The position numbers and the translations under genes are program-made. The notes under the pieces are model-generated. The model did not search any database. It was not told the DNA's origin and saw only the letters and a program-made list of their open reading frames with translations. Shown piece by piece: positions 1 to 64,000 of a stretch of 64,000 nucleotides of DNA. Source of the stretch: Williamsia faeni (GTDB lineage Bacteria; Actinomycetota; Actinomycetes; Mycobacteriales; Mycobacteriaceae); contig QJJF01000003.1 in NCBI GenBank assembly GCA_003202005.1, positions 372,001 to 436,000 of the forward strand, written 5' to 3'. Positions within the stretch are counted from its first letter, which is position 1; each line of letters starts with the position of its first letter.

Positions 1-275
1 TCGACTACAACCAGAACACCCGCGACCACACGATCGCCAGTGCCTATTCGGTACGGGGTAATCCCGAGGCGACCGTCTCGACACCGATCACGTGGGACGA
101 GATCGACGACGTCGAACCCCAGGAGTTCACGATTGCCACGGTGCCGGCGCGGTTCGCCGAACTCGGCGATCTCCACAGCGAGATAGACGACAAGGCATTC
201 CGCCTGGACACGCTCCTGGAGTGGGCCGACCGCGATGAACGCGAAGGCGCCGAACCCACACCCGACCCCGACTGA
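1..275 (+). CDS. ligD: LigD-type polymerase/primase domain, C-terminal fragment (5' end outside window)
   Basis: This is the last ~91 residues of a protein entering from the left edge; the reading frame begins with the codon at base 3 and stops with TGA at 273-275. The stretch with NQN.RDHTIASAYSVR, then TVSTPITWDE and FTIATVPARF is the typical C-terminal part of the archaeo-eukaryotic primase-like polymerase domain (PolDom) of LigD, which extends and fills ends in Ku-dependent non-homologous end joining. It ends in a short acidic, proline-rich tail. The ligase and nuclease domains are not seen, so it may be a stand-alone PolDom protein or the end of a multidomain LigD. It converges with the minus-strand NUDIX gene across a repeat array. 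Confidence 0.8.
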   Translation, partial: DYNQNTRDHTIASAYSVRGNPEATVSTPITWDEIDDVEPQEFTIATVPARFAELGDLHSEIDDKAFRLDTLLEWADRDEREGAEPTPDPD

Positions 276-290
276 CCGACCGACGGTTTG

Positions 291-361
291 GGCACACTCG
301 ACGGCTATGTCGGCACGCTCGACGGCGGTATGGGCACGCTCGACGGAGGCACGTTCGACGG
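291..361. repeat. 21-bp-period repeat array, locus A (4 units)
   Basis: Four copies of a 14-bp core close to GGCACGCTCGACGG begin at 291, 312, 333 and 348, with 7-nt variable spacers between the first three and 1 nt before the last. The array fills the gap between the convergent ligD fragment and the NUDIX gene, and its last unit stops 5 nt short of the NUDIX stop codon. The same core recurs near 15.8 kb and 59.2 kb. Confidence 0.85.
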
Positions 362-366
362 TCAGG

Positions 367-1179
367 TCAATTCAGGAATGTGCGTTCGATTCCGTAGGTG
401 TCTTCTTCGTCGAACACGATCCGAACGCGTTCGCCGGTCGACACCAGGGTGGGCATGATGGCTTCGATGTGGCGCTCGCGGGCGAGGGCGTGGTCGACAC
501 TGCCGGATTCGATCAGGTCATGTAGCTGTGCCCAGGTCGGGGGCAGGAGCAAGGTGTTTCCGGCTTCCCAGTCAGCGAGTACGGCCTGCGGTGTGGTCCA
601 GCCGCTCTCAGAGGCCTCGGTGGTCTCGCCGTCGGCTTCCTGGCCTTCCGGGAGAACCGCCAGGAAGAATCTCGTGTCGTAGCGGCGACGCTCGCCCAGG
701 GGGGTGATCCAGTGCGCCATCGGACGCAGCAGGTCGGCCCGCAACCGCAAGGTGTGGTCGCGGAGGAACTGCGCAAACGACAGCGACTTGTCGACCAGCG
801 CCGCACGCTCGGCGGTCAACACCGACGTGTCGGGAAACTTCCCGTCGGCATCGGCGGCCAGCAACACACCACATTCTTCGAACAGCTCCCGGACGACTGC
901 ACACACCAGCGCCTGGGCGGTTGCGGCATCGGTATGGAATTGCCCGGCCCACCAGTGCTCGTCCGGCCCTTCCCAGGCGAGATCGGCCTCGGCATCACGC
1001 GGGTCGACGCCGCCGCCCGGAAAGACGGTCACCCCGCCGGCGAAGTCCATGGCCTTCACCCGGCGCATCAGGAACACGTCGATCGGGGTCTCCGACTGCG
1101 AACTCTCACGGATCAGCACCACGGTCGCGGCGTCCCGGATCGGAACCGATTCGGGATTCTCGGCAAGTGTGAAGCTCAT
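367..1179 (-). CDS. NUDIX hydrolase, NUDT19/Rv3040c-like
   Basis: A 270-residue NUDIX hydrolase; family members cleave nucleoside diphosphates linked to another moiety, often CoA derivatives or nucleotide sugars, in the cytoplasm. The N-terminal strand RDAATVVLIRE and the segment TVFPGGGVDPRD (about residue 52) are followed by RELFEECGV near residue 100. About 35 residues separate the glycine part of the Nudix box from the REL.EE part, an interruption seen in the NUDT19/RP2p-like subgroup. The start overlaps the upstream ABC ATPase stop by 4 bp (ATGA), so translation is probably coupled. Gene order with the ABC ATPase, serB2 and ctaD is that of Rv3040c-Rv3043c. The substrate cannot be read from the sequence. 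Confidence 0.85.
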   Translation of the reverse strand: MSFTLAENPESVPIRDAATVVLIRESSQSETPIDVFLMRRVKAMDFAGGVTVFPGGGVDPRDAEADLAWEGPDEHWWAGQFHTDAATAQALVCAVVRELFEECGVLLAADADGKFPDTSVLTAERAALVDKSLSFAQFLRDHTLRLRADLLRPMAHWITPLGERRRYDTRFFLAVLPEGQEADGETTEASESGWTTPQAVLADWEAGNTLLLPPTWAQLHDLIESGSVDHALARERHIEAIMPTLVSTGERVRIVFDEEDTYGIERTFLN

Positions 1180-2027
1180 TCGGCTCTCCTTCTCCGGTGG
1201 CCACCGGCGCGGCGCGATCGACGGGCGAAGTACCGGCCACCGGCCTTGCTCAGCACGATCGACTGGCTGAACGCCTCCGACAGGTTCGCCGATGTCAGGA
1301 CGTCTTCCAATAGTCCTTGTGCGACCACCACGCCCTCCTTCAACAGCATCGCGTGAGTGAACCCGTTCGGGATCTCCTCCACATGGTGTGTCACGAGAAC
1401 GGTCGCGGGAGCGTCGGGGTCGGCGGCGAGCACCTCCAGACGCGCCACCAGTTCTTCACGAGCACCCAGATCCAGACCGGCCGCCGGTTCGTCGAGCAGC
1501 AGCAGTTCGGGATTGATCATCAGCGCCCGTGCCACGAGCACTCGCTTGCGCTCACCCTCGGACAGCGTGCCGAACGCCCGGTCCGCCAGATGCTCGGCGC
1601 CCATGGACTCGAGCATCTCCAGTGCCTGGTCGCGGTCGACCTGGTCGTAGACCTCTTTCCAGCGACCCAGGACCGCGTAACCTGCGGAGACCACCAGATC
1701 ACTGACCACCTCGTCGACCGGAATGCGATCGGCCAGCAGGGCCGACGTCACACCGATGCGTGCGGTCAGCTCGCGCACCTCGGTCCGCCCCACCGGCTCC
1801 CCCAGCAGAAAAGCGCTTCCGCTGCTCGGATGGGTTTCGGCGGAGGCCATCCGCAGCAGCGAGGTTTTGCCCGCCCCATTGGGTCCGAGGATCACCCACC
1901 GTTCGTCGAGTTCCACCTTCCAGGTGATGGGCCCGACGAGGTTGTTGCCCTCACGCCGCAGCGCCACATCTTCGAAGTCGATCAGCAGGTCTGGATCCGT
2001 TTCACGCACCCCCCTATCGTGCCGCAC
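1176..2027 (-). CDS. ABC transporter ATP-binding protein (Rv3041c-like)
   Basis: A 283-residue single-domain ABC ATPase. Walker A GPNGAGKTS lies near residue 48, the signature LSEGERKRV near 155, Walker B LLLLDEPAAGLD near 175, and the switch histidine in VLVTHHVEEI. The C-terminus is arginine-rich. No permease or binding protein adjoins it, so its partner is unknown; it resembles the YlmA/ModF-like stand-alone ATPases. ATG at 2027 is used; a GTG six codons in (VRETDP) is an equally good start. It is translationally coupled to the downstream NUDIX gene. Confidence 0.85.
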   Translation of the reverse strand: MRHDRGVRETDPDLLIDFEDVALRREGNNLVGPITWKVELDERWVILGPNGAGKTSLLRMASAETHPSSGSAFLLGEPVGRTEVRELTARIGVTSALLADRIPVDEVVSDLVVSAGYAVLGRWKEVYDQVDRDQALEMLESMGAEHLADRAFGTLSEGERKRVLVARALMINPELLLLDEPAAGLDLGAREELVARLEVLAADPDAPATVLVTHHVEEIPNGFTHAMLLKEGVVVAQGLLEDVLTSANLSEAFSQSIVLSKAGGRYFARRSRRAGGHRRRRAE

Positions 2028-2079
2028 GCCGACCGCTCACACGGCGCCCACGGAGGAGTGTCGGGAATCGAACCCGAAA

Positions 2080-2544
2080 TCAGTTGGGACCGGAACCGGG
2101 TTCGACCATCGCGAAATCGGCAAAATCGAAGCCGGGCACAACAATACAGCTGACCAGCGAGGCTTCATCCCCGTGCGGGGACGCACGCTGCCATTCACCC
2201 GGTGCCACCACGTACTGCGGCTGCTGACCGGCGAGCACATCCGAGCCGACGTACACGGTGCGCTCGCGGGTCGGCCCGCTGCCCTGACCGCCGAGTCCCA
2301 AGGCCACCGGGGCGCCGCGGTGATGCAGCCAGATCTCGGATCCGCGCACGGTATGCCACGCCGATTGTTGTCCGGGCATGAGCAGGAACAGGATCGCGGT
2401 GCCACCGGACCGATCGGCGGGATAGCCCTGCGGTAGCACTGATTTCGGGATGGTCAGATCACTGATCCAGGTCTGACGGTAGAACCCGCCCTCCGGGTGA
2501 GGCTCCAACTCCAGGTTCACGGCCCAATCCGGAAGCTCTGTCAT
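2080..2544 (-). CDS. Cupin-fold protein, DUF985 (cupin_5) family
   Basis: A 154-residue single-domain protein. The opening LELEPHPEGGFYRQTW, the SAWHTVRGSEIWLHHRG strand pair and the late AVAPGEW-like segment (YVVAPGEWQRA) are typical of the DUF985 cupin family. That family folds as a small beta-barrel; some members bind nucleotide-like ligands and the general function is unsettled. It sits in the same direction between the ABC ATPase and the PTH2-like gene, 32 bp from the latter, and is absent from the equivalent M. tuberculosis block as I recall it. Confidence 0.8.
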   Translation of the reverse strand: MTELPDWAVNLELEPHPEGGFYRQTWISDLTIPKSVLPQGYPADRSGGTAILFLLMPGQQSAWHTVRGSEIWLHHRGAPVALGLGGQGSGPTRERTVYVGSDVLAGQQPQYVVAPGEWQRASPHGDEASLVSCIVVPGFDFADFAMVEPGSGPN

Positions 2545-2576
2545 GGATCGAGACTAATCACCGGGGCACATTCCCG

Positions 2577-3392
2577 TCAGAACGTGCTGATCACCGTCAC
2601 CGAACCCGGTGCGATCTCGGTGAACCCGGCATCGCGGACGGCGACCGCCGTACCCGCCGCATCAGCGGACAGCAGTTGTTCCCACCGGGATTCGGCCGAT
2701 GTCCGAACGCGAACCGGGCATCGGTCAGCGAACCATTGTGCGGCCCGGTCCTGGTCCATGAGTTTGACCGCGAGCATCGACGCATGGCCGACCTGCGCCG
2801 CCAGCTTCCCGACCGACATCTCCAGGGTCGGGTTCACCCATAGCGTCGGACGGATCGCGGACGCGGTGCCATCGACAACGGCTGTGTCATCGGCACCGCT
2901 GTCGTCGGTACCGAGGTCGCCGACCTCGGTGCCACCGATCTGCAGGCGAGCGATCCGGCGATCGGTATGCCCCACCGGACCCGGCACTATCGCCCGGGCC
3001 TGCGCGGCCCCGTGGACGGCCGTGACCCCTGGAACGTCCTGGGCCGCTTCCCAATGCGCACCGCGGGCTCGTCGGGCGATCTTCCGGATCCTGGCGTCAC
3101 ACCAGTTGTCCATCTCGGTCGCCCACGGCCCATCCGGTCCACTGCGCTCATCAAGGCAGAGCAGAGCCACCGCCGATGCGGCTGCGGTGAGCAGTTCGGT
3201 CCGGTTCACCGGCTCCGATTTCGGGATGTGCAACACCATCTGCATGGCCAGCACCTGACCGGGATCGTCCGGATCACTGTGTCCGCCAACGTATTCGACC
3301 AGTCTCCGATAGCGTTTCCCGAACGCGTCTGTGTTCTCGAAATTATCGGGGCGCTCGGCAACGTCAGGACTCTCCTCCTGCCCGGGTTCCAT
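2577..3392 (-). CDS. PTH2-type peptidyl-tRNA hydrolase domain protein with N-terminal extension
   Basis: A 271-residue protein. The C-terminal ~100 residues look like a PTH2 (Bit1-type) peptidyl-tRNA hydrolase domain: LWVNPTLEMSVGKLAAQVGH with the conserved GK.AAQ..HA motif, then a late beta strand containing PVRVRTSAES and the end AGFTEIAPGSVTVI. The first ~170 residues are not the usual PTH2 and hold an acidic linker (GTDDSGADDTAVVD). If active it would release peptides from prematurely dissociated peptidyl-tRNA. Bacteria normally rely on Pth1, so this would be an accessory enzyme. The serB stop is 2 bp upstream of the ATG, so the genes are cotranscribed. Confidence 0.7.
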   Translation of the reverse strand: MEPGQEESPDVAERPDNFENTDAFGKRYRRLVEYVGGHSDPDDPGQVLAMQMVLHIPKSEPVNRTELLTAAASAVALLCLDERSGPDGPWATEMDNWCDARIRKIARRARGAHWEAAQDVPGVTAVHGAAQARAIVPGPVGHTDRRIARLQIGGTEVGDLGTDDSGADDTAVVDGTASAIRPTLWVNPTLEMSVGKLAAQVGHASMLAVKLMDQDRAAQWFADRCPVRVRTSAESRWEQLLSADAAGTAVAVRDAGFTEIAPGSVTVISTF

Positions 3393-3394
3393 CG

Positions 3395-6425
<3,031 letters not shown>

Positions 6426-6536
6426 GGATCCTCCTACCTGCAAAGGTCGACCGCGATGTCACACAGATCTTGATCAGTGACCGCGGCGTAAGAGCTCGGC
6501 ACGATTCTTGGATCTGATCGTAAACCCAAAAGACCA

Positions 6537-6586
6537 CTGAAGCCGGTCATCTCCTACAAACTGTCGTAGGAGATGACCGGCTTCAG
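6537..6586. terminator. 21-bp perfect hairpin between the two ctaD genes
   Basis: Arms 6537-6557 and 6566-6586 are perfect complements with an 8-nt loop. On the minus strand it lies just after the copy B stop (6603) and is followed by a short T stretch, so it can terminate copy B transcripts. The loop and upper stem contain the operator-like sequence shared with the region upstream of copy B, so it may also be a regulatory site for copy A. Confidence 0.65.
6551..6568 (-). promoter_or_regulatory. Operator-like site upstream of ctaD copy A
   Basis: The 18-mer CTCCTACAAACTGTCGTA (plus-strand reading) matches 17 of 18 bases of the site at 8515-8532. It ends 143 bp from the ctaD copy A start. The motif TCGTAAACCC at 6518-6527, read on the minus strand as GGGTTTACGA, supplies a possible TACGAT -10 box at the same spacing in both copies. 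Confidence 0.45.
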
Positions 6587-6602
6587 AGGTGTAAAACCCA
6601 GG

Positions 6603-8384
6603 TCAGATCGGATCCGGGTCGGTGGACGACTCGTGGCTGCCGACCGTCAGCGGATCGCGTCGCGCCTTTTCGGCGTGGTCACTGCTGCTCCCGTGTCCGG
6701 GTCCGACATGTGCTTCGTCGCGCATGCGATCGATCATGTGCGGGTAGTGCAGTTCGAACGCGGGCCGCTCCGAGCGGATCCGGGGAAGCTCGGTGAAGTT
6801 GTGCCGCGGCGGCGGGCAACTGGTGGCCCATTCGAGCGAGTTGCCGAAGCCCCACGGGTCGTCGACGGTGACGACCTCGCCGTAGCGGTAGCTACGGAAG
6901 ACGTTCCACAGGAACGGCAGGGTCGAGGCACCGAGGATGAACGCACCCACGGTCGAGACCACGTTGAGCGTGGTGAACCCGTCCGTCGGGAGGTAGTCGG
7001 CGTAGCGGCGCGGCATGCCCTCGTTGCCCAGCCAGTGCTGGACGAGGAAGGTCGTGTGGAAGCCGATCATGGTCAACCAGAAGTGGATCTTGCCCAAACG
7101 CTCATCGAGCATGCGTCCGGTCATCTTCGGGAACCAGAAGTAGATGCCGGCGTAGGTGGCGAACACGATGGTGCCGAACAGCACGTAGTGGAAGTGCGCA
7201 ACCACGAAGTAGCTGTCCGAGAGATGGAAGTCCAGGGGCGGGCTGGCGAGCAGCACACCGGTCAGACCACCGAACAGGAACGTGATGATGAAGCCGACCG
7301 AGAACAGCATCGGCGTCTCAAAGGTCATGTGACCCTTCCACATCGTGCCGATCCAGTTGAAGAACTTCACACCGGTTGGCACCGCGATGAGGAATGTCAT
7401 GAAGGAGAAGAACGGCAACAGCACGGCGCCGGTGGCGTACATGTGATGCGCCCACACCGCGACCGACAGCGCAGCGATCGACAGTGTGGCGTAGATCAGG
7501 CCGCTGTAGCCGAAGATCGGTTTACGGCTGAAGACCGGGAAGACCTCCGAGACGATGCCGAAGAACGGCAGCGCGATGATGTACACCTCGGGGTGACCGA
7601 AGAACCAGAACAGGTGCTGCCAGAGGAGGACACCGCCGTTGGCCGGGTCGTAGAGGTTGGCACCGAACTGGCGATCGACCTCGAGGCCCATCAGTGCGGC
7701 GGTCAGCAGCGGGAACGCCAGCAGGATGAGGACGCTGGTGACCAGGATGTTCCAGGTGAAGATCGGCATCCGGAACATGGTCATGCCGGGCGCCCGGAGG
7801 CAGACGACGGTGGTGATCATGTTGACCGCACCGAGGATGGTGCCCAGACCGGACACGCCGAGTCCCAGGATCCAGAGGTCGGCGCCGGCGCCCGGTGAAT
7901 GCACCGCGTCGGTCAGTGGGGTGTAGGCCGTCCAACCGAAGTCAGCGGCACCACCGGGGGTGATGAAGCCGAGCAGCGCCACGCTCGAGCCGAAGAGGAA
8001 CAGCCAGAAGCTGAAGGCGTTCAGACGCGGGAACGCGACGTCGGGAGCACCGATCTGCAGCGGCAGGACGACGTTGGCAAAGCCGATCACGATCGGGGTC
8101 GCGTACATCAGGAGCATCACGGTGCCGTGCATCGTGAACAACTGGTTGAACTGCTCGGTCGACAAGAACTGCAAGCCGGGTGCGGCGAGCTCGCTTCGCA
8201 TCAGCAGGGCCATCAGGCCACCGATGAGGAAGAACGCGAAACACACAACCAAGTACATGATGCCGAGCATCTTGTGATCAGTTGTCGTCAGCATCTTGTA
8301 GATGAACGACCCCTTGGGCCCCGTGCGCTCGGGGTAAGGCCTAACCGGAGCCACCTGCGTGGTGGGCTGGTCTACCGCGGTCAC
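6603..8384 (-). CDS. ctaD: Cytochrome c oxidase subunit I, copy B (aa3-type)
   Basis: A 593-residue second copy of the aa3 oxidase subunit I, in tandem with copy A. It has all the same core motifs ([30 protein letters not shown]) and the same translation signal, AGGAGG followed by a GTG start at 8384. The C-terminal tail differs from copy A (a [10 protein letters not shown] stretch replaces GHVSEKAEN). The upstream neighbour is a divergent FecB-like lipoprotein, as in Rv3043c/Rv3044, which suggests copy B holds the ancestral position relative to fecB while copy A holds it relative to serB2. The duplication includes part of the promoter. Confidence 0.95.
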
Positions 8385-8514
8385 TGATCCTCCTACCTGC
8401 GTGGCCACTCCGGTCCGTCGCGGCGAAAAAGCTTCCGCTCACGACATGAGGGCACGGCGATGAATGTGCGCTGAGGAGAATCGTAAACCCTCCCCCGCGA
8501 CGGGACCGCGCGGG

Positions 8515-8532
8515 CTCCTACGAACTGTCGTA
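8515..8532 (-). promoter_or_regulatory. Operator-like inverted repeat upstream of ctaD copy B
   Basis: The element contains the inverted repeat TACGA-ACTG-TCGTA at 8519-8532. Its right-hand neighbour on the minus strand, GGGTTTACGA (8490-8481), contains a TACGAT -10 candidate, so the inverted repeat would sit just upstream of the -35 region. Position (about 148 bp before the ctaD start) and sequence match the site in front of copy A. It lies in the 254-bp divergent region shared with the FecB-like gene. Confidence 0.45.
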
Positions 8533-8638
8533 TTTCGATGCGGTGTGCCCGATCCGGCGCGCCGAGGGGAACCTCGATCGTTTCGCACAGTGCTAGTTTG
8601 GTCGGGAATTCGACCATCTGGAAGACATCACCGAAAGA

Positions 8639-9622
8639 GTGGCAGTGAGCGATGTGATCCGCCGTCCGCGCGGCATGGCGGTGTTGGCATTGGCAGCGCT
8701 CGTCAGCGTCGGTGCGACAGCGTGTATCGATTCGTCGGTCCCCGGTGGCGAGGGTTCGGTCGCCCGGACGACATCACGTATTGCCGCGGTCGATCTGGTC
8801 AACCCTGATCGGGATGCCAACACGACATGTCAGCCGACGGCAGCGCTCGATCCCGGCGCACCGGATCCGCAGCGCATCCTGGTCGCCGATCCGAGCCTGC
8901 TCGACGCATTGTGTGCGCTCGGGCTGCAGGGCCGCGTGGTCGCCACGACCACCATCGACGGCACAACTCCGACCTATATGGGTGACGCGGTGCACTCGCT
9001 GCCCACCATCGGCGATGTCGCGGCGCCGGATCCGGCCAAGGCCGTCGCATCCGATCCCGATCTCGTCCTGACTGTCGGGAACTCCCCCGTCACCGACGCC
9101 CTCGCCGATGTTCCGGACGCCACCGTCGATCCCGCTGCGGATTGGAAACAGCGGTTTGTCGCCGTCGCAGCCGCGGTCGGCCGGACCGGGGCCGGAGACC
9201 AACGCCTGCAGGGATACCTCGACGCGGCCAAGGCACTCGGTGTCCGGGTGGGCGCGCGATATACACAGGCATCGCTGGTGCAATTCACCGCAGATTCCAC
9301 GATTGTGATGGGTACCGACGCGTTTGCCGCCCGGGTACTCACCGACGTCGGTGCGCAGCGCCCCCCGGGTCAGCGTGAGCCCGAACCGACGGTGCTCGAT
9401 GACAAGAACTTCGAGATCGCCGACGGTGATGTCATCTACGCCGGCTTCGACGGCGAAGAAGGTCAGGACTACGGCACCTCGATCCTGAAGACCGACCGCT
9501 GGCTCGACATGGGCGCGCCGAGCTGGGGCCGCACGTGGTTGGTCGAGGACGAGGTCTGGTTCGGCAGCGGCGGACTGTCTGCTGCCAACATCGTTCTCCT
9601 CAACCTCCGCACCACCCTCTGA
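8639..9622 (+). CDS. fecB: FecB-like periplasmic-binding lipoprotein (Rv3044-like)
   Basis: A 327-residue substrate-binding protein of the iron-siderophore/vitamin B12 (FecB/BtuF) fold. A signal peptide (about residues 13-29) ends in a lipobox-like VSVGATAC, so the mature protein is probably lipid-anchored outside the membrane. Class III features include RILVADPSLLDALCALGL, IGDVAAPDPAKAVASDPDLVL and the late DVIYAGFDGEEG. The GTG at 8639 is used; a second GTG two codons on is possible. There is no permease nearby. Location divergent from ctaD is conserved with M. tuberculosis. The ligand (ferric siderophore or heme) is inferred from the family only. Confidence 0.8.
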   Translation: MAVSDVIRRPRGMAVLALAALVSVGATACIDSSVPGGEGSVARTTSRIAAVDLVNPDRDANTTCQPTAALDPGAPDPQRILVADPSLLDALCALGLQGRVVATTTIDGTTPTYMGDAVHSLPTIGDVAAPDPAKAVASDPDLVLTVGNSPVTDALADVPDATVDPAADWKQRFVAVAAAVGRTGAGDQRLQGYLDAAKALGVRVGARYTQASLVQFTADSTIVMGTDAFAARVLTDVGAQRPPGQREPEPTVLDDKNFEIADGDVIYAGFDGEEGQDYGTSILKTDRWLDMGAPSWGRTWLVEDEVWFGSGGLSAANIVLLNLRTTL

Positions 9623-9654
9623 CGAACCAGTTCACGCTGGTCAGAAGTGGTGTG

Positions 9655-9681
9655 AGGTTTCGATCATGGTGACCGAAACCT
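9655..9681 (+). terminator. Short hairpin after fecB
   Basis: Arms AGGTTTCG (9655-9662) and CGAAACCT (9674-9681) form an 8-bp stem with an 11-nt loop, followed by TTG. It lies between the fecB stop and the carbonic anhydrase start. Confidence 0.4.
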
Positions 9682-9715
9682 TGTCCCCCGCTCATGCGGC
9701 GCCGAGCATGAATGC

Positions 9716-10207
9716 ATGACTGTTACCGACGAATACCTGGAGAACAACCGCACCTACGCGGAGAGCTTTTCTGGCCCGCTACCGCTGCCACCCAGTCGGC
9801 ACCTCGCAGTGGTCGCGTGTATGGATGCCCGGCTCGACGTCTACCGCATCCTCGGACTCAAAGACGGCGAGGCACACGTCATCCGCAACGCGGGCGGCGT
9901 GGTCACCGACGACGAGATCCGGTCCCTTGCCATCAGCCAGCGCCTGCTCGGTACCACCGAGATCATCCTGATCCACCACACCGACTGCGGCATGCTGACG
10001 TTCACCGACGATGACTTCAAGCGCGGGATCCAGGACGAGATCGGCGTCAAGCCGCCGTGGTCTGCCGAATCCTTCCCCGACGTGGACGAAGATGTGAAGC
10101 AGTCACTCACGCGGATCAAGAACTCACCGTTCATCACCAAGACAACATCGCTGCGCGGGTTCGTCTTCGACGTCGCCACGGGCAAGCTCAACGAGGTCGA
10201 GGTCTGA
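9716..10207 (+). CDS. canA: Beta-carbonic anhydrase (Rv1284-like)
   Basis: A 163-residue beta-class carbonic anhydrase interconverting CO2 and bicarbonate in the cytosol. Zinc ligands and partners are visible in order: Cys and Asp/Arg in VACMDARLD (about residue 35), RNAGG near 58 and HHTDCGM near 87. The length matches the short mycobacterial enzyme Rv1284. ATG at 9716 begins MTVTDEYLENN, the family's usual N-terminus. It is monocistronic, closed by a strong terminator. Confidence 0.93.
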   Translation: MTVTDEYLENNRTYAESFSGPLPLPPSRHLAVVACMDARLDVYRILGLKDGEAHVIRNAGGVVTDDEIRSLAISQRLLGTTEIILIHHTDCGMLTFTDDDFKRGIQDEIGVKPPWSAESFPDVDEDVKQSLTRIKNSPFITKTTSLRGFVFDVATGKLNEVEV

Positions 10208-10233
10208 CTCCATCCACCGGATCGGATCTAACG

Positions 10234-10271
10234 AAAAAGCTCCACCAGCACTGTGCTGGTGGAGCTTTTTT
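10234..10271 (+). terminator. Rho-independent terminator after the carbonic anhydrase
   Basis: A 14-bp GC-rich stem (10238-10251 with 10253-10266) is flanked by A5 on the left and T6 on the right. The A/T flanks let it work on both strands; on the minus strand it would also close the DUF2252 gene that stops at 10310. Confidence 0.9.
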
Positions 10272-10309
10272 GCTGTCGCACAGGCAGATTCAACGTCCGC
10301 CGATACAAT

Positions 10310-11713
10310 TCACGGGATGTCCGGCCAGCCTTTCTCGGACGGGATGTCGCCATTCTCGACGGCCCTGGCGAGCTGGGCATGGTCGGCGGTGTTCTGGTCG
10401 GCGTACGCGCTGGCGAACTCGACCAACGCGTCTTCGGCCTTGTTGCTGTTGCCGAGGTAATCCGCGATCGCCGCAGCATCACCGCTGCGCGCATGGGCTC
10501 GCGCCAGTGCATGCCCGCAGGCGGCGGCGAAGCGCGGCAGCCCCAGGGCCACGCCCTCCCCCTTCGGAATGACCTTCCCGTCCCGGTACTGCCGGACGTA
10601 GAAGTCCAGGTCCAGATCCATCGGGGGGTACTGGAACGTCGTCCAGCCCACGAACATGTCCGTCGCGCTCTGAATCAGCCGTTGCCCCTGGACAACTCGC
10701 TCGCCGTGGTTCTCGTATTGGCTCTTGCCCAGGAACTGTTCGTACACCGAAGGGCCGGCCTGCTTCACCTGAAAGAACAGTGGCTCACCGGAGCGTTGTT
10801 CCTCGAGCAGCGTCAAAAACACCCGCATCCCGACGCTGCCGACGCCGACCACCTGACGCACCGCATCCACTGCGTCATATCGGCTCAGCAGATATTTGAG
10901 CTGATCGGGCACCGACTTGCGATACTCGTCCAGCACACTCTGAAGAACGGCCTCGGCGTCATCGCCGAGCCGATGGGTCCGGTAAGGCGGATCTTCAGTG
11001 ATCTGGCGCCGACCTTCGACAGTGGCGATGAGCTTCTTCGACGCACCACGACTGGTGCGCTTTCCCGCGCTTTTCTCGATCAGCTGATCGAGCGCCTCCT
11101 CGTTCTCCTTCTTTGCATATTGAAGGAGCCGTTCGACGTCGATCTGGTCGTACCAGACTTTGATCTGCGGTGTCTGGGCGTAGCGCCTGATGTTCTTTCG
11201 GTAGCTGCGGTAGCCGTTCCGAACCGCCTCCTGCCCAACGGATTCCGTCAATCCGTTGTCCCGGGCCAACACGATCACACTGGCCAGATAGCGCTTGAGG
11301 TCCCACTCGAACGGTCCCGGCAGGGTCTCGTCGAAGTCGCGGAGGTCAAAGAGCAGTTTCCGCTCGGGCGAGTTCCACAGCCCGTAGTTGAGGATGTGGG
11401 CGTCACCGCACATCTGGACCATGATCCCGGTGTGCGGGGTGGATGCCAGATCCGCCGCCATCACCGCTGCAGCGCCGCGGTAGTACGTCCACGGCGAGTG
11501 GCTCATTCGCCCATGGCGGATCGGCAGCAGATCTGGGGCGCGAATGTCACTCTGCGCCAGGATCGTTGCCAACGAATCGTGCCCCCGTGTTGCCGGATTC
11601 CATTTACCCAACTCTCGCCGGTGGACGCGCTCCCTGGCCTCGCGGCCTGCTTTTGTGTGTTCGGGAACCTGAGTTTCGGGAACCGGGGTTTCGGGAACCG
11701 GTGTGACGGTCAT
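10310..11713 (-). CDS. DUF2252 family protein, copy A
   Basis: A 467-residue member of DUF2252, a large family with a kinase-like (aminoglycoside phosphotransferase-related) fold and no settled function. Typical motifs are LLPIRHGRMSHSPWTYYRGAA, the Brenner-like MCGDAHILNYG, then FDLRDFDETLPGPFEWD and, later, DAVRQVVGVGSVGM. The N-terminus has a short VPET repeat (PVPETPVPETQVPE) from in-frame tandem duplication. A second DUF2252 gene lies 1.8 kb upstream on the same strand, beyond a regulator/hydrolase pair. Stand-alone transcript likely. Confidence 0.85.
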   Translation of the reverse strand: MTVTPVPETPVPETQVPEHTKAGREARERVHRRELGKWNPATRGHDSLATILAQSDIRAPDLLPIRHGRMSHSPWTYYRGAAAVMAADLASTPHTGIMVQMCGDAHILNYGLWNSPERKLLFDLRDFDETLPGPFEWDLKRYLASVIVLARDNGLTESVGQEAVRNGYRSYRKNIRRYAQTPQIKVWYDQIDVERLLQYAKKENEEALDQLIEKSAGKRTSRGASKKLIATVEGRRQITEDPPYRTHRLGDDAEAVLQSVLDEYRKSVPDQLKYLLSRYDAVDAVRQVVGVGSVGMRVFLTLLEEQRSGEPLFFQVKQAGPSVYEQFLGKSQYENHGERVVQGQRLIQSATDMFVGWTTFQYPPMDLDLDFYVRQYRDGKVIPKGEGVALGLPRFAAACGHALARAHARSGDAAAIADYLGNSNKAEDALVEFASAYADQNTADHAQLARAVENGDIPSEKGWPDIP

Positions 11714-11831
11714 TTCTGCACCTCGCTGTACATGGGCGAAATGCCAAGTATGGCAGCCAGACGCCGCCTACGCCGGGAAGACTCCAGACTTGACGCGGTA
11801 AATCCGACCAATCGGACTCCGACCCGCGTGA

Positions 11832-12785
11832 TCACACGCCGGAGTTCGCGAATTGCCGACGATAAGTCGTCGGTGTTGTGGCGTAAGCGGATACGAAGTT
11901 CTGCCGGAATGTGACCCCACTGCCGAATCCACACGCCGTCGCGATCTCGTCGACACCCCAGTCGGTTGTCTCGAGCAGCACGCGTGCCTCATTGAGCCGC
12001 TGCTCGAGCACCCAGCGCGCCGGTGTGGTGCCGGTCGCCCGATGGAACTGCCGCACGAAACTCCGGCGGCTCATCCGGGCCTGCTCTGCGAGCCGGTCGA
12101 CCGACAATGTCTCGCCGAGCCGGCCCAGTGCCCATTCCTGCACCACCGATATCGCAGTCTCCTCGGCGGGCCGCGACAGTGGACGCTCGATGTATTGCGC
12201 TTGCCCGCCGTCGCGGTGCGGGGCGACCACGAGACTGCGTGCGACGCGGGTCGCGACCGCCGATCCGAGGTACCTGCGTACCAGGTGCAGGCAGGCATCG
12301 ATCGATGATGCGGTTCCGGCCGACGTCATCACATCGCCGTGATCGATGTAGAGCACCGAAGCATCGATCTGGCTGCCGGGACTGCGCTCTGCCAGGATCG
12401 GCATCATCTCCCAGTGCGTCACCGCCGAACGCCCTTGGAGCACACCGGCATCCGCCACCGCAAAAGCGCCCAGGCACAGACCGGCGATCAGCGCCCCTCG
12501 CTCGTGCGCCCGCACCACCTCGCGTCGGAATGTGTCCGTGGGCGGCGCGAGGGGTAGCGGCCAGGACGGAATGATCACGATGTCGGCCCACTCGATCGTG
12601 CTCGAATCCGCCAACTCCCCCACCGGAAAACCTTCGGCCGTCCGCACCGAGCCACTGTGGTCCGACCACAGTCGGGTCTCCCAATCCGTTGCCAAACCGA
12701 GGCGCCCGAGCTCGCCGAACACCATCAGCGGCGCCGCGAGATGGAACATCGTGATGCCGTCGAATGCGTAGATGCCGATCCGCAT
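11832..12785 (-). CDS. GlxA-type AraC regulator with DJ-1/PfpI domain
   Basis: A 317-residue transcription factor. Residues 1-170 form a DJ-1/PfpI (class I glutamine amidotransferase-like) sensing domain with the nucleophile-elbow LCLGAFAVADAG, and residues 210-310 two AraC helix-turn-helix motifs (LAEQARMSRRSFVRQF; VDEIATACGFGSGVTFRQNF). The start is ATG at 12785, behind GGGAGG; a TTG four codons upstream overlaps that site and is rejected. It is divergent from the isochorismatase-like gene with 127 bp between, so it probably controls that gene. Confidence 0.88.
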   Translation of the reverse strand: MRIGIYAFDGITMFHLAAPLMVFGELGRLGLATDWETRLWSDHSGSVRTAEGFPVGELADSSTIEWADIVIIPSWPLPLAPPTDTFRREVVRAHERGALIAGLCLGAFAVADAGVLQGRSAVTHWEMMPILAERSPGSQIDASVLYIDHGDVMTSAGTASSIDACLHLVRRYLGSAVATRVARSLVVAPHRDGGQAQYIERPLSRPAEETAISVVQEWALGRLGETLSVDRLAEQARMSRRSFVRQFHRATGTTPARWVLEQRLNEARVLLETTDWGVDEIATACGFGSGVTFRQNFVSAYATTPTTYRRQFANSGV

Positions 12786-12912
12786 ACGTCCTCCCAAGTT
12801 GGCCTGATCTCATCGAAATTATGCATCTATGCCACTCACGCTCGCGCTCGAACCGGGAAACAATGGGAATCGAACCAACCTTCACCGCAAGATCCCGTCC
12901 ACAGGAGTGAAC

Positions 12913-13545
12913 ATGACCGCACCGCGCCGCGCCCTCGTTGTTGTCGACGTCCAGCAGGAGTACTTCAACGGCCCGCTGCAGATCCAATACCCGCCCCGGG
13001 AGGAATCACTGGCCAACATCGTCAGCGCCATCGGAGTCGCCGACTCTCGCGGCATCCCGGTGGTCGTCGTGCAGCATCACATGCCGGCGGGCGCTCCGGT
13101 GTTTGTCGAGGGGACGCCGGGATGGGAACTTCACCCCGAGGTCGAGTCGGTCGCCGATGGTTCCAGAAAGCGCATCCACAAGCAGTACGGGAGTGTCTTC
13201 GCGGGCACCGATCTCGCACAATGGTTACGCGACAACAACATCGACACCATCACGCTGGCCGGCTTCATGACCAACAACTGCGATCTGGCCTCCGCCGTCG
13301 AGGCCGAGGGACTGGGATTCGCCGCCGAGATCCTCTCCGACGCCAGCGGCGCAATTCACCTGGCCAACGAGGCCGGCAAGGTCTCGGCCGAGAACCTGCA
13401 CAACACACTCATGGTGCTGCTGCAGTCCAACTTCGCGGCTGTCGCGACCACCGCCGAATGGACCGATGCCACCGCGGCCGGCGCCGTTCTACCCAAGAGC
13501 AATCTGGTTGTCTCCGCCATCGAAGGCAGCGCCGCGGCGGTGTGA
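12913..13545 (+). CDS. Isochorismatase-like cysteine hydrolase
   Basis: A 210-residue member of the isochorismatase superfamily, which includes nicotinamidase-type amide hydrolases. The catalytic set is visible: Asp in LVVVDVQQEYF, Lys in RIHKQYGSVF and Cys in LAGFMTNNCDLAS. The last motif departs from the common T.VCV pattern (Asn-Asn before Cys). The start is ATG at 12913 after AGGAGTGA. The divergent GlxA-type regulator suggests substrate-induced expression. The substrate is unknown; siderophore isochorismatase is unlikely because no siderophore genes are near. Confidence 0.82.
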   Translation: MTAPRRALVVVDVQQEYFNGPLQIQYPPREESLANIVSAIGVADSRGIPVVVVQHHMPAGAPVFVEGTPGWELHPEVESVADGSRKRIHKQYGSVFAGTDLAQWLRDNNIDTITLAGFMTNNCDLASAVEAEGLGFAAEILSDASGAIHLANEAGKVSAENLHNTLMVLLQSNFAAVATTAEWTDATAAGAVLPKSNLVVSAIEGSAAAV

Positions 13546-13561
13546 CCACCCGGCCGCAGCG

Positions 13562-14977
13562 CTACGCCGGCCAGCCGTCGACTGCCTCGATGGTGCCGTC
13601 GTCGATCGCCTCGACGAGTTGTGCGTGATCACGATCGTTCTGATCGGCGTAGGCAAAGCCGAACGACATGAACGCGTCCTCGAGCTTGTCAGAGGTCCCG
13701 AGGTAGTCGGCGATCGCGGCGGCGTCTCCGCTGCGGGCATGCGCCCTCGCCAGGACGTGCCCGCAGGCCGAGGCGAACTGCGGCAGCCGGTACGCGACGA
13801 CCTCACCTTTGGGAATCACCTTGCCGTCGCGGAATTGCCGGACGTAGAAGTCCATGTCGTCGATGGTCGTCCATCCGACGAATGAGTCGGTTGCGCTCTG
13901 GATCATGCGCTGGCCGTGGACAACCCGTTCACCGTTGTTGGCGTAGTGGCTGGCCGGGAGGAACTGTTCATATACCGACGGGCCGGCCTGCTTGATCTGC
14001 AGGAACAATGGATCGGCGGTGCGGCGTTCCTCGATGAGGGTGAGGAACACCCGCATTCCGACGCTGCCGACCCCGACGACCTGGCGTACCGCATCAACAA
14101 CGTCAAAGCGCGACAGCAGGCTCGAGACGTGATCGGGTACCGAACTCTGGTACATCCCGATGATCTGATCGAACAGCCCCGCGTACTCGGCCAGCGCATG
14201 GGTTCGGAACGGCGGATCTTCACTGATCCTCCGTTGTCCGTCAATCACATTCGTGAGTTTCTTCGATGCACCGCGACTCGACCGCTTGCGCGCCTGTTTC
14301 TCGATCATCGCGTCGAGGCGGTCCTCGTCGTCCTCAGCTGTGTATCCGATGAGCTGACCGACGTCGACCTGGTCGTACCAGACGTCGATCTCCGGCATCC
14401 GGGCGTAGATCCCGATCCATTCGCGATAACCGCGATATGCCTCCGACACAGCTCTTTTGGCGTCCGACGGCGAGACGTTGTTGCTGCGGGCGAGTACCAC
14501 CAGGCTTGCCACGAACCTCTTCACATCCCACTCGAACGGCCCCGGCAGGGTCTCGTCGAAATCACGCAGATCGAACGCGAGGGTGCGCTCAGGGGTGTTC
14601 CACAATCCGAAATTGAGAACGTGCGCATCACCGCACAGTTGGACGGTGATACCGGTATCGGGTGTCGAGGCGAGGTCGGCCGCCATCACCGCCGCTGCGC
14701 CCCGGTAGTACGTCCACTGCGATTGACTCATCCGTCCGTGCCGGATCGGTAGCAGGTCGGCGGCGCGGATCGCGTTCTGCGCCAGGATCGTCTCGAGCGC
14801 GTCGTGGCCGCGGGTCGCCGGGTTCCACACCCCCAGCGAGCGCCGCGGCACAATCTTGCGCGAGGCACGTCCCGGACCCTGATGCTCCGGCGCCCGGGCA
14901 CGTCCGATGAGGGTGCCACCACCGCCCTGCCAGAGAACTCGTCCTGCGTGATCCAGAATCGTTTCTGGTGAACTCAC
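13562..14977 (-). CDS. DUF2252 family protein, copy B
   Basis: A 471-residue paralogue of the gene at 10310-11713, sharing almost every family motif (LLPIRHGRMSQSQWTYYRGA, CGDAHVLNFG, FDLRDFDETLPGPFEWD, GVGSVGMRVFLTLIEE). The start is GTG at 14977, whose bases overlap the stop of the upstream DUF427 gene (GTGA), so the two are translationally coupled; a GTG three codons earlier is also in frame. It converges with the isochorismatase-like gene 16 bp away. Molecular role unknown; the coupling to DUF427 is the main clue. Confidence 0.85.
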   Translation of the reverse strand: MSSPETILDHAGRVLWQGGGGTLIGRARAPEHQGPGRASRKIVPRRSLGVWNPATRGHDALETILAQNAIRAADLLPIRHGRMSQSQWTYYRGAAAVMAADLASTPDTGITVQLCGDAHVLNFGLWNTPERTLAFDLRDFDETLPGPFEWDVKRFVASLVVLARSNNVSPSDAKRAVSEAYRGYREWIGIYARMPEIDVWYDQVDVGQLIGYTAEDDEDRLDAMIEKQARKRSSRGASKKLTNVIDGQRRISEDPPFRTHALAEYAGLFDQIIGMYQSSVPDHVSSLLSRFDVVDAVRQVVGVGSVGMRVFLTLIEERRTADPLFLQIKQAGPSVYEQFLPASHYANNGERVVHGQRMIQSATDSFVGWTTIDDMDFYVRQFRDGKVIPKGEVVAYRLPQFASACGHVLARAHARSGDAAAIADYLGTSDKLEDAFMSFGFAYADQNDRDHAQLVEAIDDGTIEAVDGWPA

Positions 14978-15768
14978 TGCGACCACGGCGTGACGGGCCG
15001 TTCGCCCCGGACTCCGTCGATGACGAAGTCGACCTTTTCCTGATAGAAACAGATTCGTCCCGTGATCTGATGCATCTCCGGCGGCGGATTTTCATAGCTC
15101 CACGCGATGTCGATGCCGGCGTCGCCGAGCCGCGGCGCGGACCAGTGGGTGGCTTCTCCCTTGTACGCACATGTTGTCGACGTGTCGCTGCGCACCAGAT
15201 CTGCCAGCACGTCCCCCGGCGAGAGATAGAACCGCGGCGGCAGGTGGGTTTCGAACAGCATCAGTGGATGTCCGGATTCGGCGAGGATGTCGCCACCGGA
15301 AACGATATGTACCACGCGGGCGCTGTGCCGGATGTCGATGCGTGAGAAGGGATCCCGCGGATGTCCGAATATCCGCTCATCCTCTTCGAACCAATCGAAG
15401 GGACTGAAGTCGAGCACGGCGTACCCGTCGAGGTCGTCGGGCAGGAACACCTCACCCGGACCGCCGGCACCATGCACGACTGCCGTGCGACCGGCGCAGG
15501 TGTGCTGGGCAAAGGCGTTGCTCGGATCGAGCATCCCGGTCGGTATCGCGTCGGCCGTGTATGGACGGACATCGTCCAACGGCTCTTGCAGGTCGATGAC
15601 CGGAACGGCGTAGGACGGAACGATGCGCTGCGGTTCCCAGACCAGGTAGGCATGATCGGTGCGCGCGAGGACCTGCTCCGCCGACGTCACCGTCACCATT
15701 TTGACCGTGGGTTCGTACCGCAGACTCCCGAGCGCCGACATCAGGTACTGGCTCAACATGGTCGCCAT
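14974..15768 (-). CDS. Tandem DUF427 domain protein
   Basis: A 264-residue protein with two DUF427-like modules: one around residues 15-100 (ARTDHAYLVWEPQRIVPSYA) and one around 165-250 with TTCAYKGEATHWSA, the family hallmark, then IAWSYENPPPEMHQITGRIC. DUF427 has a small beta-rich fold and no firm biochemistry. The start is ATG at 15768 behind GGAGGTG; the frame stays open another 35 codons upstream but without a start signal. It forms an operon with DUF2252 copy B. A 21-bp repeat array lies directly upstream. Confidence 0.85.
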   Translation of the reverse strand: MATMLSQYLMSALGSLRYEPTVKMVTVTSAEQVLARTDHAYLVWEPQRIVPSYAVPVIDLQEPLDDVRPYTADAIPTGMLDPSNAFAQHTCAGRTAVVHGAGGPGEVFLPDDLDGYAVLDFSPFDWFEEDERIFGHPRDPFSRIDIRHSARVVHIVSGGDILAESGHPLMLFETHLPPRFYLSPGDVLADLVRSDTSTTCAYKGEATHWSAPRLGDAGIDIAWSYENPPPEMHQITGRICFYQEKVDFVIDGVRGERPVTPWSQ

Positions 15769-15806
15769 AGTGACCACCTCCGGACACCACAATACGGCTG
15801 ATCTTC

Positions 15807-15946
15807 GGCCCACTCGACGGAAACGAGGGCACGCTCGGCGGTGATTTCGGCACGCTCGACGGTGGACCCCCACCGAGCGGGCCGATCCGACCGTCGAGCC
15901 GGCCGATCCGACCGCCGAGCGGGCAGAAATCGCCGTCGAGTGGGCA
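15807..15946. repeat. 21-bp-period repeat array, locus B (3 forward and 4 inverted units)
   Basis: Forward cores start at 15807, 15828 and 15849; inverted cores (CCGTCGAGCG-type) start at 15870, 15891, 15912 and 15933. All starts are exactly 21 bp apart, so phase is kept through the inversion. Two inverted units share the spacer GATCCGA. The array fills the gap between the nrdF terminator and the DUF427 start. Confidence 0.85.
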
Positions 15947-15956
15947 GAAAAAACAA

Positions 15957-15984
15957 CATCCGCACCGAAGTATCGGTGCGGATG
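15957..15984 (-). terminator. Rho-independent terminator of the nrdHIEF operon
   Basis: A perfect 12-bp stem (15957-15968 with 15973-15984, loop AGTA) is followed on the minus strand by TTGTTTTTT. It lies 24 bp after the nrdF stop. Confidence 0.9.
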
Positions 15985-16007
15985 CTGTTTGGCATGCAGG
16001 TCTGAGG

Positions 16008-17051
<1,044 letters not shown>

Positions 17052-17076
17052 TCAGCGGTGTTCACAGCGCGGACCT

Positions 17077-19284
17077 TTACAGCATGCATGAGACGCAATT
17101 CTCCACCTCGGTGCCTTCGAGGGCCATCTGACGCAAGCGGATGTAGTAGAGCGTCTTGATGCCCTTGCGCCATGCGTAGATCTGCGCCTTGTTCACGTCG
17201 CGGGTGGAGGCGGTGTCCTTGAAGAACAAGGTCAGGCTCAGACCCTGATCGACATGCTGCGTCGCCGCGGCATAGGTGTCGATGATCTTCTCGTAGCCGA
17301 TCTCGTACGCGTCCTGGTAGTAATCCAGGTTGTCGTTGTCCATGTACGGCGCCGGGTAGTAGACACGGCCGATCTTGCCCTCTTTGCGGATCTCGACCTT
17401 CGCCGCAACGGGGTGGATCGAGCTCGTCGAGTGGTTGATGTAGCTGATCGAACCGGTCGGCGGAACCGCCTGGAGGTTCTGGTTGTAGATGCCGTGTTCC
17501 TGCACGCTTGCCTTCAGCTCGCGCCAGTCGTCCTGTGTCGGGATCGTAATCCCCGCCTGCCCGAACAACTCTCGGACCTTGTCGGTTTCCGGAGCCCAGG
17601 TCTTCTCGGTGTACTTGTCGAAGAACTCACCGGTGGCGTACTTCGATCGCTCGAAGCCACCGAACGACTTGCCGCGCTCCTTGGCGATCCGGTTCGATGC
17701 CCGCAGCGCGTAGAACAGGACCGTGTAGAAGTAGATGTTCGTGAAGTCGATGCCCTCTTCGGACCCGTAGTAGACATGCTCACGCGCCAGGTACCCGTGC
17801 AGGTTCATCTGCCCCAGACCGATCGCGTGCGAGTCGTCGTTGCCCTTCTGAATCGACGGCACCGAAGTGATGGCCGTCTGATCCGACACCGCGGTGAGTC
17901 CGCGGATCGCGGTCTCGATGGTGTGTGCGATGTCGGGCGAATCCATCGTCTTGGCGATGTTGAGCGACCCTAGGTTACACGAGATGTCTTTGCCGATGGT
18001 CGAATACGACAGATCGTCGTTGAACGTCGATGCAGTCGAGACCTGCAGGATCTCCGAGCACAGGTTGGAGTGGGTGATCTTGCCGTCGATCGGGTTGGCG
18101 TTGTTCACCGTGTCCTCGAACATGATGTACGGGTAGCCCGATTCGAACTGCAGCTCGGCGAGGGTCTGGAAGAACTCGCGCGCCTTGATCTTCGTCTTGC
18201 GGATCCGACGGTCTTCGACCATCTCGTGATACTTCTCGCTGACACTGATGTCGGCGAACGGCACACCGTAGATGCGCTCGACGTCGTACGGGCTGAACAG
18301 GTACATGTCGTCGTTGCGCTTGGCGAGCTCGAACGTGATGTCCGGGATGACAACACCCAGCGAGAGGGTCTTGATCCGGATCTTCTCGTCCGCGTTCTCA
18401 CGCTTGGTGTCGAGGAAGCGATAGATGTCGGGGTGATGCGCGTGCAGGTACACGGCGCCGGCACCCTGACGGGCACCGAGCTGATTGGCGTAGCTGAACG
18501 AATCCTCCAGCAACTTCATGATCGGGATGACACCCGAGCTCTGGTTCTCGATCTTCTTGATCGGAGCGCCGTGCTCACGAATGTTGCTCAGCAGCAAAGC
18601 GACTCCGCCGCCACGCTTGGACAGCTGCAGGGCGGAGTTGATGGAGCGGCCGATCGACTCCATGTTGTCTTCGATACGCAGGAGGAAGCACGACACCGGC
18701 TCGCCGCGCTGCTTCTTGCCCGAGTTGAGGAACGTCGGGGTGGCCGGCTGGAACCGTCCGTCGATGATCTCGTCGACCAGGGCCCGCGCGAGAACAGTGT
18801 CGCCGTCGGCCAGGGTGAGAGCGACCATGGAGACGCGATCCTCGAACCGCTCGAGGTAGCGCTTGCCGTCAAATGTCTTGAGCGTGTACGAGGTGTAGTA
18901 CTTGAACGCACCCAGGAAGGTCGGGAACCGGAACTTCTTGCTGTACGCGTGGTCGAAGAGACCCTTCACGAACGCACGGTCGTATTTGTCGAGAACCTCT
19001 GCCTCGTAATAGTTTTCCTCCACCAGGTAGTCGAGCTTCTCATCCAGGTTGTGGAAGAAGACCGTGTTCTGGTTGACGTGCTGGAGGAAGTACTGGTTGG
19101 CCGCTTCCCGATCCTTCTCGAACTGGATCTTGCCGTCGGCGTCGTACAGGTTCAGCATCGCGTTGAGCGAGTGGAAGTCCATCTCCCCCGGTTCGCGTCC
19201 CGATGGGTCGGCATGCGTGCCTGATTTGATGGCCGAACGCTCTGCTGCTCTCACATCAGTTACTGAGGCTGCGGTTGGCGACAC
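17077..19284 (-). CDS. nrdE: Class Ib ribonucleotide reductase large subunit
   Basis: A 735-residue alpha subunit reducing NDPs to dNDPs. Visible are the active-site cysteine in SNLCSEILQ, the loop cysteine in [12 protein letters not shown], the radical-path [18 protein letters not shown] region and the C-terminal shuttle cysteines ENCVSCML. There is no N-terminal ATP-cone, as expected for class Ib. The start is GTG at 19284, behind AAGGAG, overlapping the end of nrdI by 25 bp. NrdH is the likely electron donor. Confidence 0.96.
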
Positions 19285-19805
19285 TGTGGCGACTCCTTGT
19301 GAGAAAGATCTGACGATTGCGCGAAATGGTAGAGACCGGTTCTGACACGTTCGACGTCCTCGCTGTCGCCCATCAGTTCAAACCGATAGAGATAGGGCAC
19401 CCGACACTTGCGAGAGATGACGTCTCCGGCGTAACAGAACTCTTCCCCGAAGTTGGTGTTGCCGGCGGCGATGACCGCACGGATCAGGGAACGGTTGGCT
19501 TTGTCGTTGAGAAACTTGATGACTTGCTTGGGCACGAATCCGCCGGCCTCACCAGACGCCTTCCCGCCCCCGTATGTGGGGCAGACCAGGACATATGGTT
19601 CGTCGACGGTGAAACTGCCGTCTCGATCGATGAGCGGTATCCGCCGGGCTCGCAAACCGAGCTTCTCGACGAATCGGTGCGTGTTCTCCGAGACGCTCGA
19701 GAAATAGACGATCAGCGGCGCCTCGGAGAGATTTCCGGCGAACTGGTCGAGCTCCGGCGTCGCCCTCGTCTCTGCATCTGTGGTGTGTACGGGAACCTTC
19801 CCCAT
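19260..19805 (-). CDS. nrdI: NrdI flavodoxin-like protein
   Basis: A 181-residue flavodoxin-like FMN protein that supplies oxidant for assembly of the Mn-tyrosyl radical in NrdF. Family motifs: [46 protein letters not shown] and [10 protein letters not shown]. There is an extra ~25-residue N-terminus and a glutamine-rich C-terminal tail beyond the minimal fold; the tail arises from the overlap with nrdE. Coupled with nrdE. Confidence 0.94.
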
Positions 19806-19859
19806 GTCCCGACCTCCACGAAATAGATGACAGGTAGAACGTTTGACGAATGACGAAGA

Positions 19860-20111
19860 TCAGGCAGCTGCTGCGACAAGCGCCTTGATGCGGTCCGGAC
19901 GGAATCCCGACCAGTGGCTGTCACCGGTGACAACAACGGGAGCCTGCAGGTAACCGAGCGCCATGACGTAGTCGCGGGCTTCGGAGTCCTCGGTGATGTC
20001 GACGATCTCGTAGTCGAGGCCGTTCTTGTCGAGGGCTTTGTAGGTGGCGTTGCACTGCACGCAAGCAGGCTTGGTGTAGACGGTGATGGTGGCGGTTGTC
20101 GCAGTAGTCAT
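19860..20111 (-). CDS. nrdH: NrdH redoxin
   Basis: An 83-residue glutaredoxin-like protein with thioredoxin-type reduction that recharges NrdE. The CVQC active site is at residues 17-20 (TKPACVQCNATYKAL), and the conserved WSGFRPDRI tail mediates family-specific contacts. First gene of nrdHIEF, 54 bp before nrdI. Confidence 0.95.
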   Translation of the reverse strand: MTTATTATITVYTKPACVQCNATYKALDKNGLDYEIVDITEDSEARDYVMALGYLQAPVVVTGDSHWSGFRPDRIKALVAAAA

Positions 20112-20270
20112 ATTCCCAGAACTCCTTTGTGACGGAACCGGTGATTGCTACCCACAACAGCACCAGATAGCGGTCCAGATTTGACTTTCAAATAGTTATC
20201 CCGGCGGCTTCGGGGAGGAGAACTTCGTTGTCCTTCAGTTCCAACCCCGTGGTGCCGTTCGGTGTTCCAA

Positions 20271-20317
20271 ACACTACACCTAGTGTCTGACATTCGGAAC
20301 AACACAACACGTTGCGA
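20271..20317 (-). promoter_or_regulatory. Pair of NrdR-box-like elements upstream of nrdH
   Basis: Box 1, ACACTACACCTAGTGT (20271-20286), is an inverted repeat ACACTA/TAGTGT. Box 2, ACACAACACGTTGCGA (20302-20317), is a weaker version. They start 31 bp apart, the three-helical-turn spacing known for NrdR operators. Box 1 lies 160 bp before the nrdH start. NrdR is the ATP-cone/zinc-ribbon repressor of ribonucleotide reductase genes; its gene is not in the window. Confidence 0.75.
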
Positions 20318-20479
20318 ATCACATTCATGAAAGTCCCAGGTCACGGGAACTACACCAACATGAATTTCGGCGTGTCTCGGCGCGTCGGGCGTGTCCCACC
20401 GGTCACAACCGTCACGCGTTGCCACCACACACCCACATCCAACACCTCACCACCGACAAGTGGCCTCCACACAGACGAA

Positions 20480-20548
20480 GGCCGGGTGCCCTGGGACGCC
20501 CCCCAACCGCTCCGTGGAGCGGCTCGAGGATGTCCAGGACACCCGGCC
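20480..20548. other. Long nested hairpin between nrdH and the flavin reductase
   Basis: Outer arms 20480-20494 and 20534-20548 pair over 15 positions with one mismatch, and enclose an inner hairpin at 20507-20522 (CCGCTC/GAGCGG). It lies 27 bp after the flavin reductase stop on the minus strand, so termination is the simplest role, though the size and branching would also suit a structured RNA. The rest of the 463-bp gap 20112-20574 holds the NrdR boxes and no gene that I can support. Confidence 0.5.
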
Positions 20549-20574
20549 GAGTAGAACTCAGAGTTCCCGAAAAC

Positions 20575-21171
20575 TCAGGCGTCGACGGTCACCGCGTGGT
20601 CGACCAGGATCGCCACTGCCGCACGAAGGGTCTCGACGACCTCGGGAACGTCGGCGACGGCCCTGCCTTCCAGGCTTCCGATCGCCAGGTGCAGGTCGAC
20701 GTCCTCGACAACCTTGCCGCCGGCGATGCCCACCGAGCGGGCGGTGTCGGCGTGTGACCACTTGCCGCCGTACTGCGCGAGGGCCGCACCGAGCACACCC
20801 ACGGGCTTGCCGCTGATCGCACCGGAACCGTAGGGACGCGAGAGCCAGTCGATCGCGTTCTTGAGCACGGCGGGGATGGTGCCGTTGTATTCCGGGGTGG
20901 CGATCAGGAGCGCATCGACGCCGGCCACGGCGTCACGCAGCCGGGTCACTGTCTCGTCGACCTGATCGGTGTCGAGGTCCTCGTTGTAGAAGGGCAGCTT
21001 CTCCAGTCCGCTGTACAACGCGACCTCGACACTGGCGGGCGCATTGTCCGCCGCAACCTGGGCGAGCACCCGGTTGACGGAATCGCGCCGCAGACTTCCC
21101 ACCAGAACCAGAACCTTTGCGGTGGCGCCAGACGCCTTGTTCGTATCAGTAGCGTTGTCGGTCAAGGTCAC
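20575..21171 (-). CDS. NADPH-dependent FMN reductase-family protein (Rv3054c-like)
   Basis: A 198-residue flavodoxin-like reductase. Hallmarks: VLVLVGSLRRDSVNRVLAQ (phosphate-binding loop), LLIATPEYNGTIPAVLKNAIDW (the PEYNG flavin motif) and KPVGVLGAALAQYGG. Family members transfer electrons from NAD(P)H to FMN, quinones or azo compounds. The start is GTG at 21171. It is divergent from a TetR regulator, the Rv3054c/Rv3055 arrangement, so TetR probably represses it. Confidence 0.88.
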   Translation of the reverse strand: MTLTDNATDTNKASGATAKVLVLVGSLRRDSVNRVLAQVAADNAPASVEVALYSGLEKLPFYNEDLDTDQVDETVTRLRDAVAGVDALLIATPEYNGTIPAVLKNAIDWLSRPYGSGAISGKPVGVLGAALAQYGGKWSHADTARSVGIAGGKVVEDVDLHLAIGSLEGRAVADVPEVVETLRAAVAILVDHAVTVDA

Positions 21172-21269
21172 TCCCTATTCGTTTCTGCAGCTAATTGCCA
21201 AACCTACTCAGGTTAACCGGACCGCAGTCCGAAACTATTCCCGATGTGGCTACCGTTACAGTCAGTGCT

Positions 21270-21995
21270 GTGTCCACGCCCCCTCGGCACCCGGCCCCGG
21301 GTGCAGACCAGCAGCAATCTGGCACACCTGTCGGCGCACTACCTCTGCTGACGACGCCGCCACCGACTCCCCTGCGGCGCCCGACTGGGCCATCGCTCGT
21401 CGCGCCGGCCGAGTCGGAGCGCGCGGACGCCGCCCGCAATCGCCAACTCCTGCTCGAAGCAGCCACCCGGCTCATCGATCGCCATGGTGCATCCGCCGTC
21501 ACGATGGACGCCGTGGCGAAGGAGGCAGGTGTCGGCAAGGGCACGGTCTTCCGCCGTTTCGGCAATAGATCCGGACTCATGATCGCGCTGCTCGATCACT
21601 CCGAGTCCCAGTTGCAGCAGGCCTTCCTGAGCGGACCCGCTCCGCTCGGCCCCGGCGCCCCCGGCGAAAAGGTCGACCCGCTCGACCGGCTCATCGCCTA
21701 CGGACGCGCACGGCTGACAACCGCCGCCGCCCACCTCGATATTCTCTTGGAAGCCGAAGAAGGTGGCCCCCAACGATTTCGGCACCCCACCCGCATCGTG
21801 TCGGTCATCCACACAAGGACACTGCTCCAGGCCATGGGCTTTCACGGCAACCTCGAGTTGATGTGCATCGCGGTGCTCGCTCCGCTGGACCCACCGGCCA
21901 TCTATCACCTGCATCACCACGACCACATGCCGTTCGACCAGATCGCCGATCAGTGGGAATCCCTGGTCCGGTCACTGCAGCCCACGAAGGGCTGA
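21270..21995 (+). CDS. TetR-family regulator (Rv3055-like)
   Basis: A one-domain helix-turn-helix regulator. The DNA-binding region is NRQLLLEAATRLIDRHGASAVTMDAVAKEAGVGKGTVFRRFGNRSGL (given here as its landmarks LIDRHGASAVTM and GVGKGTVFRRFGNR). A proline-rich, low-complexity leader precedes it. The frame is open from a TTG at 21195, which would leave only 23 bp for a divergent promoter; I chose the GTG at 21270, giving 241 residues, with modest confidence. The C-terminal ligand domain ends in a His-rich YHLHHHDHMPF segment. Confidence 0.82.
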   Translation: MSTPPRHPAPGADQQQSGTPVGALPLLTTPPPTPLRRPTGPSLVAPAESERADAARNRQLLLEAATRLIDRHGASAVTMDAVAKEAGVGKGTVFRRFGNRSGLMIALLDHSESQLQQAFLSGPAPLGPGAPGEKVDPLDRLIAYGRARLTTAAAHLDILLEAEEGGPQRFRHPTRIVSVIHTRTLLQAMGFHGNLELMCIAVLAPLDPPAIYHLHHHDHMPFDQIADQWESLVRSLQPTKG

Positions 21996-22011
21996 ACCAC
22001 GTTCGGCCGGT

Positions 22012-23460
22012 TCAGTTCTCGGGTGCGCCGATCTGTGTCCCGGCGAGGTCGGGCGCCATCCCGTCGTGCGACACCAGCGCATTGCTCTGCGACAGAGTCG
22101 GCCCCCTGGCCAGCAATGAGACGATCGACCACGGTGCCGGGACCGGGCTGTCCCCCAACCCGAGGGCAATACCCGTGTTCTGATCCGGGACACCGAATCT
22201 CACACCCGAATCACTCACGTAGAACAGCGATTCCGCGCGTGTGCTGTCCGGTTCCGAACCGGTGACGCGGATGTAATGCCCGCGGCCCGGTTCGACGAAC
22301 ACCGCGTCGAGTCCGGCACCGGGTCCATCGGCTCCGGCCAGTACCACTGGCGCTTCTTTCGAACCGAGCGGCAACGTCGATCCGAGGAGCACGCTCTGTA
22401 CCGCCTGGTGATCGTCCTTCGACCGCACCCACGCGCTGCACAACACCGGGTCGGCATCGACGTCGGTCAGTACCGGCGTCACCGAAGGGAAGTCCGATAC
22501 CGGCAATTCGTCGATGGTGTCGACACCGGTCAGCGCACCCGGACCCATCGTCGGGACAGTGCCACCACCGGCCGTGTCGGCTTGCCTGATGACCTCGGCA
22601 GCCACCTCACCGACCTGCTGGACACCCCGTCCCAGTGCGACGTAGTAGGTCGTCGCACCCGACAGGCCCGTCACCTTGATCACCGTTCCGACGGAGATGT
22701 CGTCGCCCAGCGCCGACGGCGTTCCCGCACCCGAGATCGCCGGAACCACAATGGGTTCGACCTCAGGCAGGGAATTGAGCAAGCCCGGGCTCACCGTTCG
22801 CACCGGCGCCCCGTCGATGCCCAGCGCACGCCGCACCGGAACACTGCCGGTATCGACCCGTGCCCGCTTCCCGTCGAAGATGAGATAGGTGTCGTCACCG
22901 GCGGTGACCAGGGAGGCATCGCCCGTCGTCGCCGCCCTCACCCGGTCGCCGAGTTCGGGCTCTCCGGCGACGACCGTGGTGACTGCGGCATCATCGGACA
23001 CCATGTCGCAAACCGTCCACTGTGAAGTGTCGGCGGACAGCGGTCCCGGCAATGCCGGTGGCGCACCGGGTATCCCGAGCAACGGTCCCCGCGGGTACCC
23101 CGTGAGCTTCTTCTCGGCGATGGATTTCGGCGACTCGTCGCTGCCGCTGATCAACCGGGCGGACGCAAGATTGAGAACCGGATGCAATCGGCCGTCGACC
23201 ACGACATACATCGCGCCGGCCGTCTTGCTCACGATTATCTTCGAGTCCCCCACGGTGCCTTGCGGTTTGATGAGTCCGTAGACGCCGAATCCGGCGAGCA
23301 CCAGCAACGCCAGCACGAGCCCGACCACCAGCGAACGGAACTGTGACCGCATCGGATCGTGCAACATCCGTACATCACGCCGGATCAGCGCGTGCTCGAG
23401 TCGGCGCAGCAAAAAGCGGTAGCCGTTGACCTGAGCCTTTGTCGTCAATTGAGCAGGCAA
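22012..23460 (-). CDS. eccB: Type VII secretion (ESX) core protein EccB
   Basis: A 482-residue single-pass membrane protein of the ESX core complex with a large periplasmic domain. The N-terminus PAQLTTKAQVNGYRFLLRR and HALIRRDVRMLHDPMR is the EccB signature; one transmembrane helix follows (LVLALLVLAGFGVYGLI, about residues 46-62), then PQGTVGDSKIIVSKTAGAMY and repeats of the periplasmic fold. The start is the TTG at 23460 behind a G-rich ribosome site; upstream in-frame sequence to 23535 is unlike the family. It is divergent from eccE across 107 bp. No EccC, EccD, MycP, EsxA/B or PE/PPE gene is in the window. Confidence 0.9.
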   Translation of the reverse strand: MPAQLTTKAQVNGYRFLLRRLEHALIRRDVRMLHDPMRSQFRSLVVGLVLALLVLAGFGVYGLIKPQGTVGDSKIIVSKTAGAMYVVVDGRLHPVLNLASARLISGSDESPKSIAEKKLTGYPRGPLLGIPGAPPALPGPLSADTSQWTVCDMVSDDAAVTTVVAGEPELGDRVRAATTGDASLVTAGDDTYLIFDGKRARVDTGSVPVRRALGIDGAPVRTVSPGLLNSLPEVEPIVVPAISGAGTPSALGDDISVGTVIKVTGLSGATTYYVALGRGVQQVGEVAAEVIRQADTAGGGTVPTMGPGALTGVDTIDELPVSDFPSVTPVLTDVDADPVLCSAWVRSKDDHQAVQSVLLGSTLPLGSKEAPVVLAGADGPGAGLDAVFVEPGRGHYIRVTGSEPDSTRAESLFYVSDSGVRFGVPDQNTGIALGLGDSPVPAPWSIVSLLARGPTLSQSNALVSHDGMAPDLAGTQIGAPEN

Positions 23461-23503
23461 AACATCCCCCCAGTCCTCCCGCGGTGTAGCGTATAGCAGC
23501 ATT

Positions 23504-23529
23504 GAGCGCCGGGGGTACGTCCGGCGCTC
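23504..23529. promoter_or_regulatory. Inverted repeat between eccB and eccE
   Basis: GAGCGCCGG (23504-23512) and CCGGCGCTC (23521-23529) are perfect complements with an 8-nt loop in the 107-bp divergent promoter region. It could be an operator for both genes. A TATACG -10-like element for eccB lies close by on the minus strand. Confidence 0.45.
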
Positions 23530-23567
23530 GACCATTGGATCGGGGCCGATGGCTGTGGGGGGAATTC

Positions 23568-25238
23568 ATGACTGTTGTGGTCGCGATCGAGCTGTTGATC
23601 GCCGGCGCGCTGGTGCTCGCGTATGACAACGGCCCGCTGTGGTGGACTGCGCTGATCGCCGCTGTGCTCTTGTCGGCGATGCTGGTGTCACCGCCTGGCC
23701 GGACATCGGTGGCGCGGTTGTCGATGTTGCGGTTCGGACTATGGCGTCGACGCCTTCTGCGGGGATCCGAACCGGACGGATCCAGGCCGGACCAGGCACC
23801 CTTCGATATCCCGGTCCCTGACGAGACACCCATCGGAGCCCGCTGGGACGGCACCTCCCTGATCACCGTTCTGCGGATCGACACTCCGCCGCCGACAATC
23901 GCGTTGCTCAACCCGGGTGTCCCGACCACCGGGATTGCGGGCATCCCGCTGACGGCGCTCGCCGAGAGTGTTCGCCAGTTCGACATCGAACTCGAATCGA
24001 TCGACGTCATCAGCCACGGCATCCGTTCGCATGGCGCCGGCCGTGTGGCGCAGGTCTACCTGCGCACGCTGGGCCCGCTCCCGGCCACGGCCTACCGGTC
24101 GGTGCTGGTGGTCCTTCGCCTCGATCCCTCCCGATGTCCGGAGGCGGTGGCCCGCCGCGGCGGCGGGTCCGAGGGCGCACTGCGCACCGCGCTCGTCGCC
24201 ACCCGCCGGGTCGCCAACCGGATCGGTGGCCGCGGGCTGTCGACAACCGCATTGACCGGGGCGGAGATCACCGCAGCGACAACTCAACTCGCTCACGGAG
24301 CCGGCGGCGGCGAGGTCTCCGAACGCTGGGAGTCGGTGTCGGTCGGCCGACTGCAGATGTCCACGTTTGCGGTCTCCCCCGAACATCTCGCGCGCACTCT
24401 CGACGAGGTGTGGGCGGTGCCGTCGGTGTCGACGACCGTCACCACCCGACTTCGGCCGACCGCGGAAGGGGAAATCTCCCTGCGAACCCTGGTCAGGTTC
24501 AACACGATCATCACCGAACACACCCCGATCAGTGGGCCGCCGATCGAGGGACTCATCCCTCTCCATGGCCGTCAGCGCGCCGCCCTGGCCGCGAGCCTGC
24601 CCGTCGGGCCTGCCGACCGACTGCCGCCGATCTCCGAACACGCCGTCGCCGCAGACGATCTGACCCGCGTCTTCCTGGCCGCTGCGGGTTGTGGCCAGCT
24701 CATCGGCGCCGATCACAACGGACGCGCGGTGGCGGTCGATCTACTCGGTGGGCGCCCGCATCGCATTTCGATCGCGGGCGGACTGCACCTCGCCCAGCAG
24801 GTACTCCTGCGGGCCATCGGAGTCGGTGCCCGCGTGCTGATCTACAGCGACCGGCCCGCCGACTGGCAGCAATTCGTGACCGCGGTGGGCGATCCCGGAC
24901 TCGTGGCCCTGGCCGGTGGGCGCGTCTTTCCGGGGCACTTCACGGTGGCGATGTTCGACGGTCTCACCCCGGCCACGGTGGATACGCCGACGACCGTCAT
25001 CCTGGTACCCCCCGGCACCCACACCGAGCCGGCCGATATCCGGCTCGTCCAGAATCATGCTGCCCCCCAGGACATCTGGATCTCGACACCAGGTGGTTCG
25101 GCGATGGTCACCATGGTGGCAACCGGAGATGAGATCAGTTTCATCGGAAGCAGCCTGCCCTCGACCAACGCCGCCCGGGCATCGGGTGGCCCAGCGCCCG
25201 AGCGGGATGCTGCCGTCGGGGCCGCACCGGACTACTGA
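23568..25238 (+). CDS. eccE: Type VII secretion (ESX) protein EccE
   Basis: A 556-residue protein with two N-terminal transmembrane helices (TVVVAIELLIAGALVLAY and ALIAAVLLSAMLVSPPG) and a large soluble region, the layout of EccE, which sits at the edge of the ESX membrane complex. The segments YVRTLGP-like VYLRTLGPLP and RVANRIGGRGLSTTALTGAEI match the family. The start is ATG at 23568 after GGGGGGA; an in-frame TTG at 23502 is less likely. The C-terminus is Pro/Ala-rich and overlaps the convergent manA stop by 7 bp. EccE identity is less certain than EccB but is supported by the pairing. Confidence 0.82.
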   Translation: MTVVVAIELLIAGALVLAYDNGPLWWTALIAAVLLSAMLVSPPGRTSVARLSMLRFGLWRRRLLRGSEPDGSRPDQAPFDIPVPDETPIGARWDGTSLITVLRIDTPPPTIALLNPGVPTTGIAGIPLTALAESVRQFDIELESIDVISHGIRSHGAGRVAQVYLRTLGPLPATAYRSVLVVLRLDPSRCPEAVARRGGGSEGALRTALVATRRVANRIGGRGLSTTALTGAEITAATTQLAHGAGGGEVSERWESVSVGRLQMSTFAVSPEHLARTLDEVWAVPSVSTTVTTRLRPTAEGEISLRTLVRFNTIITEHTPISGPPIEGLIPLHGRQRAALAASLPVGPADRLPPISEHAVAADDLTRVFLAAAGCGQLIGADHNGRAVAVDLLGGRPHRISIAGGLHLAQQVLLRAIGVGARVLIYSDRPADWQQFVTAVGDPGLVALAGGRVFPGHFTVAMFDGLTPATVDTPTTVILVPPGTHTEPADIRLVQNHAAPQDIWISTPGGSAMVTMVATGDEISFIGSSLPSTNAARASGGPAPERDAAVGAAPDY

Positions 25239-26467
25239 CCGGGGACCAGAGCCCGGAAGAAAATGCTTCGTGCGCTGCCGGCGTGCACCACGACGTCCGG
25301 ATCGCAGTCGGCCAGCCACACCGCCTGGCCCTGCGGGACCAGCAGACTGGTGCCCGCTCCCCGCAACTCGATCGCACCGGACGTGCACAGCAGGATCTGT
25401 GGCCCGGGAACATCGAACAGAATCGATGACGGCTTGTGGATGCCGGTGCCGTCGAGTTCGACCATCGACAACCGGAACTCCGAAATCGGTGTCTGGTAGA
25501 TCAACTCGGCATTGAGTGTGTGCATCGTCGGGGTGACCTCGGACCGCGAGACGGGCGTGAAATCGAGGACCCGGAGCAGTTCGGGCACATCCACGTGTTT
25601 CGGTGTCAGACCACCCCGCAAGACGTTGTCGGAACTGGCCATCACCTCGACAGCGGTACCGCCCAGGTAGGAATGCAGGTTGCCGGCGGGCAGGAACAGG
25701 CCCTCGCCGGGACGCAACGAGATCCGGTTGAGCAGCAATACGGCCAGCACGCCCGAGTCGGCCGGATAGTTCTCACCGATCTCCAGAAATGTCCGGACCT
25801 CGGCCGCGAACTGACCGTTCCCGGACGACGCCAGATATGCGATGGCCCCGTCGATGACCGCCGGGATCAGAGTTGCCAGCGCCGACTCCGGAAGGGTGAT
25901 CCAGGTGGTGAACAACGCCCGCAGGCCCTGCGAATCAGGTTGTCCCGCCAGCATTCCGAGGTAGGCGTCGAGTTCGGGCACTTGCAGTGCCCGCAGCAGG
26001 TCGACGGTCTCGGCGACATTGCGGAAACCGGCCAGCAGCTCGAACTCGGTGATGGCCACGACCAATTCGGGTTTGTGATTGTCGTCGCGGTAGTTGCGGT
26101 TGGGCGCACCCACCTCGACTCCCTGGGCATTCTCCCGGGCAAATCCGTCTTTGGCCTGCTCCAGGCTCGGATGGGCCTGCAACGACAATGGTTCATCTGC
26201 CGCAAGGACTTTCACCAGGAAGGGCAGCCGGCCCCGATATCGGTCTGCGCACGCGCCACCGAGCTGACCACGCGGATCCGCATCGACCACATCGAGCAGG
26301 GTTTGGTCGTCCGACCCGCCGCCGGCCCGTGCCGGAGCCGCCGGGTGTGCACCGAACCAGAGCTCGGCCTCCGGATGCGGGCTCGGCGTCGGGAGTCCAC
26401 GCAATTCCGCGAGCGCGGTTCGGGAACCCCAGGCGTATGGCCTGATCACACCGTCGAGCAAGTGCAT
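25232..26467 (-). CDS. manA: Mannose-6-phosphate isomerase, class I
   Basis: A 411-residue zinc enzyme interconverting fructose-6-P and mannose-6-P. Motifs: N-terminal VIRPYAWGS, ELWFGAHPAAP, LKVLAADEPLSLQAHPS (VKVLAADEPLSLQAHP), NHKPELVVAITEFELLAGFR and GEGLFLPAGNLHSYLGG. It provides mannose-6-P for GDP-mannose and hence mannosyl lipids and glycans. The ATG overlaps the preceding gene's stop by one base (TGATG). Matches Rv3255c. Confidence 0.94.
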   Translation of the reverse strand: MHLLDGVIRPYAWGSRTALAELRGLPTPSPHPEAELWFGAHPAAPARAGGGSDDQTLLDVVDADPRGQLGGACADRYRGRLPFLVKVLAADEPLSLQAHPSLEQAKDGFARENAQGVEVGAPNRNYRDDNHKPELVVAITEFELLAGFRNVAETVDLLRALQVPELDAYLGMLAGQPDSQGLRALFTTWITLPESALATLIPAVIDGAIAYLASSGNGQFAAEVRTFLEIGENYPADSGVLAVLLLNRISLRPGEGLFLPAGNLHSYLGGTAVEVMASSDNVLRGGLTPKHVDVPELLRVLDFTPVSRSEVTPTMHTLNAELIYQTPISEFRLSMVELDGTGIHKPSSILFDVPGPQILLCTSGAIELRGAGTSLLVPQGQAVWLADCDPDVVVHAGSARSIFFRALVPGQ

Positions 26468-27567
26468 CAGCGGCTACCGACCAACCGCAGGTAGGCCGCG
26501 GCCATATCGGCGCGTAAGGCGAGAATCATCAGAGGCACAAGGTCTTCCATCCCCGAACCCCTGGGCTGGGGCTCGGCGGAGGACTGCTCGGCGGGACCAC
26601 TGGTGCGGACGTCGACGTCGGTAAGCGAAGCGGTCAGGCGGCGCACCAGCCACTCCCGATCCGGGGTGGTCAGGACCTGCACGCGAATCGGTTCACGCGG
26701 TATCGGACCGTCGATCTCGACGTCATGAAAGATCGGATCGTAGTCTGACGGCATGGTGCCACCGTACCCCGCCGACAGCGTCCCCGCCGCGACCACCTCA
26801 CCCAGATCCGTTGCGGTACTGACGACTCCGGCACCGGCAAAAATCGCGCGGGACGCGTGCACCGCGACGACCATCCCGGCTGCGGTATCCCCTGTCCACA
26901 CGGTTCTGCGATCCGCAACTCGTACCGCGAGTTCCTTGGCGGCGTTGTGGAACAGCTCATGGCCGGGATGGTTTCCGGCGGCTTCGGTATCCAGCTCGTC
27001 GGCCATCGCCGACAGGTCCGGGTGCCGGCCCTCGAACCGCACCGCACGCAAAGCGTCGAGCACCGCGAACAGCGCCGCGACGTAATGCGAGAAGCGGTAT
27101 GCGGCGGGGACATGCACGCGTGGTGAGAGATCCACCACCGGACCGACCAGGGCCTCCTGCAACGGTCCCTCGACCGGTCCCGCGACGACAACTTCGGCGC
27201 GACGCCGGCCGGCCCGCGCAGCCGCATCGGCCAGCCGTGGATCACCGGCATCGTCACCGGCGACCACGACCACATCCAGCGGCCCGATCCACGGCGGCAC
27301 CGCGGCGCACTTGATCAGCGGGACATCGATATGCGGGCCGGCCAGCGCCATCACCAGATCCACTGCCCGCCCGGAGGTGCCGTCACCACAGACCACCACC
27401 ACCGCGCGGGGCCGGAGCTGTTCGAGTGGTTCGAGCACGCCTTCGTCCCGGGCCGCGGCCATCGCGCGGCACTGGGCACCGGCCATCGCCGAAGCCGGCA
27501 GCAGACCTTCGACATCGGCGTCGAGCAACGCGGCGACGTCGTCGATTTCGGGCGCTCCGGTCAACAT
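26467..27567 (-). CDS. TobH-like / SIS-fold sugar phosphate isomerase family protein (Rv3256c-like)
   Basis: A 366-residue protein with the SIS-like fold pattern PRAVVVVCGDGTSGRAVDLV, PLDVVVVAGDDAGDPRLADAAARAGRR and the late DYDPIFHDVEIDGP. In actinobacteria this gene always sits between manA and manB (Rv3255c-Rv3257c), and resembles bifunctional phosphoglucose/phosphomannose isomerases, though the catalytic residues are not clear from sequence. It is best called TobH-like with a probable role in hexose phosphate metabolism. Coupled to manA. Confidence 0.8.
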   Translation of the reverse strand: MLTGAPEIDDVAALLDADVEGLLPASAMAGAQCRAMAAARDEGVLEPLEQLRPRAVVVVCGDGTSGRAVDLVMALAGPHIDVPLIKCAAVPPWIGPLDVVVVAGDDAGDPRLADAAARAGRRRAEVVVAGPVEGPLQEALVGPVVDLSPRVHVPAAYRFSHYVAALFAVLDALRAVRFEGRHPDLSAMADELDTEAAGNHPGHELFHNAAKELAVRVADRRTVWTGDTAAGMVVAVHASRAIFAGAGVVSTATDLGEVVAAGTLSAGYGGTMPSDYDPIFHDVEIDGPIPREPIRVQVLTTPDREWLVRRLTASLTDVDVRTSGPAEQSSAEPQPRGSGMEDLVPLMILALRADMAAAYLRLVGSR

Positions 27568-27586
27568 GGGTCCAGCCTAGTGTGAA

Positions 27587-28981
27587 TCAGCCCCGAACGA
27601 CCCCCAGGATTCGTTCGGTCAGTACATTCACCCGTTCGGTCGTCGCCGCCTCGACATTGAGTCGCAGCAGCGGTTCGGTGTTCGACGCCCGCAGGTTGAA
27701 CCACGAACCGTCGGCGAGATCGACCGTCACCCCGTCCATCCGAGTGATGTCGGTGATCTCGTCGGCGAAGTCCGCCAGCACCGCGGCGGTGCGTGCGGCC
27801 TGATCGTCGACCGTCGAGTTGATCTCACCGGAACCGGCGTAGCGCTCATAACGCGCCATCATCTTCGACAGCGGCTGATCGGAGGCCCCGAGAGCGGCCA
27901 GGACATGCATGGCGGCGAGCAGGCCCGAATCGGCGCCCCAGAAGTCCCGGAAGTAGTAGTGAGCCGAATGCTCGCCACCGAATACCGCACCGGTCTCGGC
28001 CATCTGTGCCTTGATGAACGAGTGGCCAACTCTGGTCATCAGGGGCTCACCGCCGAGTTCCCGGACCAGCTCCGGAACCGCCCGCGAGGTGATCAGGTTG
28101 TGAATGACGACACCTCCGGGATTCTTGGCGAGCTCACGCTCGGCAACCAGTGCGGTGACCGCGGACGGAGACACGGGATCGCCCAGTTCATCGACCACAA
28201 AGCACCGGTCGGCGTCACCGTCGAAGGCCAGACCGATGTCGGCCCCGGTGTCCTTCACATAGGCCTGCAGGTCCACCAAATTCTTCGGATCGAGTGGATT
28301 GGCCTCATGATTGGGAAACGTTCCATCGAGCTCGAAGTACAGTGAACGCACGGTGAACCCCTCGGAACCACCCAGGACCACCGGAACTGTGTGACCTCCC
28401 ATGCCATTGCCCGCATCGACGGCGACTGTCAAGTGCCGCAGACCGGAAAGATCGACGAGCTTGTGCAGAAACGCCGCATAGTCCTTCAGTACGTCGCGTT
28501 CGTCCAGCGAACCCCGGGCGACGGGCCCCGCCGTCTCGGCTCCCGGACCCTCGACCAGCTCACGCGAGATGGTCGCCAGACCGCTGTCCTGGCCCACCGG
28601 TTTTGCGCCGGCCCGGCACATCTTGATCCCGTTGTAGCTCGCCGGGTTGTGGCTCGCGGTGAACATCGCGCCCGGCCGGTCGAGATCTCCGGAGGCGAAG
28701 TACAGCTGGTCGGTGGAGGCCAGCCCGATCAGGGTGACGTCGAGCCCCTGATCCAGCGCACCGTCGGCAAACGCCGCGGCGAGTTCCGGGGACGACTCCC
28801 GCATGTCGTGTCCGACCACCATCGCGGTTTGGCCTTCGCCCTTCATCAGGCGTGCAAAGGAAGCTCCCACAGCACGGACGAAATCGGCATCGATCTGCTC
28901 TCCGACAAGCCCTCGAACGTCGTAGGCCTTGATGACGGCACTCACCAGCTCCTGGCTGAAGAGTTGCGCGGGACGTTCCAC
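27587..28981 (-). CDS. manB: Phosphomannomutase/phosphoglucomutase
   Basis: A 464-residue alpha-D-phosphohexomutase moving phosphate between C6 and C1 of mannose or glucose. Four domain motifs in order: KAYDVRGLVG (N-terminus), phosphoserine loop MFTASHNPASYNGIKM, Mg loop LAFDGDADRCFVVDE, sugar loop GGEHSAHYYFRDF (GEHS) and C-terminal phosphate loop RASNTEPLLRLNVEA. The start is GTG at 28981 behind AAGGAG. First gene of the manB-TobH-manA operon (Rv3257c-3255c), supplying mannose-1-P for GDP-mannose. Confidence 0.94.
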   Translation of the reverse strand: MERPAQLFSQELVSAVIKAYDVRGLVGEQIDADFVRAVGASFARLMKGEGQTAMVVGHDMRESSPELAAAFADGALDQGLDVTLIGLASTDQLYFASGDLDRPGAMFTASHNPASYNGIKMCRAGAKPVGQDSGLATISRELVEGPGAETAGPVARGSLDERDVLKDYAAFLHKLVDLSGLRHLTVAVDAGNGMGGHTVPVVLGGSEGFTVRSLYFELDGTFPNHEANPLDPKNLVDLQAYVKDTGADIGLAFDGDADRCFVVDELGDPVSPSAVTALVAERELAKNPGGVVIHNLITSRAVPELVRELGGEPLMTRVGHSFIKAQMAETGAVFGGEHSAHYYFRDFWGADSGLLAAMHVLAALGASDQPLSKMMARYERYAGSGEINSTVDDQAARTAAVLADFADEITDITRMDGVTVDLADGSWFNLRASNTEPLLRLNVEAATTERVNVLTERILGVVRG

Positions 28982-29109
28982 GGGTTGACTCCTTCTCTGT
29001 CAGTACAGATTTACGATCTTGCATACACACCCGCGCGGGCGCAGCCGGTCCATTGCGGTCAGTTCTCGCCGGTGGTCCCGGCAGTCGAGCGCGGGGTCAC
29101 CGCCTAATC

Positions 29110-30327
29110 ATGACGGAGACACAGACCCCGAAGACCGACGCCCCTCCATCATCTTGGTACTCGCGACTGCGTTTCGCCGAGTTCAAAGTTGCCCGCCTCG
29201 GGGCGGAGCGATTCAACCTGGCGCTCATCCGGCGCCTGACCGTGACGATCTGGGCGCTGACGATCGTTGTGTTGCTCGCCACCCGGACCATGTCATTCGG
29301 CCGTTCGTATGTGCTTGTCGCAGTTGCCATCGGACTCGCCGCGGCGTCCATCGGTCGCCGCAACCTGTTGTCGGTGATCCGCGACTGGCTGCCGTTCGGT
29401 GTGTTGCTCACGGTGTACGACTCCACGCGCGGGATCGCCGCGTTCCTCGGCATGCCCACCCGGTGGCATCTGGCCGTCGACGCCGACCGGTGGATGTTCG
29501 GCGTGGTGCCCACCGTCTGGTTGCAGGCGCACCTGAAGATGGCAGAAGCCCAGTGGTGGGAGGTGTTCACGAGCTTTGTGTACATGTCCTACTTCGTCGT
29601 CCCTTACGCCGTCGCCGGTTTCCTGTGGCTCCGCGACCGGGACCAGTGGCGCAAGTTCACCCTCCGCCTCATCTCCATCTTCTTCCTGGGGCTGATCGGC
29701 TATGTGATGGTTCCCGCTGCTCCGCCGTGGGCCGCGGCAAAGTGCACCTCCGTCGAGGTCGTCGACGGGCCCGCGTTCCCCACGTGTATCACCACGCCCG
29801 AGCAGGTCGTGCCCAACAACCTTCTCGGCCAGGTGGTGCCCGTCCATGACGGCGCGGCGCCGTACGTCGAGCGGATCTCGAGCCGCGGCTGGGAAGCACT
29901 GCACATCGGTCCGGTCCGGGATGTGATCGAGGTCGGACAGGACAAGTCCAACCAGGTCGCCGCGATCCCCTCACTGCACGCCGGGGTCACCGCCCTGCTC
30001 GCCATGTTCATGTGGGGCCGGACGCGGGCGCTGGGCCGCACGATATTCACCGGCTATGCCCTGGTGATGGGGTTCACCCTGGTGTATTCGGCCGAGCACT
30101 ACGTCATCGACCTGATCCTGGGGTGGAGTCTGGCCGCGTTGGTGATGGTGATCTGCAACTACGGCGAAAAGGCCTGGTACAGGCGCAAAGGACGCGGCCC
30201 GGCGGATGTCGCCGAAGCCGCGGAGATGGAAGCGGCCACAGTGTCGTTCAGTCGACGGGATCAGGCAGCACTCGAAGGTGTCCACGTCGACCCGGTCGCG
30301 GGCGCGGAAGCGGCTCGGGACCGCTGA
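29110..30327 (+). CDS. PAP2-superfamily membrane phosphatase/phosphotransferase
   Basis: A 405-residue polytopic membrane protein. The PAP2 active-site signature is split as usual: PSLHAGVTALLAMFMWGR (motif 2) and YSAEHYVIDLILGW (motif 3), with the earlier PTRWHLAVDADRW segment. About six hydrophobic helices are visible. It resembles the Aur1/Ipt1-like inositol phosphotransferase subgroup. ATG at 29110 is used, with a weak ribosome site. The 3' end overlaps the convergent DUF3499 gene by 80 bp. A role in inositol- or polyprenyl-phosphate lipid handling is inference. Confidence 0.82.
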   Translation: MTETQTPKTDAPPSSWYSRLRFAEFKVARLGAERFNLALIRRLTVTIWALTIVVLLATRTMSFGRSYVLVAVAIGLAAASIGRRNLLSVIRDWLPFGVLLTVYDSTRGIAAFLGMPTRWHLAVDADRWMFGVVPTVWLQAHLKMAEAQWWEVFTSFVYMSYFVVPYAVAGFLWLRDRDQWRKFTLRLISIFFLGLIGYVMVPAAPPWAAAKCTSVEVVDGPAFPTCITTPEQVVPNNLLGQVVPVHDGAAPYVERISSRGWEALHIGPVRDVIEVGQDKSNQVAAIPSLHAGVTALLAMFMWGRTRALGRTIFTGYALVMGFTLVYSAEHYVIDLILGWSLAALVMVICNYGEKAWYRRKGRGPADVAEAAEMEAATVSFSRRDQAALEGVHVDPVAGAEAARDR

Positions 30328-30667
30328 CCTGCGTCTGCGCCCGACTGAGGTGAGGCGCAGCGTCGCTCGCCGACGAGACACGTGACACCAACGAGCCACC
30401 GGAGGCTTCGCGGACGGCTTCGGCCAGCGCGGTCAGGTCGTCCTCATCACGCGACGGCGCGGCGAATCCACCCTCACTGCGCAGCATCTCCCAACCACGC
30501 GGAACCGTGATCCTGGTCGCGTGGGTATCGCACAGATCCCACGAGTGCGGTTCGGGAGTCGTCGCCAACGGCCCGACCACCGCGATCGAATCTGAATACA
30601 CAAAAGTCAGCGTTGCGACCGCCGGGTTGGCGCAGCCGGGCCGAGAACACTGACGTGGAAGCCTCAC
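30248..30667 (-). CDS. DUF3499 protein (Rv3258c-like)
   Basis: A 139-residue conserved actinobacterial protein of unknown function. The N-terminus RLPRQCSRPGCANPAVATLTFVYSD-type pattern (landmarks CSRPGC and ATLTFVYSDS), then EPHSWDLCDTHATRITVPRGWE, puts four cysteines/histidines in a probable zinc site. The start GTG at 30667 aligns with the mycobacterial N-terminus; the frame runs on to 30721. The C-terminal 27 codons lie antisense to the end of the PAP2 gene. Confidence 0.82.
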   Translation of the reverse strand: MRLPRQCSRPGCANPAVATLTFVYSDSIAVVGPLATTPEPHSWDLCDTHATRITVPRGWEMLRSEGGFAAPSRDEDDLTALAEAVREASGGSLVSRVSSASDAAPHLSRAQTQVSGPEPLPRPRPGRRGHLRVLPDPVD

Positions 30668-30742
30668 GGGTGGAAGATTATCCCGTTCGCCGGGCGGGTC
30701 GAAGCAGGACACACCGCACATACCTGCCTAGACTTGCGACTT

Positions 30743-31249
30743 ATGGCACCCATTCGTCCTCCGCTGGCCCGACCACGGCGTCGACGATCGGATCGGGGCG
30801 TCCTCCGGGTCCGGGATCGTCGTGGCCGTGGCCTGCGATCATCGTTGCTCCCCACCCATGTACCGGCCTGGACGAGCCGATCCCAATCGTTTGATGCGGT
30901 CGTCCTGGAGGCCTTTGCCGAGATCGACGCCCGCTGGCACGACCGGCTGACCGGACTCGACATCGCGGTCGACGAGGTACCCCGGATGTTGCCGCGGGAC
31001 CCCGACACCGTTCAGTGGCCCGCAGAAGTCACCGCCGACGGACCGATCCCGCTGGCCCGGCTCATCCCGCCGGGTATGGACGGCGACGGCCGGGCGACCA
31101 AGGCTCGCATCCTGTTGTTCCGGCGACCACTGGAAAGCCGCGCCAAGAAGGGCGCAGACCTGCTCGACCTCCTCCACGAGGTACTCGTCCAGCAGGTTGC
31201 CGCCCATCTGGGCGTCGACGAAGACACAATCGACCCGCCGCCCCAGTAG
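30743..31249 (+). CDS. Metallopeptidase-like family protein (Rv3259-like)
   Basis: A 168-residue protein of the zincin-like family found beside whiB2 in Corynebacteriales. An Arg-rich N-terminus is followed by SFDAVVLEAFAEIDARW, the conserved VPRMLPRDP segment, and LLHEVLVQQVAAHLGV, where H-E and a later H fall at positions that could bind zinc, although the spacing is not the strict HExxH. Peptidase activity is unproven. Start ATG at 30743, not the TTG three codons upstream. Confidence 0.72.
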   Translation: MAPIRPPLARPRRRRSDRGVLRVRDRRGRGLRSSLLPTHVPAWTSRSQSFDAVVLEAFAEIDARWHDRLTGLDIAVDEVPRMLPRDPDTVQWPAEVTADGPIPLARLIPPGMDGDGRATKARILLFRRPLESRAKKGADLLDLLHEVLVQQVAAHLGVDEDTIDPPPQ

Positions 31250-31367
31250 GGCTTGCGGGTCGCGATGTGCCGAAAAACAAAGTGCCGCAACAGCTCACAC
31301 TGCGCGGCCATCCCCCGATGTCACCCCCGTGAACGTCACCGATGGTCGGTGACCGAAATCCCCCGAA

Positions 31368-31724
31368 CTAGACGATGCCGCGCTTGATGCGCCGGCGTTC
31401 GCGTTCCGACAAGCCACCCCAGATGCCGAACCGCTCATCCTTGTGCAGCGCATACTCGAGGCATTCTGCACGGACCTCGCACCCCTGGCAGATCCGCTTT
31501 GCCTCGCGGGTCGAGCCACCCTTTTCAGGGAAGAATGCTTCAGGATCGGTTTGGGCACAGAGTGCTCGGTCCTGCCACTGATCTTCGACGATGTCGAACA
31601 TCTCGTCGAATGCAGTGGTGACCAGGCTGAGCCGGGGACGTTCGTTCTGACGGTCTTCGGGTGCGTTCAATTGCGAATCGACTTGCGGTTCAAGGCTGTT
31701 GGTAGCCATGTGTTCCAGAGCCAT
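31368..31724 (-). CDS. whiB2: WhiB-family iron-sulfur regulator WhiB2/WhmD
   Basis: A 118-residue Wbl protein that holds a [4Fe-4S] cluster and works with the principal sigma factor; WhiB2/WhmD is tied to septation and cell division. Four cysteines: RALCAQTDPEAFFPEKGGS, then RICQGCEVRAECLEYA (C..C and C), followed by the turn GIWGG and a basic tail RERRRIKRG. Between the Rv3259-like gene and fbiA, as Rv3260c. ATG at 31724 is used; a second ATG is five codons downstream. Confidence 0.93.
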   Translation of the reverse strand: MALEHMATNSLEPQVDSQLNAPEDRQNERPRLSLVTTAFDEMFDIVEDQWQDRALCAQTDPEAFFPEKGGSTREAKRICQGCEVRAECLEYALHKDERFGIWGGLSERERRRIKRGIV

Positions 31725-31788
31725 CGCCCCGCCTCCTCATCTCACTTCGAATTGTGCAGGTGGTCAGTAATATTCGAACATGTGATCG

Positions 31789-31831
31789 ATTCCCATGCCC
31801 CACAACAATTCTCGTTGTCAAAATTGGGAAT
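31789..31831. promoter_or_regulatory. Nested inverted repeats upstream of whiB2
   Basis: ATTCCCA (31789-31795) pairs with TGGGAAT (31825-31831), enclosing ACAAC (31802-31806) with GTTGT (31814-31818). It lies 65 bp before the whiB2 start in the 341-bp gap 31725-32065, which otherwise holds the divergent promoters of whiB2 and fbiA and no supported gene. Confidence 0.4.
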
Positions 31832-32065
31832 GACACTGATGTGATTAGACATCGGTTCAGGGGTCCAGGTCAAGCCGCGCGGCGAAATTGCTTTACCACC
31901 CCGCAGAGTCATTCTCAGGTCTCGACACGGGGTTGAGAGCCAAAAAGACATCGACGCGATTCGAACACTTCGAACACCCGGCGACACCGTCTGCCGGCCC
32001 GGTCAATGCTACGTGGCGCCGACACGGTGCGAGGCCGAAGCCCCGGGGCCCTAGGGTGGTTGCTT

Positions 32066-33106
32066 GTGAAGGTGACGGTTCTTGTTGGTGGCGTCGGTGG
32101 CGCCCGATTTTTGCAGGGTGTTCGCGAACTCCTTGGACGCACGTCGTTCCCCGACGTGCTGGCGGAGGGTCTGCCTCCCTCGGAGCACGAGGTGACGGCG
32201 GTGGTCAACGTCGGCGACGACGCCTGGATGCACGGCGTCCGTATCTGCCCGGATCTCGACACCTGCATGTACACCCTCGGCGATGGCATCGACACCGATC
32301 GCGGATGGGGCCGGCGCGGGGAAACCTGGCACGCCAAAGAGGAACTGGCCGCCTACGGCGCCGACCCCGACTGGTTCGGACTCGGTGACCGCGACCTGGC
32401 CACGCATTTGATCCGCACCCAGATGCTCGACGCCGGATATCGGCTCAGCGACATCACCGCAGCTCTGTGCCGGCGGTGGGATCCGGGCGTACGCCTGCTG
32501 CCCGCCACCGACGACCGGCACGAGACCCACGTGGTGGTCACGCGCCCCGTCGACGCAGCGAAGCAAGCCGCCGATGGGACCGATGCGGCCGAAGAGAAAG
32601 TGGCGATCCACTTTCAGGAATGGTGGGTCCGGCACCGCGCCCAGATCCAGACGCATGGATTCGCGCAGGTCGGTTCCGATGACGCCAAGGCGGCACCCGG
32701 TGTGCTGGAAGCGATCGCCGAGGCCGACATCATCCTGTTCGCCCCGTCGAATCCGGTGGTCAGCGTCGGCGCCATCCTGTCCGTGCCCGGTATCCGCGGC
32801 GCCCTGCGCACCGCAAAAGCTCCCGTGGTCGGCGTCTCCCCCATCATCGGGACGAGCCCGTTGCGTGGCATGGCCGACGAATGCCTGTCGGTGGTAGACG
32901 TCGAGACGACCCCGGAAGCGGTCGGCCGCCACTACGGCGCCCGCAGCGCCAATGGCGTACTCGACGGCTGGCTCATCGCGCCCGGCGACTCCGCCGACAT
33001 CCCCGGCGTGAAGGTCGCCTCGGTACCGCTGCTGATGACCGACCCCGCCACCACCGCCCAGATGGTCCGTGACGCCTGCGATCTGGTGGGTGTCTCGTAT
33101 GAGTGA
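32066..33106 (+). CDS. fbiA: F420 biosynthesis transferase FbiA (CofD family)
   Basis: A 346-residue CofD-type enzyme joining the guanosine-linked precursor to FO; in mycobacteria the substrate is phosphoenolpyruvyl-guanosine, giving dehydro-F420-0. Motifs: [35 protein letters not shown] and the [11 protein letters not shown]-type [12 protein letters not shown]. The start GTG at 32066 gives the usual N-terminus VKVTVLVGG. It overlaps fbiB by 8 bp. Matches Rv3261. Confidence 0.95.
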
Positions 33107-34472
33107 GCAGACCCCGGCCGACCACGCCCCCATTGATCACGCTTCGGCGGGCAGCATCGAGATCATCCCGATCCCGGGCCTGCCCAGGTTCAACCCGGGC
33201 GACGACCTCGCCGCGGCGCTGGCAGACACTGCCGGATGGATCCGCGACGGGGACATCCTGGTCGTCACGAGCAAGATCATCTCGAAGGTTGAGGGTCGGA
33301 TGGTCCCCGCGCCGTCGGATCCCGACGAGCGCGACGCCGCCCGCCGGGCACTGGTCGACGCCGAAGCCGTCCGAGTGCTGGCGCGCAAGAACCGCACGCT
33401 GATCACCGAGAACAAACTCGGCATCGTGCAGGCGGCGTCCGGCGTCGACGGTTCGAATGTCGGCAGCGACGAATTGGCGTTGCTTCCGGTCGATCCCGAT
33501 GCCAGTGCGGCAGCCCTGCGATCGGCGCTGAAGGAGCGCCTCGGCGTAAACGTCGCTGTATTGATCACGGACACGATGGGACGGGCCTGGCGCATCGGAC
33601 AGACCGACGCGGCGATCGGGGCTGCAGGAATCGCTGTCACGCACCCTTACGAGGGTTCGGTGGACGAATACGGCAACCCCCTCATCGTCACCGAGATCGC
33701 GATCGCCGACGAACTGGCCGCCGCCGCCGATCTGGTCAAGGGCAAGATCGGCGAGATCCCGGTGGCCGTCGTCCGAGGTCTGCAACCTCGCGAAAATGGC
33801 ACCACTGCAAGGGATCTCGTGCGTCCGGGCGAGGAGGACCTGTTCTGGCTCGGTACCGCCGAGGCGCTGGAACTCGGCCGTCAGCAGGCATTGCTGATGC
33901 GGCGATCGGTGCGCAAGTTCACCGATGAGCGGGTTCCCGAGCAGATCATGCGGGCGTCCTTCGCCGAAGCCCTGACCGCGCCGGCTCCGCACCACAGTCA
34001 CCCGGTGCGGTTCATCTGGATACGCGACGATGCGCGGCGCTTCAGACTCCTCGATGCCATGGCGGAACGCTGGCGGACGCATCTGAGGGCCGACGGCAAG
34101 GCCCCAGAGTCCGTCACCAAACGCGTGGCCCGGGGCCAATTGCTGTACACCGCACCGGAAATCGTCATCCCCGTGCTGACCGGCGATGGACGCCACGACT
34201 ATCCCGATGCCGAGCGCAGCGCTGCCGAGCACACCATGTTCACCGTGGCCGGCGGCGCGGCGGTCGGGGGCCTGCTGGTCGCCCTGGCGACCCGGTCGGT
34301 GGGCAGCTGCTGGGTGGGGTCGACGATATTCGCTCCCGAACTGGTGCGTGACGAGCTCGACCTGCCGGGTGATTGGGAACCGTTGGGCGCCGTCGCCATC
34401 GGTTTCCCCACCGAACCCACCGACAAGCCGCGCCCGGCCGCGGCCATCGACTCGCTGGTGGTGGAACTGTGA
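33099..34472 (+). CDS. fbiB: F420 gamma-glutamyl ligase / reductase FbiB
   Basis: A 457-residue fusion: the N-terminal ~245 residues are CofE (gamma-glutamyl ligase: [39 protein letters not shown]), the C-terminal ~200 a nitroreductase-like FMN domain ([35 protein letters not shown]) that reduces dehydro-F420-0. The enzyme adds the poly-glutamate tail. Start ATG at 33099, overlapping fbiA by 8 bp; coupling is clear. Matches Rv3262. Confidence 0.95.
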
Positions 34473-35035
34473 GCCGGCAGTCCCTGCACGCATCGGCCAC
34501 CGATCTGCTGACCCGGTGGCAAACCCCTGATCCGCACCAGGATTCACTGCGCCACACGATCTTGGCTTTTCTCGCGGCCGCCCCTGACGGGTGCCTGCGT
34601 GAATCCGCCGCCGGCCACATCACCGCGTCGACGATCGTGTTCAACGCCGCGCGCACCCACGTGCTGCTGACGCTGCACCCGCGGGTCGGCAAGTGGATCC
34701 AACTCGGCGGTCACTGCGAAGAGGACGACACCACGATCACCGATGCGGCCACCCGCGAGGCCCGGGAAGAATCCGGCATCGCCGGACTCGGGGTCATCGA
34801 CGAATTGGTGCAGATCCACACCCATCCGATCACCTGCTCGCTCGGCGTCCCGACCCGGCATCTCGACCTGCGGTTCGCCGCATTCGCGCCGGACCGTCCG
34901 GATGGCTCACTGCCCGAGTTCGTGCAGAGCGACGAGTCGGTGGACCTGCGGTGGTGGCCGATCGATGCGCTACCGGAGAACACCGAACATCCGGCGATCC
35001 CCGAGCTGATCACCGCGGCCCTCGGCCGGTTCTGA
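34469..35035 (+). CDS. NUDIX hydrolase coupled to fbiB
   Basis: A 188-residue NUDIX protein. The box runs [18 protein letters not shown] then REAREESGI, an intact [10 protein letters not shown] motif, in a core with KWIQLGGH typical of mycobacterial NUDIX proteins next to F420 genes. Start GTG at 34469 overlaps the fbiB stop (GTGA). It could hydrolyse a nucleotide by-product, but the substrate is unproven. The gene converges with glgC 18 bp downstream. Confidence 0.85.
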
Positions 35036-35053
35036 CCGGTCGGGCCTGACCGG

Positions 35054-36271
35054 TCAGACCCGAATGCCCTTACCGATCGCCACCACGCCACCGGCGCTGA
35101 ATGCAAAACGTTCGCGGTCGCGTTGTTCGTCGACGCCGACGATCTCGCCGTCGGAGATCACAACGTTCTTGTCCAGGATGGCTTTTCGGACCACGGCACC
35201 CTTACCGATCCGGACGCCCGGCATCAGGACACTGCCTTCGACGGTCGCACCGTCCTCGATGATGACGTTGGAACTGAGCACCGAGTTGCGGACGGTGGCG
35301 GCGGAGATGATGCTGCCCGACCCGACCATCGACTCCTGTGCCAGTCCGCCTTGGACGAACTTCGCCGGTGCCACCAGGTAGTCGGAGGACCCGTGGATCG
35401 CCCAGCGTCGGTTGTACAGGTTGAAGATGGGGTGCACCGAGACCAGATCCATGTGCGCGTCGTAGAAGGCGTCGAGCGTGCCGACGTCGCGCCAGTACCC
35501 GCGGTCGCGGTCGGTGGCGCCGGGCACCTGGTTGTCCTTGAAGTCGTAGACGAACGCCTCACCCCGCTCGACGAACGCCGGGATGATGTCGCCGCCCATG
35601 TCGTGGTCGGAGTCGCTGTTGTCGGCGTCGAGTTTGATGGCCTCGACAAGTGCGGCCGCCGTGAAGACGTAGTTGCCCATCGACGCGAAGGTGGCGTCGG
35701 GATCGTCGGGGGTACCGGGCGGATTCGCGGGCTTCTCGAGAAACCGCGTGATCTTGCCGCTGTCGTCGGAATCGATGCAACCGAACGCCGTCGCCTCATC
35801 ACGCGGAACGCGAATACCGGCAACCGTGCACTCGGCACCGGAGGCGATGTGCGCCTCCACCATCTGCTCCGGATCCATCCGGTACACGTGATCGGCACCG
35901 AAGACCACGATGTAGTCGGGTTGTTCGTCGTAGACCAGGTTCAGCGACTGGAAGATCGCGTCGGCGCTGCCGGTGTACCACCGCGGTCCGAGTCGCTGCT
36001 GCGCCGGCACCGGCGTGATGTATTCACCGTTGAATCCGGACGGCCGCCACGTCTGCGAGATGTGGCGGTCGAGTGAATGTGACTTGTACTGGGTGAGCAC
36101 ACATAGACGTGAATACCCGGCGTTGACCAGGTTGCTGAGAACGAAATCGATCAGGCGGTATCCGCCCCCGAAGGGGACAGCCGGTTTGGCGCGGTCCATC
36201 GTCAGGGGAAAGAGTCGTTTGCCCTCGCCGCCGGCAAGGACGATCCCAAGGACGTGGCGCTGTGAAATCAC
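35054..36271 (-). CDS. glgC: Glucose-1-phosphate adenylyltransferase
   Basis: A 405-residue enzyme making ADP-glucose from glucose-1-P and ATP. N-terminal nucleotidyltransferase motif [16 protein letters not shown], substrate region [29 protein letters not shown] and the C-terminal beta-helix repeats ([25 protein letters not shown] as landmarks [10 protein letters not shown] and [14 protein letters not shown]). ADP-glucose feeds GlgM, whose gene is divergent 156 bp away. Matches Rv1213. Confidence 0.95.
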
Positions 36272-36427
36272 CCCCCCAACCTATCCCGCCGACAGAGTTC
36301 GCGGCCAGAGACAGGCAGACATCTTTCGAAATCGCTTGCCCCCGCCCGAATAAACTCTCGGCCCCGGACCTGTGAACTTTTCTCCCAGCGTTGGCGTGCG
36401 TCCACTGAGCCGACTAGCGTCAAGGTC

Positions 36428-37597
36428 ATGCGCGTGGCAATGATGACCAGGGAATATCCGCCTGAGGTCTACGGCGGGGCCGGGGTCCACGTCACCGAAC
36501 TGGTACGGCACCTGCGCTCATTGGCCACCGTCGATGTCCATTGCATGGGCGCCGAACGCGACGGCGCCGAAGTGCACGGCATCGATCCGGCGCTGGTCGG
36601 GGCGAATCCGGCGATCACCACGCTGTCGTCGGATCTGCGGATGGCAGTTGCCGCCGAAGGTGCCCAGGTCGCGCACTCCCACACCTGGTACACCGGCCTC
36701 GCCGGGCATCTCGCCGCGCAGCTCCATGGCATACCCCATGTGCTGACGGCACATTCACTGGAACCGCGACGGCCGTGGAAAGCCGAACAACTCGGGGGCG
36801 GCTATCGCGTCTCGAGTTGGGCCGAGAAGAACGCCATCGAGTACGCCGACGCGGTCATCGCGGTGAGTTCAGGCATGCGCATCGATGTCTGCGACGCCTA
36901 TCCCCGCCTTGATCCGGAAAAGGTGCACGTGGTCCGCAACGGCATCGACACCCAGACGTGGCATCCGGTGGATCGCGCAGAGTCGGACACCGCCCTGACT
37001 GCCCTCGGGGTAGACCCGAATCGGCCGGTTGCCGCGTTCGTCGGCCGGATCACCCGGCAGAAGGGCGTCCGGCATCTGATCGCCGCGGCGCACCACATGG
37101 ATCCCGATCTGCAGCTCGTCCTGTGCGCCGGCGCCCCGGACACCCCCGAGATCGGCGCCGAGATCGCCGCGGCCGTGGAACAACTCTCCGAATCCAGGTC
37201 TGGTGTGTTCTGGGTCCGCGAAATGCTTCCCACCGACAAGATCCGCGAAATACTCTCCGCAGCAACAGTTTTCATCTGTCCGTCGATCTACGAGCCCCTC
37301 GGCATCGTGAACCTCGAGGCAATGGCCTGCGGGACAGCCGTCGTCGCGTCCGACGTCGGCGGCATTCCCGAAGTGGTGCGTGACGAGATCACCGGACTCC
37401 TGGTGCATTACGACGCGGACAAGGGCCGCGACTTCGAACACGATCTCGCAAATGCGGTGAACCGGGTGGTCGCCGACCCCGAACTGGCGGGGTCGATGGG
37501 TGAGGCGGGACGCGCACGGGCCATCGCCGACTTCTCCTGGGATTCCATCGCGGAGCAGACTCTGCGGATCTACGAATCCGTCTGCAAGCCGGTCTGA
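36428..37597 (+). CDS. glgM: Alpha-maltose-1-phosphate synthase GlgM (GT4)
   Basis: A 389-residue GT-B glycosyltransferase. N-terminal MTREYPPEVYGGAGVHVTE, then HSHTWYTGLAGHLA, RFVGRITRQKG-type AAFVGRITRQKGV and the acceptor/donor loop PSIYEPLGIVNLEAMACG with EX7E catalytic glutamates. In mycobacteria it joins ADP-glucose with glucose-1-P to give maltose-1-P for GlgE, feeding alpha-glucan. The start is ATG at 36428. The 3' end overlaps the convergent methyltransferase gene by 28 bp. Confidence 0.93.
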   Translation: MRVAMMTREYPPEVYGGAGVHVTELVRHLRSLATVDVHCMGAERDGAEVHGIDPALVGANPAITTLSSDLRMAVAAEGAQVAHSHTWYTGLAGHLAAQLHGIPHVLTAHSLEPRRPWKAEQLGGGYRVSSWAEKNAIEYADAVIAVSSGMRIDVCDAYPRLDPEKVHVVRNGIDTQTWHPVDRAESDTALTALGVDPNRPVAAFVGRITRQKGVRHLIAAAHHMDPDLQLVLCAGAPDTPEIGAEIAAAVEQLSESRSGVFWVREMLPTDKIREILSAATVFICPSIYEPLGIVNLEAMACGTAVVASDVGGIPEVVRDEITGLLVHYDADKGRDFEHDLANAVNRVVADPELAGSMGEAGRARAIADFSWDSIAEQTLRIYESVCKPV

Positions 37598-38406
37598 TAC
37601 GCCCCGACGGTCACCGACGCGGTAACCGTCATCGGATCGGGCAACGCGGCCAGCTTCGCATCCACCTGCGCCTTGGTGAGGTGAAAGGCCGACGGGCCCA
37701 TCAGCACCACGTCCGCGATGTCGCTGTGCCCGAGGTCGATCTGGTACTCGACCAGTGTGCGTTCGGTGCGAACGAAATGGCCGGTCATGCTGTTGCCGAT
37801 GCGTTCGGTTTTGTCCTTGTCGACACCGATCATTCCGACCTGTGCCACCAGTTCACCCAGATGGCGAGGGGTCGGAGACACCACGACCAGCGTCCCGCCA
37901 GGGCGGAGAACACGCGCGAATTCGGAGACGTTCCGGGGCGAAAAGATCGACAGAGCAACATCGATCACCTCATCGGCGATCGGAAACGGTTGCCAGCCAT
38001 CGGCCACGACCGCACCGATGGAATCGGACAGTCGGCTCACCTGGCGGGCCGCCGTCTTGGAAAGATCAAGTCCCACACCGCGACCGCCACAGGCATCGAC
38101 TGCGGCGGCAAGGTAGTGCCCGGTTCCGGCGCCGACATCGAGAATCGTTGCTGCCGGAGGACATTGCCGCGAGACAGCCGACAGGATCGGATCGAAGAAT
38201 CCGCTGTCGAGGAATCGGGTTCGCGCGGCAAGCATGTCGGCGGTGTCTGAACGAAAGTTGCTGCCGGCCCCACCCAACAGGGTGACGTAACCCTGTCGAG
38301 CGAGGTCGAAGCTGTGACCGGCCGGGCACCACAGTGTGCGGTCGGCCAATTCGAGCGATGCTCGACACACCGGGCAACTCAACAGATCGACCACTGTGGA
38401 CAACAT
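37570..38406 (-). CDS. RlmA-type 23S rRNA (guanine-N1) methyltransferase
   Basis: A 278-residue methyltransferase. The N-terminal zinc ribbon has CPVCRASLELADRTLWCPAGH (landmarks CPVC and WCPAGHSF), then FDLARQGYVTLL, the SAM site ILDVGAGTGHYLAA and DVALSIFSPRN. This combination marks the RlmA(I/II) family (RrmA/TlrB), which methylates G745 or G748 of 23S rRNA; family members can affect macrolide or viomycin response. Which guanosine is methylated is not determinable here. Confidence 0.88.
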   Translation of the reverse strand: MLSTVVDLLSCPVCRASLELADRTLWCPAGHSFDLARQGYVTLLGGAGSNFRSDTADMLAARTRFLDSGFFDPILSAVSRQCPPAATILDVGAGTGHYLAAAVDACGGRGVGLDLSKTAARQVSRLSDSIGAVVADGWQPFPIADEVIDVALSIFSPRNVSEFARVLRPGGTLVVVSPTPRHLGELVAQVGMIGVDKDKTERIGNSMTGHFVRTERTLVEYQIDLGHSDIADVVLMGPSAFHLTKAQVDAKLAALPDPMTVTASVTVGAYQTGLQTDS

Positions 38407-38445
38407 GAGTCGACCGTCTCCCTCAGTTGCCCTACGGCGCGCTGG

Positions 38446-38613
38446 TCAGGCGACCACCGCGCGCAATTCTTCACCCAAAGCTGCCGCCTCGTCCGAGGTC
38501 AGCTCGACAACCAGTCGGCCACCGCCCTCGATGGGGATGCGAACAACGATTCCTCGCCCCTCCTTGGTTGCTTCAAGGGGACCGTCCCCGGTCCGTGGCT
38601 TCATCGCCGCCAT
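38446..38613 (-). CDS. DUF3117 small protein (Rv1211-like)
   Basis: A 55-residue acidic protein, reading MAAMKPRTGDGPLEATKEG at the start and ending ELTSDEAAALGEELRAVVA. The start ATG at 38613 follows GAAGGGAG. It is a near-universal actinobacterial family, located beside glgM as in Rv1211-Rv1212c. A calcium-binding role has been suggested for the M. tuberculosis protein; nothing in this sequence proves it. Confidence 0.9.
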   Translation of the reverse strand: MAAMKPRTGDGPLEATKEGRGIVVRIPIEGGGRLVVELTSDEAAALGEELRAVVA

Positions 38614-38744
38614 TTCTGCTCCCTTCAGATTCGCTGCCGCAGTCGGCGTCGAAGTCTGATCTTATTAGGTCGATGCCAACAAATGCTGACACCGCACGTT
38701 TCGGTGCTGCGTGGTCTCGATCCATACTACGGATCGCAGAGCGG

Positions 38745-39074
38745 TTATTCTCCCCGTTGCGCAGGGCTTTCGGCGTCTTCACGAGCTTGAAGATCGTGCA
38801 GTGCGATCCGGAGTTCGTCGATCTCGCGCGCGAGTTTCTCCAGCGCCCAGTCGACCTCGCCGGTTTTGTAGCCGCGGGTCACCTGGACAAAGCGTAACGA
38901 CCGCACGTCTTCGCCGGTGATTCCGGCTCGCGGCAGGCGCGTGAGTGTGGTTCCGCGTTCCAGCGGGGGAAGATCCTCCGACCGGCCGAAGACCAGCCAG
39001 ACGACGGCGAACACCACACCGATCACCGCGACCATGATCAGCAGGTACAGCAGAAGGGTCAGCACCTCATCCAC
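38745..39074 (-). CDS. Membrane-anchored DivIVA-domain protein (Rv1209-like)
   Basis: A 109-residue protein with one N-terminal transmembrane helix (LLLYLLIMVAVIGVVFAVVW) and a cytoplasmic DivIVA-type segment (ITGEDVRSLRFVQV, GYKTGEVDWALEKLAREI) ending in a short coiled coil. DivIVA modules sense curved or growing poles. The GTG start overlaps the stop of the upstream decarboxylase-like gene by one base (TAGTG). In M. tuberculosis the matching gene follows gpgS directly; here two catabolic genes lie between. Confidence 0.82.
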   Translation of the reverse strand: MDEVLTLLLYLLIMVAVIGVVFAVVWLVFGRSEDLPPLERGTTLTRLPRAGITGEDVRSLRFVQVTRGYKTGEVDWALEKLAREIDELRIALHDLQAREDAESPAQRGE

Positions 39075-39841
39075 TATTCCAGGTCATCAGCGATGGTCTG
39101 CGGGCTCCTCCGCTCCTGGGCGTCCTCGAAGGTCATTTCGATATGGCCCACCGACGATGTCATCAGCGCATGTCGACTCAGCCGCAGCCGACGCAGCTCG
39201 TCGGCGATCGGATGTGATCCGAGCTGCATGCTCGCCCCTCCCAATCGGGTCCGGGTATCGCCGGTCCGGTTGAGCACCCATGGGGTCTCGCGCGTCACAC
39301 CATCCAGATACGAATACGCCCGAAGCACCGCCGTCGCATCGGAATCCGGAACCTTGATCCCGGGCCGAACCGTGAGCGCGACAATCAATTTGCCCGCTTC
39401 ACTGACCACACCTCGCTTCGTGGCGGACGCATGGTCGACGTCGAAGTCCGCCAACGTTTTCGGAAAACCCCAGATCCCGCGCCCGGCGGCAAGCGTGAAG
39501 TCGCCATCGACCGGTAGTCGATGCACCAGGGCACGGGCCTGTCCGGTCGCCAGTGCCCGAAGATTTCCCGAAATCGTCGCCTTCCCGGGCGTGTCGGGAT
39601 CTTCGAGCAGCAGGCACACCCCAAACTCGTTGTAGGGTCCGAGATCTCCATCGACATAGTCGACGAACACCAGCATGCACATGGTGCGGCCCGGCCTGAC
39701 CTGCATCACCCGTAGTCCGGTGTCGGCGATCATCGCCTGTGCCGCAGGGGCAGACGCGGTGTACCCGGCCACAAAGCAACTCGCGTGCCGGATCCGGACC
39801 GGCATCTGCACCTCGGTACCGAGAACCTCGTACGCGGTCAT
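39074..39841 (-). CDS. Acetoacetate decarboxylase-family protein
   Basis: A 255-residue protein of the acetoacetate decarboxylase-like fold. Recognisable segments: RTMCMLVFVDYVDGDLGPYNEFGVCLLL (landmarks LGPYNEFGV), GRGIWGFPKTLADFDVD with the family's GFPK motif, and LRAYSYLDGVTRETPW. The lysine of GFPK may be structural or catalytic; ADC-like proteins also include non-decarboxylases. Start ATG at 39841, overlapping the SDR gene by 4 bp (ATGA). It is the second gene of the KstR-box operon. Confidence 0.82.
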   Translation of the reverse strand: MTAYEVLGTEVQMPVRIRHASCFVAGYTASAPAAQAMIADTGLRVMQVRPGRTMCMLVFVDYVDGDLGPYNEFGVCLLLEDPDTPGKATISGNLRALATGQARALVHRLPVDGDFTLAAGRGIWGFPKTLADFDVDHASATKRGVVSEAGKLIVALTVRPGIKVPDSDATAVLRAYSYLDGVTRETPWVLNRTGDTRTRLGGASMQLGSHPIADELRRLRLSRHALMTSSVGHIEMTFEDAQERRSPQTIADDLE

Positions 39842-40689
39842 GACGCTGCTCCGTCGGCAGCGACCACACCACGTAATCCCTCGGCGCCGAAGAGAGGTTC
39901 GAGCATCGAGCTGAAATCGGGTCCACGACGCAGCATCTGGCCACCGTCGACGTTGATCACCTGTCCGGTGATCCACGTCGACTCCGCGCCGAGCAGAAAC
40001 AGCGCCAGCCCCGCGATGTCCTCGACCTCGCCGACCCGCTGCAGTGGCGTGCTGATCCGGTAGTCCTCACTGAGCGCCGGATCCTGAGTGACGAGCCCGA
40101 CGAGTTCGGTTCGCGTCAAACCCGGCCGGATACCGTTGACGCGGACATTGCTCGCGCCCAATTCGTCTGCCGCCAGCGCCACCAAATGATCGACCCCGGA
40201 CTTCGTGACCCCATAGGCACCGAACCATCGGTGCGTGTTGCTCGCGGCGATCGACGAGATCGCGACGATGGAACCGCCGCCACCCCGAACCAGTTCGCGC
40301 GCACCGTGTTTGATCGTGAACATCGTGCCGTTGAGATTGAGATCGACAGTGCGTTTCCAGGCTTCCGTGTCCATCTGGGTGATCGGTCCGATGGTCTCAC
40401 TGCCGCCTGCGCAGGCGACGATTCCGTCGAGTCGCCCGGTGTGTGCGGTGGCCGCGGCGACCGCTGCGGCCACCTGATCCTCGACCGTGATGTCGGCGGC
40501 GTGAGCGAACACGGCACCGCGTCCGGTGCCGGCATTGAGCTTGGCGGCAACCCCCTCCAGACGCTCGGCGCCGCGGCCGACGATCGTGACCTGCGCGCCC
40601 CGCTCACACAGCAGTGTGGCAATGCCCTCACCGATCCCACTGCCACCACCGGTGACCAGAACTGACTTACCCGCCATCGAATCCGCCAT
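39838..40689 (-). CDS. Short-chain dehydrogenase/reductase
   Basis: A 283-residue classical SDR. N-terminal nucleotide motif SVLVTGGGSGIGEG, NNAG-equivalent VACAGG, catalytic Ser in IVAISSIAAS and Y-x3-K in GAYGVTKSG, with RVNGIRPGLTRTEL after. NAD(H) or NADP(H) preference is not clear; there is no aspartate-rich motif after the second strand (RGAERLE suggests NADP). A palindrome fitting the KstR operator lies 22 bp upstream. Coupled by ATGA to the decarboxylase-like gene, a sterol or ketone catabolic step is likely but unproven. Confidence 0.87.
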   Translation of the reverse strand: MADSMAGKSVLVTGGGSGIGEGIATLLCERGAQVTIVGRGAERLEGVAAKLNAGTGRGAVFAHAADITVEDQVAAAVAAATAHTGRLDGIVACAGGSETIGPITQMDTEAWKRTVDLNLNGTMFTIKHGARELVRGGGGSIVAISSIAASNTHRWFGAYGVTKSGVDHLVALAADELGASNVRVNGIRPGLTRTELVGLVTQDPALSEDYRISTPLQRVGEVEDIAGLALFLLGAESTWITGQVINVDGGQMLRRGPDFSSMLEPLFGAEGLRGVVAADGAAS

Positions 40690-40710
40690 CGACCAACTCT
40701 CCCCGTAGAA

Positions 40711-40726
40711 CTAGAACGTGTTCTAG
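40711..40726. promoter_or_regulatory. KstR-type operator
   Basis: CTAGAACGTGTTCTAG is a perfect 16-bp palindrome and fits the KstR consensus TnnAACnnGTTnnA over its inner 14 bases (40712-40725). KstR is the TetR repressor of sterol catabolism in mycolic-acid actinobacteria. It sits 22 bp before the SDR start, the right place for repression. Confidence 0.7.
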
Positions 40727-40753
40727 ACACGGTAGCTGGCCCGAGCCGCAAAT

Positions 40754-40811
40754 GAGCCAGATATACGAAGACGAGCCGCGTATTCGCGGCTCGTCTTCGT
40801 ATATCTGGCTC
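40754..40811. terminator. 27-bp perfect hairpin after gpgS
   Basis: Arms 40754-40780 and 40785-40811 are perfectly complementary with a 4-nt loop (TATT). It follows the gpgS stop on the minus strand by 15 bp and ends with TCATTTGCGG-like sequence rather than a T run. The stem is unusually long and AT-containing for a simple terminator. Confidence 0.7.
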
Positions 40812-40825
40812 GTTTGGAGGCGGCG

Positions 40826-41842
40826 CTATGAGGCTCGGCGACCGCGTACGGGCACCTGTGGACGCAGCGTGTTCATCGCCGGCCGGTCGGTCAGATAGAC
40901 CTCGGTGGTCTTCGGGCTGAATGTGCCGTCGGGCTGGATCTTGAACTGGGTGAGCCCGACACCGGAATCGACGATCCCGCAGCGGCCCATCAGCGTCCCG
41001 ACGATTTGGCGGCTCATCACACCGAGCTCGACCAGCGGCCGGTTGCGGTGTGTACGAACGCCGAGGTTCACCTGGCCGATGCCCGCCATGCCGTACCGGT
41101 CGTAGGTGTCGACCAGCAGGCCGATCTCCACGCCGTAACCCGGTGCGAACGGCACCGCGCACAGCAACTCGCGGGTACCGGCGTACTCGCCGCCCAGCGG
41201 CTGCAGCACTGCGGTCAGTTCCGGCTTGAACGAGGCCAGGAGCGGACGGGCGACGAGCTCGGTGACCCGGCCGCCACCGTTGGCGTCCTCGACGTGTCCG
41301 GTGCGCAGCGGACGGCGGTAGAAACCCTTCACGAGCTGGATCTCGGTGTTCATGAGGAGAGGCCCGAGAAGCTTGGGGACGAACATCGGATCGGGATCGA
41401 TCAGATCGGAGTCGACGAAGGCGATCAGATCACCTGTGGTCGCGGCCAGCGAGCGCCAGAGCACTTCGCCTTTGCCACGGACCGGCTCGATCTCGGGGAC
41501 CGCCTCTTCCCGGCTGACCACCCGCGCGCCGGCCGCGGTCGCCCGCTCGGCGGTGGCATCGGTCGAACCCGAGTCCAGGACGATCAGCTCGTCGACGAGG
41601 GTGCCGAGCAACGGACGGATCGAGGCGATCACATCTGCGACGGTGTCCTCTTCATTCAATGCCGGCAGGACAACCGACACGGTCCGGCCGTTCTTGGCCG
41701 CGACAAGTTCCTCGACGGTCCAGTCAGGACGGTCCCAACTGTGGTCGGCGGCCCAGCGGGCCGAAGGTGAGTCCTGCGGTGCCGATGCGATCGGCGCCCA
41801 CACACGTTCGGTCTTTCCGGTGACTTGCTTCCCAGCGGTCAT
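40826..41842 (-). CDS. gpgS: Glucosyl-3-phosphoglycerate synthase GpgS
   Basis: A 338-residue GT-A (GT81) enzyme transferring glucose from UDP-glucose to 3-phosphoglycerate, the first step to methylglucose lipopolysaccharide. Motifs: VSVVLPALNEEDTVADV, LDSGSTDATAERA, GKGEVLWRSLAATTGD, metal motif FVDSDLIDPDP, and GGEYAGTRELLCAVPFA. Length and neighbours (folP2) match Rv1208. Confidence 0.95.
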   Translation of the reverse strand: MTAGKQVTGKTERVWAPIASAPQDSPSARWAADHSWDRPDWTVEELVAAKNGRTVSVVLPALNEEDTVADVIASIRPLLGTLVDELIVLDSGSTDATAERATAAGARVVSREEAVPEIEPVRGKGEVLWRSLAATTGDLIAFVDSDLIDPDPMFVPKLLGPLLMNTEIQLVKGFYRRPLRTGHVEDANGGGRVTELVARPLLASFKPELTAVLQPLGGEYAGTRELLCAVPFAPGYGVEIGLLVDTYDRYGMAGIGQVNLGVRTHRNRPLVELGVMSRQIVGTLMGRCGIVDSGVGLTQFKIQPDGTFSPKTTEVYLTDRPAMNTLRPQVPVRGRRAS

Positions 41843-42807
41843 GCCAAACCCCTTACTGTTCGGGCAGGTGGCCTGGTGCCCACTATCGCGGCCACCATGT
41901 CGACCACCCTTCGAGTGGCGGCTACCTCGTGTACGCGAAACACCCGAGCCCCCGCGGAGGCGGCGAGTGCCGTCGCGGCCAGAGTCCCCTCCAACCGATC
42001 TTCCAGGCCTACACCCAGAGTCTCCCCTACAAAATCCTTGTTACTGAGCGCCATCAGCACTGGCCAACCGGTATTAACCAGAACGTTTACCTGACGTAAC
42101 AAAGCGAGCCCGTGATGGGTATTTTTTCCGAAATCATGGGTCGGATCGATGACAATCGAATCGCGTCGCACCCCCGCCGCGAGGGCTCGATCTGCCGCAC
42201 CGGTCACCTCCGCGAGGACATCGGCGACCACGTCCGGGTACCGGACACGGTGCGGCCGGGTACGCGGGACGGCTCCACCGGTGTGCGAGCAGACGATGCC
42301 CACCGACAGTTCCGCCGCCACCGACACCAGGTCCGGGTCGGCGCCCGCCCACGTGTCGTTGATGAGGTCTGCGCCCACGGCAACGGCCTCGCGCGCGACG
42401 TCGGCCCGCCAGGTGTCGACGCTGACGATGAGGCCAGGGTGGCGATCGCGGATCCAGGCGATCATCGGCAACACCCGCCGAATCTCTTCGGCTGCGTCGA
42501 CGAGGTCACCCGGGCCCGCCTTCACGCCCCCGACATCGACGATGTCGGCGCCTTCGGCGACCACCTGATCGACCCGGGACTTCGCCGCATCGTCGGAGAA
42601 GCTCGCTCCGCGGTCGTAGAACGAGTCCGGCGTGCGGTTGACGATGGCCATCACCAAGGCCCGATCCGTGGCAACCGGACGCCCGCACAACGTGTCGGAG
42701 ACCGCGGTCCCGACAACCCCGGGCGCGTCGGAACCCGCCCCGGTGCCATCGGGACGCACGCTAGCCTCTGGGTACTTTCGCTCCTGCGACATCATCTGGG
42801 TAGTCAT
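41839..42807 (-). CDS. folP2: Dihydropteroate synthase paralogue FolP2
   Basis: A 322-residue DHPS-like TIM-barrel protein. Motifs: LVMAIVNRTPDSFYDRG (the pterin-binding opening), VDVGGVKAGPG, LINDTWAG, PTHDFGKNT and the C-terminal FRVHEVAATRRVVDMV. FolP2-type sequences replace several DHPS active-site residues and the mycobacterial version has little or no DHPS activity. Its job remains open. The ATG at 42807 overlaps fadD6 by 47 bp, and several later in-frame starts exist, so the N-terminus is uncertain; the stop overlaps gpgS by 4 bp. Confidence 0.85.
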   Translation of the reverse strand: MTTQMMSQERKYPEASVRPDGTGAGSDAPGVVGTAVSDTLCGRPVATDRALVMAIVNRTPDSFYDRGASFSDDAAKSRVDQVVAEGADIVDVGGVKAGPGDLVDAAEEIRRVLPMIAWIRDRHPGLIVSVDTWRADVAREAVAVGADLINDTWAGADPDLVSVAAELSVGIVCSHTGGAVPRTRPHRVRYPDVVADVLAEVTGAADRALAAGVRRDSIVIDPTHDFGKNTHHGLALLRQVNVLVNTGWPVLMALSNKDFVGETLGVGLEDRLEGTLAATALAASAGARVFRVHEVAATRRVVDMVAAIVGTRPPARTVRGLA

Positions 42808-44539
42808 CGTAGAACTTGACGTACCCGTCGCCGCGACCGGTCAAAACATAGAGATCGTCGTCGCCGACGTCGGAGAACCCCTCCTCGCGGAGCTCCACTT
42901 TCCGGTTCTTGAACGTCGAGGTCTGTTCGAGCTCGGGCACCACCCGGACGAACAGCGGGATGGCATAGGCCGGCAGTTCCCCGTACAGGTGATCCGCCAA
43001 CGCCTTGGGATCGAACTCCGCGCCTTCGCGGAGGGTGATGGCGGCCATCCCCGCCTTGCCGTCGGCGCCGCGGACCTCGACGCCGTAGACCACGACTCCC
43101 TCGATCTCCTCGACATCATCCAGCGCGCCCTCGACCTCGGTGGTGGCCACGTTCTCGCCTTTCCAGCGGAAGGTGTCTCCGAGACGATCGACGAATGCGA
43201 TGTGACCCATCCCGAGATTGCGGACGAGGTCGCCGGAATTGAACCAGCGATCGCCGGACTTGAACGCGTCGGTGATGATCTTCTTGGTCGACGCGTCGTC
43301 ATCGGTATAGCCGTCGAACGGGACCTTGGCTGAGATCTCGGAGATCAGAAGGCCTGCTTCACCTTTGGAGACCTTTGTCAGCTTTCCTTGCGAATCACGC
43401 TTGGGTTCACCGGATTCCTGGTCGTACTGCACGATCTTGAACGGCAGTGGGCAGAAGCCGGCCGTGCGGTCGATGTTGAAGACATTGATGAAGGCCAGGT
43501 TCAGTTCCGAAGCACCGTAGAACTCGACCACCCGCTCGATCTTGAACCGGCCGGCGAAGTCGTCCCAGATCTCCGCGCGCATCCCGTTGCCGACAATGGT
43601 CTTGATCCCGTTGGTGGCATCGGATGATTTTTCGGGCTGGGCCAACAGGTACCGGCACAACTCGCCGATGTAGCAGAAGGCGGTGGCCCGGTTGAGTTCG
43701 ACCTCGTCCCAGAACCGGGAGGCCGAAAACGACTTGCCGATGGCCAGGCAGGCACCCGACGCCAGCACCGATGACAGCGAGACCGTCAGCGCATTGTTGT
43801 GATAGAGCGGTAGCACCGAGTACATGGTGTCGGTGTGCCGGAGCCGCACGCCCATGCCGCCGATGCCGTCCATGCTCGTCATCCAGCGGTAGTGCGACAT
43901 GATGCTGGCCTTCGGAAGCCCGGTGGTCCCGGACGTGAAGATATAGAAGGCCTTGGTCGACGACGGAAGGTCGGCGGTGACCTCGGGATTGCGCTCGCTC
44001 AATCCCTGCGCCTGCTCGTCGAGTTCGGTGAAGTCGACTGTCAGGGATGGCAGTTGCGACTTGTCGATCGAATCCAGAGCGTCTTTCACCTCGGGGTCGA
44101 CCACCAGCACCTTCGCATCCAGGATGCCGAGGCTGTGCGACAACACGTGTCCGCGCTGGTTGTAATTGAGCATCCCGGCGATCGCACCGAGTTTTACCGT
44201 CGCCAGCATCACCAGCAGCGTCTGCGGATGATTCTTGGCCAGGACTCCGACGACGTCACCGACACCGACACCGTTGCGGGTGAAGTGGTCGGCATAGCGA
44301 TTGATCTTCCGATTGGCCTCACCGTAGGTGATCGAATTGCCCTCGAACCGGATGAAGGGACGTTCCGGGTGCTTGGCGACCAGATCGTTGAAGACCGAGC
44401 CGATGGTGTCTTTCGCCTTCGGACGTCGCAGTACCAGTCCTGGTGCGTGCCGGATGACCCCCGGAAGATCGGGGACCATCGCCAAAGCTCCCTTGGCGAC
44501 GTCGATCAGTCCAACATTCGTCCGGTTTTCACTGGCCAC
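42761..44539 (-). CDS. fadD6: Long-chain acyl-CoA synthetase FadD6-type
   Basis: A 592-residue adenylate-forming enzyme activating very-long-chain fatty acids. P-loop YIFTSGTTGLPKASIMSH, the A5-like VEFYGASELN, and the C-terminal RLGDTFRWKGENVATTEVEG mark the VLCAS/FadD6 subgroup. Start GTG at 44539 behind GGAGC. Order with folP2 and gpgS is that of Rv1206-Rv1208. Confidence 0.92.
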   Translation of the reverse strand: MASENRTNVGLIDVAKGALAMVPDLPGVIRHAPGLVLRRPKAKDTIGSVFNDLVAKHPERPFIRFEGNSITYGEANRKINRYADHFTRNGVGVGDVVGVLAKNHPQTLLVMLATVKLGAIAGMLNYNQRGHVLSHSLGILDAKVLVVDPEVKDALDSIDKSQLPSLTVDFTELDEQAQGLSERNPEVTADLPSSTKAFYIFTSGTTGLPKASIMSHYRWMTSMDGIGGMGVRLRHTDTMYSVLPLYHNNALTVSLSSVLASGACLAIGKSFSASRFWDEVELNRATAFCYIGELCRYLLAQPEKSSDATNGIKTIVGNGMRAEIWDDFAGRFKIERVVEFYGASELNLAFINVFNIDRTAGFCPLPFKIVQYDQESGEPKRDSQGKLTKVSKGEAGLLISEISAKVPFDGYTDDDASTKKIITDAFKSGDRWFNSGDLVRNLGMGHIAFVDRLGDTFRWKGENVATTEVEGALDDVEEIEGVVVYGVEVRGADGKAGMAAITLREGAEFDPKALADHLYGELPAYAIPLFVRVVPELEQTSTFKNRKVELREEGFSDVGDDDLYVLTGRGDGYVKFYDDYPDDVAGAKVPRG

Positions 44540-44635
44540 TTAAGCTCCGATGCTCGTGATGTGTCTGGGCCCGACTGCCGAGATGCTCGCTCGACTATCA
44601 CGGTAAGGCCCCCCGGCGGATAAGGTTACCGATAT

Positions 44636-45175
44636 TCACAGATAAACCGCGCAACGCGCGAGCGCCTCTCTGACCGTTGTGGTCCGGACCAGCCGGTCCA
44701 GCGCTGACGTCGACACAAACCCTGATTCGGTCAACGTCTGCAGCCAGTCGAGCAGCGGTGTGTAGTGACCGTCGGGATCGAGGAGCACCACCGGTTTGCG
44801 GTGCATACCCAAGTACCCGGCAGTCCATGTTTCAAACAGCTCTTCCAGCGTGCCGATACCGCCGGGCAGTGTGATGAAGGCGTCCGCCCTGTCCTCCATC
44901 TGCTGCTTGCGCTGACGCATCGTGTCGGTGATCACCAGCTCATCGGCATCGAGGTCGGCTACTTCCCTCTGCACCAACGCCTTTGGAATGATCCCGATGG
45001 TATGGCCGCCGGCCGCACGGGTCGCGTGGGCAACCGCACCCATCATCGAGACGTTGCCGCCGCCGGAGACCAGGGTGTGCCCGCCGGCACCGAGCGCGCT
45101 CCCGAGTTCGGTGGCCAGCGCCAGGTAGTTGTCGGCCACTGGTCCGGATGCGCAGTAGACGCAGATCGCGCTCAT
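44636..45175 (-). CDS. LOG-family protein, cytokinin riboside 5'-phosphate phosphoribohydrolase-like (Rv1205-like)
   Basis: A 179-residue lysine-decarboxylase-like fold protein. ICVYCASGP, LVSGGGNVSMMGAVA, then the nucleotide motif PGGIGTLEELFETW contain the catalytic PGGxGTxxE. LOG enzymes release the base from nucleoside monophosphates. The ATG overlaps the stop of the upstream paralogue by 4 bp. In M. tuberculosis Rv1205 is the LOG phosphoribohydrolase. Confidence 0.88.
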   Translation of the reverse strand: MSAICVYCASGPVADNYLALATELGSALGAGGHTLVSGGGNVSMMGAVAHATRAAGGHTIGIIPKALVQREVADLDADELVITDTMRQRKQQMEDRADAFITLPGGIGTLEELFETWTAGYLGMHRKPVVLLDPDGHYTPLLDWLQTLTESGFVSTSALDRLVRTTTVREALARCAVYL

Positions 45176-45930
45176 CCCCTGGCCTCCGCTTCTGACTGCC
45201 GCTGATGCGACGCCTTGACGATCTCGACCGCTTCGGAGACGGAGTCGGTCACCTGGAGCAGGTCGACGTCGGCCGGCGACACAAAGCCCTGTTCGGTCAG
45301 CGTTCCCTTGATCCAGTCGAGCAGCGGACCCCAGAACTCGGTGCCCAGCAACACAATCGGGAACTGTGTCACCTTGCGGGTCTGCACCAGCGTGAGTGCC
45401 TCGAACAGCTCGTCGAGGGTGCCGAACCCACCCGGCAGGCAGATGAAGGCCTCCGCGTACTTCACGAACATCGTCTTCCGGACGAAGAAGTACCGGAAGT
45501 TGATGCCGAGGTCGACCCACTCGTTCAGGGACTGCTCGAACGGGAGCTCGATGCCCAAACCGATGGACTGCCCACCGCTCTCGCAGGCCCCCCGGTTCAC
45601 CGCCTCCATCAGACCCGGTCCGCCGCCGGTGATCACCGGATACCCGGCTTCGGCCAGAGCGGCACCGAGTTCACGGCCCAGGTTGTAGTACGGGGTGTCG
45701 CGCGCCGTGCGGGCCGACCCGAACACGGTGACGGCCGGTGCCACCGTCGACATGTTGTCGAACCCCTCGACGAACTCGGACTGGATCCGAAGGACTCGCC
45801 ACGGATCTCGGGCCGAATCCGCCGACCTGAGCAAACGCTGGTCGGTCGTCTGGGTGGGTGCGCTCTGGTCTTCGCGGATCCGAGCTGCGCCGCGGTAGTT
45901 GAGCCGGGTGTCGCGATCGGGTTGTGCCAT
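45172..45930 (-). CDS. LOG-family / TIGR00730 Rossmann fold protein
   Basis: A 252-residue second LOG-like protein with an N-terminal extension of about 60 residues (AQPDRDTRLNYRGAARI). TVFGSARTARDTPYY, YPVITGGGPGLMEAVNRGA and LPGGFGTLDELFEALT are present; arginine before the motif is in YFFVRKTMF. It is coupled to the smaller LOG gene. A close sequence relation with Rv1204c/LOG is not clear; activity could be nucleotide 5'-monophosphate nucleosidase. Confidence 0.85.
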   Translation of the reverse strand: MAQPDRDTRLNYRGAARIREDQSAPTQTTDQRLLRSADSARDPWRVLRIQSEFVEGFDNMSTVAPAVTVFGSARTARDTPYYNLGRELGAALAEAGYPVITGGGPGLMEAVNRGACESGGQSIGLGIELPFEQSLNEWVDLGINFRYFFVRKTMFVKYAEAFICLPGGFGTLDELFEALTLVQTRKVTQFPIVLLGTEFWGPLLDWIKGTLTEQGFVSPADVDLLQVTDSVSEAVEIVKASHQRQSEAEARG

Positions 45931-45987
45931 AGGGAGACGCTAGCAATGTGCAATCCGAATCGTCGGACAGCCAAGGTCACCGTCACA

Positions 45988-47100
45988 TCAGCCGAGCAGA
46001 TACCGCCGCAGGATGTCCGTCACCTCGGTGATCTGCGCCGTGGGCACCCGCTCGTCGCGCTTGTGGGCAAGGTTCGGGTCGCCGGGCCCGAGATTCACCG
46101 CCGGGATACCCAGCGCCGAGAATCGCGAGACGTCGGTCCACCCGTACTTGGCGCGAAACCGGCCACCGGCCGCGACAACCAGTTGCGCCGCCGCCGGGTT
46201 GGACAATCCCGGCAATGCACCGCCGGCCGCGTCGGTGATCTCGAACGTGATCAAGCCGGAATCGATTGCGGCAGAAAACACTTCCCGAACATGCGCGGTG
46301 GCCTGCTCCACCGAACGGTCCGGGGCAAAGCGGAAGTTTACGTCCACGCTCGCCGCGTCGGGCACCACGTTCCCGGCCACACCGCCGTCGATCCGGACCG
46401 CGGACAGGCCTTCGCGGTATTCGCAGCCATCGATGTCGACCCAGCGCGGTTTGTAGTCGGCCATCGTCTGCAGCACCGAACCGAGTTTGTGGATTGCGTT
46501 GTCCCCCAGCCACGAACGCGCCGAATGCGACCGCGTGCCCGACGCCGTCAGCCGCACGCGCAGGGTCCCCTGGCAGCCCGCCTCGATCTGGCCGGCGGTC
46601 GGCTCACCGAGAATCGCGACATCGCCCTGCAGCCAGTCGGGTAGTTCGCGTTCGATGAACCCCAGCCCGTTGTACTGGGCCGCGATCTCCTCGCAGTCGT
46701 AGAAGATCAGGGTGAGATCGGCGGTCGGCTCGTCGAGGGTGGCCGCGAGATGCAGGAAGACCGCGTCACCGGACTTCATGTCGACGGTGCCGCAGCCGTG
46801 GAGCACATCACCTTCGGGGCTGTCGCGCTCGCGCCGGCTCGGCACGTTGTCGGCGATCGGGACGGTGTCGAGATGTCCGGCCAGAATCACTCTGCGGCCC
46901 AGGCCGCGGTTGGTGCGGGCCAGCACGCAATTGCCGTGGCGCAGGATCTCGAAGCCGGTGGTCTGCTCGCGCAGCGCCGCTTCCACGGCATCGGCGATCA
47001 CCGCCTCGTCGTGGCTCTCGCTGGCGATGTCGACAAGCGCCGCCGTCAGATCGATCGGGTCGGCGTGCAGGTCCAAAGCGGTGGTGGTCACGGTGAACAC
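45988..47100 (-). CDS. dapE: Succinyl-diaminopimelate desuccinylase
   Basis: A 370-residue M20 metallohydrolase releasing LL-diaminopimelate from N-succinyl-LL-diaminopimelate. Zinc ligands and active-site: [15 protein letters not shown] (His and Asp), [11 protein letters not shown] (Asp), [13 protein letters not shown] (Glu), [13 protein letters not shown], and late [16 protein letters not shown] (His). GTG at 47100 is used; a GTG three codons later is also possible. Divergent from VOC and dapD. Confidence 0.93.
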
Positions 47101-47186
47101 GGTAGTCGCCGACCCATGGCGGGCACGACTCCCCGATGGCCGAAATGTTGATGACCGGCCGCCCGGGCAGCGATAGCGTCGAGGTC

Positions 47187-47597
47187 ATGACGTCCTCCGA
47201 CTCCCCCACACCGAAACTCAACGCCATCTCCATCGTCGTCGACGACATGGCTGCATCGCTGGCGTTCTACCGCGCCTGCGGACTGGACTTCCCCGACGAT
47301 GCCGACACCGCCCCGCACGCCGAGACCACGGCTGCCGGCGGATTCCGGATCCTCTTCGATACCGCCGACAGTCTCGCCTCGTTCGGCCGGAGCTGGTCGG
47401 CGCCGTCCGGCAGCCAACGCATTTCGCTGGCCTTCGAATGCGCGACCACAGGCGAGGTCGACGCCAGATATGCGGCGCTGACCACGGCAGGGCATGTCGG
47501 AGAGCTCGAGCCCTTCGACGCGTTCTGGGGCCAGCGGTACGCCACCGTGAAGGACCCGGACGGCAACGGCGTCGACTTCTACGCCGCGCTGGGCTGA
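47187..47597 (+). CDS. VOC (glyoxalase/bleomycin resistance) family protein
   Basis: A 136-residue single VOC module with betaalphabetabetabeta repeats: NAISIVVDDMAASLAFYRACGLDFP, RISLAFECATTGEVDARYAAL, FDAFWGQRYATVKDPDGNGVDFYA. The metal-ligand set is partial, so it may be a binding or dioxygenase-like protein. The ATG at 47187 is chosen because the earlier frame has no family match. Located between dapE and dapD, 33 bp from dapD's start. Confidence 0.82.
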   Translation: MTSSDSPTPKLNAISIVVDDMAASLAFYRACGLDFPDDADTAPHAETTAAGGFRILFDTADSLASFGRSWSAPSGSQRISLAFECATTGEVDARYAALTTAGHVGELEPFDAFWGQRYATVKDPDGNGVDFYAALG

Positions 47598-47630
47598 TCC
47601 GGTGAAATGCTCCCGCGTAAACTTCTCCGC

Positions 47631-48581
47631 GTGACCAACGCATCTGGAGCCTCCGCAATCGGCATCGCCACCATCACCGACTCGGGCGCTGTGCTCGACA
47701 CCTGGTACCCGTCCCCCGAGCTGGGTGAGTCGGCCACGTCCGGGACCACCGAGCTCGCCGCCGACGAGACCCCGGCCGAACTGACCTCGCTGGTCGGCAC
47801 CGACGCCGACCGCGGTGTTCGCACCGTCGCCGTCCGCACCTCCATCGTGCTGGCCGACGCCCCCGCCGACGCACACGACGCCTACCTGCGTCTGCATCTT
47901 CTCTCCCACCGGCTCGTCATCCCGCGCGGCCTCAACATGGACGGCATCTTCGGCAAACTGTCGAACGTGGTGTGGACCAACTTCGGACCGTGCGCCGTCG
48001 AAGGTTTCGAGCTCACCCGTGCCAATCTCAAGGCCCGCGGTCAGGTGACCGTCAACGGCATCGACAAGTTCCCCCGCATGGTCGATTACGTTGTGCCGAG
48101 CGGGGTTCGGATCGCCGACGCCGGACGCGTCCGCCTCGGAGCCCACCTCGCCGAAGGCACCACCGTCATGCACGAGGGATTTGTGAACTTCAACGCCGGA
48201 ACCCTCGGCGCCTCGATGATCGAAGGCCGCATCTCGGGCGGCGTCATCGTCGGCGACGGCTCGGATGTCGGCGGCGGCGCCTCCACGATGGGCACCCTGT
48301 CCGGCGGTGGCAAAGAAATCATCTCCCTGGGCAAGCGCTGCCTGCTCGGCGCCAACTCCGGACTGGGCATCGCCCTCGGCGACGACTGCGTCATCGAGGC
48401 CGGCCTCTACGTCACCGCAGGCACCAAGGTGACCGGCCCGGACGGAACGGTCATCAAGGCCCGCGACCTGTCCGGCCAGAGCAACCTGCTGTTCCGCCGC
48501 AACAGCACCTCCGGAGCGGTCGAGGTCGTGCCGTGGAAGGGCGACGGCATCGAGCTCAACGCCATCCTGCACGCCAACTGA
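47631..48581 (+). CDS. dapD: 2,3,4,5-tetrahydropyridine-2,6-dicarboxylate N-succinyltransferase
   Basis: A 316-residue left-handed beta-helix acyltransferase of the actinobacterial DapD type. Start GTG at 47631. Segments: [23 protein letters not shown] at the N-terminus, [58 protein letters not shown] and [12 protein letters not shown]-type [18 protein letters not shown]. It catalyses the committed succinylation in DAP synthesis. It is closed by a strong bidirectional hairpin. Confidence 0.94.
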
Positions 48582-48605
48582 GCGAGGGTCCCTCGTCCTC
48601 CATCC

Positions 48606-48651
48606 GAATTTGCACCGCCCACCGGTAATTGCCGGTGGGCGGTGCAAATTC
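48606..48651. terminator. Bidirectional terminator between dapD and dapC
   Basis: Arms 48606-48625 and 48632-48651 form a perfect 20-bp stem with a 6-nt loop (TAATTG) between the convergent genes, with AATT at the outer end of both arms. Confidence 0.85.
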
Positions 48652-48670
48652 AGGTGGTGCTGAACAGAAT

Positions 48671-49789
48671 TCAGGCAGAAAGGCGCTGCGCTGCTGCGGC
48701 AATCCGTTCGTCGGTGGCGGTGAGCGCCAGCCGGACATGGCGGTTTCCGCGGGGACCGTAGAACTCACCCGGCGCCGCCAGGATGCCGCGATCGGCCAGC
48801 CAGTCGACGGTGGCGCGACTGTCTTCGTCGCGGGTGGCCCAGAGGTACAGGCCGGCCGCCGATTCGTCGATCCGCAGCCCGGCACCGAGTAGGCCCGCAC
48901 GGAGAACCTCGCGCCTCGCCCGGTAGCGCTCCCGCTGCTGTGCGGTGTGGGTGTCGTCGTCCAGGGCCGCTGCCATCGCACCCTGCACCGGGAACGGCAC
49001 GATCAGGCCCGCATGCTTGCGGACCGCGAGCAGTTCACCGATCAGAGCCGGATCGCCGGCGAGGAATCCCGCCCGGTAGCTCGCCAGGTTCGAGGTCTTC
49101 GACAGCGAGTGCACGGCCAGCAACCCGGTGAAGTCACCGTCCGTCACCCGTGGATCGAGGATCGACACCGGCTCGTCATCCCAGGCCAGACCCAGGTAGC
49201 ACTCGTCGGAAACGACGATCGAGCCGCGCTCGCGCGCCCACTGCACCACCTTGCGCAGATGCTCGACTGGCAGCACCTTGCCGGTGGGGTTGGACGGCGA
49301 GTTCAGGTAGATGAGCGCGGGTGAAGTCGGCCCGAGCTGGGTCAGTGAATCGGCCCGAACCGGCCGGGCTCCGGCCAGCAGCGCACCGACCTCGTAGGTC
49401 GGATAGGCGATCTCCGGGATGACAACGTCATCGCCGGCACCGATCCCGAGCGTGGCGGGCAGACCGGCGATGACCTCTTTGGTCCCGATCACCGGCAAGA
49501 TCATCGAGTTGTCGAGGCCGGTGATCCCATGTCGGCGTTCCAGCGACGCGCAGGCCGCGGTCCGGACCATGGTGGTGCCGATCGTGACCGGATATCCGGG
49601 GAAATCCGAGGCCGCGTAGAGAGCATCGCGAATCAGCGGGTCCACCGGATCGACCGGGGTACCCACCGAGAGATCGACGATGCCATCGGGATGTTTACCC
49701 GCACGCTCTTTGGCATCGGCGAGCGTGTCCCACGGAAATTCCGGCAACCGCGACGAGACAGGGGCCCGGCCACGACGCATCGAGGTCAT
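48671..49789 (-). CDS. dapC: N-succinyldiaminopimelate aminotransferase DapC
   Basis: A 372-residue class I/II PLP aminotransferase. ELPSIGTKEVIAGLPATLG-type region (IGTKEVIAGLPATL), NSPSNPTGKVLPVEHL, VVSDECYLGLAW and the Schiff-base lysine in SLSKTSNLASYRAGF. N-terminal RLPEFPWDTLADAKE is diagnostic of DapC in actinobacteria (Rv0858c-like). It produces the amino donor step between DapD and DapE. Linked to fdxC by 7 bp. Confidence 0.92.
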   Translation of the reverse strand: MTSMRRGRAPVSSRLPEFPWDTLADAKERAGKHPDGIVDLSVGTPVDPVDPLIRDALYAASDFPGYPVTIGTTMVRTAACASLERRHGITGLDNSMILPVIGTKEVIAGLPATLGIGAGDDVVIPEIAYPTYEVGALLAGARPVRADSLTQLGPTSPALIYLNSPSNPTGKVLPVEHLRKVVQWARERGSIVVSDECYLGLAWDDEPVSILDPRVTDGDFTGLLAVHSLSKTSNLASYRAGFLAGDPALIGELLAVRKHAGLIVPFPVQGAMAAALDDDTHTAQQRERYRARREVLRAGLLGAGLRIDESAAGLYLWATRDEDSRATVDWLADRGILAAPGEFYGPRGNRHVRLALTATDERIAAAAQRLSA

Positions 49790-49796
49790 CCGACCG

Positions 49797-50123
49797 TCAT
49801 TCCTCGGTGTTCATGGGAGGCAGAGCCTTCACAAACGGGGAGTCGTACGCGACCTTGCCCAGTTTGCTGGCACCACCCGGCGAACCCAGATCGTCGAAGA
49901 AGTCGACGTTGGCGTTCACGTACGGCTCCCACTCGTCGGGCACATCGTCTTCGTAGAAGATCGCCTCGACCGGGCACACCGGTTCACAGGCACCACAGTC
50001 GACGCACTCGTCGGGCTGGATGTAGAGCATCCGTTCACCCTCGTAGATGCAATCGACCGGGCATTCCTCCACGCAGGCCTTGTCCAAGAGGTCAACGCAA
50101 GGCTCAGCGATGATGTATGTCAC
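49797..50123 (-). CDS. fdxC: 7Fe ferredoxin FdxC
   Basis: A 108-residue ferredoxin with one [3Fe-4S] and one [4Fe-4S] cluster. Cysteines in CVDLLDKACVEECPVDCIYEG and CVDCGACEPVCPVEAI; the long C-terminal tail is the mycobacterial type. Start GTG at 50123 with GAGGAGG upstream; the in-frame TTG at 50129 lies inside that signal. It pairs with dapC, as Rv1177/Rv1178. Confidence 0.93.
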   Translation of the reverse strand: MTYIIAEPCVDLLDKACVEECPVDCIYEGERMLYIQPDECVDCGACEPVCPVEAIFYEDDVPDEWEPYVNANVDFFDDLGSPGGASKLGKVAYDSPFVKALPPMNTEE

Positions 50124-50481
50124 CGACAACCCTCCTCATCAATTCAGTTCCTAGCGCGTGGGCTGTACGCGCTCAAAAGCGGGCATGCCATCCGATCAGG
50201 TTGACGTCGGCTGCCCGCTTGTCGCCTTCCAGTATCCGGGTCACCGATGTCAAGTCAAAACCGACCCCACCCGTGGTCCGCGAGGCGGCGGGCCGCGCAT
50301 TGCGCACACTTCGCCGCCATACGCGGGTTTCAAATCAGTGAGCGCGTAAATCTTTACCGGAACCGGCCCGGAAGGCACTGTTGTCAACGTGACCTTGCGC
50401 CGAAATCTCCCGTGGAACCGAATGTGTTGTTGCTGATCGCAACCCTCAACTCATTCGAACCTTCCACAGGAGCCTCCCCGC
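50124..50481. other. 358-bp gap between fdxC and the cysteine dioxygenase gene
   Basis: No gene is supported here. A partial inverted repeat (AAGCGGGCA near 50175 with TGCCCGCTT near 50211) sits about 50 bp from the fdxC start and could belong to its leader. The rest should hold the two divergent promoters. The cysteine dioxygenase start is preceded by CAGGAGCC. Confidence 0.4.
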
Positions 50482-51024
50482 ATGACCTCTACCTTGTCCC
50501 GCCCGTCTGTGGCCGGATTGCCCAGTCACCACCTTCCCACCCGGCTGCGGCCCGCTGACCTGTTGCGGCTGACAGACCAGGGCGCCTCCGACGTGATCGA
50601 CGGCATCTACGACCACCTGCTGCCGAAGCGCTGGGACCGCGAGAACCGATGGGCCACCCGCCTGCACTACGACGACGATGTCGATGTCTGGCTGATCAGC
50701 TGGACCCCGGACGAGTCGACAGACCTGCACGACCATGCCGGATCCCTGGGCGCGCTGACCGTCCTCTCCGGCGCCCTGACCGAGTACCGCTGGACCGGGA
50801 GCCAACTGCGAGCCCGCACCCTCGACGAAGGCGACCAGGCCTCGTTCCCGCTCGGCTGGGTGCACGACGTGGTCCGCAACCCCGCCACCCCGGTCACCAG
50901 CGAACCCACATTGAGTGTCCACGCCTACTCCCCGCCGCTGAGCGCGATGTCGTACTACGAGGTGACCGACACACAGTCACTTCGCCGGACGAAGACCGTT
51001 CTCACCGACGGTGGCGCAGCATGA
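50482..51024 (+). CDS. cdo: Cysteine dioxygenase
   Basis: A 180-residue cupin oxidising cysteine to cysteine sulfinate using non-heme iron and oxygen. The first iron-binding motif is STDLHDHAGSLGALTVLSG (H.H with the conserved GSxG), the second in HDVVRNPATPV; then SVHAYSPPLSAMSYYEV carries the conserved tyrosine-containing end. It is translationally coupled (ATGA) to the rhodanese gene. Confidence 0.9.
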   Translation: MTSTLSRPSVAGLPSHHLPTRLRPADLLRLTDQGASDVIDGIYDHLLPKRWDRENRWATRLHYDDDVDVWLISWTPDESTDLHDHAGSLGALTVLSGALTEYRWTGSQLRARTLDEGDQASFPLGWVHDVVRNPATPVTSEPTLSVHAYSPPLSAMSYYEVTDTQSLRRTKTVLTDGGAA

Positions 51025-51410
51025 GTTCTGTGACCACCATCGACGACCTTCTCCTGCAGGCCCGGGCCGGACTCGATCGGATCAGCGCACCGGAACTCCC
51101 GACCGCACTCGCCGACGGCGCACTGGTCGTCGACATCCGCCCGGCGGCGCAGCGCGCACAGGAAGGCGAGTTCGACGGCGCACTTGTGATCGAACGCAAC
51201 GTCCTCGAATGGCGCCTCGACCCGGCTTCCGACGCACGGATCCCCGAGGCCGTCGACCACGACGTCCCGTGGGTGGTGATCTGCTCGCAGGGCTACACCT
51301 CGAGCCTGGCGGCGGCGTCGCTGCAACTACTCGGACTGCACCGCGCCACCGACGTGATCGGCGGCTACGAGGCACTCATCGCCGCCGGTATCAGCGGCAC
51401 CTCACGCTGA
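51021..51410 (+). CDS. Rhodanese-domain protein coupled to cysteine dioxygenase
   Basis: A 129-residue single rhodanese domain. GALVVDIRPAAQRAQEGEFDGA leads to the active-site loop VVICSQGYTSSLAAASL with the catalytic Cys in CSQGYTS. It overlaps cdo by 4 bp. Cysteine dioxygenase followed by rhodanese is a recurrent pair; a role in sulfane-sulfur handling during cysteine breakdown is probable. Confidence 0.88.
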   Translation: MSSVTTIDDLLLQARAGLDRISAPELPTALADGALVVDIRPAAQRAQEGEFDGALVIERNVLEWRLDPASDARIPEAVDHDVPWVVICSQGYTSSLAAASLQLLGLHRATDVIGGYEALIAAGISGTSR

Positions 51411-51431
51411 TCCGGCCGCTCGACTACGACG

Positions 51432-52202
51432 TCAAACAATTTCGCGGACAACAGCATTCGATGCCCGTCGCAGCGCGTCGCTCTCACCGATGTACCCGGC
51501 GAGCGCACCGACCAGCGGCAACCCGGTCAGCAGCCGCCACGGCTGCTTCGATGACGGCCGCCGCTCGAGCTCACCGAGAGCCGCCCGCGACTTCTCGATA
51601 CCGGACCACAGGTCCTTCACCCGGGCGTCGTTTTCCTTATCGCTGCGGTCGTCTGCCTCACCCGTCAGCAGCGCCCGCGAGTTCATCTTCCGGCGGCACA
51701 GGACCTCGGCGAGCAGGTCGGTCTGCCGGTACCGGTCGTCGATGCCGTAGGCGCGCGCGACCGCACACAGCAGAATCGCCTGGTTCCCGAATCCCAGCGC
51801 GGTCTGGACGGGCAGCCGCTTCACCAGCGGTCCGAAGACACCCGGGTACGCAACGCCGACGGTCGTGATGGCACCGACCCGATTGATCCACCAGTCACGA
51901 CGCTGTGCCGGCGTCCAGCCGGTCCACCGCGCGGTGCCGGGCAATCCGGCGGCGTCGGCGGCCCACACGAACGAGGCGCCGACGGTGCCGATGACCTTGG
52001 CGATGAGGGCCTCGTCAGCCCTGTCAGCATCATCAACACTGCCGGGCTGCTGATCCGCACCCCGAAATGTCCTGCTTTTTACACCGAACAGGTCACTGTC
52101 GGCCGCAGCGAGCAGCAGACCGATCACCCCGGTCGACCGATGGAGCAGACGCGCAACGTCGGTGTCCGAGAGCGGTTGTGCGGTCGGCAGAGGCAACTTC
52201 AT
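51432..52202 (-). CDS. Uncharacterised protein downstream of cofG
   Basis: A 256-residue protein I do not recognise with confidence. It begins [19 protein letters not shown] and has a hydrophobic patch [17 protein letters not shown] plus [20 protein letters not shown] at the end, a pattern reminiscent of membrane-associated EcsC-like proteins but too weak to name. The ATG at 52202 overlaps the stop of the upstream CofG gene by 4 bp (ATGA), so they are translated together. It occupies the place where the CofH half of FbiC would be expected. Confidence 0.6.
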
Positions 52203-53602
52203 GCAGTATGCAGACCTGCGTCGACGGGTTCCCACTCCTCGCCCGCTTCGCTCCAGGGACGCCCGATGGGGATGACGTCGGCGGCCAGCCCGGTCTCGGG
52301 ATCGGCCAGCGCCCACACGTGCTCGCTGATCCGCTCGTCGATCCACGGGGAGCCGGCCAAAACGTATCGGGGTTGTGCCGCAACACGTTCGGTCAGGATG
52401 TACCCGGTCTCGGCGGTGATGGCGGCCAGCGAATCCAGATGCGGCCAGGGCCGTTCGGGATTCACGTGGTCGGGCGTCAGCGGCGACACACCACCCCAGT
52501 CGTCCACACCGGCACCGACCAGTGCGGCACATTCGGCCGACGACACCAGGTTCGGAGGGGCCTGGATCCGCATCCGCGGGCCCAGGATGATCCTGGCCAC
52601 CGCCACGGCTGCCAGGAACTCGTCGAACTCGGCATCGGCGACACCGCGCATCGCGGTATCGGGCTTGGCCCGGAAGTTCTGCACGATCACTTCCTGGATG
52701 TTGCCGAACGCCTTCTGCACCTTGTGCAGCTCGATCAGCGAGTCGGCGCGTTCGGTGAGGTCCTCACCGATGCCCACCAGGATTCCGGTGGTGAACGGCA
52801 CAGAGAGCCGGCCCGCGTCGATGAGGACCTGCATGCGGACCTCGGGGTCCTTGTCGGGGCTGCCGTAGTGGGCGTTGCCCTTGTCGGTGAAGAGCCGTCG
52901 CGCGGTGGTCTCGAGCATCATGCCCATCGACGGCGCAACCGGCTTGAGCCGGGCCATCTCGTCGGCACTCATCACCCCGGGATTGAGGTGAGGCAGCAAC
53001 CCCGTCTCCTCGAGAACCCGGATCGAGGCTGCCCGGACATAGTCCAGCGTCGAGGAATAGCCCCGCTCGGTCAGCCATTGCCGCGCCTCGGGCCACCGCT
53101 CCTCCGGACGGTCACCGAGCGTGAACAAGGCCTCCTTGCATCCCATCTCGGCGCCGCTGCGAGCGATGTCGAGGACTTCCTCGATCTCCAGGTACATTCC
53201 GTGGCCGTCGCGGGCCAGCTTGCCCGGAACGGTCACGAACGTGCAGTAATGGCACCGATCGCGGCACAGCCGGGTCAGGGGGATGAACACCTTGCGCGAG
53301 TAGCTGATCTGCCGCTCGCGACCTTCGGCGATCAAACCGGCATCACGGATCCCCGCCGCGATCGCGCAGAGTTCGGTGAGTTCGTCCCCGCGCGCGGCGA
53401 GCAGCGTCGCGGCCCGGGCGACATCGAGCTCGGCGCCCTCGTCCACCTGGGCCAGTACCTGCCTGATCGCATCGCTGGTGGGGCGCACCTGCGCCATGCC
53501 ACCGGAACGCGGCGGCATCGCCGGATCAGGGAGCAGCGTCGGATCCGATGACGTACCGAGGGCTTCGGGGATCTGCGAGGTCACTCCCTGATAATGCTGC
53601 AT
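52199..53602 (-). CDS. cofG: CofG-like radical SAM enzyme (FbiC N-terminal half only)
   Basis: A 467-residue radical SAM protein matching the N-terminal part of FbiC, which couples tyrosine and a ribityl-diaminouracil to give FO for F420. The cluster motif [10 protein letters not shown] is present, then [27 protein letters not shown] before it, and [21 protein letters not shown]. Mycobacterial FbiC has ~860 residues with a CofH half; this ends at [11 protein letters not shown]. No CofH motif exists elsewhere in the window. Start ATG at 53602 is a choice; GTG at 53584 is possible. Confidence 0.85.
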
Positions 53603-53612
53603 GGGTGGCAGA

Positions 53613-54014
53613 TCATTCCCCCGACCCCGCCACCACCGGTTTCGCGTCACCCTTCGTATCGGGCAGCCAGCCCGCAAAAGCCGCGAACACCGGCAATATG
53701 AGTCCCAGGCCGAGGAGCAGGAACACGGTCAGATCCTGCGGCACCACCACGTCGCCGCCGGGCCCACCCACGGCCAGAACGAAGAACGCGATCATGAACG
53801 CGATCAGCGAACCGAAGCGGGCGAACCCTTCGGTGAGGGTGGCGCTGCACCACAGCAGGATGTAGTTGGCGATCGCCGCGAACACCGCGCTGATCGGGAA
53901 CGGCACCGACCCGATGTGCAACGGCAGAAATGCCAAGGCCATGACGCCGACCAGGAAGCCGTCGAGCCACAGCAGGCCCAGCAGCGCCCAGCGCATCAAA
54001 GATCCTGTCATCAC
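53613..54014 (-). CDS. Small membrane protein between mshB and cofG (Rv1171-like)
   Basis: A 133-residue protein with about four transmembrane helices ([69 protein letters not shown]). Function unknown. It overlaps mshB by 4 bp at its start and is 10 bp from cofG's start. Conserved next to mshB in mycobacteria (Rv1171). Confidence 0.8.
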
Positions 54015-54883
54015 AGGCCACCGAAGAGGTCGGTTTCACGTCCGGACCCGTCTGTCGGTCCCTGCTCACCGGCGACCAGCATGAAGTGTTCCTCGGCAAA
54101 AATCGGCTGGATGATGTTGTTGGACAGCGCATATTCGGTGCCCGACGCGGACACGGTCACCTGCGTTGCGTGTGCGCTCAGCGCCCGCACCTTGCGATCG
54201 TAGACCTCACGCACGTCGATCGCCGTGGTGATCTCGGCATCGGGATGGCTGGGCAGCTCGCCCGGCGTCGGCAACCGCCATCCCTTCGGGATCCGGCCGC
54301 TCGCCTCGGCGAGACCGGCCTCCAGTGCAGATTCTTCGGTGACGGTCCAGTAGAGCTTGGACACCGACCATCCGTCGTCCCCGGTGGCCGCGAGTTCGAT
54401 GGCCGCGTGAGCGATGGCATGGACCTGGATGTGGTCCGGATGTCCATAGCTGCCCACGGGGTCGTATCCGACCACGACCTGCGGTCGCAGTTCGCGGATC
54501 AGATCCGCGAGGACTGCGGCGGGGGTCTCTGATCCGGCGGCGATGAATGCGCGTTCGTGATGGTTCGAGGGCGCACCCTGCATCCCCGAATCCCGCCAGC
54601 GTCCGGCACCACCGAGGAACCTTGGTTCCACGGGGGCAAATGGATCGGGACTCAGCTCGGCCAGCGCATCGGTCAATTCCATGATCCGGTAGCCACCCAA
54701 TTGGTCGCCGCCGCCGGCGGCGACCAGGCCACTCCACCGGTCCCCGATCACCTCACCCTCCTCACCCAGCGTGCAGGTGACAACGGTGACCTCGGCGCCG
54801 GCATCGAGGTACTTGGCGATGGTGCCGCCGGTGGTGATGGTCTCGTCATCCGGATGGGCATGAACGAGCAACAGACGATTCAT
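54011..54883 (-). CDS. mshB: Mycothiol biosynthesis deacetylase MshB
   Basis: A 290-residue zinc deacetylase that removes acetyl from GlcNAc-inositol in mycothiol synthesis. Zinc motif LLVHAHPDDETITTGG and the later HPDHIQVHA histidine are in place, with TCTLGEEGEVIGDRW. The start is ATG at 54883. It is operon-linked to lpqW 18 bp upstream, as Rv1170-Rv1166 but closer. Confidence 0.94.
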   Translation of the reverse strand: MNRLLLVHAHPDDETITTGGTIAKYLDAGAEVTVVTCTLGEEGEVIGDRWSGLVAAGGGDQLGGYRIMELTDALAELSPDPFAPVEPRFLGGAGRWRDSGMQGAPSNHHERAFIAAGSETPAAVLADLIRELRPQVVVGYDPVGSYGHPDHIQVHAIAHAAIELAATGDDGWSVSKLYWTVTEESALEAGLAEASGRIPKGWRLPTPGELPSHPDAEITTAIDVREVYDRKVRALSAHATQVTVSASGTEYALSNNIIQPIFAEEHFMLVAGEQGPTDGSGRETDLFGGL

Positions 54884-54901
54884 GGGATTGCGGGTTCGCT
54901 T

Positions 54902-56869
54902 TCAGTTACCGGTCTGCTGGCGCCAGACCGCGGAGTCACCGTAGATGCCGGTCTGCACCGGCCCGGTGACCGGGACGCCGGTGACCAAGGGAGAGACGGC
55001 GGTGGTCAGGACATCCTGATACACCGGCAGATACACCGAACGATCATCGAGCAGGCGCTGCGCGGTGCGCAGATCCTCGGTCGGATCCTCCGCGGAGATG
55101 GCCCGGGTCGCGATCTGCTGTAGTTCCGGGTCGCACAGGCCGGAGACATTGCTGGTGTACCGCGGTTCGCTGCGCTCCGCCGAATCGGCCTCCGACGACG
55201 GAACCTCCGATGAGGTGACCGACGGTTCCGGTGCTGCGCTGGTCGCCGTGGCTGCAGCGGACGGGTCCGGGACAGAGCTCGACGCGGCGGTCTCTTCTTC
55301 GGTGCGCAGACATTCGGTGTTCGACGCGAGCACTGTGGCAGGTGATTCCCCGGCCCGGCTCCAGCCGACCACCAGATCGACCTGTCGTCCGGTCAGTGCC
55401 GAGCTGTACAACTCGGCAGTCGACATGGCCACATTCGTGGCGCGGATCCCGGCACGATTCAACTGGTCGACGATGTTGGCCGCCGCCGGACCCGTCCGAA
55501 GATCGCCCTTGACCGACCCGACCCGGACCACCAAGGCGTCACCGTCCGTTTTTTCGACGGGCGCTGTGCCGGCGGGAAGCGGCGGAAGGTCGCTCGGCGG
55601 GGTCGTTGACGTCTCATTGGTGGTGCTCGTCGGGGTCGACGGCGCGGCGCTGGTGCTCGGTTCCCCGGACGCGGTCGGCGGTTCGAGTGCCGGAGTCACC
55701 GGGCCACGCTGATATCCCGCTGCCGTCAGCCAGCCTTCGACCTGCTCGGGGGTGACGACGGGCCGCAGCACCGGGTAATAGCCGGGATCGGACGGTGCGT
55801 AGACGGAGTTGCTGTCCGGGAGGACCTCGGTGTCGTCGGCACCGGCGAACGTCACGAGGTTGGTGTCGAGGGTTGCCAGCACCGCACGCCGCAGATCGAT
55901 GTTCGACATCGACTCCGTACGGGTGTTGACCGTGATGCCCAAGGTCCGCGACTGCGCGACCTTGCCGGTCAGGACTCCACCGATGCTGCCCAGTGTCGCG
56001 CCGAGTGCATCACCGCCACTGACCGATACGACCCGGGTGTCGCCGGAGCGCATCGAATCCGCGAGTTGGCTGGTGGTGCCTGCGCGTCGCAGGGTCATCC
56101 GGTCGACACCGGCCGGCGTGAGCCAGAACCGGTCATTGCGGATCAGCCGGACCTCGTCGCGGCTGTGATCGATACCGCTGATGGTGTAGGGGCCACCGGA
56201 GGCCGGGTAGCCGCTGTCCATACCGGACTGGAAACCGCCGGGGGCGCCTTTGAGGACGTGGGAGGGCAGCAGGTCGTCGAACAGTTCCCGCCACGCCGGG
56301 TAGGGCGCCGCGAAGGTCGCCGTCACTTCCTTGCCGCCGGCGGAACTGCGTACGTCGGTGATCATGCGATAGCCCGCGGGCGCGGTCACGTTGGGTTGCC
56401 GCGACATCTGCTGCCATAGGTAGATGAAATCCTCGGCGGTGATCGGCAATCCGTCCGACCACTGCGCATCGTCATCGATCTTGTAGGTGACCGCGAACGG
56501 TTCGGTGCCGGTGACCTCGGCGCTGGTCAGCAGCGCCTGGTCCATCAGCCACACGACCCGGCCGTCGACGTTCACCGGGCGAAACGAACTCGGCAACGTC
56601 ATCGCCGCCACCGCGGTGGTGACGGCCGACTGATCAGCGGCCAGGTGCGGATTGAACCCGTTGCCGATCGAATCGGTGGCGACGTACAGCACGCGGCCCG
56701 ACGGTTCTGTCGGCTCCGGCGGGACCGAGTTCGTCTGCTGCACCGGCGGCGGAGGATCGGCGACGCATGCGCTCGAGAGCAGCAGGCAGGACAGCGCGAT
56801 CGCGGCCATCGCAGTCGCGGTCGTCCGTCGTCTACCCAAAACCCGATTCCCCTGTCCGCCGGTCGACAT
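54902..56869 (-). CDS. lpqW: LpqW-like lipoprotein (peptide-binding fold)
   Basis: A 655-residue extracytoplasmic protein of the family 5 (oligopeptide-binding) type. Signal peptide and lipobox LLSSAC near residue 33. LpqW controls the split between PIM and lipoarabinomannan synthesis in mycobacteria rather than import. Two Ser/Thr/Pro-rich inserts (around residues 385-430 and 535-575) look like extended linkers. Start ATG at 56869; the in-frame TTG at 56875 falls in a hairpin. Confidence 0.85.
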   Translation of the reverse strand: MSTGGQGNRVLGRRRTTATAMAAIALSCLLLSSACVADPPPPVQQTNSVPPEPTEPSGRVLYVATDSIGNGFNPHLAADQSAVTTAVAAMTLPSSFRPVNVDGRVVWLMDQALLTSAEVTGTEPFAVTYKIDDDAQWSDGLPITAEDFIYLWQQMSRQPNVTAPAGYRMITDVRSSAGGKEVTATFAAPYPAWRELFDDLLPSHVLKGAPGGFQSGMDSGYPASGGPYTISGIDHSRDEVRLIRNDRFWLTPAGVDRMTLRRAGTTSQLADSMRSGDTRVVSVSGGDALGATLGSIGGVLTGKVAQSRTLGITVNTRTESMSNIDLRRAVLATLDTNLVTFAGADDTEVLPDSNSVYAPSDPGYYPVLRPVVTPEQVEGWLTAAGYQRGPVTPALEPPTASGEPSTSAAPSTPTSTTNETSTTPPSDLPPLPAGTAPVEKTDGDALVVRVGSVKGDLRTGPAAANIVDQLNRAGIRATNVAMSTAELYSSALTGRQVDLVVGWSRAGESPATVLASNTECLRTEEETAASSSVPDPSAAATATSAAPEPSVTSSEVPSSEADSAERSEPRYTSNVSGLCDPELQQIATRAISAEDPTEDLRTAQRLLDDRSVYLPVYQDVLTTAVSPLVTGVPVTGPVQTGIYGDSAVWRQQTGN

Positions 56870-56872
56870 CAG

Positions 56873-56903
56873 CAATCGGCGGTCGGTACTCGACCGCCGA
56901 TTG
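56873..56903 (-). terminator. Hairpin between typA and lpqW
   Basis: CAATCGGCGGTC (56873-56884) pairs with GACCGCCGATTG (56892-56903), a perfect 12-bp stem and 7-nt loop in the short gap. It lies 16 bp after typA's stop and 4 bp before the lpqW start, so it may attenuate read-through or affect lpqW translation. There is no T run. Confidence 0.55.
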
Positions 56904-56919
56904 CGTCCTTTCTACCCAA

Positions 56920-58830
56920 TCAGCTCACGCTCTGGTTACGAGCCTTCGTGCGAGACCGCTCACGTGCACGGGTGTTGGAGTCGAGGTTGACCTTGCGCAC
57001 CCGGACCACCTGGGGGGTGACCTCGACGCACTCGTCGTCGGTACAGAACTCCATCGCGGCTTCGAGTTCGAGCTTGATGGGCTTGGCCAGGGTCTCCATC
57101 ACGTCGGCGGAGGACTGACGCATGTTGGTCAGCTTCTTCTCCTTGGTGACGTTGATGTCGAGGTCTTCCATCCGCGGGTTGATACCCACGACCATGCCCT
57201 CGTAGGTGTCGGCGCCCGGCTCGACGAAGAACGTTCCGCGGTCGGCGAGCTGGATCATCGCGAACGGGGTGACCGATCCGGCGCGGTCGGAGACCAGCGA
57301 ACCGGTGTGGCGGGCACGGATCTCGCCGGCCCACGGGCCGTAGCCGTCGAACACGGCGTTGGCGATACCGGTACCGCGGGTCTCGGTGAGGAAGTCGGTG
57401 CGGAAACCGATCAGGCCACGCGAGGGAACGATGAACTCCATCCGAACCCAGCCACTGCCATGGTTGGCCATGTCGCCCATGCGGCCCTTGCGGGCAGCGA
57501 GCAGCTGCGTGACGGCACCGAGGTACTCCTCGGGGACGTCGATGGTGAGGTGCTCGAACGGCTCGTGCAGCTTGCCGTCGACCTGCTTGGTGACAACCTG
57601 CGGCTTGCCGACGGTCAGCTCGAAGCCTTCGCGACGCATCTGCTCGACGAGGATGGCCAGGGCCAGCTCGCCACGTCCCTGGACCTCCCAGGCGTCCGGA
57701 CGACCGATGTCGAGGACGCGCAGGGAGACGTTGCCGATCAGTTCGCTGTCGAGGCGGTCCTTGACCATGCGCGAGGTGAGCTTGTGGCCCTTCACGCGAC
57801 CGACCAGCGGCGAGGTGTTGGTGCCGATCGTCACCGAGATGGCGGGCTCGTCGACGGTGATCCGCGGCAGTGCGACAGGGTGGTCGACGTCGGTGAGGGT
57901 GTCACCGATCATGATGTCCGGCATACCGGCCACGGCGACGATGTCGCCGGCGACGGCGACCTCGGCGGGGGTCCGGGCAACGCCGACGGTGACCAGAAGT
58001 TCGGTGATCTTGGCGCGCTCGGTGACGGGCTCGCCGTTGACCTCCCGCAACCAGGCCACGGTCTGACCCTTCTTCAGGGTGCCGGCGTACAGGCGGACCA
58101 GCGCGAGGCGGCCGAGGAATGCCGAGGCGTCGAGGTTGGTGACGTGCGCCTGCAGGGGCGCGTCGAGATCACCCTTGGGAGCGGGCACGTACGACAGCAG
58201 CACGTCGAACAGGGCGTCGAGGTTCTCGGCATCGGGAACCTGACCGTTTTCGGGTGCGACGGTGCTGGCGACACCCGCGCGACCCGAGGCGTAGAGGACC
58301 GGCAGATCGAGCGCGAGCTCGGCAGCGGCGGCGGCCTCGTCGTCGACATCAGAGGCGAGATCGAGGAGCAGGTCGTGGCTCTCTTCGACGACCTCGGCGA
58401 TGCGGGCGTCGGGACGGTCGGTCTTGTTGACCACGAGGATCACGGGCAGCGAGGCGGCCAGGGCCTTGCGCAGCACGAAGCGCGTCTGCGGCAGCGGACC
58501 TTCCGAGGCGTCGACCAGCAGCACAACGCCATCGACCATCGACAGGCCGCGCTCGACCTCACCACCGAAGTCGGCGTGGCCGGGGGTGTCGATCACGTTG
58601 ATGACGACCTCGGTGCCGTCGGGCTGACGACGGTGCACCGCGGTGTTCTTCGCGAGAATGGTGATGCCCTTCTCGCGCTCGAGGTCGCCGGAGTCCATGA
58701 CGCGGTCGACCAGTTCGGCGCGTTCCTCGAAGACGCCCGATTGCCGCAGCATCGCATCAACCAGGGTTGTTTTCCCGTGGTCGACGTGCGCAACGATCGC
58801 AACGTTGCGGAAATTGGGGGCAGCAGTCAC
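56920..58830 (-). CDS. typA: Translational GTPase TypA/BipA
   Basis: A 636-residue ribosome-binding GTPase. G1 [16 protein letters not shown]3 [12 protein letters not shown] and G4 [10 protein letters not shown] at the N-terminus; domain III/V regions [19 protein letters not shown] and the C-terminal basic tail. The start GTG at 58830 follows GGAGAAC; the in-frame 33 bases before it have no family match. Matches Rv1165. Confidence 0.95.
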
Positions 58831-58948
58831 TGAAGTTCTCCGGACGTGAAGTGGGCATGTCAATACCGTCGAGCTAGTTGCTCAAACCAGTCAAGGGTAC
58901 TCTCTTGCGCAATGAGAGCGGCATCACAATGCCCCGCGAGCCCACAAT

Positions 58949-58967
58949 TAAGGTGCTGCTAACCTAA
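58949..58967. promoter_or_regulatory. IdeR/DtxR-like iron box upstream of the 60-residue protein gene
   Basis: TAAGGTGCTGCTAACCTAA matches TWAGGTWAGSCTWACCTWA at 16 of 19 positions, including all nine right-half bases. It lies 34 bp before the small gene's GTG and 118 bp before the divergent typA start. Spacing suits repression of the small gene by iron-loaded IdeR. Confidence 0.55.
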
Positions 58968-59001
58968 CTTTCATCAAGACGGTCCTTGGAAAGGTGGGTA
59001 C

Positions 59002-59184
59002 GTGGGCAAGAAAAATGTGGCGGACATCTGCGAGATGAAGCCCAAGAAGAAGTGCTGCCGCAGTTCCACCCGTTGCCTCCGGTGCCCCGTCGTCATCCAC
59101 AAGATGCAGAAATTCTCCGCACAGGGGATGTCGAACAAAGAGCTCACCAAAGCCCTCAGAAAGGTGCGCGCCCGCGCCGCCTGA
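59002..59184 (+). CDS. 60-residue cysteine-rich conserved-looking small protein
   Basis: A 60-residue basic protein not tied to any family I can name. The first third is MGKKNVADICEMKPKKK, followed by CCRSSTRCLRCPVV: six cysteines in the N-terminal 28 residues, five of them within 11 positions, then a helix-forming tail GMSNKELTKALRKVRA. The start GTG at 59002 has GGAAAGGTGG upstream. The cysteines suggest a metal site. A possible IdeR box lies upstream; the gene is convergent with mutT2 across a repeat array. Confidence 0.75.
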   Translation: MGKKNVADICEMKPKKKCCRSSTRCLRCPVVIHKMQKFSAQGMSNKELTKALRKVRARAA

Positions 59185-59208
59185 CCCGTCCCCACCACCC
59201 CACCACCA

Positions 59209-59409
59209 CCGCCGACCGTGCCAATCGAACCGTCGAGCGTGCTCAAATGTCCCTCGACCGTGCCGAAGCCGCATGCGGCGAATGCACAAGGGCCCGCTCG
59301 GCGGTAGTGAGAGCACGCTCGGCGGACACGAAGGCACGCTCGGCGGACACGAAGGCACGCTCGGCGGACACGAAGGCACGCTCGACGGTCACGAGGGCAC
59401 GCTCGACGG
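59209..59409. repeat. 21-bp-period repeat array, locus C (3 inverted and 6 forward units)
   Basis: Inverted cores start at 59209, 59230 and 59251. After a central palindrome GCCGCATGCGGC (59268-59279), six forward cores start at 59291, 59312, 59333, 59354, 59375 and 59396. Spacing is 21 bp throughout each half; three spacers read ACACGAA. The last core stops 5 nt before the mutT2 stop codon, as at locus A. Confidence 0.9.
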
Positions 59410-59414
59410 ATCGG

Positions 59415-59804
59415 TCAGAGAAGTGCGATGAGGTCGTCGAGCCAGATCGCGTCGGCGGGCACCAGTTCGCCGGCTGCGGTCATCCGCCGGAGGTCGTCGG
59501 CATCCACCCAGCGGACGGCGGAATGTTCGTGCGGATGCGGTTCTCCGGCGATCAGTGTCGCGGCCATGGCGACCAGTGCCAGATCGGGGCGCAGCGGCAC
59601 CGGCGGTCCGATCTGATCGGTGACGGCCACCGTGATCCCCAGTTCTTCGACGAGTTCACGCTCGAGCGCTCGCGCCCGGGTCTCCCCCTCCTCGACTTTG
59701 CCACCGGGCAGCTCCCACAGGCCGGCCACGTCGGCCGGATACGTGCGCTGAGCGAGCAGCAATCGCCCACCGGCGATCACGGCGCCAGCCACGACCTCAC
59801 GCAT
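59415..59804 (-). CDS. mutT2: MutT2-like NUDIX nucleotide pyrophosphohydrolase
   Basis: A 129-residue NUDIX enzyme. VVAGAVIAGGRLLLAQRTYP leads to the intact box GGKVEEGETRARALERELVEELGI. The MutT2 family removes oxidised or methylated nucleotides (dCTP, 8-oxo-dGTP) in mycobacteria (Rv1160). ATG at 59804 overlaps the ABC ATPase stop by 8 bp. The 3' end abuts the repeat array. Confidence 0.9.
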   Translation of the reverse strand: MREVVAGAVIAGGRLLLAQRTYPADVAGLWELPGGKVEEGETRARALERELVEELGITVAVTDQIGPPVPLRPDLALVAMAATLIAGEPHPHEHSAVRWVDADDLRRMTAAGELVPADAIWLDDLIALL

Positions 59805-60900
59805 TCCGGCCCACTGTTCCCTTGTCGTCGGAGGTTGCCGTTTCGCTCGACGACTCATCAGGAGCTTCGGAGATGATGGCCATTCGGCCGCGATCGAGCG
59901 TGATCGTGACCTCGTCGCCCACCCGGAGCGAGGGATCGCCGACCGCGTCGATGACCAGGTCCGCCGCGACCGACAACCGAACCCTGGTCCCCTCGGGTAG
60001 CGATGCGACATGCCGGACCGTGCCGATGACACCGCCGTTCCCCTTGGCGAGCGACTTCTTGACGACCGACGTCGCGAGGACGGCCTCCGGCCGCAGCCCG
60101 ATGCGAACACCACCGTCGGGCAGGTCGACCGGGACCCGGCCGAGCGAGCTGTCGAGGACACCGCCGGAGATGGTCGCCCCGACGACGGTTGTGCAGCCGA
60201 TGAATTTCGCAATCCGTACGGACCTTGGTGCGCGCCAAAGCTTTTCGGGGCTATCGTCCTGCACGATCCGGCCGCCGTCCATCACCGCGATGCGATCGGC
60301 CATCATCGCCGCCTCGGAATGGTCGTGGGTCACCACGATCGTCGGAGTACCGGTGGCCCCGATGATCTCGGCGATCTGCAGCGCGAGCCGGTCGCGCAAC
60401 TGGCGGTCGAGGGCAGACAGTGGTTCGTCGAGCAGCAGCAGCCGCGGTCGTGGGGCCAGAGCCCGGGCCAGAGCGACCCGCTGCTGCTGACCACCGGACA
60501 GTTCGGCCACCTTGCGGCCGCCGAGACCGGGCAGATCGACCAGATCGAGCAGGTCGGTCACCCGCTCCGCGATGTCCGGCTTGCGCCAGCGCCGGACCCG
60601 CAGGCCGTATCCGACGTTGTCGGCGACGCTGCGCCCCGGCAACAACTGACCGTCTTGGAACACCACACCGAAGTCGCGGTGGTGGGTGGGTGTCCGGGAC
60701 AGATCGACTCCGTCGAACGTGATCGTGCCGGACGACAACGGCTCCAGACCGGCGATGGCACGGATGAGTGTCGACTTGCCACACCCCGACGGACCCAGCA
60801 ACGCCGTGATCGTCGCGCCGCGGGTACCGATCGCCAGATCCAGATCGGAGATGACCACCTCTGATCCGTAATTCACTGATACGGAAGACAATTCGAGCAC
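59797..60900 (-). CDS. thiQ: ABC transporter ATPase, thiamine-type (ThiQ-like)
   Basis: A 367-residue ABC ATPase with a C-terminal TOBE-like regulatory region. Walker A GPSGCGKST, signature LSGGQQQRVALARAL, Walker B LLLLDEPLSALDRQL, and VVTHDHSEAAMMADRIAVMDGG. The C-terminal half after residue 230 has GLRPEAVLA-type segments as in iron, molybdate or spermidine ATPases. The permease stop is directly upstream and the set with the SBP is typical of ThiBPQ. Confidence 0.8.
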   Translation of the reverse strand: MLELSSVSVNYGSEVVISDLDLAIGTRGATITALLGPSGCGKSTLIRAIAGLEPLSSGTITFDGVDLSRTPTHHRDFGVVFQDGQLLPGRSVADNVGYGLRVRRWRKPDIAERVTDLLDLVDLPGLGGRKVAELSGGQQQRVALARALAPRPRLLLLDEPLSALDRQLRDRLALQIAEIIGATGTPTIVVTHDHSEAAMMADRIAVMDGGRIVQDDSPEKLWRAPRSVRIAKFIGCTTVVGATISGGVLDSSLGRVPVDLPDGGVRIGLRPEAVLATSVVKKSLAKGNGGVIGTVRHVASLPEGTRVRLSVAADLVIDAVGDPSLRVGDEVTITLDRGRMAIISEAPDESSSETATSDDKGTVGRNA

Positions 60901-62574
60901 CTAGAACTCACCTCCCTCATCCCGCCGGACAACCTCGATGAGGGCCACCACCAGTGCGGTCACCACCAGCATCATCACTGAACATGCCATCGCAGTGCCG
61001 AAGTTACCCGACCCCGGACGCGACAGTGCCGTGCCGATCAGAACCGGCACCGTGGTGGTGTCGGGCCGGGCCACAAAACTGGTCGCCCCGAACTCGCCTA
61101 TCGCGATCACAAACGCGAAACCCGCTGCCGCACACAGCGCCCTTTTGATGATCGGGAGATCGACGGTCCACCAGACCCGAAGCGGGCCGGCACCAAGTGT
61201 CGCCACCGCCTGCCGCAGGCGCGGATCGACCAGGGCCATCGCGGGTACCAGGATCCGGATCACGAGCGGGGTGGCAATCAGCGCCTGCACGGCGGGGACC
61301 ACAGCCGGCGAGGTGGCGACCTCGCGCGGCATCGAGGTCAGGATCACGAGGTAGCCCAAGCCGACGGTCACCGCACTGACACCCAGCGGGAGCATCGCCG
61401 CACCGGTACCGACCCCGGCGAACACCCCGCTCGCCCGCGACAACGCCAGCGCACCCAGTAATCCGAGGACGAGCGCGATGAGCGTCGCCCAGAGGGCACT
61501 GACGAGGGAGTACTGCATGGCCTCCCAGGGAGTTTGGCCGTTGACCGGCTCCGCCAGTGCCCGATAGCCGTCGACATTCCAGCTGCCACCGACGGTGGGC
61601 CGCACCGAACGCCAGACCAGGACCGCGGGCGGTGCCAGCAGCACCACCAGGATTGCGGCGATGATCCCCCCGACCACCAGCCGCTGGGCCCCTTGCGGAC
61701 GGTGGCGCCGACGGGGCGCACCGACACCACGCACCCGACGACCCAGCACCCCACTGACCGCGACAACCACCGCGACAACGATGATCTGGACCATCGACAA
61801 CGCCACGGCGGCAGGCAGTTTGAAGAACCCGATGGCCTGCCGGTAGATCTCGGTCTCGAGTGTGTTGTACCGGCCACCACCGAGGATGAGCACAATACCA
61901 AAACTGGTGGCGCAGAACAGGAATACCACCGACGCGGCCGACGCGATCGCCGGCGCGAGGGCCGGCAGGGTGACGGTCCGCAATACGTGCCATCGCCCTG
62001 CGCCCAAGGTCCGGGCGGCCTGTTCGGCGCGCGGATCGAGCTGGCCCCACACCGAACCGACGGTCCGCACCACCACCGCGATGTTGAAGAACATGTGCGC
62101 CAGCAGGATTGCCCACACCGACGATCCGATGTCGAATCGGCCCAGTGGTCCGTGCTCACCGAGCAAGACAGTGAACGCGACACCCACCACGACGGTCGGC
62201 AGCACAAAAGGAATCGTGACGATGACCCGCAGCGCGAGTGCGCCGCGTATTTCGAAGTTGGCCAGCACCCACGCCACCGGTAGGCCGACAACGAGGGTGA
62301 GGGCCGTACTCGCCGCAGCCTGGGCGACGGTGAACCAGAGAAGGTGTACGGCATTGGCATCGTCGAGCAACGACACGAAGTCGACGCTCGCACTATCGCC
62401 GAAGGCTCGCCGCGCCAAGGCCACCAGCGGCCACCCGAACATCACTCCCACGAACAGCAGCGGAAGGGTGCCCGCGGCCGCCACGACAGCTGTTCTCGAC
62501 CCCCGCGTGGAGGGTGCGCGCCAGGCGGCCGGGCGAAGCGGCACGGCGGTCAGCGACCCATTACGGTGCGCCAC
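60901..62574 (-). CDS. thiP: ABC transporter permease, two-domain (ThiP-like)
   Basis: A 557-residue membrane protein of about twelve helices, the fused two-permease type. Two inner-membrane-binding loops with EAA-like signature (EQAARTLGAGRWHVLRTVTLP and RQAVATLGAGPLRVWWTVDLP) are clear. The family moves thiamine, iron or similar. The start is uncertain: GTG at 62574 overlaps thiB by 25 bp; GTG at 62544 is an alternative. Confidence 0.85.
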   Translation of the reverse strand: MAHRNGSLTAVPLRPAAWRAPSTRGSRTAVVAAAGTLPLLFVGVMFGWPLVALARRAFGDSASVDFVSLLDDANAVHLLWFTVAQAAASTALTLVVGLPVAWVLANFEIRGALALRVIVTIPFVLPTVVVGVAFTVLLGEHGPLGRFDIGSSVWAILLAHMFFNIAVVVRTVGSVWGQLDPRAEQAARTLGAGRWHVLRTVTLPALAPAIASAASVVFLFCATSFGIVLILGGGRYNTLETEIYRQAIGFFKLPAAVALSMVQIIVVAVVVAVSGVLGRRVRGVGAPRRRHRPQGAQRLVVGGIIAAILVVLLAPPAVLVWRSVRPTVGGSWNVDGYRALAEPVNGQTPWEAMQYSLVSALWATLIALVLGLLGALALSRASGVFAGVGTGAAMLPLGVSAVTVGLGYLVILTSMPREVATSPAVVPAVQALIATPLVIRILVPAMALVDPRLRQAVATLGAGPLRVWWTVDLPIIKRALCAAAGFAFVIAIGEFGATSFVARPDTTTVPVLIGTALSRPGSGNFGTAMACSVMMLVVTALVVALIEVVRRDEGGEF

Positions 62575-63575
62575 TCCTGCTGCCAGGTCTCCCGGTTTTT
62601 GGCGATCACTTCCGGTGGCATCGAGGCAGGTGCCTGCGGCTGAGGTGCGAATTGCGCCCAATCGGCCGGTAGCGGAGTTCCGGTACGCACCGGATACACG
62701 TACATCGATTCGGGCATTGCCGCCTGTGCCCGCTCGCCGAGCAGGAAGTCGACCACTTTCTGGGCGCCTTCGACATTCTCGGCACCGCGGAGCACACCCG
62801 CGTACTCAATCTGGGAGAAGCAGGTGTTGAGAAGAGCCTTGGTGGTCGGCAGGAAAGCCGGCGACGACGCGTACGAAACCACGATCGGCTTGCTGCCCTT
62901 TCCTTCGCCCGCGGTGAACTCCTGGTTGTATGCCTCGGTCCAGCCCGGCACCACGCTCACGTCGTTGGCCTTCAGTCGCTCCCAATACGCCTCCCACTGA
63001 CCCTCGTCCGGGTATGCGGAGATCGTCGAGAGCAGGAATGCCATTCCGGGTGACGAGGTGGCCGGGTCCATCACCACGGTCAGCCCTTTGTACTCGGCGG
63101 CAGTCAGGTCTTCGAGGTCGGCGGGCGGTGTGACGTTTCGCTCGGTGAACCATTCGCTGTCGACGTTGACGCAGACGTCGCCGCGATCGATCGCCGTGAG
63201 CCGATTCGGTTCTCCGAGCGAGTACTCCTGCGGACCGAGGTTGTTGTCCGGGCTCGTGTAGGGCTCGATGGCGTCGGCGTCGAGAACCCGGGAGGCAAAG
63301 GTGTTGTCGATGCCGTAGACGACATCGCCGCGTGGCGATCCGGCGGTGAGCGCAATCGACGACGACAACTGCCCGGCGTCGGCTTCCCGCACGACCTTGA
63401 GGGTCAGCCCGGTCTCGGCTTCGAACGAGGCCAGGACGTCGTCAGGCAGGACGAAGGAGTCGTGGGTGAGCAGTACCACCTCGTCGGCGGAGTCGGAATC
63501 GCCACACGCACTGAGGACGCCGGCCCCGACGGAGAGTGCGACGAGTGCTGCGGCGAGCTGTAATTGTCGAAGCAT
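62550..63575 (-). CDS. thiB: Thiamine ABC transporter substrate-binding lipoprotein (ThiB/TbpA-like)
   Basis: A 341-residue extracellular lipoprotein. Signal peptide with lipobox VLSAC near residue 24. VVLLTHDSFVLPDDVLASFE, VVREADAGQLSSSI, GDVVYGIDNTFASRVL and PGMAFLLSTISAY are diagnostic for ThiB/TbpA. Start ATG at 63575 with GGAGGG. It is the first gene of the thiBPQ-mutT2 operon. Confidence 0.88.
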   Translation of the reverse strand: MLRQLQLAAALVALSVGAGVLSACGDSDSADEVVLLTHDSFVLPDDVLASFEAETGLTLKVVREADAGQLSSSIALTAGSPRGDVVYGIDNTFASRVLDADAIEPYTSPDNNLGPQEYSLGEPNRLTAIDRGDVCVNVDSEWFTERNVTPPADLEDLTAAEYKGLTVVMDPATSSPGMAFLLSTISAYPDEGQWEAYWERLKANDVSVVPGWTEAYNQEFTAGEGKGSKPIVVSYASSPAFLPTTKALLNTCFSQIEYAGVLRGAENVEGAQKVVDFLLGERAQAAMPESMYVYPVRTGTPLPADWAQFAPQPQAPASMPPEVIAKNRETWQQEWRTVMGR

Positions 63576-63932
63576 CGACCCTCCAGGTGGGTTGTTATCC
63601 GTAGATCGTCGCGGTTGTTCCGCCACCGTGAATCTAAGCAGGCAACGGAAGTCGGCGAGAAATAGACCGTGACGATCACCTCCCGATACCTCGGAAGCGC
63701 TTTCAGATCAGTGCGACCTGAATCCCGTGCCCACAATGTGACATCACAATTGCATCACCAGTAACACTGATCACTCTGGTTGCCAGTTATGGTCCCAGGG
63801 CGACGTCAGCCACTCTGAGTTGGCCGAGCGCTACTGGCGGCAAAGTGATGAAACGGTTACCGTCAGCACGGCGATAGACATGTTGAGCCGTGCTCGAATC
63901 GGGCTCGAACGCGAGATGGGACACCAGGAACT
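63576..63932. other. Gap upstream of thiB
   Basis: No gene, repeat or recognised riboswitch is visible in this 357-bp stretch. It should hold the thiB promoter (minus strand) and the promoter of whatever begins at the right edge. Confidence 0.4.
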
Positions 63933-64000
63933 GTGCTTTTGAATCAGCAGGCAGGACGCAACCGCGGACGCTTCACCAAGGCCTCCACCGGCCGTGGCGT
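63933..64000 (+). CDS. Possible start of a gene running off the right edge
   Basis: A GTG at 63933 (AGGAA a few bases upstream) opens a frame reading VLLNQQAGRNRGRFTKASTG up to the window end; a TTG two codons later is an alternative. Only 22 codons are available, so the product cannot be named. It is basic and lacks a signal peptide in the visible part. Confidence 0.25.
   Translation, partial: MLLNQQAGRNRGRFTKASTGRG

What the first reader, a model, noticed from the sequence alone, without database searches (positions are those of the whole stretch)
291..59409. Dispersed family of 14-bp cores on a strict 21-bp period at three intergenic sites
Arrays at 291-361, 15807-15946 and 59209-59409 together hold about 20 copies of a core near GGCACGCTCGACGG, nearly all exactly 21 bp apart, with 7-nt spacers that vary except where recently copied. 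None lies in a coding gene. 21 bp is two helical turns, so a protein could bind one face; it is also seven codons, but no array is read as protein here. I know of no named element with this layout. Alternatives are slipped-strand expansion of a terminator or a nucleoid-associated protein site.
Basis: seen in the sequence. Interest (0 to 1): 0.75.

Follow-up and report, generated by a model that had tools for sequence, protein, structure and literature searches.

The report
Helix-phased DNA repeats between facing genes
A bacterial genome of the Williamsia group carries dozens of arrays of a 14-base DNA word repeated every 21 bases, placed mostly right after the stop codons of genes that face each other, and their spacing suggests that an unknown protein binds them on one face of the double helix, probably as a boundary between the two genes.

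Summary
The window's three arrays hold 20 units and belong to a genome-wide family: 407 phased core pairs against 0 for the reversed control. In 2.43 of 5.52 Mb I found 45 arrays: 31 between convergent genes, 12 co-directional, 1 divergent, 1 at a contig edge. Among genomes sampled, arrays were seen only in Williamsia, Gordonia and one more genus of the family.

The canonical element is two arms of 21-bp units diverging from a 26-bp dyad centre. Core and centre are conserved as sequence, but neither arms nor centre covary, so hairpin pairing is not what is kept. Inter-arm spacing falls in classes about 10.5 bp apart. This points to a protein on double-stranded DNA. Convergent ends with an array lack intrinsic terminators (1/52 against 90/538). 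In some Gordonia the units sit in frame inside genes, with the nucleotide core kept.

Best reading: a helix-phased, protein-bound boundary element at convergent 3' ends, gained and lost over time. Protein and function are inferred. Main rival: a selfish repeat amplifying in 21-bp steps.

The parts
291..361 (+). Site 1, single-arm array: + cores at 291, 312, 333, 348 (last step 15 bp), between a + gene ending near 275 and a - gene whose stop codon is at 367-369
   Evidence: by eye nearly empty (4 or about 14 bp between stops) in 6 of 8 other genomes of the genus, an array in 2
367..1179 (-). flanking gene of site 1 (NUDIX-domain protein, 270 aa), its 3' end facing the array
15807..15946 (.). 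Site 2, head-to-head array: 3 + cores (15807, 15828, 15849) then 4 - cores (15870, 15891, 15912, 15933), all 21 bp apart
15950..15991 (-). ordinary intrinsic-terminator-like hairpin between the ribonucleotide reductase gene and array 2; not part of the repeat family (boundaries approximate)
   Evidence: read by eye in the sequence
16008..17006 (-). flanking gene of site 2: ribonucleotide reductase small chain
   Evidence: PF00268
59209..59264 (-). Site 3, left arm: 3 - cores (59209, 59230, 59251), 24 bp after the stop of the + gene 59002-59184
59265..59290 (.). Site 3, 26-bp centre (start-to-start gap 40)
   Evidence: holds GCCGCATGCGGC; fits the family centre only in part
59291..59409 (+). 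Site 3, right arm: 6 + cores at 21-bp steps, three with identical 7-nt spacers
59415..59804 (-). flanking gene of site 3 (NUDIX), stop codon 5 bp from the array

Best explanation
A dispersed DNA element of Williamsia and Gordonia chromosomes. Its unit is a 14-bp core (consensus GGCMCGSTCGRCGG) plus a 7-bp variable spacer, so successive cores lie on the same face of the helix. In its complete form (seen in the window's genus) two arms of units diverge from a 26-bp dyad centre (consensus about RAAANTGCTNGCGCGCNAGCANTTTY). SHOWN: the layout, conservation of core and centre as sequence without pairing covariation, helical spacing of the two arms, placement close behind stop codons with a preferred polarity, scarcity of intrinsic terminators there, presence/absence turnover, copy change in 21-bp steps. 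INFERRED: an unidentified sequence-specific protein, probably dimeric at the centre, covers the element on one face; the complex acts as a two-sided boundary between convergent genes, by stopping or buffering the two converging RNA polymerases and their supercoils. Cores are kept by that recognition; new units arise by slippage or recombination in 21-bp steps.
For: 31 of 44 classifiable arrays are in convergent gaps against 350 of 2099 gaps overall (p 4e-15), and 1 of 44 in divergent gaps (p 0.003). At convergent ends with an array 1 of 52 has an intrinsic terminator within 120 nt, against 90 of 538 without (Fisher p 0.002); 0 of 41 where the array starts within 20 nt. Polarity: the unit next to a 3' end reads CCG... 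in the sense direction in 5 of 5 single-arm arrays with one close 3' end, in 7 of 9 two-arm arrays with one, and at both ends in 18 of 20 two-arm arrays with two. In the first 1.24 Mb, cores of different arms agree at 11.83/14, spacers at 2.76/7; left and right units of one element agree no better than shuffled (11.87 against 12.02; 22 elements). The centre is conserved by position (24 centres of gap 40, a few of them duplicates) while self-complementarity is below shuffled (6.12 against 6.80). Inter-arm gaps over 51 distinct centres: 18-20 (7), 30 (3), 39-41 (33), 50-51 (4), 60-61 (2), 81, 93; best period 10.4-10.5 bp. With stricter cores 55 of 56 gaps fall in residues 18-20 or 8-9 modulo 21. 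In coding arrays of Gordonia the nucleotide core is kept.
Against: No binding protein was found. In some Gordonia the units lie in frame inside lysX, a FAD-oxidase gene and azlC, where a transcription block should hurt. 11 of 45 arrays have one arm. Orthologous gaps are often empty, so the element is not needed there. The gap classes 19/40/61 and 30/51/93 differ by whole 21-bp units, so the independent evidence is two classes modulo 21, about 10.5 bp apart, and some inner units are weak matches. Off-phase cases exist: same-arm steps of 7, 14 (2), 23, 24 (3), 45 in G000 and 18, 20, 22 (4), 88 elsewhere; L285 (21), L273 (32), L274 (21) and L280 (42, weak core). 4 of 29 informative two-arm arrays go against the polarity. 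Site 2 is head-to-head and sits behind an ordinary terminator. The terminator comparison is confounded because an array fills the scanned stretch.
Confidence: 0.45

Rival explanations
1. Selfish or mutational amplifier: a non-autonomous repeat that spreads by units or arrays and expands in 21-bp steps, tolerated where it does least harm (between stop codons, or in frame in loops and tails of proteins). The core is kept because the copying machinery recognises it.
For: Apparent gain at site 1 in G005, where three similar genomes (G002, G003, G008) have 4 bp between the stops (by eye); in-frame presence in three Gordonia gene families, with lysX copies of 0, 1, 2, 4 and 10 units; patchy presence across Gordonia.
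Against: No long matches between loci in 2.43 Mb of G000 (longest 41 bp, inside repeats), so no sign of recent jumping there; no target-site duplication seen by eye; no match of one array in the phage and plasmid collections, and only two viral contigs with one pair each; preferred polarity and helical inter-arm spacing are not predicted.
Confidence: 0.3
2. Bidirectional RNA-hairpin terminator expanded by slippage: the two arms pair in the transcript and stop RNA polymerase from both genes.
For: The 22 two-arm arrays folded are all more stable than shuffled sequence (z -2.3 to -16.8); location and scarcity of other terminators.
Against: The nine single-arm arrays folded have sense-strand z from -2.3 to +2.2, five of them positive; no arm-to-arm covariation; centre not self-complementary beyond its consensus; hairpins do not need 10.5-bp spacing.
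Confidence: 0.12
3. DNA gyrase sites analogous to E. coli BIME-2, relieving positive supercoils between convergent genes.
For: Convergent location; phased symmetric layout. The BIME-gyrase link is recalled; I saw only a search listing on it.
Against: A strict 14-bp core is more specificity than I recall for gyrase; gyrase is universal whereas arrays were seen in a few genera only.
Confidence: 0.1
4. Coding heptad repeat (T-V/A-E/D-R-A-x-x), translated by read-through or in pseudogenes.
For: That frame has 0 stops in 307 distinct pooled units, against 8.7 expected from column shuffles; coding in some Gordonia genes.
Against: Three of the other five frames are also below all or nearly all shuffles in the pooled set; the arm frame relative to the upstream stop is random, 19/15/14; in the called genes of 2.43 Mb of G000 only low-scoring small ORFs over arrays carry the motifs; in coding copies the Arg codons are all CGT.
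Confidence: 0.03

Closest known systems
REP / BIME repeats (GTAG- and CGTC-tagged; PMC3733652, passages read)
   Same: Short dispersed repeats, mostly intergenic, downstream of genes and between convergent or unidirectional ORFs, often in opposite orientation; some also inside genes
   Different: REP units are palindromes that fold; here the unit is a non-palindromic 14-bp core in direct 21-bp arrays, with no covariation and a separate dyad centre
Rickettsia palindromic elements, RPE (passages in PMC10969869; PMC3733652)
   Same: Repeat that sits in frame inside unrelated protein-coding genes
   Different: RPEs are described as palindromic elements of about 150 bp; here single-arm 21-bp units change copy number stepwise, and in the window's genome the arrays are intergenic
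PARCEL coding repeats (PMC2996958, abstract read)
   Same: Tandem repeats with dyad features, spread across genomes
   Different: PARCELs encode a 25-residue protein repeat; here nucleotides are conserved and the copies in the window's genome are non-coding
DNA uptake sequences in inverted pairs at gene ends (recalled; search listing only)
   Same: Short conserved word, paired at gene ends
   Different: No clear excess of lone copies here; copies are in phased arrays

Membership tests
REP/BIME | Unit is a palindrome/hairpin of 20-40 bp | tested here: not met
   Single-arm arrays do not fold clearly better than shuffled (z -2.3 to +2.2); the core is not a palindrome
REP/BIME | GTAG or CGTC tag and associated RAYT transposase | not tested
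   No family search for RAYT was run; the last genome search was used for spacing
REP/BIME | Location between convergent/unidirectional genes | tested here: met
   31 conv, 12 co, 1 div of 44
RPE / MITE | Terminal inverted repeats and target-site duplication | tested here: inconclusive
   No duplication seen by eye at site 1; array ends look unconserved by eye
RPE / MITE | In-frame presence in genes | tested here: met
   Gordonia lysX, FAD-oxidase gene, azlC; not met in the 2.43 Mb of G000
Intrinsic terminator | Stable RNA stem kept by compensatory changes, then a U-run | tested here: not met
   No covariation; single arms not clearly folded
CRISPR array | Repeat of about 23-50 bp with unique spacers of similar length, and cas genes (definition recalled) | tested here: not met
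   14-bp core, 7-bp spacer, in tens of loci; cas genes not sought
DNA uptake sequence | Many lone copies genome-wide | tested here: not met
   98 lone matches against 97 expected at <=1 mismatch, 7 against 3 exact, in 2.43 Mb
Phased protein-binding array (iteron- or operator-like) | Sequence conservation with helical phasing | tested here: met
   with the exceptions listed
Phased protein-binding array (iteron- or operator-like) | A cognate binding protein | not testable with these tools
   none identified

The most novel reading that the evidence does not exclude
A previously undescribed class of bacterial chromosomal boundary element: a helically phased nucleoprotein array with a dyad nucleation centre, used at dozens of convergent gene pairs in place of intrinsic terminators, and able to seed and grow in 21-bp steps even inside protein-coding genes because 21 bp is both two helical turns and seven codons.
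Probability: 0.35. Interest if true: 0.85.

Novelty: new variant of a known kind. Interest (0 to 1): 0.68.

Why it matters
How bacteria with few intrinsic terminators separate tightly packed convergent genes is open, and in this genome only 90 of 538 convergent ends without an array showed one by my scan. A protein-bound, helix-phased boundary would be a new answer, testable by one pull-down. It also offers a case of a DNA word whose spacing suits both helix and codon, so that it can occur in non-coding and coding DNA. In the held open-access library, topic searches (ranked, capped lists) showed no description of it, and no paper held any of four core strings.

Tried and rejected
RNA family: Rfam had no match in the window at gathering scores. 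Coding: a stop-free heptad frame looked striking but failed the frame-to-stop test and was not unique against shuffles. Hairpin: strong folds of two-arm arrays were set aside after the covariation tests. Recent transposition in this genome: no long cross-locus matches. Uptake sequence: no clear excess of lone cores. Virus or plasmid carriage: no match of the site 3 right arm in phages and plasmids; two viral contigs with one pair each, not followed. A first genome pattern with the wrong spacing gave 0 and was corrected. The 'Kitasatospora' record with real arrays was explained as probably mislabelled. Wider pattern for arm junctions: 19 matches in 28 genomes; 17 places were fetched; several hold only a chance left half, and two off-phase junctions came from there (L273, L285).

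Rows dropped before counts: four 2-3-unit hits inside genes of G000; in spacing counts, loci L035, L044, L060, L064 and repeated identical centres; in the Arg-codon count, array units that do not fit the pattern [DEN][RC]A at 7-residue spacing.
Full report
OBSERVATION. The three arrays are as described, with 20 units in all. One step at site 1 is 15 bp. Site 2 is head-to-head (+++----) and site 3 is ---(26-bp centre)++++++. In the window the core with at most one mismatch occurs 12 times, 11 of them in the arrays, against 0.2 expected. Over the whole genome (5.52 Mb, 44 contigs) phased pairs occur 209 times forward and 198 reverse, and the reversed control pattern 0 times.

WHO HAS IT. In the window's genus 8 of 9 genomes have matches: 407, 62, 5, 33, 99, 63, 113, 87 and 0 pairs, with 0 for the control. 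An exact scan of named genomes gave 40 stretches: 32 of Williamsia, 3 of Gordonia rhizosphera, and 5 single loci elsewhere. Of these five, four lie in genomes with only 1 or 2 matches. The fifth, titled Kitasatospora arboriphila, has the same size and counts (5.7 Mb, 30/64) as G005 of the window's own genus, so its title is probably wrong. By the same matching of size and counts, W. soli and Williamsia sp. 1135 belong to the window's genus group and G. rhizosphera to g9. In the family 39 of 401 sampled genomes match: 8 in the own genus, 5 in g18 (which holds W. deligens and W. serinedens; one of the five has a single match), 21 in g9 (several with only 2 or 3 matches), 1 in g16, and 4 elsewhere with a single match each. 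In the class 22 of 394 match; apart from the window's genome none has more than two matches, and the control pattern itself matched once in two genomes.

ANATOMY. I read 2.43 Mb of the genome: contigs C1 (first 800 kb), C2 (770 kb) and C3 (456 kb), plus parts of others, chosen because one search showed hits there. After dropping four weak hits inside ordinary genes there are 45 arrays with 363 units; 34 have both orientations and 11 only one. The usual layout is left arm in - orientation, a centre, right arm in + orientation. Successive units of one arm are 21 bp apart in 257 of 271 steps of at most 110 bp, and in 252 of 259 in the other genomes' loci. Profile of 187 interior units from the first 1.24 Mb: 14 conserved positions and a variable 7-bp spacer. 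Cores from different arms agree at 11.83 of 14 positions, spacers at 2.76 of 7 (same 1.24 Mb).

PLACE. Gene calls are from my own codon-usage ORF caller. 31 arrays lie between convergent genes, 12 between co-directional genes, 1 between divergent genes, 1 at a contig edge; all gaps divide 350/1396/353. For convergent the binomial p is 4e-15. Of 60 stop-to-array distances, 41 are 20 bp or less. The unit next to a 3' end reads CCG...GCC in the sense direction in 5 of 5 single-arm arrays with one close 3' end, and at both ends in 18 of 20 two-arm arrays with two close 3' ends; the other two fail at both ends, and 2 of 9 two-arm arrays with one close 3' end fail. Intrinsic terminators within 120 nt: 90 of 538 convergent ends without an array, 1 of 52 with one, 0 of 41 ends within 20 nt of an array, 3 of 19 ends further from it, 60 of 1170 co-directional ends without an array (Fisher p 0.002 for the first two). 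Part of this contrast arises because the array itself occupies the stretch.

NOT A HAIRPIN, NOT CODING. Two-arm arrays fold strongly, as an inverted repeat must (22 arrays, z -2.3 to -16.8); nine single-arm arrays have sense-strand z from -2.3 to +2.2. Left and right units of one element match no better than units of shuffled elements (11.87 against 12.02 of 14; spacers 2.53 against 2.76 of 7; 22 elements). The 26-bp centre (24 with a gap of exactly 40, a few of them duplicates) has a symmetric consensus, yet its halves are less complementary within an element than between elements (6.12 against 6.80 of 13). So the sequences are kept by recognition, not by pairing. One reading frame has no stop in 307 pooled distinct units against 8.7 expected from column shuffles, but three of the other five frames are also well below their shuffles, and the frame relative to the upstream stop is random (19/15/14 of 48 arms).

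HELICAL SPACING. Start-to-start distances between the two arms over 51 distinct centres from many genomes are 18-20 (7), 30 (3), 39-41 (33), 50-51 (4), 60-61 (2), 81 and 93. Scanning periods from 6 to 20 bp, 10.4-10.5 bp fits best; for the 15 distinct genome-distance values outside 39-41, R is 0.94 and none of 5000 random sets reached it. These classes are linked by whole 21-bp units, so the independent content is two residue classes modulo 21 about 10.5 apart; some inner units counted there are weak matches. With stricter cores 47 of 56 lie at residues 18-20, 8 at 8-9 and 1 (L285) at 0. Further exceptions seen by eye are L273 (32), L274 (21) and L280 (42, weak core); off-phase same-arm steps (7, 14, 23, 24, 45) also occur.

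TURNOVER. At site 1 the same convergent pair is nearly gapless in six relatives and holds arrays of different sequence in G005 and G007 (by eye). At site 3 two relatives (G001, G006) carry another palindrome built on GCACACGTTCGA. At site 2 the eight relatives carry a long near-perfect hairpin behind the ribonucleotide reductase gene instead. Within the 2.43 Mb no array shares more than 41 bp with another, and the longest shared stretches listed are repeat sequence.

IN GENES ELSEWHERE. Of the 15 Gordonia stretches I fetched, 5 hold arrays in frame inside genes: lysX (GTVDGKL heptads), a FAD-oxidase/Fe-S gene in two genomes (PVDRASD) and azlC tails in two genomes; two more 2-unit hits inside genes (L225, L233) look like chance. 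In lysX, the stretch between two fixed anchors is 50 residues in 21 of the 30 genomes aligned, 57 in three, 64 in two, 78 in one, 120 in one, and 52 and 54 in one each; 57, 64, 78 and 120 correspond to 1, 2, 4 and 10 units. For the FAD-oxidase gene 41 of 59 genomes match: in G130, G201, G367 and G293 one match spans the array residues, in G351 they are partly covered, in 34 they are skipped, and in 2 only array-like stretches match. In the coding arrays of the last two gene families the Arg position is CGT in 19 of 21 heptads and TGT (Cys) in the other two; CGT makes up 14.4% of Arg codons in the called genes of the fetched Gordonia loci. So the DNA word is conserved and not only the peptide.

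INTERPRETATION. Shown: a lineage-specific, phased, oriented DNA element behind stop codons. Inferred: a protein that reads the core on one helical face and a boundary function between convergent genes. The in-gene copies are the strongest argument for a selfish component; a protein-bound element that also amplifies by slippage would satisfy both.

LITERATURE. Topic searches listed nothing on such arrays in Gordonia or Williamsia, but these are ranked lists cut at 20 or fewer; no held paper contains any of the four core strings searched. Many subscription papers are not held. For PMC3733652 and PMC10969869 I read passages, for PMC12306157 one passage (no mention of Gordonia or Williamsia in its main text), for PMC2996958 the abstract; others I saw only in listings.

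Noticed in passing
L065 (NZ_JNYV01000008.1): Record titled Kitasatospora arboriphila NRRL B-24581 matches G005, a genome of the window's genus, in size and counts; the title is probably wrong.
   Followed up: partly
L132-L139, downstream of the ribonucleotide reductase small-chain gene: A different long near-perfect palindrome (GAATTCGCGCCACCTACGACGAAACGCGCC...), with what look like compensatory changes between species, follows this gene in the eight relatives; possibly another dispersed terminator family (by eye).
   Followed up: no
L150 and L157, downstream of the NUDIX gene: At the place of site 3 two relatives carry a palindrome of GCACACGTTCGA units with 7-bp spacers (19-bp step), resembling the present core with two bases added (by eye).
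   Followed up: no
L031, L037, L045, L052, L056, L070 (W. deligens and W. serinedens): In this clade many spacers begin with GATC and many cores start with T or C, a dialect of the family.
   Followed up: no
G256 (Gordonia group g9, 3.9 Mb): Small array-rich genome with 189 phased pairs; one of four fetched arrays (L221 2311-2387) lies exactly stop-to-stop between convergent genes, the others less closely.
   Followed up: partly
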